A stretch of DNA of 48,694 nt from an uncultured Bacteroidales bacterium. GTDB lineage: Bacteria; Bacteroidota; Bacteroidia; Bacteroidales; Paludibacteraceae. The stretch is from assembly GCA_902765485.1 (NCBI GenBank), contig CACWZZ010000014.1, positions 1-48,694 on the forward strand, given 5' to 3'. This document shows positions 1 to 48,694 of the stretch, piece by piece. Below the pieces are notes generated by a model. That model saw only the letters and a program-made list of their open reading frames with translations. It did no database searches and had not been told where the DNA came from. A program made the translations under genes and the position numbers. The stretch's first letter is position 1. Every line of letters begins with the position of its first letter.

Positions 1-82
1 AAGAGCACATTCCCAAGAAGTACGCGAAAATCATGTTATCCGCAAAAATCGAGCGGACAAATAAACTTAATGCGTGTTCCAT
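1..82 (-). CDS. nqrE: NqrE, Na+-translocating NADH:quinone reductase subunit E (5' end only)
   Basis: Only the first 27 codons are present; the gene runs off the left edge. The translation begins MEHALSLFVRSIFADNMIFA and continues YFLGMCS, the typical N-terminus of the membrane subunit NqrE, which forms part of the sodium channel and holds an intramembrane iron site with NqrD. The start codon overlaps the nqrD stop by one base (TAATG), so translation is probably coupled. It is the fifth gene of the nqrABCDE(F) order; nqrF is expected just outside the window. Confidence 0.9.
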   Translation of the reverse strand, partial: MEHALSLFVRSIFADNMIFAYFLGMCS

Positions 83-702
83 TACTTAGCCTCCTTATCA
101 TTAATTGAACGATGTACCCAGATTACACATCCTACCAGAATGAGCGCCATGGCGGGCATGAGCATCATACCGCAGTTCTCGTAGCCGTGGTCATAGCACC
201 ACTGCGGGATCACTTGGAAACCAAGCAGTTGACCCGAGCCGAGGAGCTCGCGCACGAAGGCTACGATGACGAGGATGATGGCATAACCTAAGCCGTTGCC
301 CAGACCATCGAGGAACGAATCCCACGCGTTATTGGTCATGGCGAACGCTTCGAGGCGACCCATCAGGATACAGTTGGTGATGATCAGACCGAGGTAAACG
401 CTCAGCTGCATCGCCACGTCGTACGCAAACGCTTTGAGGATCTCGCTGACGAGTGTCACGAGCGCCGCTACCACCACGAGTTGCACGATGATACGTACAC
501 GCATCGGGATGGTGTTGCGGATAAGCGACACGATGACGTTGGCCATGGCGACGATGATCGTCACGGCGATACCCATGACGAGGGCAGGCTTCAGTTGGAC
601 CGTTACGGCGAGAGCCGAACAGATACCGAGGATCTGCACTACGACAGGGTTATTGGCATTAAGAGGACCCAGAAGGGTGTCCTTCGTTTTCTGACTAATC
701 AT
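82..702 (-). CDS. nqrD: NqrD, Na+-translocating NADH:quinone reductase subunit D
   Basis: This 206-residue integral membrane subunit belongs to the NqrD/RnfE family. About six hydrophobic segments cover most of the chain. The family motif around residues 105-120 (ITNCILMGRLEAFA) carries the cysteine that in characterised Na+-NQR helps bind the iron centre shared with NqrE. NqrD and NqrE form the antiparallel membrane core that moves Na+ outward as electrons pass from NADH to quinone. The start overlaps the end of nqrC by four bases (ATGA) and the stop overlaps the nqrE start. The length is normal for the family. Confidence 0.95.
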   Translation of the reverse strand: MISQKTKDTLLGPLNANNPVVVQILGICSALAVTVQLKPALVMGIAVTIIVAMANVIVSLIRNTIPMRVRIIVQLVVVAALVTLVSEILKAFAYDVAMQLSVYLGLIITNCILMGRLEAFAMTNNAWDSFLDGLGNGLGYAIILVIVAFVRELLGSGQLLGFQVIPQWCYDHGYENCGMMLMPAMALILVGCVIWVHRSINDKEAK

Positions 703-1364
703 AACTCGGCCTCCTCTTCATTTGTGATTTGTAATTTGTCATTTGACATTTCATTTAAGAACTCTGCGTACTCGCCGAGGTTCACTTCGAGCATGGTGCT
801 AACGCCGGACGAGGTGATGGTAGCACCGGAGATGGCATCTACCTGCTCTTGTCCGTCGGCATGCTTGCCGGCTTTGAGCACAGCCACGGAAACGACTTCG
901 TTAGCCGCATTGCGGATGTGCTTGCCCTCAAACTGCTGACGGAACGGCAGTTCTACAATCTTGGCACCCAGACCCGGGGTCTCGGACTCGTGGTTGAAGT
1001 TGACACCATAGATGGTGTTCTTGTCCGCATCGAGTGCGAGGTAACCGCCGATGCCGCCCCAAAGACCCTTACCGGAAAGCGGCAGGATGTATTTGGTCTC
1101 GCCATTCAGGTCAGCTACGTAAACCTCTTTGTCGCCGTAGGTCAGCGTGTCGTTGACAAGCACCATGTAGATCTCTGCGGGGTTGCCGGCGGAGTAGTCC
1201 ACCTTGAGCGCACCGAGGATCTGTTTCTGCTTGTCAAGCAGGATGTTCGCCTGCTGCTTCGGAGCGAGTGCCTGGCTGACAACCGCCAAGAGCACAGCTA
1301 CGATGATTACCATCACCGCTGAATAGATGAAGGTATAGAGATTACTGTTCGTATTCAGTTTCAT
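699..1364 (-). CDS. nqrC: NqrC, Na+-translocating NADH:quinone reductase subunit C
   Basis: NqrC (221 aa) has one N-terminal membrane helix (about residues 11-32) and a periplasmic FMN-binding domain. The motif SGATITS at 179-185 includes Thr182, the expected site of covalent FMN attachment through a phosphoester bond made by ApbE. It relays electrons between the FMN of NqrB and riboflavin. The start overlaps the nqrB stop by four bases. The last 15 residues (SNDKLQITNEEEAEL) lie beyond the usual C-terminus and are encoded by a low-complexity repeat (716-757) of a kind found elsewhere in the window, so the tail is probably an insertion and not part of the fold. Confidence 0.95.
   Translation of the reverse strand: MKLNTNSNLYTFIYSAVMVIIVAVLLAVVSQALAPKQQANILLDKQKQILGALKVDYSAGNPAEIYMVLVNDTLTYGDKEVYVADLNGETKYILPLSGKGLWGGIGGYLALDADKNTIYGVNFNHESETPGLGAKIVELPFRQQFEGKHIRNAANEVVSVAVLKAGKHADGQEQVDAISGATITSSGVSTMLEVNLGEYAEFLNEMSNDKLQITNEEEAEL
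716..757 (-). repeat. Low-complexity word repeat forming the NqrC C-terminus
   Basis: On the minus strand, words of the form AAATgACA/AAATTACA/AAATCACA follow one another at 8-9 base spacing. They encode residues just before the nqrC stop. The same style of repeat occurs in dsbD (32165-32212), the pectate lyase gene (36535-36570) and the nadE-murB gap (27404-27430). The frame is kept open. Confidence 0.6.
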
Positions 1365-2560
1365 AGCTTCGCCTCCCTTTTAGCACGTTTATTAATATTT
1401 GCTTGTACGACACACCAGTCGATGAGCGGCGCAAAGGCGTTCATGAGCAGGATAGCGAGCATCATTCCCTCGGGGTAACCCGGGTTGAGGACGCGCACGA
1501 GGACTGCTACGAGACCGATGAGGAAGCCGTAGATATACTTACCGCACTCGGTACGGGCGGAAGTCACAGGGTCGGTAGCCATGAAGACAGCACCGAAAGC
1601 GAAACCGCCGGAAACGAGGTGCATGTACCACGGGTACTGCGCTGCGAGGTTAGCCTCGGAGCCGAACATGTTAAAGAGCCAAGCGGTGAGACCGCCACCG
1701 ACGAAGACAGACAGCATCGTCTTCCAAGACGCTACGCCGGTAGCCAGCAACAGACATGCGCCGAGCAGGATAGCCCAGCAGCAAGTCTCGCCCACCGAAC
1801 CCGGAATCAGACCGTTGAAGAGGTCCCAGAAACCGAGTTCTACGGCAGAGCCGGTGCTCATCTGGGTCAACGGAGTAGCACCCGAGAAACCATCTACGAT
1901 AGCGTGACCGCCGTCCCAGCCCCATGTGCCGCCGGTGCGCACGAACGGTTCGTCACCGGTCATGTGGCTCGGATAAGCAAAGAAGAGGAACGCACGCGTG
2001 ATCAGCGCTACGTTGAAGATGTTATAACCCGTTCCGCCGAACACCTCTTTGGCAAAGATGACCGCGAAAGCCGTTGCTATCGCTACCTGCCACAGCGGCG
2101 TGTTGATCGGCACGATAAGCGGAATGATGAATCCCGTGACGAGGAAACCCTCGGCTACCTCTTCGTGCTTGATCTGCGCTACGGTGAACTCGATACCCAG
2201 ACCGACTACGTAGCTCACGATGATATACGGCAGTACAGCCAAGAAGCCGAAACCGAACGCTTTCCACCAGAGAGCCGCAGTCATGCCGGCTGCCAGTTGG
2301 CCCGTAGCCAGCAGGTGCTGGTAACCTACGTTGAACATACCGAAGAGCAGCGCCGGAACCAGAGCCAGCACGACAATAATCATCGTACGCTTGCTGTCCG
2401 AACCGTCATGGATATGCGTGCCAAGACGCTTGGCGGTAGTCTGGGGCGTGAAGAGGAAGGTATCGAAAGCGTCGTAGAACGAACTGAGCCAGTTCAACTT
2501 GCCGCCTTCCTCGAAGTTCTTGCCGAACTTCTTCCAATTTCTATATAACCATTCCATCAC
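1361..2560 (-). CDS. nqrB: NqrB, Na+-translocating NADH:quinone reductase subunit B
   Basis: NqrB (399 aa) is the large membrane subunit of Na+-NQR. After a cytoplasmic N-terminal stretch, roughly ten hydrophobic segments run from residue 60 onward. The motif FSGATPLTQ (225-233) carries Thr229, the expected covalent FMN site. In the enzyme, NqrB takes electrons from NqrC and passes them through riboflavin to quinone, coupled to Na+ export. It overlaps nqrA and nqrC by four bases each, consistent with one transcript and coupled translation. Confidence 0.96.
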   Translation of the reverse strand: MMEWLYRNWKKFGKNFEEGGKLNWLSSFYDAFDTFLFTPQTTAKRLGTHIHDGSDSKRTMIIVVLALVPALLFGMFNVGYQHLLATGQLAAGMTAALWWKAFGFGFLAVLPYIIVSYVVGLGIEFTVAQIKHEEVAEGFLVTGFIIPLIVPINTPLWQVAIATAFAVIFAKEVFGGTGYNIFNVALITRAFLFFAYPSHMTGDEPFVRTGGTWGWDGGHAIVDGFSGATPLTQMSTGSAVELGFWDLFNGLIPGSVGETCCWAILLGACLLLATGVASWKTMLSVFVGGGLTAWLFNMFGSEANLAAQYPWYMHLVSGGFAFGAVFMATDPVTSARTECGKYIYGFLIGLVAVLVRVLNPGYPEGMMLAILLMNAFAPLIDWCVVQANINKRAKREAKL

Positions 2561-3909
2561 TCAATCTCCTTTCTTAAATTGTCCAACGCTTCGCGAACGA
2601 TCGCCTGCAGCGGCATTTTGGAGGTGCAGACATACTCGCAGAGCGCAAAATCTTCGGGAGCCACCTCATATGCGCCAAGGGCTTCCATCTTGTCAATGTT
2701 GCCGGCAATCATAGCTTTGATGAGGTACTCGGGGTAGATGTCCATCGGGAAAACCTTGTCGTACTCGCCGGATACGATGATCGCGCGGCGACCACCTTTC
2801 AGGCGCGCATCCCACTGGTAGTGCTTCTTGCCGAAGAGCCAGCGGGTGAAACGGTTGTCCAGCATGGCAGCCGGGTCGGTCTTGCCGAAATGGAACGACG
2901 AGAAGCGCGGCAGCATCCAGCCCATGAACTCGTGGTTCTCGGAGCCTTCGTCCAGCACCGTGAACTGGTTGTCATAGACGGAGATGATGTCGTCGAGGCT
3001 GATCTGGCGTCCGGAGAGCACGTTGCCTGCTACATAACGGCAGGGGCACTCGGTGTGTACGTTGCTCGTCAGGATAGCCGACACAGGCATACCCGGCAGG
3101 ACGTTGTAATACTGCTTGCCGTACGCCAACGGACCGGTCAGCGCCACTTTCTTCTGGTAATCAACGATACCTTTCTGGAAGAGACGGCCGATGATAGCGA
3201 GGTCCTGGATGTTGACGGTGAAGACCGTCTCACCCTTCGCCAGCGGCGCAAGGTTGTTGAGCTGTACGCCCACGTTACCCGCAGGGTGCGGACCGAAGAC
3301 CTCATAGAGGGTGCAGTCCTTCAACTCACGGAATTCGGTCGCTTTCGCGCCGCCCTTGATGCCGACGAACACCGGAGCCAGTTGGCTCAGGGCGGTTACG
3401 GCAGCCTGCAGGGTAGGCAGCTGACCTTTCAGAACCCACTCATAGTTCGGAGCCACGGGAGCCGTGTCGAACGTAGAGATAAAGATAGCACGAGGAGTCT
3501 TGTTCGGCAATGCAATGCAGTCGTACGGACGCTGCTTGATGAGCGCCCAGAGACCGGACTTGAGAAGGAGTTCCTTCACATCGCCTGCGGTGTCGAACTT
3601 CTCGTACTGAACGGTAGCGTCTGCCTCGATGTCAATCGACATCACCTTGCGTCGCTCGCCGCGGACGATCGCCACGACTTTGCCCGACACAGGGGACGTG
3701 AACAGCATCTGCTCAAACGCTTTGTCGTGGAAGAGCGGTGAACCGGCTTTCACGAGATCGCCTTCATGCACGTCCAGCTTGGGCGTGACACCGGCGAAAT
3801 GGTCGGGCACAATATGAAAGACCTCCGGACGGCGCACGCTACCCAGCGTTTCTGCCGCAGGTCCCTCGAAAGGAATGTCCAAACCACGTTTCAGTTTGAT
3901 TTGTTGCAT
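2557..3909 (-). CDS. nqrA: NqrA, Na+-translocating NADH:quinone reductase subunit A
   Basis: NqrA (450 aa) is the soluble cytoplasmic subunit and the first gene of the operon. The N-terminus begins MQQIKLKRGLDIPFEGPA, typical of the family, and the chain contains the family stretch HTECPCRYVAGNVLSGR. No membrane helix is visible, as expected. The start is the first ATG after a clear promoter (-7 at 4004-3997), leaving a leader of about 80 bases that contains a short inverted repeat. Confidence 0.96.
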   Translation of the reverse strand: MQQIKLKRGLDIPFEGPAAETLGSVRRPEVFHIVPDHFAGVTPKLDVHEGDLVKAGSPLFHDKAFEQMLFTSPVSGKVVAIVRGERRKVMSIDIEADATVQYEKFDTAGDVKELLLKSGLWALIKQRPYDCIALPNKTPRAIFISTFDTAPVAPNYEWVLKGQLPTLQAAVTALSQLAPVFVGIKGGAKATEFRELKDCTLYEVFGPHPAGNVGVQLNNLAPLAKGETVFTVNIQDLAIIGRLFQKGIVDYQKKVALTGPLAYGKQYYNVLPGMPVSAILTSNVHTECPCRYVAGNVLSGRQISLDDIISVYDNQFTVLDEGSENHEFMGWMLPRFSSFHFGKTDPAAMLDNRFTRWLFGKKHYQWDARLKGGRRAIIVSGEYDKVFPMDIYPEYLIKAMIAGNIDKMEALGAYEVAPEDFALCEYVCTSKMPLQAIVREALDNLRKEIE

Positions 3910-3947
3910 AAAATTGTTAGTTATTTAGTTTGATTTGTTTTGTTCTT

Positions 3948-3970
3948 TCGGTATTCCGATAAATCGGTAT
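3948..3970 (-). promoter_or_regulatory. Small inverted and direct repeat in the nqr leader
   Basis: The 5' untranslated region of nqrA holds CCGAT-AA-ATCGG (3956-3967), a perfect five-base inverted repeat, and two copies of TCGGTAT at 3948 and 3964. It lies between the promoter and the start codon. It could be an operator or a small mRNA hairpin. No regulator can be assigned. Confidence 0.35.
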
Positions 3971-3996
3971 CTCGATTGCCCGCAATAAAAAGCCTG

Positions 3997-4028
3997 CAAA
4001 ATTACAAAATCTTTTCCATATACGCAAG
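3997..4028 (-). promoter_or_regulatory. Promoter of the nqr operon
   Basis: On the minus strand the -7 element TAATTTTG lies at 4004-3997, preceded 19-20 bases upstream by a CTTGC element near 4028-4024. This is the pattern of the Bacteroidota housekeeping sigma factor. Transcription would start near 3990 and run into nqrA. Confidence 0.7.
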
Positions 4029-4096
4029 CGCACGCGTTCATTTTTTATAAAAAAACAGCAAATTGCATAATTTATTTGGCAAATTGTTTTTCGCGG

Positions 4097-4127
4097 TTTG
4101 GTATATGCTGATTTTTTTGTAATTTTG
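4097..4127 (+). promoter_or_regulatory. Promoter of the dipeptidyl peptidase IV gene
   Basis: A -33 TTTG at 4097-4100 and a -7 TAATTTTG at 4120-4127 are 19 bases apart, matching the Bacteroidota promoter. The start codon at 4149 is only about 15 bases beyond the expected transcription start. This rules out the in-frame upstream ATG at 4098, which lies inside the promoter. Confidence 0.8.
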
Positions 4128-4148
4128 CACGCCAAAAAATGTGAAAAG

Positions 4149-6263
4149 ATGAAATTATTACTGATATTATCGGTTTTGCCGGCCATTCTGGCAGGCGAAT
4201 ACAATGCGAAAACGCTTTCTATCGCGGAGCAGGACAGCATTTTGAAGGTACAAGGTGACAAGGTACAAAGTGACAAGGTACAAAGTGACAAAGTACCAAG
4301 TACGCGGTATAGGCTGGAGCGCGAGAACGAGGAGCAGATTTTCCGCCATTCGCAGGTAGCGGAATGGTTTGTATATGACACAATGCGGCACACCCGTAAG
4401 CGCCTGGGAGAAGGGATGTTCAAGGGCGAAGAGGTCAAGGTGCGCGACGCGGTGATGAGTCCCAACGGACGGTATGTGGCTTTTGCGAAAGGCAATAACC
4501 TCTATGTCCACAAACTCGATTTTGGCACCGAAGTGGCGGTGACGAAGGACGAGAACACGGAGATCATCAACGGTGTGGCGGACTGGCTGTACGAGGAGGA
4601 GTTTGCCACCACGGCGTTGTTCGCTTGGAGTCCGGATTCGAAGCAACTGGCGTTTATACGGCTGGACGAGACGGACGTGCCGGAGTTCAGTTGGCAGACT
4701 TATCTGGAGACGCAGTATCCCGTCTTGGAGAGCCTGCGCTATCCGAAAGCCGGTTGTGCCAATGCGAAAGCGAGCGTTTGCGTCTATGACGTGGCGACGA
4801 AAGGGATTGTGAACATTCAGTTTTCAGAAGTCAACCATCAGAATTCAGATTATTATTTCCCGCGGTTGCGGTGGACGGAGAGCGGGGAACTGATTGTGCT
4901 GCGCGTGAACAGAGACCAGACAAAGATGGAGGTCTTTGCGTGCAATGCCAAATCGACTGTTTCGAACCTGCTGTACAAAGAGGAAAGCAAGAACTATTTC
5001 GTGGATTACAGCCTGTTCGACGAGTGGAAATGGCTGAGCGACGGAAGGATCATTGTGCTGAGCGAGAAAGACGGTTGGAGGCGTGCTTACCTCTATAACG
5101 CGCAAGGGATCGAGCAGCGAACGCTGACGCCGGAGGAGCGGGATGTGACCGCGCTGTATGCCGTGGACGAGAAAGCGCAGATGCTGTATTATCAAGCCGC
5201 TCCGACGCCGAGCACAAGGCAGATTTATGCAGTGGGCCTTCAGAAATCAGCTGTCAGCATTCAGCTGACGGAAGGCGAAGGCATGCACAGCGCGCGGTTC
5301 AGCGCAGACGGCAAGAAGATGATCGACTGCTACCAGAGTTTTGAGACTCCGAACCGATATACATTGTATAAAACCCTCTCCCCGGGAGTTCTACGACCGT
5401 CCACAGGACGCTCGATCGAGCAGAGCTCTTCACCCCTTAAGGGTGGGGAAGTGCTGCTGAGCAATGATTCGCTGGCTGAGGCATGGCAATCGAACGGTCT
5501 GCCTGAACCGGAACTGATGACGATCCCGAACGGCAAGGGTCAGGAGTTGGAAGCGATGCTGATGATAAGCGACAAAGTGACCAAGGACCAAGGACAAAGA
5601 CCTCTGGTGGTGATGCACTATTCGGGACCGGCGAGTCAGCGGGTGTTGAACCGTTGGCGCAAACGGTTCGAATATGCGTTAGTAGAAGAAGGTTACGCTG
5701 TGCTGATCGTGGACAGCCGCGGCGGTGACTGCCGTGGTCGTGCTTGGCGCAACGAGACGTATATGGGCTTGGGAATCAAGGAAGCGGAGGATCTGATTGC
5801 TGCAGCGAACTATATCGGTCAGCGTCCGGAGATAGACGCGGACAGAATGGCAATCCTCGGCTGGAGTTACGGCGGATATGAGACGCTGATGACGATGAGC
5901 ACCAAGGGACATCCGTTCAAAGCGGGTGTGGCGATCGCGCCGGTGACCGACTGGAAATTATACGACAGTGCTTATACAGAGCGCTATATGCGTCGTCCGC
6001 AGGTTAATCCGCGCGGATATGAAGAGGCTTCGCTGATGAACCATGTGGAGGACATGAGCGGCGAGGTGCTTATTATTCACGGAACGGGCGATGACAATGT
6101 GCATGTGCAGCACGCGATGCAGTATTTTGACGCGCTGGTGAAGGCTGACAAGCAATTCGAGATGCAGCTCTATCCGGACGACAATCATTTCCTGCGCAAA
6201 GGCAACAACGCCAAGCACATGCACGAGCGCGTGTTGCGCTTTTTGAAGCGAGTTTTAAAGTAA
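4149..6263 (+). CDS. Dipeptidyl peptidase IV (S9B prolyl oligopeptidase family), exported
   Basis: The product (704 aa) starts with a signal peptide (MKLLLILSVLPAILAGEYN). An N-terminal beta-propeller follows with the DPP IV glutamate motif DWLYEEEF (145-152), which anchors the substrate N-terminus. The C-terminal alpha/beta hydrolase carries GWSYGG (nucleophile Ser573), Asp648 in GTGDDN and His680 in DDNHF. It should cleave X-Pro dipeptides from peptides in the periplasm, a common peptide-feeding activity in Bacteroidales. Four stretches look inserted and match repeats elsewhere: 4247-4303 (VQGDK-type repeat), 4814-4848, 5241-5271 and 5372-5450. A short repeat is also present at 5571-5600. 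All keep the reading frame. The first insertion lies just after the signal peptide, where it is likely to be tolerated. Confidence 0.93.
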   Translation: MKLLLILSVLPAILAGEYNAKTLSIAEQDSILKVQGDKVQSDKVQSDKVPSTRYRLERENEEQIFRHSQVAEWFVYDTMRHTRKRLGEGMFKGEEVKVRDAVMSPNGRYVAFAKGNNLYVHKLDFGTEVAVTKDENTEIINGVADWLYEEEFATTALFAWSPDSKQLAFIRLDETDVPEFSWQTYLETQYPVLESLRYPKAGCANAKASVCVYDVATKGIVNIQFSEVNHQNSDYYFPRLRWTESGELIVLRVNRDQTKMEVFACNAKSTVSNLLYKEESKNYFVDYSLFDEWKWLSDGRIIVLSEKDGWRRAYLYNAQGIEQRTLTPEERDVTALYAVDEKAQMLYYQAAPTPSTRQIYAVGLQKSAVSIQLTEGEGMHSARFSADGKKMIDCYQSFETPNRYTLYKTLSPGVLRPSTGRSIEQSSSPLKGGEVLLSNDSLAEAWQSNGLPEPELMTIPNGKGQELEAMLMISDKVTKDQGQRPLVVMHYSGPASQRVLNRWRKRFEYALVEEGYAVLIVDSRGGDCRGRAWRNETYMGLGIKEAEDLIAAANYIGQRPEIDADRMAILGWSYGGYETLMTMSTKGHPFKAGVAIAPVTDWKLYDSAYTERYMRRPQVNPRGYEEASLMNHVEDMSGEVLIIHGTGDDNVHVQHAMQYFDALVKADKQFEMQLYPDDNHFLRKGNNAKHMHERVLRFLKRVLK
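4247..4303 (+). repeat. 15-bp tandem repeat (3.8 units) inside the DPP IV gene
   Basis: Units at 4247-4261, 4262-4276 and 4277-4291 read GGTACAARGTGACAA and are followed by a partial fourth unit. Fifteen bases equal five codons, giving repeated VQ(G/S)DK. The same 15-bp word, rotated, occurs three times on the other strand in rlmD (47404-47448). Confidence 0.85.
5372..5450 (+). repeat. GC-rich palindromic insertion in the DPP IV gene
   Basis: The stretch contains CCCTCTCCCCGGGAG near 5374 and CACCCCTTAAGGGTGGGG near 5431, separated by further self-complementary sequence (CTCGATCGAG). It encodes LSPGVLRPSTGRS and SSPLKGGE, low-complexity peptides unlike the enzyme. Related palindromes lie in the S8 protease, rlmD (twice), the pectate lyase signal peptide and at 48331-48358. 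Confidence 0.65.
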
Positions 6264-6270
6264 GCGGTCG

Positions 6271-6292
6271 CAGCGCGACGTCAGCGCGACGT
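6271..6292 (+). repeat. Two perfect 11-bp tandem units between DPP IV and the sugar transporter
   Basis: CAGCGCGACGT is repeated exactly at 6271-6281 and 6282-6292, followed by a partial CAGCC. Each unit contains the self-complementary core GACGTC at the junction. The rest of the 76-base gap (6264-6339) is A-rich and shows no clear promoter, so the transporter may be co-transcribed with the peptidase. Confidence 0.6.
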
Positions 6293-6339
6293 CAGCCGAT
6301 TGAAAGGATTTTACAACAAAATAAAAACAATTTAATATT

Positions 6340-7596
6340 ATGGAAACAAAACAACAAAACAAATCTCTGACAATTATCACGATTGTTGCGATGATGTTCC
6401 TCTACGCAATGATCTCTTTTGTCACCAATTTGGCAGCTCCGGTGGGTAAGATCTGGGGTGCATCGTTTGAAGACCCGGCTCAGGCTGAGCGAATGGGTAT
6501 GCTGGGTAACCTGTTCAATTTCCTGGCATACCTGATTATGGGTATTCCGGCAGGAAACATTTTGGCGAAACGCGGATACAAGAGCACCGCTTTGGCAGCT
6601 ATTTCTCTTGGCTTTATCGGCATCGGTTTTCAATGGATGAGTGGTGTGCTGGACAGTTTCGTTGTGTACCTCGTCGGAGCGCTTTTCGGCGGTTTCTGCG
6701 TGTGCATGCTGAACACGGTGGTGAACCCGATGTTGAACCTCTTGGGAGGCGGGGGCAACCGCGGAAACCAGCTGAACCTCATTGGTGGTACGATCAACTC
6801 GCTTTCCGGTGCGCTGACGCCGATGTTGGTCGGTTCGATAGTAGGCGAGAGCCTTGCCGGCAAAGAGATAGACGATGTGAATATAGTGCTTTATATAGCG
6901 ATGGCGGTGTTTGCCCTTGTTTATTTCGTCATCCGCGTCACACCGATTGCCGAGCCAGCAGGTGCAGGTCAGCAAGTGACTTACGAACGCAGCCCGTGGT
7001 CTTTCCGTCATCTGACGCTGGGTGTGATTGCGATCTTCTTCTATGTGGGTGTAGAGGTCGGTATTCCGGCAACGCTCATTTCGTATCTGACTCCGCGGGT
7101 TGGTTTTGCGGCAGCAGGTTTGATCGCAGGACGGTATTGGATTTTGATGCTGATCGGTCGTTTCATCGGTTCTGCCATCGGTGGTAAAGTGAGCAGCCGT
7201 GTGATGGTGATGTGTGTTGCGTCGGTAGCGATCGCGCTGATGGTGGCTGCTATGCTGATCGGCGACAGTATCATGGCGAAGACCTATGTTCAGGGTCAAG
7301 TGATCGCAGTACCGCTGGCTTCTACGCTGCTTGTCTTCTGCGGTCTGTGCACCTCTGTGATGTGGGGTTCGATCTTCAATATGGCTACTGAGGGATTAGG
7401 TAAATATACTGCGAAGGCGTCCGGAATCTTTATGATGATGGTCGTCGGTGGTGGTATCGTGCCGTATATCCAGAGTGTGATCGCGGCGCACGATTGCCTG
7501 CTCAGTTATATCGTGCCCATCTTCGGCGTGGCTTATATCCTCTTCTACGCAATCTGGGGAAGCAAAAATGTAAACAAAGATATTAAAATTGATTAA
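6340..7596 (+). CDS. MFS sugar transporter, FucP/glucose-galactose porter type
   Basis: The 418-residue protein has about twelve hydrophobic segments. It shows the motif VNPMLNLLGGGGNRGNQLN (near 128-146), typical of the Bacteroidota FHS group of the major facilitator superfamily (fucose, glucose/galactose and N-acetylglucosamine porters). It should import a monosaccharide, probably with H+ or Na+, across the inner membrane. The ROK kinase gene starts 2 bases after its stop, so imported sugar would be phosphorylated by that enzyme. The exact sugar (glucose, mannose or GlcNAc) cannot be read from the sequence. Confidence 0.85.
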   Translation: METKQQNKSLTIITIVAMMFLYAMISFVTNLAAPVGKIWGASFEDPAQAERMGMLGNLFNFLAYLIMGIPAGNILAKRGYKSTALAAISLGFIGIGFQWMSGVLDSFVVYLVGALFGGFCVCMLNTVVNPMLNLLGGGGNRGNQLNLIGGTINSLSGALTPMLVGSIVGESLAGKEIDDVNIVLYIAMAVFALVYFVIRVTPIAEPAGAGQQVTYERSPWSFRHLTLGVIAIFFYVGVEVGIPATLISYLTPRVGFAAAGLIAGRYWILMLIGRFIGSAIGGKVSSRVMVMCVASVAIALMVAAMLIGDSIMAKTYVQGQVIAVPLASTLLVFCGLCTSVMWGSIFNMATEGLGKYTAKASGIFMMMVVGGGIVPYIQSVIAAHDCLLSYIVPIFGVAYILFYAIWGSKNVNKDIKID

Positions 7597-7598
7597 CC

Positions 7599-8555
7599 AT
7601 GAAAAAGTATGCTTTAGGTATCGACTTGGGCGGAACGGGTACCAAGTTCGGTTTGGTAAATGATGAAGGTAAAGTGCTTCGTTGGAACTCGATTCCGACG
7701 CCTAATTATCCCAATATCGACGAGTACTGCGACGTGCTCTGCGAGGGAATGAAACGGCTGGTGGCGGACGAAGGTCTGTCGATGAGCGATATAGTGGGAG
7801 TGGGTTGCGGTGCGCCGAATGCCAATTTCTATTCGGGCTGTATCGAGCAGGCTCCGAACTTGCCGTGGAAGGGCGTTGTGCCGCTGGCTAAACTCATCAG
7901 CGAGCGGATGGGCGTCAAATGTACCATCACCAACGACGCCAATGCTGCGGCGCAGGGCGAGATGATCTACGGCTCGGCACGCGGAATGAAGAATTTCATC
8001 GTCATTACGCTCGGAACGGGTGTCGGATCGGGTATCGTCATCGACGGCAAGTTGCTCTACGGACATGACGGCTTCGCAGGCGAACTCGGTCACTGCAAGG
8101 TGGACCATTCCGGCAACGGACGTCTCTGCGGTTGCGGCCAGAAGGGCTGTATCGAGGCGTACGCTTCGGCTACCGGTGTGGCTCGCACGGCGAAAGAGAT
8201 TGTCACTTCGACCACCCAGCCGACGCTTCTCCGTCAAGTGGAGGACATCGATCATATCACGTCCAAGGATGTGTTTGACGCCGCAGAAAAGGGCGATCTG
8301 GTAGCCAAAGAGATCTTCGATTACACCGGACGTCTGCTGGGAGAGAAACTGGCGGATTTCGTTCATTTCTCTTCGCCGGAGGCAATTATCCTCTTCGGCG
8401 GTCTGACCAAGTCCGGACATTGGATCATGGACCCGATCCGCGAGGCGTTGGATGAAAACCTCATGCCGATTTGGAAGGGCAAAATACCTGTATCTATCTC
8501 GGTGCTTAAGGACAGCGATGCGGCTATCCTTGGCGCTTCTTCGCTCGCGTGGTAA
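7599..8555 (+). CDS. ROK family sugar kinase (glucokinase-like)
   Basis: The product (318 aa) has the ATP phosphate-binding motif LGIDLGGTGTKFGLV near the start, GTGVGSGIVIDG in the middle, and the ROK zinc motif with GH followed by CGCGQKGCIEAYAS. The sugar-binding stretch ELGH is present. ROK kinases phosphorylate glucose, mannose, N-acetylglucosamine or similar hexoses using ATP. It lies 2 bases after the transporter gene, and its end overlaps the next gene by 7 bases. The intact zinc motif and lack of an N-terminal helix-turn-helix indicate a kinase and not a NagC-type repressor. Confidence 0.9.
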   Translation: MKKYALGIDLGGTGTKFGLVNDEGKVLRWNSIPTPNYPNIDEYCDVLCEGMKRLVADEGLSMSDIVGVGCGAPNANFYSGCIEQAPNLPWKGVVPLAKLISERMGVKCTITNDANAAAQGEMIYGSARGMKNFIVITLGTGVGSGIVIDGKLLYGHDGFAGELGHCKVDHSGNGRLCGCGQKGCIEAYASATGVARTAKEIVTSTTQPTLLRQVEDIDHITSKDVFDAAEKGDLVAKEIFDYTGRLLGEKLADFVHFSSPEAIILFGGLTKSGHWIMDPIREALDENLMPIWKGKIPVSISVLKDSDAAILGASSLAW

Positions 8556-9139
8556 AAGTGCGCGATATATGGCAACGTCTCTTCCCGTACGGTGTTTTCC
8601 GTACGGGGGAGGCGGTTTATCTCACTTTTGACGATGGTCCTATTCCGGAGGTGACGCCGAAAGTGCTGGAGATTCTGGACCGCTACGGCGTGAAGGCGAC
8701 GTTCTTCATGGTGGGCGAGAACATAGACAAACATCCGGAGGTGTATGAGCAGGTCGTGAAAGCGGGTCATGCCATCGGCAACCATACCTATAACCACCTG
8801 AAAGGATGGAAATGCTCCTTGAAGGAGTATATGGCGAATGTGGAGAAGTTTCCCAAGGAGACCAAGCTCTTCAGACCTCCGTACGGCAAGGTTTGGATCT
8901 GGCAGCGGCGAGCCTTGACAAAGCAAGGCTATCGGATTATTTATTGGGATATTCTGACGCGGGATTATGACAAGCGCGTCACGCCCGAACAAATGTTCGC
9001 GCGGGTGAAACGCGACGTGCGTCCGGGGAGTATCATCAATTTTCACGATTCGCTCAAATCGAACGAACGGATGTTAGCGGTCTTACCGCAAGTAATAGAA
9101 TTTTTGCAGTCGCAGGGTTATGACCTGCGCACCTTATAG
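8549..9139 (+). CDS. Polysaccharide deacetylase family protein (NodB domain)
   Basis: The 196-residue protein is a single NodB carbohydrate esterase 4 domain. TFDDGP (about 26-31) supplies the catalytic base and a metal-binding aspartate. HTYNH supplies the metal-binding histidines, RPPYGK forms motif 3, and FHDS near the C-terminus supplies the late histidine. Such enzymes remove N-acetyl groups from GlcNAc polymers, including peptidoglycan. No signal peptide is visible. The start is probably GTG at 8549, overlapping the kinase gene by 7 bases; a second GTG at 8558 is possible. Its place after a sugar kinase suggests amino-sugar or cell-wall metabolism, which is inference. Confidence 0.85.
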   Translation: MVKVRDIWQRLFPYGVFRTGEAVYLTFDDGPIPEVTPKVLEILDRYGVKATFFMVGENIDKHPEVYEQVVKAGHAIGNHTYNHLKGWKCSLKEYMANVEKFPKETKLFRPPYGKVWIWQRRALTKQGYRIIYWDILTRDYDKRVTPEQMFARVKRDVRPGSIINFHDSLKSNERMLAVLPQVIEFLQSQGYDLRTL

Positions 9140-9140
9140 G

Positions 9141-10934
9141 ATGAGAATAGGCAATCTGCGCAAAGCGATATATTGTCTGGCAACGATCGCGATCTTGGCG
9201 AGTTGTGCCAACCGAGGAATCGGTCCGCAAGGCGGTCCGAAAGATTCTATTCCGCCTGTTCCTCTGCGTTCGGTGCCTGAGATCGGTGCGCTGAATTTCA
9301 AGGACAAACGCATTGAGGTCACTTTCGACGAATATATCCAACTCAATAATATAGCCGGCAACCTGTTGATGTCGCCGCCCCAGCAGAACGCGCCGGACGT
9401 GCGGGCGAGAGGTAAGAGGCTGATTATCAATTTTCAAGACTCGCTGCGCGACAGCACGACTTATACCATCGATTTCGGCGATGCCGTGTGCGATTTCCGC
9501 GAACGCGTGCCGCTGCATGGTTTCTCGTTCTATTTCTCTACGGGCGACGAGATTGATACGCTGGAGTACACCGGAATGGTCTATGACGCGGCGACGCTGA
9601 ATCCCATGCAGGGTATTCTGGTCGGCATTCACCGCGATTTGTCGGATTTCGCGTTGACCAAGCAACCCTTCCTACGAATCGCCAAGACGGACTCAACGGG
9701 TTATTTCCGCATCGGTAATATCCATCCGGGCAAGTACAAACTCTATGCGGTGGACGATTTCAGTCGCGATAACCGCCTGACGCCGGGCGAAGCGATGGCT
9801 TTTGCGGACGAAGAGGTGACGGTTGCTCCGAGGGATACAGCCGATAGTGCGGCAATAGTGGAAGGCAGGCTGTTCCTCTTCAAGGAAGCGCAGGAGAAAC
9901 TATACCTCCAGCGCACCTTGCGCGACGAGCAGCATCGTATTAGATTGCTTTTCTCCTCTTCGCCGGACAGCGTGCTCTCATGGCGCGCAATGCGTCCGTC
10001 GGAGGTCGATTCGACCAAGAACGACTCCGCGTGGGTGGATCCGACGCCCTATATACACATGGTCTATACCGACAGACGCGATACGGTGACGCTCTGGCTC
10101 ACGGATAGTGTTGCTATCCGCCAGGATTCGATTTTCCTCGAAGCGCGTTACCGTCGGACGGACAGCGTCTTGGACCTCGAGTGGTACACCGATACGCTGC
10201 GCGCTGTTTGGCGTGCGCCAAGGATGACCGCGAAAGCGAAAGAGCAACTGGACAGAAAGAACCGCAACCGCCGTCTGGAGCTGAAATCCAATGCCCGAAA
10301 GGGATTTGAACTATACGACACGCTGAGCCTGAGTTGCACAACGCCGATACGGGATATAGCGATCGACTCGATCCATCTCTTCCTCCGCCGGGACACGGTC
10401 TATACACCTGTTCCCTTTGAGATCATGCCGTACGACACTTTGCCGATGAAATTGCTTTTTAGGGCAGACCTGAATGCGGGCGAGGACTACGAACTGCGTC
10501 TCGACAGCGGGGCGTTGACGGATGTGTATGGAGTAAGCCATATAGCGGGAACTTATGCTCTGACGGTCAAGACGCCGGCGGATTACTCTACGCTCCGCGT
10601 CAAACTGAAGCCTTTTGTCCCGCAAGCACGTATTCAGATCTTGGACAGCAAAGACCAAGTGGTGCGCGAACTGCCGGCAACGGAGGAAGGGGCGTTCTTC
10701 CAATACCTCAAACCCGACACGTACTATATGCGCCTCTATCTGGATGAAAACGGCGACGGTAAATGGACCACCGGATCGTGGGAGAACCATCGCCAGCCGG
10801 AAGCCATCTATTATTTCCCCGGTAAGATACAGACCAAGTCCAATTGGGATTTCGAGGAAGAGTGGGATTACCAAGCGGTAGAGCAGATGCAGGCGAAGCC
10901 GAAGGAACTGATCAAAGTGGTAACGAAAAAGTGA
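9141..10934 (+). CDS. Lipoprotein with N-terminal Ig-like (SbsA/Big_5-type) domain
   Basis: The start is placed at 9141, one base after the preceding stop, because it gives a lipoprotein signal with lipobox LASC (about residues 19-22); the in-frame ATG at 9120 would add seven residues. The mature protein (597 aa in all) begins with GPQGGPKDSIPP and a bacterial Ig-like domain, as in a common family of Bacteroidota outer-membrane lipoproteins. A carboxypeptidase-like domain follows (TGYFRIGNIHPGKYKLYAVDD), then a long beta-rich region. The molecular role is not known. It lies in a run of plus-strand genes with almost no spacing and overlaps pnuC by one base. Confidence 0.8.
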   Translation: MRIGNLRKAIYCLATIAILASCANRGIGPQGGPKDSIPPVPLRSVPEIGALNFKDKRIEVTFDEYIQLNNIAGNLLMSPPQQNAPDVRARGKRLIINFQDSLRDSTTYTIDFGDAVCDFRERVPLHGFSFYFSTGDEIDTLEYTGMVYDAATLNPMQGILVGIHRDLSDFALTKQPFLRIAKTDSTGYFRIGNIHPGKYKLYAVDDFSRDNRLTPGEAMAFADEEVTVAPRDTADSAAIVEGRLFLFKEAQEKLYLQRTLRDEQHRIRLLFSSSPDSVLSWRAMRPSEVDSTKNDSAWVDPTPYIHMVYTDRRDTVTLWLTDSVAIRQDSIFLEARYRRTDSVLDLEWYTDTLRAVWRAPRMTAKAKEQLDRKNRNRRLELKSNARKGFELYDTLSLSCTTPIRDIAIDSIHLFLRRDTVYTPVPFEIMPYDTLPMKLLFRADLNAGEDYELRLDSGALTDVYGVSHIAGTYALTVKTPADYSTLRVKLKPFVPQARIQILDSKDQVVRELPATEEGAFFQYLKPDTYYMRLYLDENGDGKWTTGSWENHRQPEAIYYFPGKIQTKSNWDFEEEWDYQAVEQMQAKPKELIKVVTKK

Positions 10935-11620
10935 TGGAGAGAACTCACCGGTTGGACAACAAATGGTACGATTACTCGTTCATGGCATTGGGTCTGCTGA
11001 TCCAAATGCTGACTTATGCCTTCATGCCCCATGACACATGGCTCTCGCTCCTGAGCGGATGCCTGGGCGTCTGTTCCGTTTGTCTCACGGCGCAAGGAAA
11101 GATTATGACTTTCGCATTCGGTTTCGCGCAAGTCTTCACCTATACGTATCTCTGTTACACCCAGCGTTTCTACGGCGAGATAGCCATCAACGGCTATTAT
11201 TTCGTCACGATGATCTACGGCGTCTATGTATGGAAACGGCGGCTTAGAAAACCGGAAGACGGTTCTTCCGACAAACGCCTTGTTATGCCGCGCTCTTTGC
11301 CGCTTCGAACGATTCTTTTTATCGCAGCAGCAACGTTGGTCGGTTCTTGGCTGGCAGGGTGGGGGTTATCTGCTTGGACGGACGACACCCAGCCGTATTT
11401 AGACGCTTTCACAACAATACCCGCGCTGGTTGCGCAGGTACTGATGATTCTTGTGTACCGCGAGCACTGGTTTATCTGGCTGGCGGTCGATGTGTTGAGT
11501 GTCGCGCTATGGTTGCGAGCCGGCGATTATTGCATGGCGGCGCAATATCTGTTCTGGTGCGCCAACTGCCTCTACGGTCTCCGGCGGTGGAAAGCCATCA
11601 GCGCTCGTTCGGCATCTTAA
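10934..11620 (+). CDS. pnuC: PnuC family nicotinamide riboside/vitamin transporter
   Basis: The start ATG at 10934 overlaps the previous stop by one base (TGATG). The 228-residue protein has about seven hydrophobic segments and the family stretch NGYYFVTMIYGVYVWKRR in the middle, with LFWCANCLYGLRRW near the end. PnuC proteins are facilitators that import nicotinamide riboside, or in related forms thiamine. Substrate choice cannot be settled here; no riboswitch or thiamine gene is adjacent, and nadE lies 14 kb away. The 3' end overlaps the convergent DUF4837 gene by 23 bases. Confidence 0.85.
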   Translation: MERTHRLDNKWYDYSFMALGLLIQMLTYAFMPHDTWLSLLSGCLGVCSVCLTAQGKIMTFAFGFAQVFTYTYLCYTQRFYGEIAINGYYFVTMIYGVYVWKRRLRKPEDGSSDKRLVMPRSLPLRTILFIAAATLVGSWLAGWGLSAWTDDTQPYLDAFTTIPALVAQVLMILVYREHWFIWLAVDVLSVALWLRAGDYCMAAQYLFWCANCLYGLRRWKAISARSAS

Positions 11621-12620
11621 GCGTGTAAAGGATAGCTTCCTGCTGGCGCAAAGCATTGCGTTTCTTCTGACCCGCAGCAAAGAGGAAAGCTTCGGCAGTT
11701 ACCACGCGTCCGTTCACTTGGTCCAGGCGTGTCAGAGACACAAACGGACCACCCATCGCTTCGCCGTCTTCGAGTCTCCATAGACCGCGTGTCTCCACGG
11801 CATAGAAACCGCCTATACTGTCCCGCAGCGCCGATACATAGCGGCTCATCGGCGGGAAATGTTTGGTCTCGGTTCCCATGTGGCTGCCTTCTACTTGTCC
11901 GCTCACGAGTTGCCCCATGACCTCGTTGCGTAGCGCGATGATGGCTTCGTTGGAGAACTGCTCTTGGGAAGTGTACGGAAAACTATAGACGAGGATGTCT
12001 TTGCGCATGGGACCCTTGTTGTTGCAAGCCCAAACGACTTCCACCGAATCCGTTTCACTCTCCACTTTTAACTTTTTACTTTCAATGAACATATAGTCCT
12101 CCGGAATGAGGATGTCGTAGCCCTGTTTGTTGAGCGCTGCGCGTGCCTCTTTGCAGGTGTTGGCATGGTAGAAACGTATCTGGCGCGCTAACTCTTCCTG
12201 CACAAACCACTCGCGGATCGCCTTCCCGTGTTCGTTCCAATAACTCAAAAACGCTTCGTCACTCGGCGCTTGGATACGCACCAGAGCTTGCGGTTTGGAG
12301 TATGCATCGCGTGTGCGAATGGTCTTTGTCTGGGTGTATTTGTGCTCGTCGATGTCAATAATCAGCACATTACGCGATGATTTCAAGAAATCATCAAACT
12401 GAGACGGGGCTACGTGAGAAACTGTGAAATACGGCTCCATCTGAGGCAAACCGTACATGTCTGCGCTCATCAGGTCGCATACCGGCGCTTTGACCGAACC
12501 CGAACTGACCACCAGACACTCGTAGATACTTCCCGTTGCCGAGGTCAAGAGGCGTTCGTTGCCCTTGCTGCAACTCATCATTAACAGCGCTATTAGCGCG
12601 AAAAATAAGCTCTTTTTCAT
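11598..12620 (-). CDS. DUF4837 family lipoprotein
   Basis: The 340-residue product has a lipoprotein signal with lipobox MMSC (14-17) and resembles the DUF4837 family, which is restricted to Bacteroidota and has no known function. Conserved-looking stretches include SYWNEHGKAIREWFVQEELA and GGPFVSLTRLDQVNGRVV. A run encoding SKKLKVESETDS (12058-12090) is built from words of the ACTTTTAACTTTTTACTTT kind and is probably an in-frame repeat insertion. The gene has its own promoter and ends 23 bases inside pnuC on the other strand. Confidence 0.8.
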   Translation of the reverse strand: MKKSLFFALIALLMMSCSKGNERLLTSATGSIYECLVVSSGSVKAPVCDLMSADMYGLPQMEPYFTVSHVAPSQFDDFLKSSRNVLIIDIDEHKYTQTKTIRTRDAYSKPQALVRIQAPSDEAFLSYWNEHGKAIREWFVQEELARQIRFYHANTCKEARAALNKQGYDILIPEDYMFIESKKLKVESETDSVEVVWACNNKGPMRKDILVYSFPYTSQEQFSNEAIIALRNEVMGQLVSGQVEGSHMGTETKHFPPMSRYVSALRDSIGGFYAVETRGLWRLEDGEAMGGPFVSLTRLDQVNGRVVTAEAFLFAAGQKKRNALRQQEAILYTLKMPNER

Positions 12621-12642
12621 ATCGTTATTAATATTTTGGCTA

Positions 12643-12674
12643 CAAAATTACTCTTTTTTATTGAATTTTGCAAA
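12643..12674 (-). promoter_or_regulatory. Promoter of the DUF4837 gene
   Basis: The minus strand carries -33 TTTG at 12674-12671 and -7 TAATTTTG at 12650-12643, spaced 20 bases. It is divergent from the AraC promoter 15 bases away. Confidence 0.8.
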
Positions 12675-12688
12675 AAAAATGTTAAAAA

Positions 12689-12720
12689 TTTGTGCATTTC
12701 GAAAAAAAATAGTACTTTTG
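12689..12720 (+). promoter_or_regulatory. Promoter of the first AraC-family gene
   Basis: -33 TTTG lies at 12689-12692 and -7 TACTTTTG at 12713-12720, spaced 20 bases. The leader to the ATG at 12783 is about 55 bases. Confidence 0.8.
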
Positions 12721-12782
12721 CCCCAAAAATAGCAAACAATAATCCTATGAGTTACATTATTTATTAACAAATACTTACGCAC

Positions 12783-13649
12783 ATGACCCTATTTACAGAT
12801 TTAATTTTTATTACTGACGAGAAAGAAGGTTTCCGCGAATGTCGGGAAAAACGCACCACTTCATCTTCCACAATGTCCATTATTTTGTGCACGGGCGGAT
12901 ACATTGATGTATATTATCGGGGCGGGATGATACGTATCGGAAAAAGCGATTTATTCGTTCGTATTCCGGATTTTACGCAACCGCTCGGTCCCTATGAGAT
13001 GTCCGATGATTTCACGTTCAAGCAGGTAACCATTGATGCCTCGGTTTATGAGCAGATCATGTATGACCACATGCGTGTTGAGCCTAATTGGTGGGCGAAA
13101 CAGGAGTATATCAAGCGTAATCCGATTTTCCATATTAACCCTATCAGCACGGAGTTCTTTGACACCTATTTCCATCTGCTGACGCTTCAGTTGCAGGATC
13201 GTCTATCCGATTACCGTCGCCAGATCTTGCGTCTCATCGCCAAAGGGGCTATGATGGAGTTGCTCAATTATATGGATAAGTTGGCTGTTTCGTCCAGTTT
13301 CGAAAACCCGCGTCTTGCTATCAACCAAGGCGATTACCTTTTCCACGAGTTCATCCATTTGCTCCAGGAGCATCCGCATGAGCGCGAGGTGCAATGGTTT
13401 GCCAAGAAACTGGATATCTCGCCGAAATATCTATCGGAGGTTTGCAAAGCTAAGAGTGGCAAGACCGCAAGCGAATGGATTTCAGATATCACAATATCCG
13501 AACTGAAACATTACTTGCAGAATACCACGATTCCTATTCGCGAGGTTGCGAAACTGATGGCGTTCCCAAATGCCAGTTTCTTCAGTCAGTATGTCAAGAA
13601 GCATCTGAAGATGACTCCCAACCACTATCGCAAGTTAGCACACGAATAG
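12783..13649 (+). CDS. AraC family transcriptional regulator
   Basis: The 288-residue protein has a poorly conserved N-terminal sensing domain and a C-terminal AraC DNA-binding domain (about 195-288) with two helix-turn-helix motifs. These include [20 protein letters not shown] and [20 protein letters not shown], followed by TPNHYRK. It is expected to activate genes in response to an unknown signal. No operon partner is attached: the upstream neighbour is divergent and glyA is convergent, overlapping its last 15 bases. Its target cannot be inferred from context. Confidence 0.88.
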
Positions 13650-14915
13650 CGGATGTTGCATCATCTCGCGGTTCACTTCTTCCCGAACCATCTTGATCAC
13701 CGCCTCGTCTGCAGGAGACTGCAGCACGCGGTCGATTAACTCTACGATCCACTCCATCCGGTCTTCTTTCAGTCCGCGGGTGGTGATGGCGGGTGTGCCG
13801 AAACGCAGACCGGAGGTCTGGAACGCGGAACGGCTGTCGAAAGGAACCATGTTCTTGTTGGTCGTAATATCCGCCGAAACGAGTGCTTGTTCCGCTACTT
13901 TGCCGGTTAACTCCGGGAATTTGGTGCGCAGGTCGATGAGCATGGAGTGATTGTCTGTGCCGCCGGAGATCACTTTGTATCCTCTGTCCATGAACGCTTG
14001 CGCCATCACAGCCGCGTTGCGTTTCACTTGCTTCTGGTAAATCTTGAACTCCTCTGTCAGCGCTTCGCCGAAAGCAACGGCTTTCGCGGCGATCACGTGC
14101 TCCAGCGGACCGCCTTGTGTGCCCGGGAAGACGGCGGAGTCGAGTAGAGCACTCATCTTCTTGATCTCGCCTTTCGGAGTCGTCTTGCCCCAAGGATTGT
14201 CGAAATCTTTGCCCATCAGAATGATACCTCCGCGCGGTCCGCGCAGGGTCTTATGGGTCGTCGAAGTGACAATATGCGCATGTTTGAGCGGGTTCTCCAG
14301 CAGTCCGGCTGCAATCAGACCTGCCGGGTGCGCCATATCGACCATGAAGATCGCGCCGATCTCGTCCGCCACGCGGCGGATGCGCGCGTAGTCCCACTCG
14401 CGGCTGTACGCGCTCGCGCCCGCGATTATTAATTTAGGTCTATGCGTGCGCGCTTTCATCTCCAGATCGTCGTAATTGACCCGTCCGGTCTCTTCCTTCA
14501 GATCATAACCGATGGCGTTGAACATCAGACCGGAGAAGTTGACAGCCGAACCGTGGCTCAAGTGTCCGCCGTGGCTCAGGTTGAGACCCATGAACGTGTC
14601 GCCTGCTTTGAGACACGCCATGAAAACCGCCATGTTCGCTTGTGCGCCGCTGTGCGGCTGAACGTTCACATATTCGGCGTCATACAGCTTTTTGAGACGA
14701 TCGCGGGCGATGTTCTCCGCAATATCGACCACCTCGCAACCGCCGTAATAGCGGTGTCCGGGATAGCCCTCCGCATATTTATTGGTCAGCACGCTGCCCA
14801 TGGCCTCCATGACCTGGTCGCTCACAAAATTCTCGCTGGCGATTAACTCAATGCCTTTCATCTGACGTTCGCGTTCCCGCTGAATGACGTCAAAAATCTC
14901 CGTGTCTCGATTCAT
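13635..14915 (-). CDS. glyA: Serine hydroxymethyltransferase
   Basis: GlyA (426 aa) converts serine and tetrahydrofolate to glycine and 5,10-methylene-tetrahydrofolate, using PLP. Diagnostic stretches are IELIASENF (22-30), [13 protein letters not shown] (47-59) and [13 protein letters not shown] (218-230), where Lys222 should carry the PLP. The length is normal. It is transcribed from its own promoter about 85 bases upstream, and its 3' end overlaps the convergent AraC gene by 15 bases. Confidence 0.97.
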
Positions 14916-15000
14916 AGTATTTATTTTTTGATTATTTCTTATGATTTCTTTTGGTTTTCTTCTTTTGTTCTTTTGATTTCCCTTCTTTCGATTTGTGCTG

Positions 15001-15032
15001 CAAAGATACTACAAAAATTGCATATACGCAAA
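15001..15032 (-). promoter_or_regulatory. Promoter of glyA
   Basis: On the minus strand -33 TTTG lies at 15032-15029 and -7 TATCTTTG at 15008-15001, spaced 20 bases. The following leader is rich in TTTC/TTTG words (CT-rich on the plus strand). Confidence 0.8.
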
Positions 15033-15060
15033 TATTCTTCGTTTTTTTTATTATTTTTTC

Positions 15061-15102
15061 CTTTACCCTTTACCCTTTAACCTTTAACCTTTAACCTTCA
15101 TC
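15061..15102. repeat. ACCTTTA-type heptamer repeat in the glyA-EF-G2 gap
   Basis: The sequence repeats CCTTTAA/CCCTTTA words about six times. Similar word repeats sit in the leader of the DUF4353 gene (22117-22142) and between rsmG and yebC (37440-37469). It is non-coding. The 422-base gap 14916-15337 otherwise holds the two divergent promoters and the 11-bp array listed next. Confidence 0.6.
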
Positions 15103-15121
15103 CTCTATCCTTCGGGTCAAC

Positions 15122-15165
15122 CCTAGGTGATACCTAGGTGATACCTAGGTTATACCTAGGTTATT
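15122..15165. repeat. Four 11-bp tandem units with palindromic CCTAGG core
   Basis: Units at 15122, 15133, 15144 and 15155 read CCTAGGTGATA, CCTAGGTGATA, CCTAGGTTATA and CCTAGGTTATT. The spacing of 11 places each CCTAGG palindrome on nearly the same face of the helix, 57-81 bases upstream of the EF-G2 -33 element. It could be a protein-binding array or a neutral slippage product. Confidence 0.75.
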
Positions 15166-15221
15166 CAGCACCCCTAAGTATGACGATAGCGGAAGAATTT
15201 TAGCTAAAAATGCACCTTACT

Positions 15222-15253
15222 CTTGCATAATTCAAAAAAAAGTACTATCTTTG
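15222..15253 (+). promoter_or_regulatory. Promoter of the EF-G2 gene
   Basis: -33 CTTG lies at 15222-15225 and -7 TATCTTTG at 15246-15253, spaced 20 bases. The leader to the ATG at 15338 is about 75 bases. Confidence 0.75.
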
Positions 15254-15337
15254 CCCCCGATTTTGCCAAGTTGAGTTAGCAAAACGCAAGCGCAACCAGC
15301 GAAAGACATTATTATAACACCTTAAAATAATACAATT

Positions 15338-17494
15338 ATGGCTAAAGTTTATCAAGCAAATGAGATCAAGAACGTCGCTATGTTGGGCGGTTCGGGATCC
15401 GGTAAAACGACCCTTATGGAGTCGATGTTGTTCGAGAGCGGGGTGATCAAACGCCGCGGTACGATTGAAGCGCAATCCACCGTGTGCGACTATTTCCCGG
15501 TTGAAAAGGAGTATGGATATTCGGTCTTCTCTACGGTTTGTAACATCGAGTTTGAGGGCAAGAAACTGAACATCATTGACTGCGCAGGTAGTGACGATTT
15601 TTGCGGCGGTACCGTGGCTGCGCTGCAGATGTGCGGTTCGGCGCTCATCGTTCTCTCCGCTAACGGCGGTGTAGAGGTCGGAACCCAGAATAACTTCCGT
15701 CTCGTGGAGCATGCTAAAAAGCCGCTGGCATTCGTCATCAATAAATGCGACCATCAGGACGCAGATTTCGAGCGCACCTTTAACCAACTGAAAGAGAACT
15801 TTGGCAATAAATGTACTTTGATACAGTTCCCGGTGAACGCCGGAGCAGGCTTCAATGCAGTCATTGATGTCCTCAAGGGAAAGATGCTGGTGTGGAAGGC
15901 AGAAGGTGGTGCACCTGAACTCAAGGATATTCCTGCTGAGTACGCAGACCGTGTTGAGGAGATGCGTTCGCAACTCTCCGAAGCGGCTGCAGAGGCTGAT
16001 GAGACGCTGCTGGATAAGTTCCTCGGTGAAGGTCTGACCGACGAGGAGATCATGCAGGGACTCAAATCCGTTTATGCGGATGGTTCGATGTACCCGGTGA
16101 TCTGCTGCTCGGGTCTGAAAGATATGGGTGTCCGCCGTCTGATGGATTTCCTCAACGGAATGGCTCCGAGTCCTTCTCAGTTCAGCTATCCGACCGTTGA
16201 CGGCGAGAAAATCAGTCCGGACGCTTCCGCTCCGACCAGCCTCTACGTCTTCAAGACTTCTGTGGAACCGCATATCGGCGAAGTGAACTATTTCCGCGTA
16301 ATGCAAGGTACTGTTCACAACGGCGACGACTTGCAGAATATGGAGCGTGGCTCGAAAGAGCGTATCTCCCAGCTCTACCAGGTGGCAGGTTCAATCCGCG
16401 TGCCGGTAGATGAGCTGGCAGCAGGAGACATCGGTGCAACCGTGAAACTGAAAGACACTCGTACGGGCAACACGCTGAACGCAAAGGACTGCGACCTGCA
16501 GTACGCTCCGATCAACTATCCGCAGCCGCGTTACCGCCGTGCTATCAAGCCGGTGACCGAGTCCGACGCAGAGAAACTGGCAGCACTTCTGACCCGTTAC
16601 CACGAGGAGGATCCGACATGGCTCGTTGAGCAATCCAAAGAGCTCCGCCAGATGATCGTTTCCGGTCAGGGTGAGTTCCACCTCCGTACGCTCAAATGGC
16701 GTCTGGAGAACAACGACAAGATGCCGATCGAGTTCAGCGAACCGCGTATCCCGTACCGCGAGACGATCACGAAGGCTGCGCGTGCTGACTATCGCCATAA
16801 GAAACAATCCGGTGGTGCCGGTCAGTTCGGCGAGGTGCACCTCATCGTAGAGCCGTATGAGGAAGGCGTGCCTGTAAAAGAGACCTACAAGTTCGGCAAC
16901 CAGGAATACAAAGTTTCCGTTAAGGACCAGCAGGAAATCAACTTGGAGTGGGGTGGTAAGCTGATCATCATCAACTCCATCGTTGGTGGTGCTATCGATG
17001 CACGCTTCATCCCGGCTATCGTAAAGGGTATCATGGATCGTATGGAGCAAGGTCCTCTGACCGGTTCGTACGCACGCGACGTGCGCGTCATTATTTATGA
17101 CGGTAAGATGCACCCGGTTGACTCCAACGAAATCTCGTTCCGTCTTGCCGGACGTAATGCCTTCGCGCAAGCCTTCAAAGAGGCGAACCCGAAAGTGCTG
17201 GAGCCGGTTTATGACCTCGAAGTATTTGTTCCGTCGGAGATCATGGGTGATGTGATGAGCGACATCAACGGCCGCCGCGGTATGGTAATGGGAATGGAGA
17301 CAGAGAAGAGCTTCACCCGCCTCAAAGCGCAAGTGCCTTTGAAAGAGCTGGCTTCCTATTCGACGACGCTCTCGTCTCTCACAGGAGGTCGTGCTACCTT
17401 CACCATGAGCTTCAATTCATACCAACTTGTTCCGGCAGACGTACAGGAGAAACTGCTCGCTGCTTATGCTGCTACCCAGAGCGAGGAGGAGTAA
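15338..17494 (+). CDS. EF-G2: elongation factor G paralogue with degenerate GTPase motifs
   Basis: The protein (718 aa) has the EF-G domain order. The G domain is altered. G1 is GGSGSGKTT (17-25). The switch I motif normally RGITI reads YGYSV. G3 is DCAGSDDF (81-88) in place of DTPGHxDF, so the catalytic histidine is Ser85. NKCD (G4) is kept. The C-terminal domain IV/V stretches DYRHKKQSGGAGQFGEVHL and FTRLKAQVPLKELASYSTTL are intact. This matches the Bacteroides EF-G2 paralogue reported to support ribosome translocation without GTP hydrolysis during carbon starvation. It is not the housekeeping fusA, which would sit with rpsL/rpsG. It is a single-gene unit with its own promoter and a following hairpin. 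Confidence 0.9.
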   Translation: MAKVYQANEIKNVAMLGGSGSGKTTLMESMLFESGVIKRRGTIEAQSTVCDYFPVEKEYGYSVFSTVCNIEFEGKKLNIIDCAGSDDFCGGTVAALQMCGSALIVLSANGGVEVGTQNNFRLVEHAKKPLAFVINKCDHQDADFERTFNQLKENFGNKCTLIQFPVNAGAGFNAVIDVLKGKMLVWKAEGGAPELKDIPAEYADRVEEMRSQLSEAAAEADETLLDKFLGEGLTDEEIMQGLKSVYADGSMYPVICCSGLKDMGVRRLMDFLNGMAPSPSQFSYPTVDGEKISPDASAPTSLYVFKTSVEPHIGEVNYFRVMQGTVHNGDDLQNMERGSKERISQLYQVAGSIRVPVDELAAGDIGATVKLKDTRTGNTLNAKDCDLQYAPINYPQPRYRRAIKPVTESDAEKLAALLTRYHEEDPTWLVEQSKELRQMIVSGQGEFHLRTLKWRLENNDKMPIEFSEPRIPYRETITKAARADYRHKKQSGGAGQFGEVHLIVEPYEEGVPVKETYKFGNQEYKVSVKDQQEINLEWGGKLIIINSIVGGAIDARFIPAIVKGIMDRMEQGPLTGSYARDVRVIIYDGKMHPVDSNEISFRLAGRNAFAQAFKEANPKVLEPVYDLEVFVPSEIMGDVMSDINGRRGMVMGMETEKSFTRLKAQVPLKELASYSTTLSSLTGGRATFTMSFNSYQLVPADVQEKLLAAYAATQSEEE

Positions 17495-17524
17495 TGGAAG
17501 GATGAAAATGAATGGAAAAAGGAA

Positions 17525-17550
17525 AGAGCCGCACAGTGTTGTGCGGCTCT
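17525..17550. terminator. Hairpin after the EF-G2 gene, possibly bidirectional
   Basis: AGAGCCGCAC (17525-17534) pairs perfectly with GTGCGGCTCT (17541-17550) around a six-base loop. It lies between the convergent EF-G2 gene and the minus-strand operon ending at 17567. The minus direction is followed by a T-rich stretch, the plus direction only by TCTCTGT, so termination may be stronger for the minus operon. Confidence 0.75.
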
Positions 17551-17566
17551 CTCTGTAATAAACGAT

Positions 17567-17995
17567 TTATTTATCGCTGAAGATGTATTCGAATACTTTG
17601 ACGGAGAATAGTTTGCCGTTCGGCAGATAGTTGTACTGCTTCGCCTTGGTGCCGTCCGCGTTCCATTCGTATTTGCGGATGCGGACAGGTTTGTTCCGGT
17701 CGTTGTATTCAACCTCTTCCACTACCTTTCCGGTCACATCGTCATACTTGCTTGTTACGCGACTGCGCTGACCGTACGAGGCATACTCGATCTCCTCAAT
17801 ACAGCGTCCCTGCGCGTCATACACTTTGATGTGGTCCAGCCAGCGAGTCTTGGTCTTGCTGTCGGTATTCCATTCTTTGACGGTGAGATTCTTGCGTTTC
17901 TCACGTTTGGCTAATTGCTCAGGCGTCAACAGGCTCTGAGCCATAGCTGCACTGCTTATCAGCAGGCATACTAAAAAATATATTGTCCTTTTCAT
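17567..17995 (-). CDS. Small exported protein of unknown function, last gene of the VTC operon
   Basis: The 142-residue product has a clean signal peptide (about 1-19, ending AMAQ). A charged segment follows, then a set of short beta-hairpin-like repeats: IKVYDAQGRCIEEIEYASYG, VTSKYDDVTGKVVEEVEY and IRKYEWNADGTKAKQYNY. These resemble YD/MORN-like repeats of toxin_RhsA or DUF4595-type surface proteins. No catalytic motif is seen. It starts 2 bases after the DUF2490 gene, so it should be co-transcribed with the VTC/DUF4956 genes and may be exported with that system. I do not recognise a characterised homologue. Confidence 0.75.
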   Translation of the reverse strand: MKRTIYFLVCLLISSAAMAQSLLTPEQLAKREKRKNLTVKEWNTDSKTKTRWLDHIKVYDAQGRCIEEIEYASYGQRSRVTSKYDDVTGKVVEEVEYNDRNKPVRIRKYEWNADGTKAKQYNYLPNGKLFSVKVFEYIFSDK

Positions 17996-17997
17996 AA

Positions 17998-18870
17998 TTA
18001 TCTATCCGGGCTGGCGTTAAACGAATAAGCAATGCCGATGGCGTGCTGGAAACCGCGTTCCTCGGTCAGAATGATCGTCTGTTTCTTCGGCTTGACATTG
18101 ATGTCGCGGTCGTAGCCGTAGTTGAACCGATAGTAGAAATCGAGTGAACTGCGTCTGGTGAGCCGCCATACTACGCCGATGCAAGTGCGCACGCGGCGAA
18201 TATACTGATGTCCGCCGTTGGCAGGATTATTGCCTGCATAATATTGCTGCAATGCATTGGCATTCAGTGTGTTGACCAACTCGCACCAGATATACGGCTT
18301 CACCGGTTTACTCACGGCATGGTATGCTACTTCGATCTTGCTCCGCAGATACCAGTCTGCGCGGTTGTGCTCATAGCAGCCGGTTGCGGTATGGTAGTCT
18401 ATATCGCCCATCCGGATTTCTGTCATGAAGCGCTCACGAAGTGAGAATGACCAATTCTCATACCGGTAACTGCCGGTGAGACCGAAGAACACACGGTGGC
18501 GCATGATCTTCTCCACCGCCGTAGTATCTTTTTTCATTAGCTTGAGTGCGTAGCCTGCGTCCGCCTTCAGATAAGTGAACTGCGGGTGCTTGTAACTCAG
18601 CGTGAGGGTGGTGTACGACTTGTTGAAATCGGGACCTAAAAGCGTCTTGGTCGTGCCTGCAGTAGTCTCCAGACTCGTTGAATTAACCATGTCGAACCGC
18701 AGGTCCTCATCGAGCGATAAACCCAAACCGCTCTTCCATCTCCAATGTACATCCGCTCCCAGACGCAGCTGCGCGCTATGAGAGGTCGAGTTCATCGTCT
18801 CGCTGTAGTTCCACGCGCGTGCGCCGGTGCTGAACATAATAAGGAGTAATATAGGGAGAAATCGTTTCAT
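17998..18870 (-). CDS. DUF2490-like exported beta-barrel protein
   Basis: The product (290 aa) begins with a signal peptide (MKRFLPILLLIMFSTGARA). It is then made of alternating amphipathic strands such as LRLGADVHWRWKSGLGLSL and YENWSFSLRERFM, ending in an aromatic-rich strand pattern. This resembles the DUF2490 family of predicted outer-membrane barrels of Bacteroidota. It sits 3 bases after the DUF4956 gene within the same operon. If it is a barrel, it could be the outer-membrane part of a system whose inner-membrane part is DUF4956, but that is inference from gene order. Confidence 0.7.
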   Translation of the reverse strand: MKRFLPILLLIMFSTGARAWNYSETMNSTSHSAQLRLGADVHWRWKSGLGLSLDEDLRFDMVNSTSLETTAGTTKTLLGPDFNKSYTTLTLSYKHPQFTYLKADAGYALKLMKKDTTAVEKIMRHRVFFGLTGSYRYENWSFSLRERFMTEIRMGDIDYHTATGCYEHNRADWYLRSKIEVAYHAVSKPVKPYIWCELVNTLNANALQQYYAGNNPANGGHQYIRRVRTCIGVVWRLTRRSSLDFYYRFNYGYDRDINVKPKKQTIILTEERGFQHAIGIAYSFNASPDR

Positions 18871-18873
18871 CTG

Positions 18874-19629
18874 TTATTTGAACTTCGTTATTTGGTCAAT
18901 ACTGTTATGTACTTTGCCTTTCTCCAGCGGATAAGTCATTTTGATATAAGCTACGTCGCGCAGAAAGTCAATATGTCCTATTTCGACATCTACCACTTTG
19001 AGACCCGTCCGCTCTTCCAGATCCGCAATGAGCGCAGCGCGGTTCTCCGGCTTGATATTCTCTATCTTTTCATACAAAATGATCTTCGTGGATTCGCGTT
19101 TATGTCCGTTCCATAACTCAAAGAACCAAGCCATGCTGATCATAATGAGGTTGGCAACCAGTAACAGATACCATGCCAGCCCGTCGGCTTTCAGACTGAG
19201 CGAGTTAATGACTGAAACGGCGATGATAAGGAACATATAGTTCATTTCGCGTATTGGCACGGTCTCCGTGCGGTAACGGATCATGCCGAAGATGGCAAAT
19301 AGACCCAGCACAAAGCCCGTCTGGATGTCCAAAATCTGCATCAGCCACAGCAGCAGAAACATGCCGGACGAGAAAAGCATAAACTGCACATAATAGTCGC
19401 GGCGACGGCTATAGCGGTAATACACGCCGTAGATCAATATCCATGAAACCAATAGGTTAAACAGAAACATGAGTGGCATGGTAATGAGGTTCTCGCTTAC
19501 GCCGAGCCAGTCGGCGAAGGAATGCATCACATACGAGATACTATCGCTGCTGCCGAAACGCTCTGCGATAGAAGGATCGTTTTCCAGAAACTCCAACGTG
19601 GGGTTCGCTAAATCAACTTGAAATAACAT
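18874..19629 (-). CDS. DUF4956 integral membrane protein
   Basis: The start is placed at the ATG at 19629, nine bases after the VTC gene stop; a TTG at 19638 could add three residues. The product (251 aa) has hydrophobic segments between about residues 50 and 170, with the family-like stretch FAIFGMIRYRTETVPIREMN, then a soluble C-terminal domain (ERTGLKVVDVEIGHIDFLRD). DUF4956 proteins are often encoded next to VTC-domain proteins. Their activity is unknown. A role as the membrane channel or anchor for the VTC catalytic domain is a reasonable hypothesis, since in yeast the VTC4 enzyme feeds polyphosphate through its own membrane domain. Confidence 0.85.
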   Translation of the reverse strand: MLFQVDLANPTLEFLENDPSIAERFGSSDSISYVMHSFADWLGVSENLITMPLMFLFNLLVSWILIYGVYYRYSRRRDYYVQFMLFSSGMFLLLWLMQILDIQTGFVLGLFAIFGMIRYRTETVPIREMNYMFLIIAVSVINSLSLKADGLAWYLLLVANLIMISMAWFFELWNGHKRESTKIILYEKIENIKPENRAALIADLEERTGLKVVDVEIGHIDFLRDVAYIKMTYPLEKGKVHNSIDQITKFK

Positions 19630-19638
19630 ATCTAACAA

Positions 19639-20448
19639 TTAACTGTTTAACAATTTAACAATACTCCGTATCTTCTTCTTGAATCGGTTCCGTTTAAGCC
19701 CGGGAGTAGTGAGCGCAGTGCCGATACAATACTTACTGATCTTCAGCGGTTTAACCCGCATACTCAGCATGATATCCGTCATCCGGCTGGGTACGTTACC
19801 ATCCCGTTTTAGTTCAATAATCACCAACTCAGGAAAGGTCTTGCTCTCGCCGCTAACGACGTTTTCCCAGACAAGATTCATGTCTATGGTCAGCCGCTCG
19901 GTCTTGGCTTTGTTGACCAGCGTGATACGGTGAAATTTAGTCCATAGATGAGGGCTGATGTCGCTCCAGCGGTAGCGGCTTTTGGTATTGATGAAACTCT
20001 CTACGGTCACCTCTTCGTCTGCTCTTCTCTTATGTTTGAGCACAGACGGCGTCTCGGCTGTGATAGCAAAATCGGGCACGACGATCCGTTTCTTCTTGGT
20101 GCGACCTTTGTTGTTCTTGCGTTTGATCTCCAGAAAAGTCAGATTGCTGTCCACATACTGCCGCACGCGGATCTTTTGGCGCACCAGTTGGCGGTCGTGG
20201 TGGCGGATATACATATCCAGCGACTCGGTGTCGTAATACATCGTGTCGTATGTGGCAATCCGCTTGCCGTTGATCTCCTGGACGTAGTAATCAGCCATCG
20301 CCGCTTCCAGTATTGCCGGCAGCAAAGAGAGCGGCACCGCATATTTGGTATCTATGCGGTTCATTAGCTTGACGCTCTCCATCTGAGCCAGACTGATCGG
20401 CTCAAACTGAGTTAATATATTCTCGACAGAACTCACTTCTCTTACCAT
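19639..20448 (-). CDS. VTC-domain protein, putative polyphosphate polymerase
   Basis: The 269-residue protein is a single VTC domain of the triphosphate-tunnel superfamily, with no membrane segment. Expected tunnel residues are present: Arg31/Lys35 in NRIDTKY, Arg94/Arg96 in KIRVRQ, Glu107/Lys109 in LEIKRK, Arg185/Asp189, Glu212/Lys214 in IELKRD, and the closing motif ISKYCIGTAL. In yeast Vtc4 this domain makes polyphosphate from ATP; bacterial members are little studied. The last residues (VKLLNS and stop) are encoded by a repeat of TTGTTAAAC-type words (19631-19665). The start overlaps the end of the DUF4353 gene by 7 bases. Confidence 0.85.
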   Translation of the reverse strand: MVREVSSVENILTQFEPISLAQMESVKLMNRIDTKYAVPLSLLPAILEAAMADYYVQEINGKRIATYDTMYYDTESLDMYIRHHDRQLVRQKIRVRQYVDSNLTFLEIKRKNNKGRTKKKRIVVPDFAITAETPSVLKHKRRADEEVTVESFINTKSRYRWSDISPHLWTKFHRITLVNKAKTERLTIDMNLVWENVVSGESKTFPELVIIELKRDGNVPSRMTDIMLSMRVKPLKISKYCIGTALTTPGLKRNRFKKKIRSIVKLLNS

Positions 20449-22109
20449 CTTCCGCCGCCGGACGAAGCGCTATAAGTGGACAGGCTGACGGACGAACCGC
20501 CGCTGTACGTTGCCGGATAATATCCCATGCCGTTGAAAATAGTCGTTCCGCTCGCGGTGACACTCTTGTAAAGGGTAGGTGTGCTTGCGCCGGAAACAAT
20601 GATCTTCGAGGCATTGCTGCTCGGGGTCTTGAAGGCAAACGTCTCATTCCCCACATTCATTGCATACCATGTACTTGCGCTACCGGAAGCCTGATAGCAA
20701 CTCTGGCTCAGACTTGCGCCGCTTTCCAAACCGCCGATTGCCACAAGCGTGCCGCCTTGGACATACAGTTTCTTGCCGCCTTCTGAATTGGCATCAATCG
20801 CCATTTCAGGGCTGGACGAACCGATCGCATAGACCACACCGCCTTTGATGTACATATTGCCGTTGGCGTCCATGCCGTCGTTGCCGGTCGAGTAGGCGCA
20901 TACGCAACCGCCGCTGACTGTGAAATCGCCGCCTGCATTGATCGCATCGTCCGAAGACTGCGCATAGACATAGCCGCCGGAGATCGTGATTGTACCTTTG
21001 GCTTCGATCGCTTCGGGACTGCTGGAGTCGGACGAACTGTCGCCTCCCCAGCCGCCGCCACCGGGACCGCCGCCACTCGGAGGAGCAAACCAACCTCCTC
21101 TGCCGCCGGACGACGAAGTTCCGCTGCAAATCGCTTGTATATCGCCGCCGGAGATGGTAATACTGCCGGCGCTCACTACGGTGTTGTTCTCTTTCTTGCC
21201 CGCTTTGAGACATTTATATTCGCTGTTCACGCGGATCGTACCGTCTGTGATGGTGATGTCGCCAAAGGCTACAATACCTTTGTCGCCGGCTTTGCTGATA
21301 GTGATCTCTCCGCCGTTGATGACAATATTCGTCGTGTCGCTCTGGATACCGTCGCCATCTGCACTAATCGTCAGTTTGCCACCGTCAATGGTGATTGTCG
21401 AATCGCATTGTACGCCATCGCTGCCTGCGGTAATCGAAGTGTTACCGCCGCTGATATACAGTGCATCATTGGCATGCAGACCGTCGCTTGCTGCATTCAG
21501 CATAAACGTACCGGCTTCGCTCGTCAAATGGATGTAGTCGTCGCTGGCGATGGCATGCTTGTAATTGCCTTGGACGGTCAAACTACCGCTGCCGGAGAAG
21601 ATCAACTGTCCCTCGCTGAAGAATGCCGCCTTGCGGTCCTCTGAAGAAGATGCATAACTGCTGCCGTCCGTCAGGCTGTTCGTACCGTTCACCACAACGT
21701 AACATTTCTTATGGCATTGATTATTGATTGCCGGACCGTCCGAACAAGTCAGCGTCAGTCCGTTCAGCAAAATCTGGTGCTTGATCGCGCCGTAGATCGT
21801 CAGCTGTCCGTTTCCGTTACCGCTCAGCACATACGTAATGAGCCGTGTCACGGACGAGTTAATGGTCACATAGCCGTTTTCGTTCGTAACCGTGATACTG
21901 TCAATTGCGCCGGTCACGGTAGCTTCGCTTCCGCTCCATGAAATATACAAGGTGTCAGACCAGACTTGGTTGGTGACATCATTGTTGGTGGTGTCATTCG
22001 CTTCGCCGGAACCGCTGTCTGTCGTTCCGCTGTTGTTAGTCGGCGCATTGTACTCCGTGCAGGCTGCCATCCCGACAACCGTCAGCACTAACCATAAAAT
22101 CTTTTTCAT
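20442..22109 (-). CDS. Carbohydrate-binding (DUF4353-type) beta-helix lipoprotein
   Basis: The start at 22109 gives a lipoprotein signal with lipobox MAAC and follows the promoter leader; an upstream in-frame ATG at 22148 would put repeat-encoded residues before the signal. The 555-residue protein is a ladder of short beta-helix turns such as GGEITISKAGDKGIVAFGDI and GNTSITAGSDGVQCDSTITI. A glycine-rich linker (SGGGPGGGGWGG) sits in the middle. This is the DUF4353 carbohydrate-binding-domain family. It is the first gene of the operon and probably sits on the outer membrane or cell surface. Family members are often encoded beside VTC and DUF4956 genes. Confidence 0.85.
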   Translation of the reverse strand: MKKILWLVLTVVGMAACTEYNAPTNNSGTTDSGSGEANDTTNNDVTNQVWSDTLYISWSGSEATVTGAIDSITVTNENGYVTINSSVTRLITYVLSGNGNGQLTIYGAIKHQILLNGLTLTCSDGPAINNQCHKKCYVVVNGTNSLTDGSSYASSSEDRKAAFFSEGQLIFSGSGSLTVQGNYKHAIASDDYIHLTSEAGTFMLNAASDGLHANDALYISGGNTSITAGSDGVQCDSTITIDGGKLTISADGDGIQSDTTNIVINGGEITISKAGDKGIVAFGDITITDGTIRVNSEYKCLKAGKKENNTVVSAGSITISGGDIQAICSGTSSSGGRGGWFAPPSGGGPGGGGWGGDSSSDSSSPEAIEAKGTITISGGYVYAQSSDDAINAGGDFTVSGGCVCAYSTGNDGMDANGNMYIKGGVVYAIGSSSPEMAIDANSEGGKKLYVQGGTLVAIGGLESGASLSQSCYQASGSASTWYAMNVGNETFAFKTPSSNASKIIVSGASTPTLYKSVTASGTTIFNGMGYYPATYSGGSSVSLSTYSASSGGGRW

Positions 22110-22156
22110 ATATCTTTTATCTTTCGACTTTCGACTTTTTACCTGCAAAAATCGTA

Positions 22157-22188
22157 CAAAGTTACACTTAATTTACGAAACGAGCAAA
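22157..22188 (-). promoter_or_regulatory. Promoter of the DUF4353-VTC-DUF4956-DUF2490 operon
   Basis: On the minus strand -33 TTTG lies at 22188-22185 and -7 TAACTTTG at 22164-22157, spaced 20 bases. The leader to the ATG at 22109 includes a CGACTTTCGACTTT-type word repeat (22117-22142). The divergent AraC-like gene ends at 22226 on the same strand, so this is the only promoter seen for the five genes. Confidence 0.7.
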
Positions 22189-22225
22189 AAAATATACCTT
22201 TTTCCTAATAAATGCGATTATAATA

Positions 22226-23092
22226 TTAAGAAATAATCTTGTTACTCTTCCTGAACTCCGAAGGACGCATTCCTGTTTGCTGTTTGAAGAAATAGCAGAA
22301 AGTGGCGTTTTCCTTGAAGCCCAACTCGTATGCTACCTGCTGCACGGTCATGTCTCTGCGGTTGGAGAGAAGCCGCTTGGATTGCTCTACAAGCATCTCG
22401 GAAATCCACTCGCTGGGGGTCTTGCCCGTGGCGCGCTGGATGGTAACGGAGAAATATTTGGCTGTCAGGTTGAGTTGCTCCGCGTACCAGATGGCGGTGT
22501 GCTGTTTGTTGTAGTTCTGCAGCAGCAGGTCGTAGAATATCCGGAATAGCTGTTCACCACGCGTGTTGGCTACTTTCTCCGCTTTCTCCTCGCCCCTGTA
22601 GCGCGTGAGCGCGTAAAACAATATATCTAATAGGTTACCCAGTGCCTCTTTGCGTCGAGGGTGAGCTGATTCGCTGATATAGCGGAGCACCCGGATGATG
22701 TCTTTTACTTTGATGAATTGCTCATCTGTCAGAGTGAGTGCCGGACGGTGGTGGTATTTCTGGTAGTCGATGAATGACTCGCGGTGGATAATACTCTTGT
22801 ACATGGACGGAGAGATGATGATGAGCGTAGCGCGGTAATCAGGAGAGACGGTACTGTATGTGAATATATGGTTCGGAAGCGTCACGCCTATGTCTTGTGG
22901 TGCAAACTGGCGTGGCTGAAGGTCGTACATAAAGGCGGCTGTGCCTGCTGTGCACATGCCTATGACCAGATTATCCGATTGAAAAGGACGGTCCTTTGTC
23001 GGCATCGAACCCACTTCCACTACTACCACGCCCTGTTGGTTGATATGGTCCTGAAACAGGATAGGGTGTTGTTTTTCGGGTATGGTTTGCAT
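22226..23092 (-). CDS. AraC family transcriptional regulator
   Basis: The start at 23092 follows an AGAGG ribosome-binding-like sequence. The longer in-frame ORF (from 23176) reads through leader repeats and is rejected. The 288-residue protein has an AraC-type N-terminal cupin-like domain and a C-terminal double helix-turn-helix with TAKYFSVTIQRATGKTPSEW, VQQVAYELGFKENATFCYFF and MRPSEFRK. It lies directly upstream, in the same orientation, of the VTC operon (77 bases before the operon -33-to-stop gap), so it is a candidate regulator of that operon. The leader contains two long direct repeats that may be autoregulatory sites. Confidence 0.9.
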   Translation of the reverse strand: MQTIPEKQHPILFQDHINQQGVVVVEVGSMPTKDRPFQSDNLVIGMCTAGTAAFMYDLQPRQFAPQDIGVTLPNHIFTYSTVSPDYRATLIIISPSMYKSIIHRESFIDYQKYHHRPALTLTDEQFIKVKDIIRVLRYISESAHPRRKEALGNLLDILFYALTRYRGEEKAEKVANTRGEQLFRIFYDLLLQNYNKQHTAIWYAEQLNLTAKYFSVTIQRATGKTPSEWISEMLVEQSKRLLSNRRDMTVQQVAYELGFKENATFCYFFKQQTGMRPSEFRKSNKIIS

Positions 23093-23105
23093 AGTCCTCT
23101 CGCTA

Positions 23106-23173
23106 AAATAAGTGTTTTTGTTAATAAAAAAAGACTGTTCTTCGTAATAAAAATAAGTATTTTTGTTAATAAA
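23106..23173 (-). promoter_or_regulatory. Pair of 23-bp direct repeats in the AraC leader
   Basis: Plus-strand copies AAATAAGTRTTTTTGTTAA followed by TAAA lie at 23106-23128 and 23151-23173, matching at 22 of 23 positions and offset by 45 bases. Both lie downstream of the -7 element, within the transcribed leader. Direct repeats are the usual form of AraC operators, so these may be autoregulatory sites, though the position would favour repression. Confidence 0.55.
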
Positions 23174-23181
23174 CAAGCGTG

Positions 23182-23213
23182 CAAAGATACTGCTTTTTTT
23201 TTATTCTGCCAAA
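23182..23213 (-). promoter_or_regulatory. Promoter of the second AraC gene
   Basis: On the minus strand -33 TTTG lies at 23213-23210 and -7 TATCTTTG at 23189-23182, spaced 20 bases. The predicted transcript start, near 23175, lies at the edge of the upstream-most direct repeat. Confidence 0.75.
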
Positions 23214-23292
23214 AAAAAGTGACTTTTTCGTAATAATTCGCTCCCTTAACTCACCTTAACCAACTTTATGCGCCTGCTGTAACTATTATGAT

Positions 23293-23336
23293 ATTATTAT
23301 GTGATTATTATGTTATTATTATGTGATTATTATGTT
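23293..23336. repeat. Two perfect 22-bp (four 11-bp) tandem units upstream of cardiolipin synthase
   Basis: ATTATTATGTGATTATTATGTT is repeated exactly at 23293-23314 and 23315-23336; each half is an 11-base variant of ATTATTATGTK. A further 11-base pair, AGTATAACCGC/AGTATAACTCA, follows near 23339-23361. The 353-base gap 23093-23445 otherwise holds the AraC promoter and leader repeats. No perfect promoter for the downstream gene was found; a near match (TATAGTTTTTG) lies near 23420. Confidence 0.75.
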
Positions 23337-23445
23337 AGTAGTATAACCGCAGTATAACTCAAGCGGTACTACAAGCGACCTAAACCATGTTTCCCAAATT
23401 AAAATACACGGGCTTTGGTATAGTTTTTGTTATAAATAACAACTG

Positions 23446-24789
23446 ATGCACCCTTTACTTTTAATATTGGTCATTGTCTTGGTCATGGTATTTCTGCTGT
23501 GGCTCGTTTTCGGCATCAACTGGCGCAGCATGCGCAACTATGAGCGCAGGCACCAGCGTTTCCTTTCGAGATTTCGGGCGGAGGGAACGGAGCAACTGAG
23601 AAAGTTGTTTTTCGGAGCGGTGGAACTCTCGGACATAGAAGAACATTTCCGTCCGTTAGCGCAGTATCTGGCAGCCAACGAGAGATTAGGAGTCAGCACA
23701 ACGGACGAGGTAGAAGTCATCACTTCCGGCAAACGCAAGTACGATCTGCTCATGCGTGATCTGAGCAATGCCAAAGAGTCTATCCACATGGAGTATTACC
23801 ATTTCGGTATTGACCGGGAGAGCCGTTCGGTCCGCCGCCTGCTCATGCAAAAGGCGCGAGAGGGCGTCAAAGTGCGGTTTATCAACGAAAACATAGGTAA
23901 TTTTCCTATTCCGAATATCTATTTCCAATTGATGCGCCGTGCCGGAGTGGAGGTCGTCAATTTCAGCAACACGGGACTTTCGCTCCTGAAGTTTCTGGTG
24001 ACTCTGAGTTACCGCGACCACCGCAAGATAGTGGTGATAGACGGCAGGATAGGTTATACGGGCGGCATGAACATCACCGCCAATTATTTCCGCTACTGGC
24101 GGGACACCCACTTACGCCTCATTGGCGATGCGGTGGCGGGATTGCAAGTGGCTTTCCTGGACACTTGGCTGGCGGCGGGAGGGCGGCTGGACAAGGATCT
24201 GGTTACGTTCTTTCCCATGGTGCAAGACGAAAAAGGGGCTCCGCAGAAAGAGAAACAGCTCTTCACCCAGATTGTGCCGGACGACCCCGTGGCACCCGAA
24301 CCCGTGCTGCAGACGGCTTACGAATGGGTGCTCCACCATGCCGTAAAATACGTGTGGTTCCAGAGCCCTTATCTGGCGCCGCCTCCGTCGCTCCTCAACG
24401 CCATGCGCAGCGCAGCAGCGCGAGGGGTCGATGTACGAATAATGATTCCGGAGGTATGTGATACGAAAATTATGCGCCCTATCAACCATGCGTATTATGC
24501 CGATTTGATGGAGGCAGGAGTCAAGGTGATGATCCGTAGCGGACAGTTCAACCATAGCAAGACTTTTGTTTGCGACGACTACCTCTCTTGCATCGGCTCT
24601 ACGAATCTGGATTACCGCAGTTTCGGAATAGATTTCGAACTCAATACTTTCTTCTATGACCGCGGTATGGCGCAGCACCTGAAGCAGCTCTTCGAAGCCG
24701 ACCTGCAGCTTTGCCATCTGCTCACGCCGGAAGAAGCCAAGACTACGCTCTGGCAGCGATTCATGCGCAATATCGCGCCTATAACATAA
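23446..24789 (+). CDS. cls: Cardiolipin synthase (phospholipase D superfamily)
   Basis: The 447-residue protein has one strong N-terminal membrane segment (about 4-24) and two HKD motifs: DHRKIVVIDGRIGYTGGMN in the middle and NHSKTFVCDDYLSCIGSTN near the C-terminus. This is the bacterial cardiolipin synthase layout, which joins two phosphatidylglycerols or a phosphatidylglycerol with another phospholipid at the inner membrane. ClsA usually has two N-terminal helices; here the region before the first is short. It stands alone and overlaps the convergent queH by 11 bases. Confidence 0.88.
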   Translation: MHPLLLILVIVLVMVFLLWLVFGINWRSMRNYERRHQRFLSRFRAEGTEQLRKLFFGAVELSDIEEHFRPLAQYLAANERLGVSTTDEVEVITSGKRKYDLLMRDLSNAKESIHMEYYHFGIDRESRSVRRLLMQKAREGVKVRFINENIGNFPIPNIYFQLMRRAGVEVVNFSNTGLSLLKFLVTLSYRDHRKIVVIDGRIGYTGGMNITANYFRYWRDTHLRLIGDAVAGLQVAFLDTWLAAGGRLDKDLVTFFPMVQDEKGAPQKEKQLFTQIVPDDPVAPEPVLQTAYEWVLHHAVKYVWFQSPYLAPPPSLLNAMRSAAARGVDVRIMIPEVCDTKIMRPINHAYYADLMEAGVKVMIRSGQFNHSKTFVCDDYLSCIGSTNLDYRSFGIDFELNTFFYDRGMAQHLKQLFEADLQLCHLLTPEEAKTTLWQRFMRNIAPIT

Positions 24790-25396
24790 GACCTTTGAAC
24801 GAGAATTCGCACCCGCAATACTGCTGGTTGTAGAATTGGTATTCTTTCAGCAGTTCGTTGCGCCGTTCTTGCAGTCCGTCTTTGCGCCAATTCTGTGCCC
24901 AGAAATGCACCGGCTCGTGGACAGCACTGTCCGCCGGATATTTGTTCACCATCTCTTCTGCACGCTTTCCGGCGGCGTTCACTTGATCCAGATTCTTCCA
25001 TCGTGAGGAAGCCAAGGTCGTAGCAAAGAACGGAATATCCAGCTCTTGCGCTTTCCGCGCGGTATAGAACAGCCGGTGGTAGAAACATGCCTCGCATCGT
25101 CTGCCTCGCTCCGGCTCATGTTCCAGACCCGTTACCGCCCGAAGCCATTCCGCATGTGCCCAACGGTCCCCGTCAATCCACTCAATCCCCAAACTTTCGG
25201 CATGCCGTTTGCTCTCATTCTTGCGGATCTCATACTCCTCTTGCGGATAGATATTCGGATTGAAATAATAGATCACCGGCTCAATCTGATGAGCCAGCAG
25301 CCATTCCACGATCGCGCTGGAGCAAGGCGCGCAGCACGCATGCAGCAGCACTTTTGTGCACCCTTCCGGAACTATGATTGCAGGTTGTTTAGACAT
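24779..25396 (-). CDS. queH: Epoxyqueuosine reductase QueH
   Basis: The start at 25396 follows a good promoter; the longer open frame upstream is antisense to nadE. The 205-residue protein has the QueH (formerly DUF208) cysteine signature: LLHACCAPCS (18-26), RRCEACFYHRL in the middle and QYCGCEFS near the C-terminus. QueH is the iron-sulfur, cobalamin-independent enzyme that reduces epoxyqueuosine to queuosine in tRNA, replacing QueG. It is divergent from nadE, sharing a 77-base promoter region, and overlaps cls at its 3' end. Confidence 0.93.
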   Translation of the reverse strand: MSKQPAIIVPEGCTKVLLHACCAPCSSAIVEWLLAHQIEPVIYYFNPNIYPQEEYEIRKNESKRHAESLGIEWIDGDRWAHAEWLRAVTGLEHEPERGRRCEACFYHRLFYTARKAQELDIPFFATTLASSRWKNLDQVNAAGKRAEEMVNKYPADSAVHEPVHFWAQNWRKDGLQERRNELLKEYQFYNQQYCGCEFSFKGLML

Positions 25397-25405
25397 ATTC
25401 GGCTG

Positions 25406-25434
25406 CAAAATTACGAAAAAATTTTGATATGTGC
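25406..25434 (-). promoter_or_regulatory. Promoter of queH
   Basis: On the minus strand -7 TAATTTTG lies at 25413-25406 and a TTTG-type -33 ends at 25434, spaced 20 bases. It interleaves with the divergent nadE promoter (25423-25453), so the two RNA polymerases would compete. Confidence 0.7.
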
Positions 25435-25453
25435 AAAAAAAGTTGTACCTTTG
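25423..25453 (+). promoter_or_regulatory. Promoter of nadE
   Basis: -33 TTTG lies at 25423-25426 and -7 TACCTTTG at 25446-25453, spaced 19 bases. The leader to the ATG at 25475 is short, about 15 bases. Confidence 0.8.
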
Positions 25454-25474
25454 CACCGCAAAATATGTAAATAT

Positions 25475-27406
25475 ATGAATACAAACTTTGGATTCGTTCG
25501 AGTGGCGGCAGCTGTACCGACCATGAAAGTAGCGGACTGCGCGTTCAATGCCGCTCAAATCAAGCAACAGATAGATGAAGCGATCGCTGAAGGCGTGGAA
25601 GTGATCTGTTTTCCGGAACTGAGTCTCACCGGCTACACGTGTGCCGACCTGTTCTTCACCCAGCAACTCCAGCAAAGCTCCATGCGTGAGCTGGAGAGCC
25701 TCTGCGACTACACGCGCGGCAAAGCGATCATCGTGTTGGTGGGTGCGCCGCTGCAGGTGGAGAATGACCTCTTCAACTGCGCGTTCGTCATGACCGATGG
25801 CGAGGTCGTGGGCATTGTGCCCAAAGTCAACCTGCCCAATACAGGCGAGTTCTACGAGAAGCGCTGGTTCACTTCCGGTCGTGCCGCGCGCGAGTTCACG
25901 CCCGGAGGCATTGCGCCGCGTATTCCGAAAATAGAGATATGGAGTGGGGAAGTGCCGTTCGGAACGGACCTTCTTTTCACCACCCGCAATTATACCTTCG
26001 GTATTGAGATCTGCGAGGACCTCTGGTCTCCGCTGCCGCCTTCTACCCAGCTCTCGATCCAAGGAGCCGAACTGATTTTCAATCTCTCCAGCTCCAATTG
26101 TCTGGTGGGCAAACATCATTTCCGCCGCCAGATGATCACCCAGCAGTCGGCGCGTGTCCACTGCGGCTATATCTACACCTCTTCGGGCGTGGGCGAATCA
26201 ACCACAGACGTGGTTTTCTCCGGTAGCACATACATCGCCGAGAACGGCACGATGCTGGAGGAAGGTGAGCGTTTCCAGCGCAGCAACACCATGGTCATTC
26301 AGGAGATCGACATCGAGCGTCTGCGTACTGACCGCCAGCGGAATACCAATTTCACCAAGGACAAAGCGGGTCATTACCGCCGCATCAACGTAGCGCCGAT
26401 CGAACGCGAGGAAGAGTTCACCGAACCCATCCATCGCCATTTCTCTACCGCTCCGTTCCTGCCGAAGAAAGGCGACGAAGACAACTACTGCATGGACGTG
26501 TTCTCCATCCAGACGAGCGCACTCATGCGCCGTTGGGAGCACACGCATTCCGAGACACTCATCATCGGCGTTTCCGGCGGTTTGGACAGCACGCTGGCGT
26601 TGTTGGTATGCGTCATGGCGGCGGATCAGATGGGTTACGACCGTTCGCGCGTTGTGGGCATCACTATGCCCGGTTTCGGAACGTCCGACCGTACTTACCA
26701 GAACGCACTCGATCTGATGCGGCTTCTCGGAATCACCCACCGCGAGATCTCCATCCGCGACACTACGATCCAGCACTTGCAGGACATCGGGCACGACCTT
26801 GACACGCGCGATATTACTTATGAGAACGCGCAAGCGCGTGTGCGCACGTTGATCCTCATGGACGTAGCGAACCAGATGAACGGAATCGTAGTCGGAACGG
26901 GCGATCTCAGCGAACTGGCGCTCGGATGGTGTACCTATAACGGCGATCAGATGTCGATGTACGGCGTCAATGCCGGAATACCCAAAACCCTTGTGCGTTA
27001 CCTTGTGCGCTATGCGGCGGAGAACCTCTTCGGAGAAGACTTGCGCCAAGTGCTGATGGACGTGGTGGAGACGCCTGTTTCTCCGGAACTGTTGCCGACC
27101 GACGAGCAAGGCGAGATCGCGCAGAAGACCGAAGACAAAGTGGGTCCGTACGAACTGCACGATTTCTTCATCTATTATTTTCTCCGTTACGGCTTCACGC
27201 GCGATAAGATCCGCTATATGGCGATCCAAGCGTTCGAAGACAAATACGACGAAGAGACGATCGACAAATGGCTTAATACCTTCATGCGCCGCTTCTGCAC
27301 GCAGCAGTTCAAACGCTCCGCCATGCCGGACGGACCGAAAGTGGTTGCTGTCTCTCTATCGCCCCGCGGCGACTGGAGAATGCCGAGCGACGCAACTTGC
27401 ATTTAA
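25475..27406 (+). CDS. nadE: Glutamine-dependent NAD+ synthetase
   Basis: The start at 25475 lies just after the promoter; the longer frame from 25046 is antisense to queH and rejected. The 643-residue protein joins an N-terminal nitrilase-type glutaminase to a C-terminal ATP-pyrophosphatase synthetase. The glutaminase triad is seen as Glu48 in CFPELSLTGY, lysine in GIVPKVNLPNTGEF and cysteine in GIEICEDLW. The synthetase motif GVSGGLDSTLALL lies near 364-376. It amidates nicotinic acid adenine dinucleotide with glutamine-derived ammonia, the last step of NAD synthesis. murB follows 21 bases later. Confidence 0.96.
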   Translation: MNTNFGFVRVAAAVPTMKVADCAFNAAQIKQQIDEAIAEGVEVICFPELSLTGYTCADLFFTQQLQQSSMRELESLCDYTRGKAIIVLVGAPLQVENDLFNCAFVMTDGEVVGIVPKVNLPNTGEFYEKRWFTSGRAAREFTPGGIAPRIPKIEIWSGEVPFGTDLLFTTRNYTFGIEICEDLWSPLPPSTQLSIQGAELIFNLSSSNCLVGKHHFRRQMITQQSARVHCGYIYTSSGVGESTTDVVFSGSTYIAENGTMLEEGERFQRSNTMVIQEIDIERLRTDRQRNTNFTKDKAGHYRRINVAPIEREEEFTEPIHRHFSTAPFLPKKGDEDNYCMDVFSIQTSALMRRWEHTHSETLIIGVSGGLDSTLALLVCVMAADQMGYDRSRVVGITMPGFGTSDRTYQNALDLMRLLGITHREISIRDTTIQHLQDIGHDLDTRDITYENAQARVRTLILMDVANQMNGIVVGTGDLSELALGWCTYNGDQMSMYGVNAGIPKTLVRYLVRYAAENLFGEDLRQVLMDVVETPVSPELLPTDEQGEIAQKTEDKVGPYELHDFFIYYFLRYGFTRDKIRYMAIQAFEDKYDEETIDKWLNTFMRRFCTQQFKRSAMPDGPKVVAVSLSPRGDWRMPSDATCI

Positions 27407-27427
27407 ATTTAAAATTACGAATTACGA

Positions 27428-28423
27428 ATGTTGATTCGAGAGAATATATCGTTGCTTCCGTACAACACTTTCCGAATGGATGCAAAGGCGAAGATCTTTG
27501 CCGAATACAGTTCGGTGGAAGAACTGCGTGCGTTGTTGGAGCAATATAAAGGCGATCCGCTCCTCCATATAGGAGCGGGTTCTAATCTCTTGTTTACCAA
27601 GGACTTCGACGGTGTGATCCTTCATTCCGCAATGCGTCGCGCGCGGTGTGTAAGCGAGGATGCGGACTATGTGTGGATTGAGGCGGAGAACGGACTTGTC
27701 TTGGACGAACTGATCGCGCAACTATGCGATATGGGCATTTCGGGACTCGAAAACCTCAGTTATATTCCGGGCGAAGTGGGAGCGTCCGCGGTGCAGAACG
27801 TGGGCGCGTACGGCGTGGAAGCGAAAGATGTGATTGAGTCCGTGCGGGCTGTTTCTATCGCCGATGGAACGGAGCGGATCTTCTCCAATGCCGAATGTCA
27901 GTACGGCTACCGAGACAGTATTTTCAAGAACGAACTCCGCGGAAAATATATCATAACGCACGTCGTGTACCGGCTCAACAAACATTTCGAGCCGAAGTTG
28001 AATTATGGCGATCTGAGTAGCGAAGTCGGTTCTGATCCGACGCCTATGTCTGTTCGCGAAGCGGTAATCCGCATTCGTCAACAGAAACTGCCCGAAGTGT
28101 CCGAACTTGGCTCTGCCGGCTCGTTCTTCAAGAATCCCATCGTGCCGCGCGAAGTATATGAGGCAATATCAGCACAGTACGAGAAGGTGCCGCATTACGA
28201 GCAGGAGGGAGGAATAAAAATCCCTGCGGCATGGCTGATAGAGCAATGCGGATGGAAAGGCAAGATGATGGGCGGCGCACAGTGCTACGAGAAACAGCCG
28301 CTGGTGCTCGTCAACCGAAACAACGCCACGCCGGAAGATATTGTCAATCTCGCTGCTGCTATCTGCAAGGACGTCCAAGACAAATTCGGCATTACCATCT
28401 CCCCGGAGGTAAACTATATTTAA
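27428..28423 (+). CDS. murB: UDP-N-acetylenolpyruvoylglucosamine reductase
   Basis: MurB (331 aa) reduces UDP-GlcNAc-enolpyruvate to UDP-MurNAc with NADPH and FAD, the second step of peptidoglycan precursor synthesis. The FAD motif LLHIGAGSNLLF is near residues 45-56, SYIPGEVGASAVQNVGAYG in the middle and the catalytic serine region ELGSAGSFFKNP after it. The layout is the type I (E. coli-like) form. The ATG follows a short ATTACGAATTACGAAT repeat in the nadE-murB gap. murA follows 25 bases downstream, so the two consecutive enzymes are co-transcribed in reverse pathway order. Confidence 0.96.
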   Translation: MLIRENISLLPYNTFRMDAKAKIFAEYSSVEELRALLEQYKGDPLLHIGAGSNLLFTKDFDGVILHSAMRRARCVSEDADYVWIEAENGLVLDELIAQLCDMGISGLENLSYIPGEVGASAVQNVGAYGVEAKDVIESVRAVSIADGTERIFSNAECQYGYRDSIFKNELRGKYIITHVVYRLNKHFEPKLNYGDLSSEVGSDPTPMSVREAVIRIRQQKLPEVSELGSAGSFFKNPIVPREVYEAISAQYEKVPHYEQEGGIKIPAAWLIEQCGWKGKMMGGAQCYEKQPLVLVNRNNATPEDIVNLAAAICKDVQDKFGITISPEVNYI

Positions 28424-28448
28424 TCTTCAAATCCTCAAATACTACAAT

Positions 28449-29756
28449 ATGGCTACATTTGTAATCGAAGGCGGACATAAACTCCATGGTTCCATCACCC
28501 CGCAGGGCGCAAAAAACGAAGCCCTGCAAGTGCTTTGTGCAGTACTCCTGACCCGCGAAACCGTGGTTATTGATAATATCCCGAATATCTTGGATGTCAA
28601 CAACCTCATTGACCTGTTGGGTTCGATGGGCGTGACGGTGGAGAAACTGGCGAAAGGCAAGTATGCTTTCACGGCTGCCAACCTCGACACGGCTTACCTT
28701 CGGAGTGCGGATTTCCTGAAGAAATGCAACAAACTGCGCGGTTCGGTCATGCTCATCGGTCCGCTCTTGGCGCGTCTGGGTGAAGTGACGTACGCCAAGC
28801 CCGGAGGAGACAAGATCGGACGGCGGCGGCTCGACACCCATTTCCAAGGAATGGTCAACCTCGGCGCTACGTTCACGTACGACCAGGAACTGCTGGCATA
28901 CCGTTTTGACGGCAAGCACCTCAAAGGCGCGTACATGCTGCTCGACGAGGCGTCCGTCACCGGAACGGCGAATATCATTATGGCAGCGGTTATGGCGAAA
29001 GGCACCACCACGATTTACAATGCAGCCTGCGAACCGTACGTCCAGCAGCTCTGCCGGCTTCTCAATAACATGGGTGCCAAGATCAGCGGAGTGGGGTCTA
29101 ACCTGCTGACGATCGAAGGTGTCAGTTCGCTTCACGGCGCGCAGCATAAACTGCTGCCGGACATGATTGAGGTTGGTTCGTTCATCGGCATGGCAGCTAT
29201 CACCGGCTCTGAACTGCGTATCAAAGAGGCTGGTATCAAAGACCTCGGTATTATCCCGGACGCTTTCAGACGCCTTGGAATCCGTATCGAAGAAGAAGGT
29301 GACGATCTGGTCATTCCTGCGCAGGAGCACTACCAGATTGAGTCCTTCCTGGACGGTTCGATTCTTACGGTGGCAGATGCACCGTGGCCCGGTCTCACGC
29401 CGGACTTGCTCTCGGTGCTCTTGGTGGTAGCTACACAGGCGAAAGGATCGGTTCTTATTCACCAGAAGATGTTCGAATCCCGCCTTTTCTTTGTCGATAA
29501 GCTGATTGATATGGGTGCGCAGATCATTCTCTGCGATCCGCATAGAGCGGTCGTCATAGGCCATGACCACACCCGCCAACTGAAGCGCAATAACATGACA
29601 TCGCCCGACATCCGTGCAGGTATTGCCATGTTGATTGCCGCGATGAGTGCCGAAGGAACCAGCAAGATTGACCACATCGACCAGATCGACCGTGGTTACG
29701 AAGACATCGAACACCGGTTGAACGCCATCGGTGCCTGCATCCGAAGAGAGGAATAG
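28449..29756 (+). CDS. murA: UDP-N-acetylglucosamine 1-carboxyvinyltransferase, aspartate type
   Basis: MurA (435 aa) transfers enolpyruvate from PEP to UDP-GlcNAc, the first committed step of peptidoglycan synthesis. The N-terminal motif GSITPQGAKNEALQ (14-27) is clear. The catalytic loop reads KPGGDKIGRRRLD (117-129), where E. coli has PGGCTIGARPVD: the cysteine normally alkylated by fosfomycin is Asp121. Cys-to-Asp enzymes remain active and are insensitive to fosfomycin, as known for Mycobacterium and Chlamydia. It follows murB in the same operon. Confidence 0.96.
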   Translation: MATFVIEGGHKLHGSITPQGAKNEALQVLCAVLLTRETVVIDNIPNILDVNNLIDLLGSMGVTVEKLAKGKYAFTAANLDTAYLRSADFLKKCNKLRGSVMLIGPLLARLGEVTYAKPGGDKIGRRRLDTHFQGMVNLGATFTYDQELLAYRFDGKHLKGAYMLLDEASVTGTANIIMAAVMAKGTTTIYNAACEPYVQQLCRLLNNMGAKISGVGSNLLTIEGVSSLHGAQHKLLPDMIEVGSFIGMAAITGSELRIKEAGIKDLGIIPDAFRRLGIRIEEEGDDLVIPAQEHYQIESFLDGSILTVADAPWPGLTPDLLSVLLVVATQAKGSVLIHQKMFESRLFFVDKLIDMGAQIILCDPHRAVVIGHDHTRQLKRNNMTSPDIRAGIAMLIAAMSAEGTSKIDHIDQIDRGYEDIEHRLNAIGACIRREE

Positions 29757-29973
29757 CAGCATAAGGTATGCTTCGGGTCAGGCAATACCCACGATGATGG
29801 CTAAAGATCACTATGAATCTATAAGAACAACTAACGTCCAGTTTTTGAACACAGCGTTCGAAAAAATGAATTATTTGTAGTGGCAAAAGTGGCAAAAGCG
29901 GCAAAAACAGATAGAGCATATTGCCAGTTTTGCCACTTTTGCCATGTTAAAAAATTATAAAATGCATTTTTTA
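29757..29973. other. Non-coding gap after murA with a terminator-like hairpin
   Basis: The 524-base gap 29757-30280 has no supported gene. Its first part holds TTTTTGAAC (29842-29850) pairing with GTTCGAAAAA (29856-29865) apart from one bulged G, a possible terminator or bidirectional hairpin, then the large inverted repeat at 29881-29944. The second part is the structured RNA described separately. Confidence 0.5.
29881..29944. repeat. Perfect 17-bp inverted repeat built from TGGCAAAAG units
   Basis: TGGCAAAAGTGGCAAAA (29881-29897) is the exact reverse complement of 29928-29944, with a 30-base spacer. The left arm continues into a third unit CGGCAAAAA, so the arm is itself a 9-base tandem repeat. 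As RNA it would make a long hairpin downstream of murA. Confidence 0.85.
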
Positions 29974-30005
29974 TTTGCACATGTGAAAAATAAGTTGTAC
30001 CTTTG
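29974..30005 (+). promoter_or_regulatory. Promoter of the 30.1-kb structured RNA
   Basis: -33 TTTG lies at 29974-29977 and -7 TACCTTTG at 29998-30005, spaced 20 bases, a near-consensus Bacteroidota promoter. Transcription should start near 30011, well upstream of the next coding sequence at 30281. Confidence 0.85.
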
Positions 30006-30010
30006 CAGCG

Positions 30011-30203
30011 TCATTTGAAAATGACATGACATATTGAATTTCGCGTTTGCGATTTATTGGTGTCCCAGAATGTAGGAAGTTCAAGAGATACACCAGCATA
30101 AGTCGTCGAGCGTCCATAACGTGTACACGTGTATGGGCGTGACTTATCGGTGTATGGGCATTTCCTACAGCCTTGGGACAGATAGGAACGCCCATATTTT
30201 TTT
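30011..30203 (+). ncRNA. Structured RNA with two mutually exclusive folds, leader or small RNA
   Basis: After the promoter come two small hairpins (GTCATTT/AAATGAC and TCGC/GCGA). A long hairpin follows in six helices: 30062-30067 with 30174-30179, 30071-30078 with 30162-30169, 30088-30094 with 30149-30155, 30098-30104 with 30141-30147, 30111-30118 with 30132-30139, and an ACGT apex. An alternative hairpin pairs TATGGGC (30153-30159) with GCCCATA (30190-30196) and TTCCTA (30162-30167) with TAGGAA (30183-30188), directly before seven Ts (30197-30203): a textbook intrinsic terminator that needs the same bases. So this may be an attenuator for the lipoprotein at 30281, or a free RNA of about 190 bases. 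I do not recognise its family. Confidence 0.7.
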
Positions 30204-30280
30204 GTATATATATGGTTTGTTAACTTAATTTAATCATTTTAAACCCGATGCTCGATGGGATATAAGGGAGCAAAAGAAAG

Positions 30281-30685
30281 ATGAAAAAGTTTTTAATGTG
30301 TCTTGCTGTAGTTTTATTTGCAGGTATGACGTTCACGAGTTGTGGAAAAAAAAGCGAAGCTGATCTTCTTTTGGGAAAATGGAGTGTTACTTCTGTGTCC
30401 ACGACAATTGATGGTTTGAACGTAGAAAAAAAGATTGAAGGTAGTGAGTACATGTACTATACCTTTACCAGTGATGGTAAGTATGCAGAAGAAGTGAATG
30501 CGGCAGGTGAAAAATGGTCTGCTACCGGCAAATGGGTGTTGGAGAATGGAAAACAATTGACACTTACAATCGGAGAGGGGCATCAAGTAGATGAGTGGTT
30601 TTACACTATCACGGAGCTTACCAGTTCGAAGCTTACATTGAAGGGTGAAGAAGGTGAAACTATGTATTTGACCAAAGCGAAATAA
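30281..30685 (+). CDS. Small lipoprotein with lipocalin-like fold signature
   Basis: The 134-residue product has a lipoprotein signal (lipobox FTSC, about 18-21). A small beta-rich domain follows, beginning LLLGKWSVTSV and containing YTFTSDGKYAEE and GKWVLENGKQLTLTI, the pattern of Bacteroidota lipocalin-like (DUF4923/DUF5004-type) lipoproteins. No function is known. It is more A+T-rich than the neighbouring enzymes. It lies 78 bases after the run of Ts of the structured RNA and is followed by a strong terminator, so it forms one unit that may be controlled by that RNA. Confidence 0.8.
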   Translation: MKKFLMCLAVVLFAGMTFTSCGKKSEADLLLGKWSVTSVSTTIDGLNVEKKIEGSEYMYYTFTSDGKYAEEVNAAGEKWSATGKWVLENGKQLTLTIGEGHQVDEWFYTITELTSSKLTLKGEEGETMYLTKAK

Positions 30686-30711
30686 TTTTCTAATTATCGT
30701 TCAACAGCACC

Positions 30712-30739
30712 AGCCCGAGCTAAGTACTCGGGCTTTTTT
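30712..30739 (+). terminator. Intrinsic terminator after the small lipoprotein gene
   Basis: AGCCCGAG (30712-30719) pairs with CTCGGGCT (30727-30734) around seven bases and is followed by TTTTT. It separates the lipoprotein unit from rhuM. Confidence 0.88.
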
Positions 30740-30780
30740 GTGCATGTAAACGAACAATTTTTGCTAAAAATCCGTCCGCT

Positions 30781-30812
30781 CTTGCGTATCTCAAAAAAAA
30801 GTAGTACCTTTG
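30781..30812 (+). promoter_or_regulatory. Promoter of rhuM and the operon behind it
   Basis: -33 CTTG lies at 30781-30784 and -7 TACCTTTG at 30805-30812, spaced 20 bases. Six genes follow with little or no spacing, so this may be the only promoter for all of them up to rubredoxin. Confidence 0.8.
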
Positions 30813-30837
30813 CAGCCGCAAAGGTGAATGAGAGAAT

Positions 30838-31872
30838 ATGACACCATTAGACAAACAGACATTATTTCTTTTGTACGACGCGCCTGACAATACAGCACAA
30901 GTGCAAGTAGTCGTGCGCGATGAGACAATATGGATGACGCAAAAAGCGATGGCAACGCTTTTTGATGTTAACGTGCCTGCAATCAGCAAGCATCTGAAGA
31001 ATATATTTGAAAGTGGAGAATTGGATGAAATAGTGGTTGTTTCCAAAATGGAAATAGTCACTCAACATGGGGCTATAGCAGGTAAAACACAAACTAAAGA
31101 GACAAATTTCTACAATCTCGATGCTATTATCTCCGTTGGCTATCGTGTTAATTCTACACGTGCAACGCGATTCCGTCAATGGGCGACTAAAATCCTGAAC
31201 GAATATATCCGCAAAGGCTTTGTGCTGGACGATGAGCGTCTCAAACAAGGAAAAGCGGTCTTCGGACAGGATTATTTCCGTGAACTCTTGGAGCGCGTTC
31301 GTTCCATCCGTGCAAGTGAGCGCCGTATTTGGCAGCAGATAACAGATATTTATGCGGAATGTAGTATTGATTACGATCCTAAGGCTCCAACTACCCGTGA
31401 GTTTTATGCGATGGTTCAAAATCGTTTCCATTATGCGATAACCGGTCAAACAGCAGCAGAAATTATTTATACCCACGCAGACCATACGCAAGAACACATG
31501 GGACTTCAAACATGGAAGAATTCGCCGGATGGACGAATTCTGAAGTCTGATGTGACGGTTGCGAAGAACTATCTGGATGCGAAACAAATTCGTCGCTTGG
31601 AACGGGCTGTGTCGGGATATTTTGATTATATAGAAGACTTGATTGAGCGGGAAAATACGTTTAATATGGAGCAGTTCGCCGCCAGCGTAAACGAATTTCT
31701 TTCCTTCCGGCGTTATAATATCCTGCCGGACAGAGGGCGTATTTCCAAAGCACAAGCCGATGAAAAAGCGGAAACCGAATACGATATTTTCAATCGCACG
31801 CAATCCATCACCTCGGACTTCGATAGAGAAATTAAACGAATGATAGAGCAAAACGAAAACAATAACGAATGA
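30838..31872 (+). CDS. RhuM family protein
   Basis: The 344-residue protein matches the RhuM family, named from a Salmonella SPI-3 gene and common in genomic islands. It has the N-terminal stretch VRDETIWMTQKAMATLFDV, then ISKHLKNIFESGEL, LDAIISVGYRVNSTRATRFR and a C-terminal charged region. The N-terminal half resembles a helix-turn-helix or Bro-N-like DNA-binding region, and the conserved YRVNS...FRQWA segment marks the family. Its biochemical role is not known. The gene is visibly more A+T-rich than its neighbours. Its stop overlaps the dsbD start (ATGA), placing an island-type gene at the head of a housekeeping operon. Confidence 0.85.
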   Translation: MTPLDKQTLFLLYDAPDNTAQVQVVVRDETIWMTQKAMATLFDVNVPAISKHLKNIFESGELDEIVVVSKMEIVTQHGAIAGKTQTKETNFYNLDAIISVGYRVNSTRATRFRQWATKILNEYIRKGFVLDDERLKQGKAVFGQDYFRELLERVRSIRASERRIWQQITDIYAECSIDYDPKAPTTREFYAMVQNRFHYAITGQTAAEIIYTHADHTQEHMGLQTWKNSPDGRILKSDVTVAKNYLDAKQIRRLERAVSGYFDYIEDLIERENTFNMEQFAASVNEFLSFRRYNILPDRGRISKAQADEKAETEYDIFNRTQSITSDFDREIKRMIEQNENNNE

Positions 31873-33476
31873 AACGAATACTGACAATATTATTGGCATT
31901 CTTGCCGCTGATAGCAGCGGCACAGATGGTGCAGCCCGTTAAATGGAGCGGGGTGGAAACAGGCGACAGCGTGCGCCTCAAGGCTACAATCGAAGAAGGA
32001 TGGCACATGAATATCATTGAGTTTGGCGAGCGTGAGTTTGACGAAGAGTTTGCGGACTCGTTTGTTATTACGGTAGCCAAAGCAGAACTGACACCCATCC
32101 GTTTTAACGCCTGCGACGACAAGATGTGTACCGCGCCGGAGGTGTGGAGTTATGAGAGTACTGACCGCTCTGCTGACAGAATACAGAATACAGACCGAAT
32201 TACAAATGATGAGCGGTCGTTGTGGGTGATATTCCTGCTTGGTTTCCTTGGCGGTCTGCTGGCAATTTTTACGCCCTGCGTGTGGCCGATTATTCCGATG
32301 ACCGTTTCTTTCTTCTTGAAGAAAGGCGGCGGACTGCGGGACGCTATTCTCTATGGTCTGAGTATCATCATTCTCTATGTCGGTCTGGGTCTGCTGGTGA
32401 CGATTCTCTTTGGCGCATCGGCGCTTAATGACTTGAGTACCAACGCAGTCGTGAATATCATCTTCTTTTTGATTTTGGTGATTTTTTCGCTGTCTTTCTT
32501 CGGTCTCTTTGAGATCACTTTGCCGGATAGTTGGTCCACAGCTTTGGACAGCAAAGCGCGGAGCACAGGCGGTTTCCTCAGTATTCTGCTGATGGCATTC
32601 ACGCTGGTTATCGTCTCTTTCTCTTGCACCGGACCGATCATTGGCACGCTGCTTGTTGAAGCTGCAGGACGTAGTCTATTAGCTCCGGCAATAGGTATGT
32701 TGGGGTTTGCAATAGCACTGGCACTGCCGTTCTCGCTGTTTGCCATGTTCCCGCAGTGGCTCAAACAAGCACCCAAATCGGGCGACTGGATGACAAGTTT
32801 CAAAGTGGTACTGGCGTTTTTGGAACTGGCGCTTTCGCTTAAATTCCTTTCTGTAGCGGACATGGCATACGGATGGGGTATATTGCCGAGATGGCTCTTT
32901 ATCGCCATATGGATCGTTTGCTTCCTGGGCATAGGAATCTATCTCTTGTGGAATATACGGAACGTGTCCACCACACGTAAGATCATCCGTGCAATCGTGA
33001 TCATCCCATCCCTGACCTTTGCGTTTTACCTGGCACCGGGTCTTCGCGGCGCGCCGGTGAAAGCCATCAGCGCTTTTGCGCCGCCGATGGAGATAGAGGG
33101 ACGTGTGGTCTTCAACGACTACGACGAAGGAATGGCGTTTGCCCGCCAGACAGGCAAACCCGTTATTATTGATTTCACGGGCTACGGCTGCGTCAACTGC
33201 CGAAAGATGGAGGCTTATGTTTTGGATGACGACTCCGTCAAAGCACGGTTGCAGAACTATGTCTTCATCGAGCTTTTCGTGGATGACAAGAGAGCCGTCA
33301 GCTCTCAGCCTTCAGCCATCAGTATAGGCGACCGCAATTCGGCTCTCCAGCGCGAGCAGTTCGGCTCCAATGCGCAGCCATTCTATGTCCAGCTCGACCC
33401 GCAAGGCAAGCAGATAGCGGATCCGATCGCCTTTACAACCGACCCGATGGAGTTTATCAACTGGCTAAAATACTAA
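31869..33476 (+). CDS. dsbD: Thiol:disulfide interchange protein DsbD
   Basis: The 535-residue protein has a signal peptide (1-19) and a short N-terminal periplasmic domain with a cysteine pair in ACDDKMCTAP (Cys82, Cys87). A membrane domain of about eight helices follows with FTPCVWP (Cys137) and FSCTGP, then a C-terminal thioredoxin domain with GYGCVNCRKM. This is the three-part DsbD relay that carries electrons from cytoplasmic thioredoxin to the periplasm. Two stretches look like repeat insertions: ESTDRSADRIQNTDRITNDE (about 96-115, DNA 32155-32215) in the linker, and AVSSQPSAISIGD (DNA 33294-33328) inside the thioredoxin domain. Both keep the frame. The start overlaps rhuM by four bases. 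Confidence 0.92.
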   Translation: MKRILTILLAFLPLIAAAQMVQPVKWSGVETGDSVRLKATIEEGWHMNIIEFGEREFDEEFADSFVITVAKAELTPIRFNACDDKMCTAPEVWSYESTDRSADRIQNTDRITNDERSLWVIFLLGFLGGLLAIFTPCVWPIIPMTVSFFLKKGGGLRDAILYGLSIIILYVGLGLLVTILFGASALNDLSTNAVVNIIFFLILVIFSLSFFGLFEITLPDSWSTALDSKARSTGGFLSILLMAFTLVIVSFSCTGPIIGTLLVEAAGRSLLAPAIGMLGFAIALALPFSLFAMFPQWLKQAPKSGDWMTSFKVVLAFLELALSLKFLSVADMAYGWGILPRWLFIAIWIVCFLGIGIYLLWNIRNVSTTRKIIRAIVIIPSLTFAFYLAPGLRGAPVKAISAFAPPMEIEGRVVFNDYDEGMAFARQTGKPVIIDFTGYGCVNCRKMEAYVLDDDSVKARLQNYVFIELFVDDKRAVSSQPSAISIGDRNSALQREQFGSNAQPFYVQLDPQGKQIADPIAFTTDPMEFINWLKY

Positions 33477-33480
33477 TCTT

Positions 33481-34263
33481 ATGATACAGAAGAAACAATA
33501 CGAAACACGCCGTCCGAAAGAGAAAGAGATGATTTTCGGAGTTCGGGCGGTGATGGAGGCAATCGATGCCGGCAAAGTGCTGGATAAAGTGCTGGTGCGC
33601 CGTGACATGTCGTCTGCTATAGGACGCGAGTTACTCATCAAACTGGAGGGAACCGGCACGCAGATCCAACGTGTGCCGCTGGAGAAACTGAATCAGTTCA
33701 CCGATAAGAACCATCAGGGCGTGATCGCTTTCCTGAGTCCGATAGAGTTCTATCCATTGGAGAACCTCGTTCAGAGCCTCTACGACGAAGGCAAGACGCC
33801 GCTACTGATGATGCTCGACGGCGTGACCGATGTGCGCAATTTCGGAGCGATCGCTCGTACCTGCGTGTGCGCAGGCGTGGACGCGCTTATCATCGGTACG
33901 CGCGGGAGCGCAGCAATCAACGGCGATGCGGTTAAAGCATCTGCCGGTGCACTTCATTCATTGCCTATTTGCAAGGTAGAAAACTTGCAGAACGCACTGC
34001 GTTACCTGCAAGAAAGCGGTCTTCGCATTGTTGCCGCCACCGAACATACCGATCGCAACTATACCGAAGTGGACATGACTGTACCGACTTGTATTGTCAT
34101 GGGAAGCGAGGAAAAAGGTATCTACGAGGAGAACCTCAAACTCTGTACGGATCAAGTGCGTCTGCCGATGACCGGCGTCATTGAGAGCCTGAATGTATCT
34201 GTCGCAGCAGGTGTATTCATCTATGAGGCGATAAGACAGAGAAATCTGATAGCTGAAATCTGA
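33481..34263 (+). CDS. rlmB: 23S rRNA 2'-O-ribose methyltransferase RlmB (TrmH/SPOUT family)
   Basis: The 260-residue protein has an N-terminal substrate-binding domain starting FGVRAVMEAI, then a SpoU/TrmH knot domain. The three SPOUT motifs are DGVTDVRNFGAIART, VMGSEEKGI and PMTGVIESLNVSVAAGV. It should methylate the ribose of G2251 in 23S rRNA, or a related position in another RNA. It begins 4 bases after dsbD. The gap to the next gene holds an AATCTGATAGCTG-type repeat (34246-34271) that also supplies the stop codon. Confidence 0.9.
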   Translation: MIQKKQYETRRPKEKEMIFGVRAVMEAIDAGKVLDKVLVRRDMSSAIGRELLIKLEGTGTQIQRVPLEKLNQFTDKNHQGVIAFLSPIEFYPLENLVQSLYDEGKTPLLMMLDGVTDVRNFGAIARTCVCAGVDALIIGTRGSAAINGDAVKASAGALHSLPICKVENLQNALRYLQESGLRIVAATEHTDRNYTEVDMTVPTCIVMGSEEKGIYEENLKLCTDQVRLPMTGVIESLNVSVAAGVFIYEAIRQRNLIAEI

Positions 34264-34269
34264 TAGCTG

Positions 34270-34950
34270 ATGACCATATTATACGAAGACAATCATATCA
34301 TCGCCGTCAACAAGACCTGCAACGAGATCGTGCAGGGCGATAAAACCGGCGACACACCGCTTTCGGAGACCGTCAAGGCGTACATCAAAGAGAAGTACAA
34401 CAAACCCGGAGAAGTCTTCTTGGGCGTAACCCATCGTCTGGATCGTCCGACGAGCGGGGTAGTTCTCTTTGCCCGCACAAGTAAAGCTCTCGCGCGGCTG
34501 AACGAGATGTTCAAAAGTCATGAGCAGATCAAAAAGACTTATTGGGCTATCGTGCAGGGCGCTCCTAAAATGCCGGAAGCACGGCTGGAAAATTGGTTGA
34601 TTCGCAATGAGAAACAGAATAAAAGTTATATTGCTAAGCCCGGAGCCAAAGATGCCAAGTTGGCTGTCTTGACCTATAAAACGCTTGTCCGAGGCGATAA
34701 TTATACGCTCTTGGAGATCAATCTGGAGACAGGCAGACATCATCAGATCCGTTGCCAGTTAGCGGCTATCGGTTGCCCCGTAAAAGGCGATCTCAAATAC
34801 GGCGCAAAGCGCTCTAATCCCGATGGCGGCATCTGTCTGCACGCCCGGCAAATAGAGTTTGTTCATCCCGTTAGCAAAGAAGAAATATGTATCACCGCCC
34901 CAGTGCCCGACGACGCACTATGGCGCGCTTTGACAACCCAAATATCATGA
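34270..34950 (+). CDS. RluA-family RNA pseudouridine synthase
   Basis: The 226-residue protein is a catalytic domain only, without an S4 domain. The motif HRLDRPTSGVVLFARTSKA holds the catalytic aspartate, and ETGRHHQIRCQLA is the RNA-binding/active-site stretch of the family. It converts uridine to pseudouridine in rRNA or tRNA; the target cannot be read from sequence. The ATG at 34270 lies 6 bases after the rlmB stop, in a repeat. Its own stop overlaps the pectate lyase start (ATGA). Confidence 0.9.
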   Translation: MTILYEDNHIIAVNKTCNEIVQGDKTGDTPLSETVKAYIKEKYNKPGEVFLGVTHRLDRPTSGVVLFARTSKALARLNEMFKSHEQIKKTYWAIVQGAPKMPEARLENWLIRNEKQNKSYIAKPGAKDAKLAVLTYKTLVRGDNYTLLEINLETGRHHQIRCQLAAIGCPVKGDLKYGAKRSNPDGGICLHARQIEFVHPVSKEEICITAPVPDDALWRALTTQIS

Positions 34951-36641
34951 AAAAAATCGTATCTTTTCTTATTTTATGTCTGATGCCTTTCACTCTCTCT
35001 TGGGGAGAGGGACGGAGAGAGGTTTCCTTGCTGCCGGACACGATTGTTGCGTTCCCCGGAGCTGAAGGATTCGGTAAATACACTTCCGGTGGTCGCGGCG
35101 GTAAAGTAGTCTATGTCACCACCTTGGCGGATGACAAAGACGGAACGACCGAAGGCAGTCTCCGTTGGGCGATCAAGCAATACCCCGATGAACCGCTCAC
35201 CGTTTGTTTCGCGGTCTCCGGAGAGATCCGTTTGGTGGATCGCCTCTATTTCAACCGCCGTGAGAACTTCACCCTTGCCGGACAAACGGCTCCGGGAATG
35301 GGTATTGTCATAACCCACCACAAAGTGGAGTTCGGCGGATCGAAGAATTTTATCGTCCGCAATCTCCGTTTCCGTATCGGCAGGCTGGACGCTAACGGAG
35401 ATTTTATCAAAGCCAATGCGGTAGGAGCTGAGAACTGCGAAAACTATATCTTCGACCATTGTGATTTCGGCTGGTCCACAGAGGAAAACATGAATTCCAA
35501 CGACAGCCATTTTTTGACCATCCAATACTGCATCGTGCACGAAGGTCTCTATAACTCCGGTCACCCGAAAGGCTCTCGCGGATATGGTTGCCAATGGGGA
35601 GGATCTCCGGCTTCTTACCACCATAACTTGTTGATTAACAACAATGCACGTTCTTGCCGTTTTAATGGAGCGCAGAGCAATGACTGGGTAGTCTATATCG
35701 ACTATATCAATAATGTGCAATATAACTACGAAGGCGGTTCTACGGGCTGCTACGGCGGTGAGAATACTGCGAAACTGGCTGAGGGAGAATACAATGGGAT
35801 GAACTCCGTACACGAATGTAATTTCATCAATAATTACTACAAAGTAGGTCCCAATACCACCAAGTCGCAGAAAGATTTTGTCTCGGTGGAGGCAGCGCGT
35901 TCGGGTGCCACCTCATGGGGACCGAGTCACTGGTATCTGAACGGCAATGTGTTTGACGGAGTACCTGCTGCCACCGAGGATAACTGGTCTGCCGTGCATG
36001 GTAAATCGCCCTATACCAACACGGATACGCTGCGCGTGGACACACTCATCCGTCCTGCTACGCCTTGGTGGAGATGGACGGCGGATAGTATCTACGGTCG
36101 CTATGATTTCGATCTGTACGCCTATGCGGCAAGTGCTTATCAGACCGCAGAAGAAGCCTATGCTACGGTTTTGGATACCGTCGGCTGTTTCCCGCGTGAC
36201 CATGTGGAGAAGCGATTGGTGGCGGATTTGTCTGCCGGAACGCATACATACGAAGGTTCTAAAGGAAAGAAAAAAGGTATCATTGACGACCCGGAAGATG
36301 CCGAGGGATTTTACGCATACCCGGATTCGCTCAATTATGACCTTGCTTCCTATGACACTGATCTGGACGGAATGCCGGACGAGTGGGAGAGTGCGAACGG
36401 TTGCGATCCGCAGGTAGCGGATAATAATGTCCGTCACGCGAGCGGTTATACCATGCTGGAAATGTATCTCAATGATGCAATGTACAAGACTCCGATGGAT
36501 GACGGCTATCGGGAGCCGGAGCATGAAGGAATCCGGGATACGGAATACAATATGCAAAATACAAAAATACTCCGCGACGGACAGTTGTTTATCCAACGCG
36601 GAGAGAAAATCTATACACTCCAAGGACAGGAGTTAAAATAG
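34947..36641 (+). CDS. Exported pectate lyase-like protein (PL1 type) with C-terminal tail motif
   Basis: The start at 34947 overlaps the previous stop by four bases and gives a signal peptide; the upstream in-frame ATG is inside the RluA gene. The 564-residue enzyme begins VAFPGAEGFGKYTSGGRGGK and has EGSLRWAIKQ, NFTLAGQTAPGMGIVI, FDHCDFGWSTEEN and the DTDLDGMPDEWE stretch seen in Bacteroidetes PL1 proteins. It is expected to cleave pectin-type galacturonan or a related polymer. The signal-peptide region (LSWGEGRRE, DNA 34991-35022) contains a palindromic repeat. The last 24 residues (ILRDGQLFIQRGEKIYTLQG plus QELK) match the tail of the S8 protease at 44524 and follow a repeat (36535-36570). 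Confidence 0.85.
   Translation: MKKIVSFLILCLMPFTLSWGEGRREVSLLPDTIVAFPGAEGFGKYTSGGRGGKVVYVTTLADDKDGTTEGSLRWAIKQYPDEPLTVCFAVSGEIRLVDRLYFNRRENFTLAGQTAPGMGIVITHHKVEFGGSKNFIVRNLRFRIGRLDANGDFIKANAVGAENCENYIFDHCDFGWSTEENMNSNDSHFLTIQYCIVHEGLYNSGHPKGSRGYGCQWGGSPASYHHNLLINNNARSCRFNGAQSNDWVVYIDYINNVQYNYEGGSTGCYGGENTAKLAEGEYNGMNSVHECNFINNYYKVGPNTTKSQKDFVSVEAARSGATSWGPSHWYLNGNVFDGVPAATEDNWSAVHGKSPYTNTDTLRVDTLIRPATPWWRWTADSIYGRYDFDLYAYAASAYQTAEEAYATVLDTVGCFPRDHVEKRLVADLSAGTHTYEGSKGKKKGIIDDPEDAEGFYAYPDSLNYDLASYDTDLDGMPDEWESANGCDPQVADNNVRHASGYTMLEMYLNDAMYKTPMDDGYREPEHEGIRDTEYNMQNTKILRDGQLFIQRGEKIYTLQGQELK
34991..35022 (+). repeat. Palindromic repeat in the pectate lyase signal peptide
   Basis: CTCTCTTGGGGAGAG and GACGGAGAGAGG encode SWGEGRRE right at the end of the signal peptide. 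It belongs to the GC-rich palindrome family seen at 5372-5450, 44607-44638, 46750-46778, 47022-47063 and 48331-48358. Confidence 0.55.
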
Positions 36642-36672
36642 CACCAATTATTAATCTTAAATTCGATTTATT

Positions 36673-36831
36673 ATGGCAAAGTACGTATGTGAAGTATGCG
36701 GGTACGAGTATGATCCCGCAGTAGGCGATCCGGAGAACGGTATTGCAGCCGGCACAGCCTTTGAAGACCTTCCTGCTGATTGGACTTGTCCTCTCTGCGG
36801 TGTAGGCAAAGACCAATTTACAGAGGCTTAA
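36673..36831 (+). CDS. Rubredoxin
   Basis: This 52-residue protein has the two CxxC knuckles of rubredoxin, [12 protein letters not shown] and [13 protein letters not shown], and the linking DLPADW. It carries one Fe(Cys)4 centre and transfers single electrons in the cytoplasm, often in oxygen or peroxide detoxification in anaerobes. No partner gene (rubrerythrin, ROO) is adjacent. It starts 31 bases after the pectate lyase gene and overlaps the convergent rsmG end by four bases. Confidence 0.95.
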
Positions 36832-37439
36832 AGGGGTAAATAAATTACCTGTTTGGTCTCGAACCATTCGCCTTTAAACCATTGACTGCAGGGGGTAACC
36901 TCTGCAGTTTTTTGATAAGGAGCCAGTTCGGCTTTCAGGTCTCCGCCTTTGAGCACGATAATACCATTTGGTACCGCATTGCGCTGCTTGGTGGAGATAT
37001 TTTTACGCACCAGTTTTACCAAATCGGGTAGGGGCATGACTGCGCGGGAAACGACGAAATCGAATTTCTGCTTCTCTTCTTCCGCGCGCTCTTGTTTGCA
37101 AACGACGTTGTCTAGTCCCAAAGCCTGCGCTACCTCGCTTGCCACCTTGATCTTCTTGCCAATCGAATCAATCAGCATGAACTGACATTCCGGAAAGAGA
37201 ATAGCCAGCGGAATACCCGGAAAACCGCCTCCTGTGCCTACGTCCAGAATCGTTGTACCGGGCTGAAACGGCAGCCATTTAGCGATCGCCAGCGAGTGCA
37301 GCACATGGTGCTCGTACAGATTATCTATGTCTTTTCGCGAGATCACATTGATCTTGCTGTTCCAGTCGCGATAAAGCGCGTCAAGCTGAGCAAACTGCTC
37401 AGCCTGACGTTCGGTTAGTTGGAAATAATCAGAAATCAT
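36828..37439 (-). CDS. rsmG: 16S rRNA (guanine-527-N7)-methyltransferase RsmG
   Basis: The start is placed at 37439 (MISDYF), since the eight upstream in-frame residues are encoded by a TTTCAACTCTAAACACTC-type repeat. The 203-residue enzyme has the SAM-binding motif [16 protein letters not shown] and the family stretches [19 protein letters not shown] and [11 protein letters not shown]. It methylates N7 of G527 in 16S rRNA (E. coli numbering); its loss gives low-level streptomycin resistance in other bacteria. It lies 30 bases downstream of yebC and probably shares its transcript. Confidence 0.94.
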
Positions 37440-37469
37440 CTTTAAACTTTCAACTCTAAACACTCAACC

Positions 37470-38189
37470 TTATTCCGCCATATTGGTGAATACGTTCTGT
37501 ACATCCTCGTCTTCCTCGATCTTGTCGATCAGTTTCTGTACAGACTCGCGTTGCTCGTCGGTCAACTGCTTGGTGTCGTTCGGGATACGAACAAACTCCA
37601 TCGCCTGAATCTCAAATCCGTTCTCCTCGAGGTATTTCTGCATGTTAATCGCTTCGTTGAAATCGGAATAGATGACGATGGTGTTCTCCTCTTCGTCCAC
37701 GCCGAGTTCTTCTACACCGAAGTCGATCAACTCAAGCTCCAACTCGTCCAGATCAATGCCGTCTTTCATCGTTACGGTGAAGCAAGCCTTGCGGTCAAAG
37801 AGGAACTGGAGACTACCCTGTGTACCGAGCGTGCCGCCGAACTTGGTGAAATAGGAGCGGATGTTCGCTACCGTACGCATGTGGTTGTCGGTTGCGGTCT
37901 CAATGAAGATTGCGATACCATGTGGTCCGTAGCCTTCATAATTGATCTCTTTGTAGCCCTCCGACGATTTATCGGTCGCTTTTTTAATGGCGCGGTCGAT
38001 GTTATCTTTCGGCATATTCTCACGCTTGCATTGTTGGATCAATGTACGCAGACGAGGGTTGGAGTCGGGATCCGGACCGCCCTCACGAGCAGCAATAGTG
38101 ATCTCTTTTCCCAGTTTCGTAAATGTGCGGGACATGTGTCCCCATCTTTTCAATTTAGTCGCTTTTCTGTATTCAAATGCGCGTCCCAT
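37470..38189 (-). CDS. YebC/PmpR (TACO1) family protein
   Basis: The 239-residue protein begins MGRAFEYRKATKLKRWGHM and has ITIAAREGGPDPDSNPRLR, the family core, and YEGYGPHGIAIFIE. YebC proteins were annotated as transcriptional regulators; later work links the family, including mitochondrial TACO1, to translation through proline stretches. The location next to rsmG fits a ribosome-related role. There is a 70-base gap upstream with a terminator-like hairpin; no perfect promoter was found in it. Confidence 0.93.
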   Translation of the reverse strand: MGRAFEYRKATKLKRWGHMSRTFTKLGKEITIAAREGGPDPDSNPRLRTLIQQCKRENMPKDNIDRAIKKATDKSSEGYKEINYEGYGPHGIAIFIETATDNHMRTVANIRSYFTKFGGTLGTQGSLQFLFDRKACFTVTMKDGIDLDELELELIDFGVEELGVDEEENTIVIYSDFNEAINMQKYLEENGFEIQAMEFVRIPNDTKQLTDEQRESVQKLIDKIEEDEDVQNVFTNMAE

Positions 38190-38225
38190 AAAATTATAGT
38201 TTTAAATTGTTAATAAAATTAGTTA

Positions 38226-38251
38226 GGTGGCGACCGATCAAGGTCACCACC
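38226..38251 (-). terminator. Hairpin after the OmpA-family gene
   Basis: GGTGGCGACC (38226-38235) pairs with GGTCACCACC (38242-38251) with one mismatch around a six-base loop. In the minus direction it is followed by A/T-rich sequence. It probably ends the transcript of the 38260-42807 gene pair. Confidence 0.65.
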
Positions 38252-38259
38252 CATAATGC

Positions 38260-40905
38260 TTATTCAGCGCTTTGCACCGGAACCGTGTCTGCATGGTTCA
38301 GAATGGTCTCGAAGTGTACTTCCTCGAAACTGATCTTGAACTCCACGCGGCGGTTCTTCTGACGACCTGCTTTGGTCTTGTTGTCAGCGATCGGCTGGTC
38401 TTGACCGTAACCTACCGCGGACAGGCGGTGAGCCTCTACGCCTTTCTTGATCATATAGTCCATCACAGCGTGAGCACGTTTGTCAGAAAGCGTCTTGTTC
38501 AACTCAGGACTACCGGTGTTGTCCGTGTGACCCTGAACTTCGATGATATAATTGCTGTTCTCGATAAAGATCTGTGCAATCTGATCCAAGAGCGGGTAGG
38601 ACTTCTTCTTGATAGTAGCCTTGCCGGACTCGAACTCAATACCTTGCATTGCTTTCTGCAGCAGCTGACGAACTTCGCGTTTGAGCTCAGGGCATCCCTT
38701 GTTCTCCTTCACGCCCGGAACAGTCGGACATTCGTCTTTGTAGTCGGGCACACCGTCACCGTCGCTATCCAGTTCGCAACCCTTGGCATCCACGAAGCCG
38801 ATAGCTTTCTCCGGCGTATCCGGACATTCGTCTTTGTAGTCAGGCACACCGTCGCCGTCACCATCTTTCGGGCAACCCTTCTTATCTACGGTTGCACGAG
38901 CAGCTTCCGGTGTCTCCGGGCACTCATCCAGATAATCAGGCACACCGTCGCCGTCGCTATCCTTCGGACAACCCTTCTCATCTACCATGCCATACGCCTC
39001 TTTCGGGGTATCCGGGCACTCGTCCAAGTAGTCGGGCACTCCGTCTCCGTCGGTATCCAGCGGGCAACCTACGCTATCCACTTTGCCATAAGCCTCTTTC
39101 GGTGTTCCCGGACATTTATCGCGATAATCCTCTACGCCGTCGCCGTCGCTGTCTTTGTCGCATCCGAGCGAGTCGATATACGGAACCGCTTCAGGCAACG
39201 TACCCCAACAATGATCCAGATAGTCGGGCACTCCGTCGTGGTCCTCGTCCAACGGACATCCCACGCTGTCCACTGCTACGCCACGCGGGGTCTCCGGACA
39301 CATGTCGATCTTGTCCCATACGCCGTCTTTATCTTTGTCGCGACGGTTGCTACCCCAGCAGATGGAGAAACCGAGAGCCAGATTTACCATTTTCGCTTTG
39401 TCCGGCAGGAAATACTGCTTCGGAGCAGAAGCGTCTTTGTTCGGCAGAGCCGCATAACTCGTCGGGATATAATCCAGCGCGAGGGTCAGGTTGATTCCGT
39501 CGTACGGCATAAATCCGAGACCGGCACCGATATTGCTGTATTTACCGTTATTCATGAGCGAGTAGGTAGCAGCGATGTTGAACCAGTTAACCGGTCGGAA
39601 AGCCACACCAAACGTCACCTCTTCATACAGCCGTGCGTTGTACAGACGGGTTGCGGATACAATACCGATACCTACGCGGTTGTCCCAGAAATTAGCGTCA
39701 ATACCGATGTTAAAACGAGCCGAAGCCATCTTGGCAAAACCTTTGCCGGCTCCCGACATGCGCACGCCGTTGAGCAGACCTTTCAGGTTCTCGCCTACGG
39801 CGCTCATCAAACTATCCGTAGAGAATTCTTTATTCGGATCGTGGTCCACGTGGTAGCGCGGGTCGCTGTAGTCGATTTGACCTACGCCGTCAAAGACCGT
39901 GTCCACCGAGCAGCGATATTGGCTGCTCTTGGTCCAGTATATAAAGCCAAGATCCGTGAGAGCGGCGCTAATCTGCAGGTTCTCGATTGGTTTCCATGCA
40001 AAACCGAAGTCGATTGCAGCTCCGTAACCGGAGGGAACCAAGAACTGTTGCCAGTTATTCATGTTGATCAAACTATCCTGTTGGAATCCGGTGCCTGCGC
40101 CGCCGTTGCCGGCGAAACTGTCATAGATCTCACGAGCGGTTTTGCCGTTTACGTAGCGATCCAAATAACCCATATTCACCGGACCGGCTACCGTCATACC
40201 CAGGTCGCCATACAAATGCCATTGCTCGGCATTGGCATCTATATTCAGATTCTTAGCATTCAGTCCGCCGTATAGCTGACCTAACAGCAATTTCACCTTA
40301 CCACCGATCGTCCATTGGTCATTCAGCTTGTAGCTGTATCCTGCGCCGATCTCGGTGTAAGCCGTTGCACCCATACCCAGTCCCGACAGACCGATGGTAT
40401 TGATGGCGCCATTCGTCAGATTAGTCATGCCACCGCCCAAGAAGAAGTTGAACATCGATTTCGGCAGCGTTGTACCGGTCTCGATCTTCTCATTGATGCC
40501 GATCATCAGGTATCCTTTCTCCTTAATACGGAAGCCCATGTTGATGAAACTGAAGGTTAAGTCGCCGTTGAAATACGTCATATTTTGCAACTGGTTCAGG
40601 AATGCGACCTTGTTTCCGTTCGGGTGGAGCGGAGTGATGGTAATTCTTTTGGCGGGATCGTTCGGATCCGGAATCGTGTAGAGTACATCGCTCAATGTCA
40701 GCGAGTTATTTCCTACGCTCATCGAAGTCCATCCCAGCGGAGAGAAGTTGATAAATCCGTTGCTCACCGGCTGGAAAGCGGGGTTGATGGTATGACGCAT
40801 CGGCGCGTTCTCCAGGAAATAGAGCGTCGTCACTTGCTGTGCGCTTGCGCTGATTGCGAATAATGCCACGAGGGCTGCTAAGATAGATTTTTTCATCGTT
40901 TTCAT
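38260..40905 (-). CDS. DUF5723-like barrel with seven TSP3 repeats and OmpA C-terminal domain
   Basis: The 881-residue protein has a signal peptide ending SASAQ, then an N-terminal region of about 500 residues resembling DUF5723, a predicted Bacteroidota outer-membrane barrel. Seven thrombospondin type 3 calcium-binding repeats follow, of the form DSDGDGVPDYLDECPDTPKE. The C-terminal OmpA domain is IIEVQGHTDNTGSPELNKTL through GRQKNRRVEFKI, with the Asp and Arg that bind peptidoglycan. It should link the outer membrane to the cell wall. It starts 15 bases after the lipoprotein gene, so the two are one operon. Confidence 0.88.
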   Translation of the reverse strand: MKTMKKSILAALVALFAISASAQQVTTLYFLENAPMRHTINPAFQPVSNGFINFSPLGWTSMSVGNNSLTLSDVLYTIPDPNDPAKRITITPLHPNGNKVAFLNQLQNMTYFNGDLTFSFINMGFRIKEKGYLMIGINEKIETGTTLPKSMFNFFLGGGMTNLTNGAINTIGLSGLGMGATAYTEIGAGYSYKLNDQWTIGGKVKLLLGQLYGGLNAKNLNIDANAEQWHLYGDLGMTVAGPVNMGYLDRYVNGKTAREIYDSFAGNGGAGTGFQQDSLINMNNWQQFLVPSGYGAAIDFGFAWKPIENLQISAALTDLGFIYWTKSSQYRCSVDTVFDGVGQIDYSDPRYHVDHDPNKEFSTDSLMSAVGENLKGLLNGVRMSGAGKGFAKMASARFNIGIDANFWDNRVGIGIVSATRLYNARLYEEVTFGVAFRPVNWFNIAATYSLMNNGKYSNIGAGLGFMPYDGINLTLALDYIPTSYAALPNKDASAPKQYFLPDKAKMVNLALGFSICWGSNRRDKDKDGVWDKIDMCPETPRGVAVDSVGCPLDEDHDGVPDYLDHCWGTLPEAVPYIDSLGCDKDSDGDGVEDYRDKCPGTPKEAYGKVDSVGCPLDTDGDGVPDYLDECPDTPKEAYGMVDEKGCPKDSDGDGVPDYLDECPETPEAARATVDKKGCPKDGDGDGVPDYKDECPDTPEKAIGFVDAKGCELDSDGDGVPDYKDECPTVPGVKENKGCPELKREVRQLLQKAMQGIEFESGKATIKKKSYPLLDQIAQIFIENSNYIIEVQGHTDNTGSPELNKTLSDKRAHAVMDYMIKKGVEAHRLSAVGYGQDQPIADNKTKAGRQKNRRVEFKISFEEVHFETILNHADTVPVQSAE

Positions 40906-40920
40906 TCTTGTGCCCTCCTA

Positions 40921-42807
40921 TTATTGTTTTTTGTTTCCGCTTAAATTCAAGATTGCATCCACATGAGCGGTCAGACCGATTTTAAGCGTCAGTCCCTCAT
41001 CGGCAGTAATCTTCACATTGCTCATACCTTTGTTATACGCGTCTTGGAGCGACTTGTCGTCCACGATTGCGGTATAAACGATGGATTTGATTTTCGGCAT
41101 CAGATCCAACTGACGTTTATTCAGATTGGCTGTGATGATGGTCTCGCCGGGTTCTCTCATACTCCAGTTACCGCCTTCGCTTTTGAAATCGGGTGCTTTG
41201 AGTGTAATGGTGTCGGCAGGGAAGAGCAGGAGCGGTTTGGTAGCCGTGTCCGGATCCATGATCACATTGCCGAACTCATCGAGGCAGCGCATTGATGCCT
41301 TCACATCCAGCGGAATGGTGTTCAGCGCACGGATATACAACGCTACATCGGTGGCTTTCAGGGAATCTACTTCTTTCACCTCTGCCAGCAGCGAATCAAT
41401 GCTGTATTGGCGCAGGTTCAGATCGCGAATCGTATCTTTGTAGTCCACGAAGACACCGCGGTTAAAGATCAACGGCAGTTGGCAAGCCGCCTCGATACGG
41501 ATACTGGTGTTCGGGGTAATACGGATCTGCGAGGGGTAAGTACCTCCGTAGCTGAAGTCGATAGCGAATTTATAGCCTAATTTCTGCGGCATGTTTACGA
41601 ATAACTCGTCTATATGTCCGCGCTTGGGGTCTTTATCGAACAGAATCATCATGTTGGTCGTCGAGTCTCCGATCGTGCTGGTATTCGGGTCCAAGTATTC
41701 ACCCCTTTCGAATTGCCAGTGGAAATCTTTGCGGGTGATGTTGCCGTATGTGAAGGAAGCCTCATGGCGGTTGCCGTTAGCGTCCAGCGAATAGAGGTAG
41801 TCGCCGTCCACTTTCATCGCGCCTGCTACCTGAGTAATGATATAGAGGTCGATCTTCGGGTCTGCGAACGGTACTTTCCAATCGGAGATGAAGTTCAGCG
41901 AACCCCAGCTCTCGCTCAGGTCTATTACCGCCTCGTCATGCATGTCTTTGGAAGGCTGGAACTTACCCCAAATAGCTTGGTAGTCAATAAATTGCACGCC
42001 TAATTTATAGTTGAATCCGGCATTCTCCGGCACTTCTACTTCCTCCCCGTTAGGGATAGTGAAAGTAAAATTGATCTTGAAATCGCACGAGTCCACCACC
42101 TGACCTACTACATACTGCCCTGCTGAGTTCTTCTTCATCAGGTTGATGGTGAAATGGTCCACTTCAGTCGGGATATTCCGATCGTAGCCATAGTTGTCGC
42201 GGTTCTTGTCATAAACGACCATGGTGTTTCCCGCCGGCCGATGGATCTGCTCGCCTAACTCCAGCGTCACACGGTCAATCCATTCCCATTGGAGGGGCAG
42301 GTTATTTTGTCGGATAAAAGAGGAGAAACTGGCTTTGTCAATCAGTGCGCTGTCCAGACGCTCGTTGTCGAGGTTCTCCGCCGAGTTGATGCCTGTTAGT
42401 TTCAACGGCATGTCGAACGTCAGCGTCACGGGGTTGCCTGTACCTGTTACTTTGCCGTTGGCGCCAATCATATGCGCCGCCTCCAATTTCTCGTACACAT
42501 TCAGGTTCAGCTCTTTCTCCGAGATGTACTGAGACAGATCGATTTGGTGGAAATTGCGGGCGATTTTGAAAGTGTCCTTCCATGTAATCACGCCCTTGTT
42601 GTTCACCGAGTCAATAAATAGGGACGGTACTTTACCGTTTCCCAGGAAGTCTCCGAGGGTCGCATGGATGCTACCTACCGGCAGCGCGAGACCCATCTCA
42701 ACCTCCGATCGGGTGTCAATGTTGTTCAGGTCGATGTCCGAACGGCAGCCTGCGAACACGCATAACACCACAATCGCAATAAGTGCATTTAGATGTCTAA
42801 AATTCAT
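40921..42807 (-). CDS. Large lipoprotein of unknown function, partner of the OmpA-family protein
   Basis: The 628-residue product has a lipoprotein signal with lipobox FAGC (18-21) followed by RSDIDLNNID, then a long beta-rich chain without recognisable catalytic motifs. Similar lipoproteins beginning with a short acidic stretch and VEMGLALPVGS are found in Bacteroidales next to OmpA/DUF5723 genes. I do not recognise a named family with confidence. Co-transcription with the barrel gene 15 bases downstream suggests a shared outer-membrane complex. Confidence 0.75.
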   Translation of the reverse strand: MNFRHLNALIAIVVLCVFAGCRSDIDLNNIDTRSEVEMGLALPVGSIHATLGDFLGNGKVPSLFIDSVNNKGVITWKDTFKIARNFHQIDLSQYISEKELNLNVYEKLEAAHMIGANGKVTGTGNPVTLTFDMPLKLTGINSAENLDNERLDSALIDKASFSSFIRQNNLPLQWEWIDRVTLELGEQIHRPAGNTMVVYDKNRDNYGYDRNIPTEVDHFTINLMKKNSAGQYVVGQVVDSCDFKINFTFTIPNGEEVEVPENAGFNYKLGVQFIDYQAIWGKFQPSKDMHDEAVIDLSESWGSLNFISDWKVPFADPKIDLYIITQVAGAMKVDGDYLYSLDANGNRHEASFTYGNITRKDFHWQFERGEYLDPNTSTIGDSTTNMMILFDKDPKRGHIDELFVNMPQKLGYKFAIDFSYGGTYPSQIRITPNTSIRIEAACQLPLIFNRGVFVDYKDTIRDLNLRQYSIDSLLAEVKEVDSLKATDVALYIRALNTIPLDVKASMRCLDEFGNVIMDPDTATKPLLLFPADTITLKAPDFKSEGGNWSMREPGETIITANLNKRQLDLMPKIKSIVYTAIVDDKSLQDAYNKGMSNVKITADEGLTLKIGLTAHVDAILNLSGNKKQ

Positions 42808-42847
42808 AAATTTTATTGAGTTTGTTTGTTGTTTACAATTTTGCGTG

Positions 42848-42879
42848 CAAAATTACAAAAAAAAATTCATATATGCAAG
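42848..42879 (-). promoter_or_regulatory. Promoter of the lipoprotein-OmpA operon
   Basis: On the minus strand -7 TAATTTTG lies at 42855-42848 and -33 CTTG at 42879-42876, spaced 20 bases. The leader to the ATG at 42807 is about 35 bases. Confidence 0.75.
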
Positions 42880-42894
42880 TAAATTGGTATTTAT

Positions 42895-44301
42895 TTATCG
42901 CAATATGAATATTTTTTCTGTAGCGCGTGTTATGGCGGTGTATAGCCATCGCAGGAATTCTCTTCTCTCCATAGGATCCGCCATCCGCTCCTGATCTTCG
43001 CCAATGCCGCTGGTGTCGATATAAACGTGTTTCCATTGCCCGCCTTGTGATTTATGGCAAGTAACGCAATAGGCGAAGCGCACTTGCAGCGCGTTGTAGT
43101 ACGGCGATTCATAGATTTTTTTGACCAACTCTTTCTTGTTTCGGATCTCCGGATAGTCCTCTGCAATCCGGCTGAATAGTTCGCGCTGCAGTTGGTAATT
43201 GGCTTCGGGACTGTCGGTCATAAGGGTGTCAATCCATATCAGCGCATCGATCTCCCAATCATAATCTACTGACCGCAGGCTGGCGTTGGCAAACTGAAAT
43301 CCGTACATTTCATGCCGGTTAGTGAGACGCTCTATCTCAAACATATCGCCGTTGGCGAGAAACTCCAGATCTTTGTATTCCTGCGCCCAGAAATAGTTGT
43401 TTTTGGTGACCATGAGTCGGTCGCCGCCGGACAGATCATCCTCTTTCCATAGCACGCGTGCGCGCACTCCTTGATTATAAAGGTTGGTCATTTTGTTGCT
43501 GCGGGCAATGATCAAAGTCTCCTCTGCGCCCACTGCGCGCCAACTGTCCTCCAGCTGCTCAATCACTTCCTCTCCCGGCACTTTAATGACGTCCCGTCCG
43601 TTGGAATGAATGCTGACGGCTGAATGCTGAAAGCTCTCTTCTGACAGCTCTTCCCTTATCCTCGTGGCTTCTTTCAGAATACCGCTGTCCAGCGCTTGTC
43701 GCGCCACGGCTGACAACTGATAACTGAAAACGGATAGCCCGTATCCCCTCATAAAATCCGTGTCCAGCGCAGGGCTGAGACTGCTGCCCACAGGCGGTAA
43801 CTGGGCATCGTCGCCCAAGAGGAGTAGAGAGCAACCTTTGCCGTTATAGACATATCGCACCAGGTCGTCCAAGAGACATCCGCTGCCGAACGTGCTGTTG
43901 TCCCGTTCGCCGGACAACATAGATGCCTCATCCACGATAAATAGTGTTCTGGCGTGCAAATTGTCGGTCAGAGAGAATGCCTCCACGCCCAGTTGGTTCT
44001 GGCGGTAGATCTGTTTATGGATGGTGTATGCCGGAAAACCCGAATAGCGGCTCAGCACTTTGGCTGCACGCCCGGTAGGAGCGAGTAGAACGCAGGGTTG
44101 CTTAAGTCCCATCAACGCGCGCACCAAGGCACTCATGACGCTTGTTTTGCCTGTGCCGGCATAGCCGCGGAGGATAAAAACCTTGTGCTCATCGCGGGAC
44201 ACAATAAACGCCCCGAGAGCCTTGAAAAGTCCCTCTTTCTCCTCATTGGGTTCAAACGGTAATTCCGTTTTTATACGTCCTATGATGAAGTCCTCCAGCA
44301 T
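42895..44301 (-). CDS. RecD-like ATP-dependent DNA helicase (superfamily 1B)
   Basis: The 468-residue protein has Walker A GYAGTGKTS (45-53), APTGRAAKVL (motif Ia), Walker B IVDEASML, motif III LLLGDDAQLPPVGSS and a UvrD-like C-terminal domain ending with CVTCHKSQGGQW and LYTAITRATEK. These are SF1 motifs of the RecD/Dda type; such single-subunit proteins unwind DNA 5' to 3'. It is shorter than RecD2, lacking the long N-terminal extension. Two stretches resemble the window's repeats: FSYQLSAVA (DNA 43706-43733) and SFQHSAVSIHSNGRD (DNA 43606-43650). Confidence 0.85.
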   Translation of the reverse strand: MLEDFIIGRIKTELPFEPNEEKEGLFKALGAFIVSRDEHKVFILRGYAGTGKTSVMSALVRALMGLKQPCVLLAPTGRAAKVLSRYSGFPAYTIHKQIYRQNQLGVEAFSLTDNLHARTLFIVDEASMLSGERDNSTFGSGCLLDDLVRYVYNGKGCSLLLLGDDAQLPPVGSSLSPALDTDFMRGYGLSVFSYQLSAVARQALDSGILKEATRIREELSEESFQHSAVSIHSNGRDVIKVPGEEVIEQLEDSWRAVGAEETLIIARSNKMTNLYNQGVRARVLWKEDDLSGGDRLMVTKNNYFWAQEYKDLEFLANGDMFEIERLTNRHEMYGFQFANASLRSVDYDWEIDALIWIDTLMTDSPEANYQLQRELFSRIAEDYPEIRNKKELVKKIYESPYYNALQVRFAYCVTCHKSQGGQWKHVYIDTSGIGEDQERMADPMERREFLRWLYTAITRATEKIFILR

Positions 44302-44349
44302 TGTTGTGAAAGGTTTTTATGGGCAAAAAGATATTTTTTCTCAAATAAA

Positions 44350-44381
44350 TTTGCGTATTCCAAAAAAAAGCAGTACCTTTG
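44350..44381 (+). promoter_or_regulatory. Promoter of the SRP RNA gene
   Basis: -33 TTTG lies at 44350-44353 and -7 TACCTTTG at 44374-44381, spaced 20 bases, close to consensus as expected for a stable RNA. Confidence 0.85.
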
Positions 44382-44387
44382 CACCCG

Positions 44388-44503
44388 CTTTTGAGAGTTA
44401 TAGGCAGGTGCTATACGACCAGCTCCCTCTGAACTCCCCCAGGCCTTGACCGGAGCAAGGGTAGGAGGTTGTAGCGGTGCGATGTAGTTAGCCTGCCTTT
44501 TTT
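44388..44503 (+). ncRNA. ffs: Signal recognition particle RNA (4.5S, small bacterial type)
   Basis: The ends pair, GTTATAG at 44397 with CTATAAC at 44508, and GGCAGG (44403-44408) with CCTGCC (44492-44497), followed by a run of Ts acting as terminator. The conserved Ffh-binding tip is recognisable as CAGGCCTTGACCGGAGCAAG with GGTAGGAG after it, and the distal GATGTAGTTAGCC matches the 3' half of known 4.5S RNAs. It forms a single long hairpin of about 110 bases. It acts with Ffh and FtsY in co-translational targeting of membrane proteins. The strand is opposite to both neighbours. Confidence 0.93.
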
Positions 44504-44523
44504 GTGTCTATAACCCTAGGACC

Positions 44524-45960
44524 CTAGTGCCCTAGTTCTTTTCCCAATAGATCATACCTCTTTCCGCCGCGGAGGATGTAGATCTGTCCGTCTTGCAATA
44601 ACTTTACTCCCTCTCTTGGTGAGAGGGCAGGGGTGAGGTTTTCTGAATCTTCTGATCCCATCGTATAGGCTTTCCATGCATCGGGAATACCATATCCCAT
44701 CTGGTTATTCGGGTCATAACCGGGGTATAAATGCGCCGATCGGATAATCAGATTGCGTATCTGCATCGCGCTTTTGTCCGGCAGCGCGGACCAGATGCTG
44801 GCAGCCATACCGGCTAACAGAGGCGTAGCAAAACTGGTTCCGTTGCTTTGCACAATCGCGCTGTTGTATGGATGGATCAGAACTGACTGCTTGCCCACTG
44901 CGCACACTTCCGGTTTGATGCGTCCGTCCGAAGTAGGACCGTAACTGGAGAAATCGGCTGCTACGCTGTCGGTACCTACCGCTCCGACCGTCAGAATGCT
45001 GTCTGCGTCACAGGGAGCGCTGATGGTGCGCCATGCCACATCGCCTTCATTGCCGGCTGCCACGCATACCAGCATGCCTTTTCGTGCAGCAATCGTGGCG
45101 GCGCGGCTCACACGAGTCTTTTTGCCGTCTAAATCCTTCTGCTTGTCCAGATTCCATACCGGATTGTCGAATTGTGCATACCCCAGCGAAACCGAGAACA
45201 CATTGACGCCTAACGAATCGGCTTTCTCCAGTGCAGCCACCAGATTGTCCATCTCTTTGGGGCTCTCGGTGTTGTATTCCTCGGAGCGCATCAGATAGTA
45301 ATTGGCTTTTGTCGCTGCGCCGTAATAGCCGTTTTGTATGCCGCTGATGGTGGTCAGGCACTCTGTCCCGTGTACGCCGGTGATTCCGCTGTCGTAAAAA
45401 TCGTAGTGGTCGTCCGTGAAGTCGAAATGCCCCAACTTCTGTTCCTGCCGGAAGCAGCTCATTGTGTCTGCATGGAGGAATCCGCCGTCGCATACCGCCA
45501 TCAGAATCCCTTGTCCTTTATATCCTAAATCGTGCAGCGGCGTGAGGTTATAGAGCGCTAATTGTTGGTCCGTGTAGCGGACATTGACTTCTGACAGCTG
45601 ATTTCTGACGGCTGACAACTGACGACTGACAGCTCTTTTGCGCAAACTATAGGAGGATCCGCCTTCCTCCCGTGTCATTTCGACGGCGGTGACGAAGCCT
45701 AAGTTCTTCACTTTGGCGGCTGTTGCGTCGTCCATCTCTACGGTTGCGCCGTTGAACCAGCGGCTCGTATGATGCACCTTTACACCCATTTTCCGCAAAC
45801 TGTCCAGATACAGCGGACTAACCGGATAATCCATCTCGTCCGTCGGAATATGCCATTTGGCGCGTTGCTCTACGGCGCGTGGCGATAAAGCCGGAGCACT
45901 CTTCTCCGGCTTGTCCAAAAAGGAAACAAAAAAGATGTGTAAAATAATCAGCAATGACAT
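44524..45960 (-). CDS. S8 (subtilisin) family serine protease with C-terminal tail motif
   Basis: The 478-residue enzyme has a hydrophobic N-terminus, an I9-like pro-region (AVEQRAKWHIPTDEMDYPVS) and the S8 triad: Asp in MAVCDGGF, His in GVHGTE and Ser in NGTSFATPLLAG. It should be an exported endopeptidase. Insertions keep the frame: SRQLSAVRNQLSEV (DNA 45588-45636) between pro-region and catalytic domain, and LTPALSPREG (DNA 44607-44638) before the tail. The last 25 residues (LLQDGQIYILRGGKRYDLLG plus KELGH) match the tail of the pectate lyase at 34947. It follows rlmD by 36 bases; the gap is a TTTAACGA-type repeat. Confidence 0.88.
   Translation of the reverse strand: MSLLIILHIFFVSFLDKPEKSAPALSPRAVEQRAKWHIPTDEMDYPVSPLYLDSLRKMGVKVHHTSRWFNGATVEMDDATAAKVKNLGFVTAVEMTREEGGSSYSLRKRAVSRQLSAVRNQLSEVNVRYTDQQLALYNLTPLHDLGYKGQGILMAVCDGGFLHADTMSCFRQEQKLGHFDFTDDHYDFYDSGITGVHGTECLTTISGIQNGYYGAATKANYYLMRSEEYNTESPKEMDNLVAALEKADSLGVNVFSVSLGYAQFDNPVWNLDKQKDLDGKKTRVSRAATIAARKGMLVCVAAGNEGDVAWRTISAPCDADSILTVGAVGTDSVAADFSSYGPTSDGRIKPEVCAVGKQSVLIHPYNSAIVQSNGTSFATPLLAGMAASIWSALPDKSAMQIRNLIIRSAHLYPGYDPNNQMGYGIPDAWKAYTMGSEDSENLTPALSPREGVKLLQDGQIYILRGGKRYDLLGKELGH
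44607..44638 (-). repeat. GC-rich palindromic insertion before the S8 protease tail
   Basis: CCTCTCTTGGTGAGAGG with CAGGGGTGAGG encodes LTPALSPREG. The peptide and palindrome recur in other genes of the window in different frames, so the DNA and not the protein is what is conserved. Confidence 0.65.
45588..45636 (-). repeat. CTGACAGCTGA-type word repeat in the S8 protease gene
   Basis: The words CTGACAGCTGAT, CTGACGGCTGACAA, CTGACGA and CTGACAGCT follow one another. The same words occur in dsbD, rlmD, the helicase gene, the DPP IV gene and the rlmB-rluA gap, producing recurrent SA(V/I)S peptides. Confidence 0.65.
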
Positions 45961-45996
45961 AACAATTTACGATTTACAATTTAACAATTTAACGGT

Positions 45997-47529
45997 TTAA
46001 CGATTTAACGAGCGCAGCTCCAACTGCACCACGTTTTCCACATGTTGGGTATGGGGGAACATATCCACGGGTTGTACTTTGGTCACTTTGTATTTGGCGT
46101 CGAGGAGTGCCAGATCGCGTGCTTGTGTCGCGGGATTGCAACTCACATAAACGATCCGTTTGGGTTCGGCATTCAGGATCACGTTCACCACATCTTCATG
46201 CATTCCGGCTCTGGGCGGATCGGTAATAATGATGTCCGGACGCCCGTGTTGCGCGATGAAATCGTCGTTCAAAATATCCTTCATGTCACCTGCGAAGAAG
46301 AGGGTGTTCTCAATTCCGTTAATCTTCGAATTGACTTTTGCGTCTTCGATCGCTTCCGGCACGTACTCAATACCGATCACTTGACGCGCCTGACGGGCAA
46401 CGAAATTAGCAATCGTGCCGGTGCCCGTGTAGAGGTCGTAAACCAAAGGCTGATGGCTGATAGCTGACTGCTGATCGCTGATAGCTTCGAACGCAAACTC
46501 ACGCGCGACTTTGTAGAGTTCGTACGCTTGTTCGGTGTTGGTCTGGTAGAACGATTTGGGACCCACTTTGAATTGCAGCCCTTCCATCTCCTCCATGATA
46601 TGATCCTGACCGAAATATACTTTCACCTCTTGGTCGCCGATGGTGTCGTTGAATTTGAGGTTCTCCACATAGAGTAGGGAAATGATCTCCGGGAACTCGG
46701 TGTGCAGGAACTCCAATAGGCTGAAAGCTGACTGATAGTTGCTTCCTTTCTCCTCCCTTGAGGGGAGGTCGGGTGGGGTTATTCTCTCTCCGAACACGAC
46801 AATCAGCATCAGTTCGCCTTTGTGGTTATTGCGCAGAATGAGCGTCCGCAGCAGTCCTTCGTGCGTGTGTTCGTTATAGAAAGTCAGACCGTGCTCTTTG
46901 GCGTACGTGCGTACGGCATTGCGGATGCGGTTGTTGATCTCCGGCATAAGGTGACATTCCTCGATGTCCAGCACTTTGTCAAACGCACCGGGTATATGGA
47001 ATCCGATTCCGGGTTCGTACACCCTCTCTTCTCCCTCCCTGCGGGGGAGGGGCGGGGTGGGGCTCCATCTTCTGTCCGAGCAACTGAACTCCAGTTTGTT
47101 GCGGTATTCATAGACATGCTTGGAGCCCAGAATAGGACTGATCTCCGGCAGTTCGATCTTGCCGATCCGCGTGAGGTTATCGACTATCTGCTGCTGTTTG
47201 TATCTCAGTTGCTCCTCGTACGGCAGTATCTGCCATTTGCAGCCGCCGCAGACGCTGAAATGCTTGCATCGCGCTTCGCACCGGATGGGGGAGGGTTGTA
47301 CGATGCGCAGCACGCGGGCTTCCATGAACGAGTGTTTCTTTTTGGTCACCTGCAGATCCACGATGTCACCCGGTACGCAGTTCGGCACAAAAACGACCAT
47401 CCCTTTGTCACTTGGTACTTTGTCACTTGGTATTTGGTCACTTTGTATCTTAGCAATGGCTTTTCCTTCTGCGGCTACGCCGGTGATCTCGATATGTTCC
47501 AAGATCGGTAGATTTTTCTTCTTTCCCAT
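45997..47529 (-). CDS. rlmD: 23S rRNA (uracil-C5)-methyltransferase, RlmD/RlmCD type
   Basis: The protein (510 aa) starts with a TRAM domain, then a 4Fe-4S motif (CKHFSVCGGCKW, C-x5-C-x2-C), the SAM site DLYTGTGTIANFVA, DPPRAGMHEDVV and the nucleophile in YVSCNPATQARDL. It should methylate U1939 (and possibly another uridine) of 23S rRNA. It carries at least four in-frame repeat insertions: IQSDQIPSDKVPSDK (47404-47448), WSPTPPLPRREGEE (47022-47063), ITPPDLPSREEKG (46750-46778) and ISDQQSAISHQP (46448-46486), plus NYQSAFS (46718-46741). The final codons and stop (LNR and TAA) also come from a repeat. Catalytic motifs are intact. Confidence 0.92.
   Translation of the reverse strand: MGKKKNLPILEHIEITGVAAEGKAIAKIQSDQIPSDKVPSDKGMVVFVPNCVPGDIVDLQVTKKKHSFMEARVLRIVQPSPIRCEARCKHFSVCGGCKWQILPYEEQLRYKQQQIVDNLTRIGKIELPEISPILGSKHVYEYRNKLEFSCSDRRWSPTPPLPRREGEERVYEPGIGFHIPGAFDKVLDIEECHLMPEINNRIRNAVRTYAKEHGLTFYNEHTHEGLLRTLILRNNHKGELMLIVVFGERITPPDLPSREEKGSNYQSAFSLLEFLHTEFPEIISLLYVENLKFNDTIGDQEVKVYFGQDHIMEEMEGLQFKVGPKSFYQTNTEQAYELYKVAREFAFEAISDQQSAISHQPLVYDLYTGTGTIANFVARQARQVIGIEYVPEAIEDAKVNSKINGIENTLFFAGDMKDILNDDFIAQHGRPDIIITDPPRAGMHEDVVNVILNAEPKRIVYVSCNPATQARDLALLDAKYKVTKVQPVDMFPHTQHVENVVQLELRSLNR
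46448..46486 (-). repeat. GCTGATAGCTGA-type word repeat in rlmD
   Basis: GGCTGATGGCTGATAGCTGA continues as CTGCTGATCGCTGATAGC, units of 7-8 bases. It is inserted just before the SAM-binding motif of RlmD and encodes AISDQQSAISHQP. Confidence 0.65.
46750..46778 (-). repeat. GC-rich palindromic insertion in rlmD (copy 1)
   Basis: CTCCTCCCTTGAGGGGAGG is a near-perfect palindrome followed by TCGGGTGGGG. It encodes PPDLPSREE in RlmD. Confidence 0.65.
47022..47063 (-). repeat. GC-rich palindromic insertion in rlmD (copy 2)
   Basis: CCCTCTCTTCTCCCTCCCTG is followed by CGGGGGAGGGGCGGGGTGGG. It is closely related to copy 1 but read in another frame, encoding PTPPLPRREGEE. Confidence 0.65.
47404..47448 (-). 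repeat. Three 15-bp tandem units inside rlmD
   Basis: Plus-strand units TTTGTCACTTGGTAC, TTTGTCACTTGGTAT and TTGGTCACTTTGTAT lie at 47404, 47419 and 47434. On the coding strand they are (G/A)TACCAAGTGACAAA, the same word as the DPP IV repeat at 4247-4303. They encode IQSDQ, IPSDK, VPSDK in the TRAM region. Confidence 0.85.
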
Positions 47530-47647
47530 GATGTATTTTTTAGTGTTAGAGCTGGCGCTTCAGCGCTATCCGCGTTAGCGGCTGACGCCGAAAGGCGGAT
47601 TAAACTATTGACAAAATGACTGAAAAATGCATTTTTTCCTTCAAAAA

Positions 47648-47679
47648 TTTGCATGTTTCAAAAAAATGTAGTACTTTTG
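47648..47679 (+). promoter_or_regulatory. Promoter of the 47.7-kb RNA
   Basis: -33 TTTG lies at 47648-47651 and -7 TACTTTTG at 47672-47679, spaced 20 bases. It points away from rlmD into a region with no plus-strand gene. Confidence 0.82.
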
Positions 47680-47685
47680 CAGTCG

Positions 47686-47866
47686 CAAAAGCATATTGAG
47701 CGCGTGTGGCTCACCACCTGCGTCTGGTTGCATTCCGTTTTTACTCGTTGCAATTCAGCGGCACAGAGGTAAGGCTGAACGGAAGTCTTATGTTAAGAGC
47801 GGGGTTTAACACACACCAACTCAATTTTACGCAGCCTGCCCCAATTCATCGGGCGGGCTGATTTTA
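47686..47866 (+). ncRNA. Candidate small RNA with 6S-like outline
   Basis: The transcript from the promoter at 47648 would be about 180 bases. A closing stem pairs ATTGAG (47695-47700) with CTCAAT (47820-47825) and GTGTG (47704-47708) with CACAC (47812-47816). It encloses a wide bubble of about 24 bases on each side, the right side holding a small hairpin TCTTA/TAAGA (47786-47798). An apical stem pairs TTCCG (47733-47737) with CGGAA (47780-47784) and TTCAGC (47754-47759) with GCTGAA (47774-47779). Closing stem, bubble and apical stem is the outline of 6S RNA. A terminator-like hairpin (47832-47841 with 47851-47860) and ATTTTATT follow. A competing 5' hairpin (47701-47722) is also possible. 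The 3' part is antisense to the gene ending at 47793. Confidence 0.5.
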
Positions 47867-48251
47867 TTACATAGACCCGCTTTCTTCCCATCCATTCTAT
47901 TTTCAGTTCCACAACTGCACATTGTTCCAAGTCGCTATCGGTCTTTCGGGCACCACTCACAATAAAGAAATAAGCGTCTCTATTGTCTTTGCGCACTTCG
48001 TCAGACTGATTGATGATCATCGTCACGTAGTTAAAAGCCTCCATGCCCAGCGAAGCTAACTCTTGGTTATGTTTGTTCGCCACATGTACAATCTCACGCT
48101 CCGAGATTAGAATGTCTGCTGCCGGAAGTTTCTCGTTCATCCAACTATGCAGCCGGACACGACCAATCTTAATAAATCGGTTTTCATTATGTGCTTTCGT
48201 ACCGCTGCCGGCATTTGAACGCTTTGGCAATTGTTTACTACTTGTTTTCAT
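47793..48251 (-). CDS. Small protein, possibly PBECR3-like nuclease-fold family
   Basis: The start is placed at 48251 because it follows the promoter; the ATG at 48329 lies upstream of it. The 152-residue protein has a basic N-terminal tail (KTSSKQLPKR) and a domain containing ADILISEREIVHVANKHNQE, LASLGMEAFNYVTMIIN and AYFFIVSG. The pattern I-x-H-x3-KH-x2-EL-x2-LG resembles small Bacteroidota proteins assigned to the PBECR3 nuclease-like group, but this is recognition by eye. It is a single-gene unit. Its last 30 codons overlap the plus-strand RNA candidate, and the palindrome at 47832-47860 encodes ARPMNWGRLR. Confidence 0.6.
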   Translation of the reverse strand: MKTSSKQLPKRSNAGSGTKAHNENRFIKIGRVRLHSWMNEKLPAADILISEREIVHVANKHNQELASLGMEAFNYVTMIINQSDEVRKDNRDAYFFIVSGARKTDSDLEQCAVVELKIEWMGRKRVYVIKSARPMNWGRLRKIELVCVKPRS

Positions 48252-48267
48252 ATTGCAAAATCCCGTG

Positions 48268-48299
48268 CAAAGGTACAACTTTTTTTTGAGATATGCAAG
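48268..48299 (-). promoter_or_regulatory. Promoter of the small gene at 47793-48251
   Basis: On the minus strand -7 TACCTTTG lies at 48275-48268 and -33 CTTGC at 48299-48295, spaced 20 bases. The leader is about 10 bases. Confidence 0.75.
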
Positions 48300-48325
48300 A
48301 AAAATCGTCCTTTCGGGCGATTTTT
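48300..48325 (-). terminator. Intrinsic terminator after the truncated hypothetical gene
   Basis: AAAAATCGTCC (48300-48310) pairs with GGGCGATTTTT (48315-48325) around a TTTC loop, with A and T tracts on both sides. It sits 33 bases beyond the stop at 48358 and would work in either direction. Confidence 0.8.
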
Positions 48326-48330
48326 CCAAT

Positions 48331-48358
48331 CCTCTCCCCCTTTAGGGGGGTGGGGGGC
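48331..48358. repeat. GC-rich palindromic repeat, intergenic copy
   Basis: CCTCTCCCCCTTTAGGGGGG followed by TGGGGGGC is the only intergenic copy seen of the palindrome family that is inserted in five places in genes of this window. It touches the stop codon of the hypothetical gene at 48358. Confidence 0.65.
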
Positions 48359-48694
48359 TAGCCTTGGTGCTCCGCATCGTACTCCTGCCCGCATACCCTC
48401 CACAGGTACGCACGCATGGTCTTGGCACCACCGGCGGTGTCTTTCTGCGCGAGGAAGGCTTGCTGGTCGGCAACGATCTTGGTCAGATCGGCGCGGCGTG
48501 CGGTGACCATCGCTGCCACTCCGGCAAACCGCTCACGCGCTTTCAGCTCCTTGGTGGAGGGCTGGGTGCTGCGCTCGCCGTGGACGGAAGTGTACTTCAG
48601 TCCGGTGGCTTTCATGTAATTGTAAATCGTGCGAAATTTCTTCGCGATCTTGCCCGAGATGTGATGAATCGGGTCTTCAAATACTACTTTTCCC
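48358..48694 (-). CDS. Conserved-looking hypothetical protein, 5' end outside the window
   Basis: The frame is open to the right edge, giving at least 111 residues; an internal ATG at 48615 is probably not the start because upstream codons continue the same style (EDPIHHISGKIAKKF, FRTIYNYMK). The chain has KELKARERFAGVAAMVTARR, KIVADQQAFLAQKDTAGGAK and ends MRAYLWRVCGQEYDAEHQG. I have a general impression of similar small Bacteroidota proteins of unknown function, but no family name. No membrane segment or signal peptide is present in the visible part. Confidence 0.65.
   Translation of the reverse strand, partial: GKVVFEDPIHHISGKIAKKFRTIYNYMKATGLKYTSVHGERSTQPSTKELKARERFAGVAAMVTARRADLTKIVADQQAFLAQKDTAGGAKTMRAYLWRVCGQEYDAEHQG

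Follow-up and report, generated by a model that had tools for sequence, protein, structure and literature searches.

The window, a stretch of 48,694 nucleotides from an uncultured Bacteroidales bacterium (genome G000, contig CACWZZ010000014.1), contains related palindromes at six sites, all of which had been recognized in a preliminary description of this DNA. Four of them fit a single model strongly, with the G-rich strand on the plus strand in each case and scores between 46.0 and 53.2 bits, which are partly high by construction since all four copies belong to the 23 seed sequences of the model. The features, with assignments to a triplex motif (TM) that are predicted from sequence, are distributed as follows:

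5372-5450, minus strand: predicted interrupted TM element within the gene for DPP IV (4098-6263, plus strand), between the DPPIV_N and Peptidase_S9 domains.
5384-5430, strand unassigned: nested insert with a TTCTACGACCGTCCACAGGACGCTC... core starting near 5389, which recurs in other copies; boundaries approximate.
34986-35028, plus strand: predicted TM element of the CTCTC/GAGAG subfamily, 47.8 bits, within the signal-peptide-like N-terminal portion of ORF 34887-36641.
44602-44644, plus strand: predicted TM element of the GAGAG..TGAGG subfamily, 53.2 bits, in the C-terminal part of an S8 peptidase gene (44524-45960, minus strand).
46449-46486, strand unassigned: tract of 7-bp period (GCTGATA) in rlmD, facing other sequence in the sister genome G174.
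46744-46784, plus strand: predicted TM element of the CTCCTCCC subfamily, 46.0 bits, in rlmD (45997-47529, minus strand), encoding the peptide TPPDLPSREE.
47026-47068, plus strand: predicted TM element of the CCCTCCC..TGGGG subfamily, 49.6 bits, in rlmD, encoding the peptide SPTPPLPRREG.
47403-47447, strand unassigned: tract of 15-bp (7+8) period in rlmD, longer in G174.
48326-48363, plus strand: degenerate intergenic TM-like copy, 15.6 bits (E 0.0031), with a CCCCC/GGGGG stem and a GGGGGG tail.

The copy at 34986 has a close counterpart at the same place in G174 and was scored as located outside genes by our crude gene caller, though ORF 34887-36641 covers it; the label of a pectate lyase previously given to this host finds no Pfam match at 1e-3. 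The copy at 44602 encodes NLTPALSPREG following the Peptidase_S8 domain and is decayed in G174, and this peptide and the two in rlmD agree with those read earlier. At 47026, G174 carries a different TM copy and the genome G150 a AATTAAAAATGAAAAATG-type tract, and for the degenerate copy at 48326 a paired flank match was not found in the sister stretches. The site in the DPP IV gene, which is common to G174, is not matched by the model except for a 6-bit fragment. When read with its relatives, it appears to represent the element in opposite orientation, with a putative third strand at 5374-5383 and a hairpin at about 5431-5448 that are parted by an insert of about 45 bases. The core of this nested insert was found at three places in G000 (window 5390, L290 14308 and L300 2223) and at two in G174 among the stretches examined, and a TM copy at L303:7849 is devoid of such an insert, which its G174 counterpart contains (42 bases). 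The energy of single-strand DNA folding is mostly unremarkable, with 44602-44644 alone clearly exceeding its shuffles (z -2.45) and the other five sites showing z values from +0.28 to -1.51. The signal lies in the recurrence of one sequence and in how it varies, and not in hairpin energy.

This repetition extends throughout G000, where the palindromes form one dispersed family, with a strict pattern providing 23 raw matches at 21 places compared to none (0 and 0) when the pattern was reversed as a control, and a model scan of the genome stretches examined providing 89 copies. In each element, a pyrimidine arm and a purine arm are joined by a short loop to form a hairpin, and a further loop of 3 nt leads to a purine-rich third strand, which could occupy the major groove of this hairpin in antiparallel orientation. 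By sequence and architecture we assign the window palindromes to class II of the intrastrand triplex motifs (TM, earlier PIT) described by Holder et al., 2015. The ITxF definition of this class, which requires consecutive pyrimidine, purine and third-strand blocks with stems of 6-15, loops of 1-6 and one mismatch if the stem is at least 7, agrees with the purine-arm/third-strand types GAGAGGG/GGGTGAG (7/7), GGGAGG/GGTGGG (6/6) and GGGAGGG/GGGTGGG (7/7), which were assigned to 44602, 46744 and 47026, respectively, by reading the letters. The copy at 34986 fits less well, its assigned type scoring 5/8. The strict E. coli form TMECO (CCCTCNCCCN3-6GGGNGAGGGN3GGGNGAGGG, with 9-nt stems) differs from the four firm copies of the window, which by eye lack its 9-nt arms and are shorter variants, and in an Rfam search of the window at gathering thresholds the Bacteroidales small SRP alone was matched. 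An exact 23-base pattern present in two G000 copies (L011 and L014) recurs across phyla in at least 119 stretches, with Pseudomonas, Enterobacter, Variovorax, Methylobacterium, Verrucomicrobia, Chloroflexi and others as bearers among the matches listed. Viral contigs also carry the TM pattern, and a phage might act as a vehicle.

If the third strand contributes to a maintained structure, it should match the purine arm in mirror register, and this is what we find in G000. In the aligned copies, third strand and stem co-vary at 545 of 630 positions in this register, compared to a mean of 451 and a maximum of 482 in shuffles (0/5000 reaching the observed value), in counts that include related copies and are hence not independent. 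The 65 copies not string-matched to the seeds of the model behave equivalently (382/455, reached by 0/5000 shuffles). For the direct register, shuffles do equally well (2163/5000 reach the observed value), on which ground we reject an origin of the tail as a direct repeat. In a replicate with copies from G174 and G150 the mirror covariation is weaker (135/162, reached by 10/5000 shuffles, or by 669/5000 if distinct types alone are considered). For the TMs of E. coli, triplex formation was observed in vitro by CD and NMR, with latter excluding a G-quadruplex, whereas footprinting in vivo did not support a stable triplex (Holder et al., 2015, PMC4666352). The mirror covariation offers evolutionary evidence for three-stranded pairing and, as far as the literature searched shows, would if true be the first such evidence that a triplex, and not just a hairpin, is maintained.

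Copies are also co-oriented along contigs, the within-contig majority comprising 76 of 89 compared to a maximum of 72 in 5000 shuffles. The G-rich strand coincides with the C-excess strand in 65 of the 89 copies and in 35 of 47 untied stretches (61/89 and 32/47 in a version based on third-position skew), and neighbouring copies in 18 other genomes, among the matches listed, show the same orientation in 33 and a different one in 10 cases. A bias relative to the gene strand is absent (41 copies with and 48 against the majority gene strand), and copies in the favoured orientation are barely less degenerate (mean 42.4 vs 39.7 bits).

The proposal of a mobile family in the preliminary description would be undermined if further copies did not exist or if orthologues all carried the element at the same positions, neither of which is the case. 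Many copies were found in pattern and model scans, and the element at 46744 is absent in all 29 other rlmD orthologues aligned (G174, G150 and 27 more), with G174 containing an 18-base tract of 7-bp period instead and the patch amounting to a 36-base difference. The same copy has an exact run of 37 bases in common with L284:3023-3063, one of six pairs of copies at different loci with exact runs of 29-37 bases. Between G000 and G174 we identified 26 patches of low identity, 13 of them in genes, where the length change is divisible by three in 13/13, vs 5/13 outside. These patches look swapped rather than cleanly inserted, and G174 bears elements where G000 has unrelated sequence. Comparison of filled and empty sites, which had been suggested earlier, revealed no clean insertion, and the compared sites do not resemble clean transposition. 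A transposon-type MITE would be marked by a target-site duplication and precise ends. Across 61 genomes of one genus, between 0 and at least 102 copies were counted.

Such differences could also originate from losses and decay of vertically inherited structural or regulatory elements that are not mobile. Several sites are simply common to G000 and G174 and near-identical, and the copy at L303:2651 is present also in G150, where the element (by eye 3 differences in 43) is better kept than its flanks (81-84%). Equally, mostly small changes, by deletion or mutation, were described around TMs (Holder et al., 2015, PMC4666352). The absence of the 46744 element from the other rlmD orthologues, the elements of G174 that face unrelated sequence, the long exact runs between different loci and the spread in copy number within a genus argue against this explanation, which we regard as unlikely.

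A comparably low probability is ascribed to a REP/REPIN-type element mobilized by a RAYT (Y1 tyrosine transposase) that was lost or missed. Single-strand transposition would fit the observed co-orientation, and by hand count PF01797 is found in 30 of 40 genomes of the family with a model match vs 39 of 80 without. The gene for such an enzyme, whose presence had been suggested for inspection, was not found in G000, G150, G157, G163, G174 and G138, in a search that covered PF01797 (Y1_Tnp) alone and in assemblies with a completeness of 82.8% for G000, 71% for G174 and 63% for G138. Copy-rich genomes devoid of a match include G150 (97% complete, at least 102 copies), G157 (97%, 87) and G163 (90%, 81), and altogether the transposase was not found in four other genomes of the genus with 81 to at least 102 matches. 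Within this genus, Y1_Tnp is matched in 22 of 61 genomes, in 18 of them above the cut-off, and the matches of the copy-rich G135, G151 and G170 are weak. In G100, the distance between a Y1 gene and an inverted pair of copies is about 0.3 kb, and the matches listed for this genome comprise seven inverted pairs, with starts 71-98 bases apart. We have rejected this link, as this gene is flanked by its own, different palindrome and the most copy-rich genomes of the genus are without a Y1 match. In two of 20 stretches selected around Y1 genes or copies, in several cases because these were near each other, the distance between a copy and a Y1 gene is at most about 0.6 kb. By eye, a GTAG or CGTC end tag was seen neither in the consensus nor in the 89 aligned copies. 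CGTC tags can read CCTC, which is present in the TM stem. However, stems of the CGTC type start with A/T pairs, unlike those of the TM. Kinship to REP/RAYT systems is not supported, and the sequence is that of a triplex motif known across phyla. An enzyme outside PF01797 could act on the copies.

The insertion into coding sequence, in frame and on both strands, was borne out beyond the window. With 43 of 89 copies located wholly within predicted genes, all six frame and strand classes are used, and 33 in-gene copies are flanked on both sides by at least 20 residues with positive coding score. Hosts include murD-, murG-, lpxD-, glmS- and alr-like genes, and Pfam matches were obtained in 20/20 host genes scanned (20 of the 36 hosts outside the window). 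That these copies reflect overpredicted ORFs, pseudogenes or chimeric assemblies is very improbable, since despite the crude gene caller, the draft state of the assemblies and stops reported within some rlmD matches in other genomes, the hosts bear Pfam domains, the rlmD reading frame is open in G000, the length changes of all 13 in-gene patches listed preserve the frame and identical in-gene copies are present in G174 at L294:3112, L294:3065 and L303:2651. The presence of in-frame copies in genes of core enzymes suggests that DNA of this kind can remodel segments of an enzyme with the reading frame kept intact.

On balance, we consider it probable that the palindromes are members of the TM family that spread during replication as copied patches, independent of a transposase of their own. 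The strand bias and the swapped patches suggest that replication drives this spread, in the course of which the element-bearing strand would fold or stall and a short ectopic single-stranded patch would be copied into the gap, either through template switching or through illegitimate recombination of the short-patch (double) type. Patches would land at permissive loop-coding or intergenic sites and, within genes, survival would be limited to changes of 3n bases. The strand bias might result from preferential insertion or, more likely, arise because copies are preferentially lost when their foldable G-rich strand resides on the single-stranded lagging template. More tentatively, and with considerable doubt, the family may be viewed as a self-spreading DNA structure that lacks an enzyme of its own, which would be patch-copied in replication, survive where its foldable strand stays off the single-stranded lagging template and, in this Bacteroidales genus, serve as a standing source of new loop peptides in essential enzymes.

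Among known systems, Rickettsia palindromic elements (RPE), to which the family had initially been compared, share its lifestyle as palindromic repeats in frame within unrelated genes. The comparison does not extend to membership, as the RPE unit of about 150 bp contains a conserved peptide according to a review, whereas the G000 unit of about 40 bp lacks one and uses six frame classes. RPE-4 and RPE-6 have been counted among CGTC REPs. The GTAG/CGTC REPs (Di Nocera et al., 2013, PMC3733652), with CGTC repeats reported also from Bacteroidetes, are likewise short palindromes that in part reside within ORFs, including repair and tRNA-related genes, but they carry terminal tags, with AT-starting stems in case of CGTC, in contrast to the G/C-rich stem and third strand in G000. 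The same hairpin is found in the one hundred CCCTCTCCCXX(X)GGGAGAGGG palindromes of Enterobacter sp. 638 (PMC2869309), which are often located at gene 3' ends and interpreted as terminators, in an account whose relevant part does not mention a third strand.

The closest resemblance is to the TMs of E. coli, which are described as abundant and unstable. Neither does the main text on these elements (PMC4666352) contain any Bacteroid* term, nor did we find in the open-access literature a title or abstract describing TMs in Bacteroidota or in frame. Both groups share the succession of pyrimidine arm, loop, purine arm, 3-nt loop and purine third strand, the core CCCTCTCC..GGAGAGGG..GGGGTGAGG, strong differences in copy number between close relatives, the absence of a nearby transposase, judged in G000 by PF01797, and changed or lost patches around copies (PMC4666352). 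Unlike TMECO, the G000 stems encompass 6-8 instead of 9 nucleotides and group into several subfamilies with shifted A positions. In E. coli MG1655, TMs are always intergenic and a strand bias was not reported (Holder et al., 2015, PMC4666352), whereas G000 copies are oriented along contigs, and the motif is here often located in frame within the genes of core enzymes.

The GC-rich palindromes of the window firmly belong to one family, the class II intrastrand triplex motif (TM), in which a pyrimidine arm, a loop, a purine arm and a 3-nt loop precede a purine-rich third strand. Inspection of the sites themselves, together with a covariance search across the window, recovered the six kindred palindromes of the preliminary description, several of them intragenic, as four strong copies, a degenerate and a composite one, listed here with a neighbouring RNA gene:

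5372-5450, composite copy in the DPP IV gene, between its two domains
34986-35028, strong copy
44395-44502, Bacteroidales small SRP RNA (RF04183, 103 bits), adjoining the S8 peptidase gene
44602-44644, strong copy in the S8 peptidase gene
46744-46784 and 47026-47068, strong copies in rlmD
48326-48363, degenerate copy

A strict pattern derived from the window palindromes gave 23 raw matches at 21 distinct places in the window's own genome, G000 (2.117 Mb, 82.8% complete), and a reversed-pattern control gave none on either strand of the whole genome. Further copies were found with a covariance model whose 23 seeds include the four firm copies of the window; it returned 109 matches at E ≤ 0.1, some of them opposite-strand readings of one palindrome. 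With the threshold lowered to E ≤ 0.0003, 89 copies are counted in the window and the other G000 stretches analysed. Their consensus in the model alignment is approximately CTCCCTCCC TTGA GGGGAGGG TCG GGGTGGGG TTT, and six pairs at separate loci have exact common runs of 29-37 bases.

A triplex constraint on the G000 copies is well supported by covariation. Watson-Crick pairing was used to delimit the arms of the 89 copies, one of which had to be mostly purine; the second loop was set to 3, and the next bases were compared with the purine arm under a mirror (antiparallel) rule accepting G opposite G and A or T opposite A. In this register 545 of 630 positions match, compared to a mean of 451 and a maximum of 482 upon shuffling of third strands among the copies (0/5000 reach 545), in counts where copies are mutually related and some are misparsed. 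The 65 copies without a seed match gave 382/455 (shuffle mean 315, maximum 344) and the 49 distinct arm/third-strand types 272/349, values reached by none of 5000 shuffles in either case. The direct-repeat register is null (442 versus a shuffle mean of 440, with 2163/5000 reaching). A positions move jointly in both strands by subfamily, GGGGAG being found with GAGGGG and GAGAGGG with GGGTGAG. Since a mirror match is unlike the product of ordinary templated copying, a constraint on the fold is favoured. Replication in the sister genome G174 and the congeneric G150, on 23 partly orthologous matches, was weaker, with 10/5000 shuffles reaching the observed value and 669/5000 for distinct types.

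Copies are co-oriented within contigs, the majority count being 76/89 versus a mean of 62.8 and a maximum of 72 in 5000 shuffles. The G-rich strand resides on the C-excess strand in 65/89 copies and in 35 of the 47 stretches without a tie (three more were tied), as it does by third-position skew (61/89 copies, 32/47 stretches); relative to gene strand, the 89 copies show no orientation bias. The G-excess strand is generally the leading one, and if this holds here, the foldable strand would be kept off the lagging template. Among 130 of the matches listed for 18 other genomes, neighbouring copies share their orientation in 33 of 43 cases. For E. coli, a hand count of the 23 published TM positions (PMC4666352) relative to the usual origin and terminus coordinates gave 13 versus 10, no strand bias.

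Gene calls based on a simple codon model place 43 of the 89 copies wholly inside predicted genes, 8 across an end and 38 outside. As the coding fraction of the scanned stretches is 0.82, copies avoid genes yet often land in them. The variation in frame and strand described for the window copies extends to the genome: 33 copies are flanked on each side by at least 20 amino acids with positive coding score, and all six frame/strand classes are represented. On our own reading, a stop codon is present in just one of six consensus frames. Outside the window, 36 host genes have at least 20 amino acids on both sides; 20 of these, picked by hand, were scanned and all had a Pfam match at 1e-5. In rlmD, the two TM peptides partly overlap alignment gaps relative to S. 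pneumoniae SP_1029 (5xj1).

Examples among the 20 scanned host genes, typed by Pfam domain content, with the gene names that we take to apply
murD-like, TM inside the C domain
murG-like, TM between domains
lpxD-like, TM inside LpxD
glmS-like, TM between GATase and SIS
alr-like, TM inside the racemase domain
mnmA-like, TM inside the C domain
dus-like, TM present
miaB/rimO-like, TM between domains
hflX-like, three TM copies

Model searches of 61 genus genomes detected TMs in 44; counts per genome, taken from a limited set of candidates, run from 0 to at least 102, and low counts may partly reflect divergence from a model trained on G000. Between G000 and G174 some copies are identical and shared at the same site, and others differ or face unrelated sequence. 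Different copies occupy the same site at rlmD 47026 and at position 16013 of the G000 stretch L294; elsewhere a TM stands opposite unrelated sequence between flanks mostly 87-100% identical. An anchor-based comparison of the stretches available from both genomes, which omits gaps above 1500 bases and overlapping anchors, yielded 26 low-identity patches of at least 20 bases, 13 in genes and 13 outside. Their length change is a multiple of three in 13/13 cases within genes (one being zero) and in 5/13 outside. By eye, six of the in-gene patches involve a TM element and about five a short-period tract. The variable sites of 30 rlmD orthologues, including that of G000, differ in content: what stands there may be a TM copy, tracts with a 7-bp period, tracts of the AATTAAAAATGAAAAATG type, or other sequence.

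At the palindrome sites of rlmD orthologues (L104-L133), the in-frame low-complexity tracts of 7-bp period (also 8 and 15) have many different units. Short-period tracts differ between sister species, with window examples at 46449-46486, 47403-47447 and 4245-4303. At window 36866-36875, G174 has a 78-base in-frame extra patch bearing another palindrome (CCTCCCGATGAAACGGGAGG). An insert of about 45 bases with the conserved core TTCTACGACCGTCCACNGGACGCTC is nested between TM third strand and hairpin, and in one sister pair is present versus absent, in frame (42 bases):

Window, 5384-5430
L290, 14308 (G000)
L300, 2223 (G000)
L323, 12150
L334, 13254

The REP-associated (Y1) transposase raised in the preliminary description as something to look for was sought as PF01797, the family covered by our search, and is absent from G000 (82.8% complete). 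It was likewise not found in G150, G157, G163, G174 and G138, which carry 62 to at least 102 TM copies each, and the copy-rich G135, G151 and G170 (73, 57 and 41 copies) have one weak match each. Some match occurs in 22 of 61 genus genomes, 18 above cut-off, with a strong one in G144 (2.9e-25) and the rest ranging from 1.7e-11 to about 1e-3. Family-wide, PF01797 is present in 30/40 genomes with a TM model match versus 39/80 without, a comparison confounded by relatedness and genome size. In G100, from another genus, the region at about 14960-15800 of L085 (contig C81) holds a Y1 gene with a palindrome of its own at its borders that differs from the TM (CCGCAGGCGAGCG..GCCTGCGG), and a third palindrome nearby (GTAGGGGCGTT..AACGCCCCTAC). 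TMs on G100 contigs C19, C50, C81, C120, C226, C342 and C356 often form inverted pairs whose starts are separated by 71-98 bases, resembling REPIN dimers, whereas those of G000 are mostly single. Our best inference is that TMs would spread without an enzyme of their own, through replication-linked patch copying.

A related 23-base pattern is found in at least 119 stretches of named genomes, the 80 matches listed including Pseudomonas, Enterobacter, Variovorax, Methylobacterium, Archangium, Verrucomicrobia, Chloroflexi, Pirellulales, Acidobacteria and Bacteroidota. At least 120 stretches of IMG/VR viral contigs (L335-L434) carry the motif, and 20 carry its TGGGG form; host flanks of proviruses may be among them.

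The family is the intrastrand triplex motif of Holder et al. 2015, as described in the available part of that paper, which reports 3610 occurrences of the strict form across 262 proteobacterial genomes and 23 copies in E. coli MG1655, every one intergenic (PMC4666352). The same part describes a triplex stable in vitro with no footprint in vivo, and raised local instability around TMs with no transposase remnants (PMC4666352). As the stems of the window copies are shorter than in the strict TMECO consensus, we regard them as variants inside the broader class. In the accessible portion of a report on Enterobacter sp. 638, one hundred copies of the same hairpin are read as probable terminators (PMC2869309). 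In-frame palindromes inside genes are already known from GTAG and CGTC REPs and from Rickettsia palindromic elements, according to the parts of the sources at hand (PMC3733652, PMC10969869).
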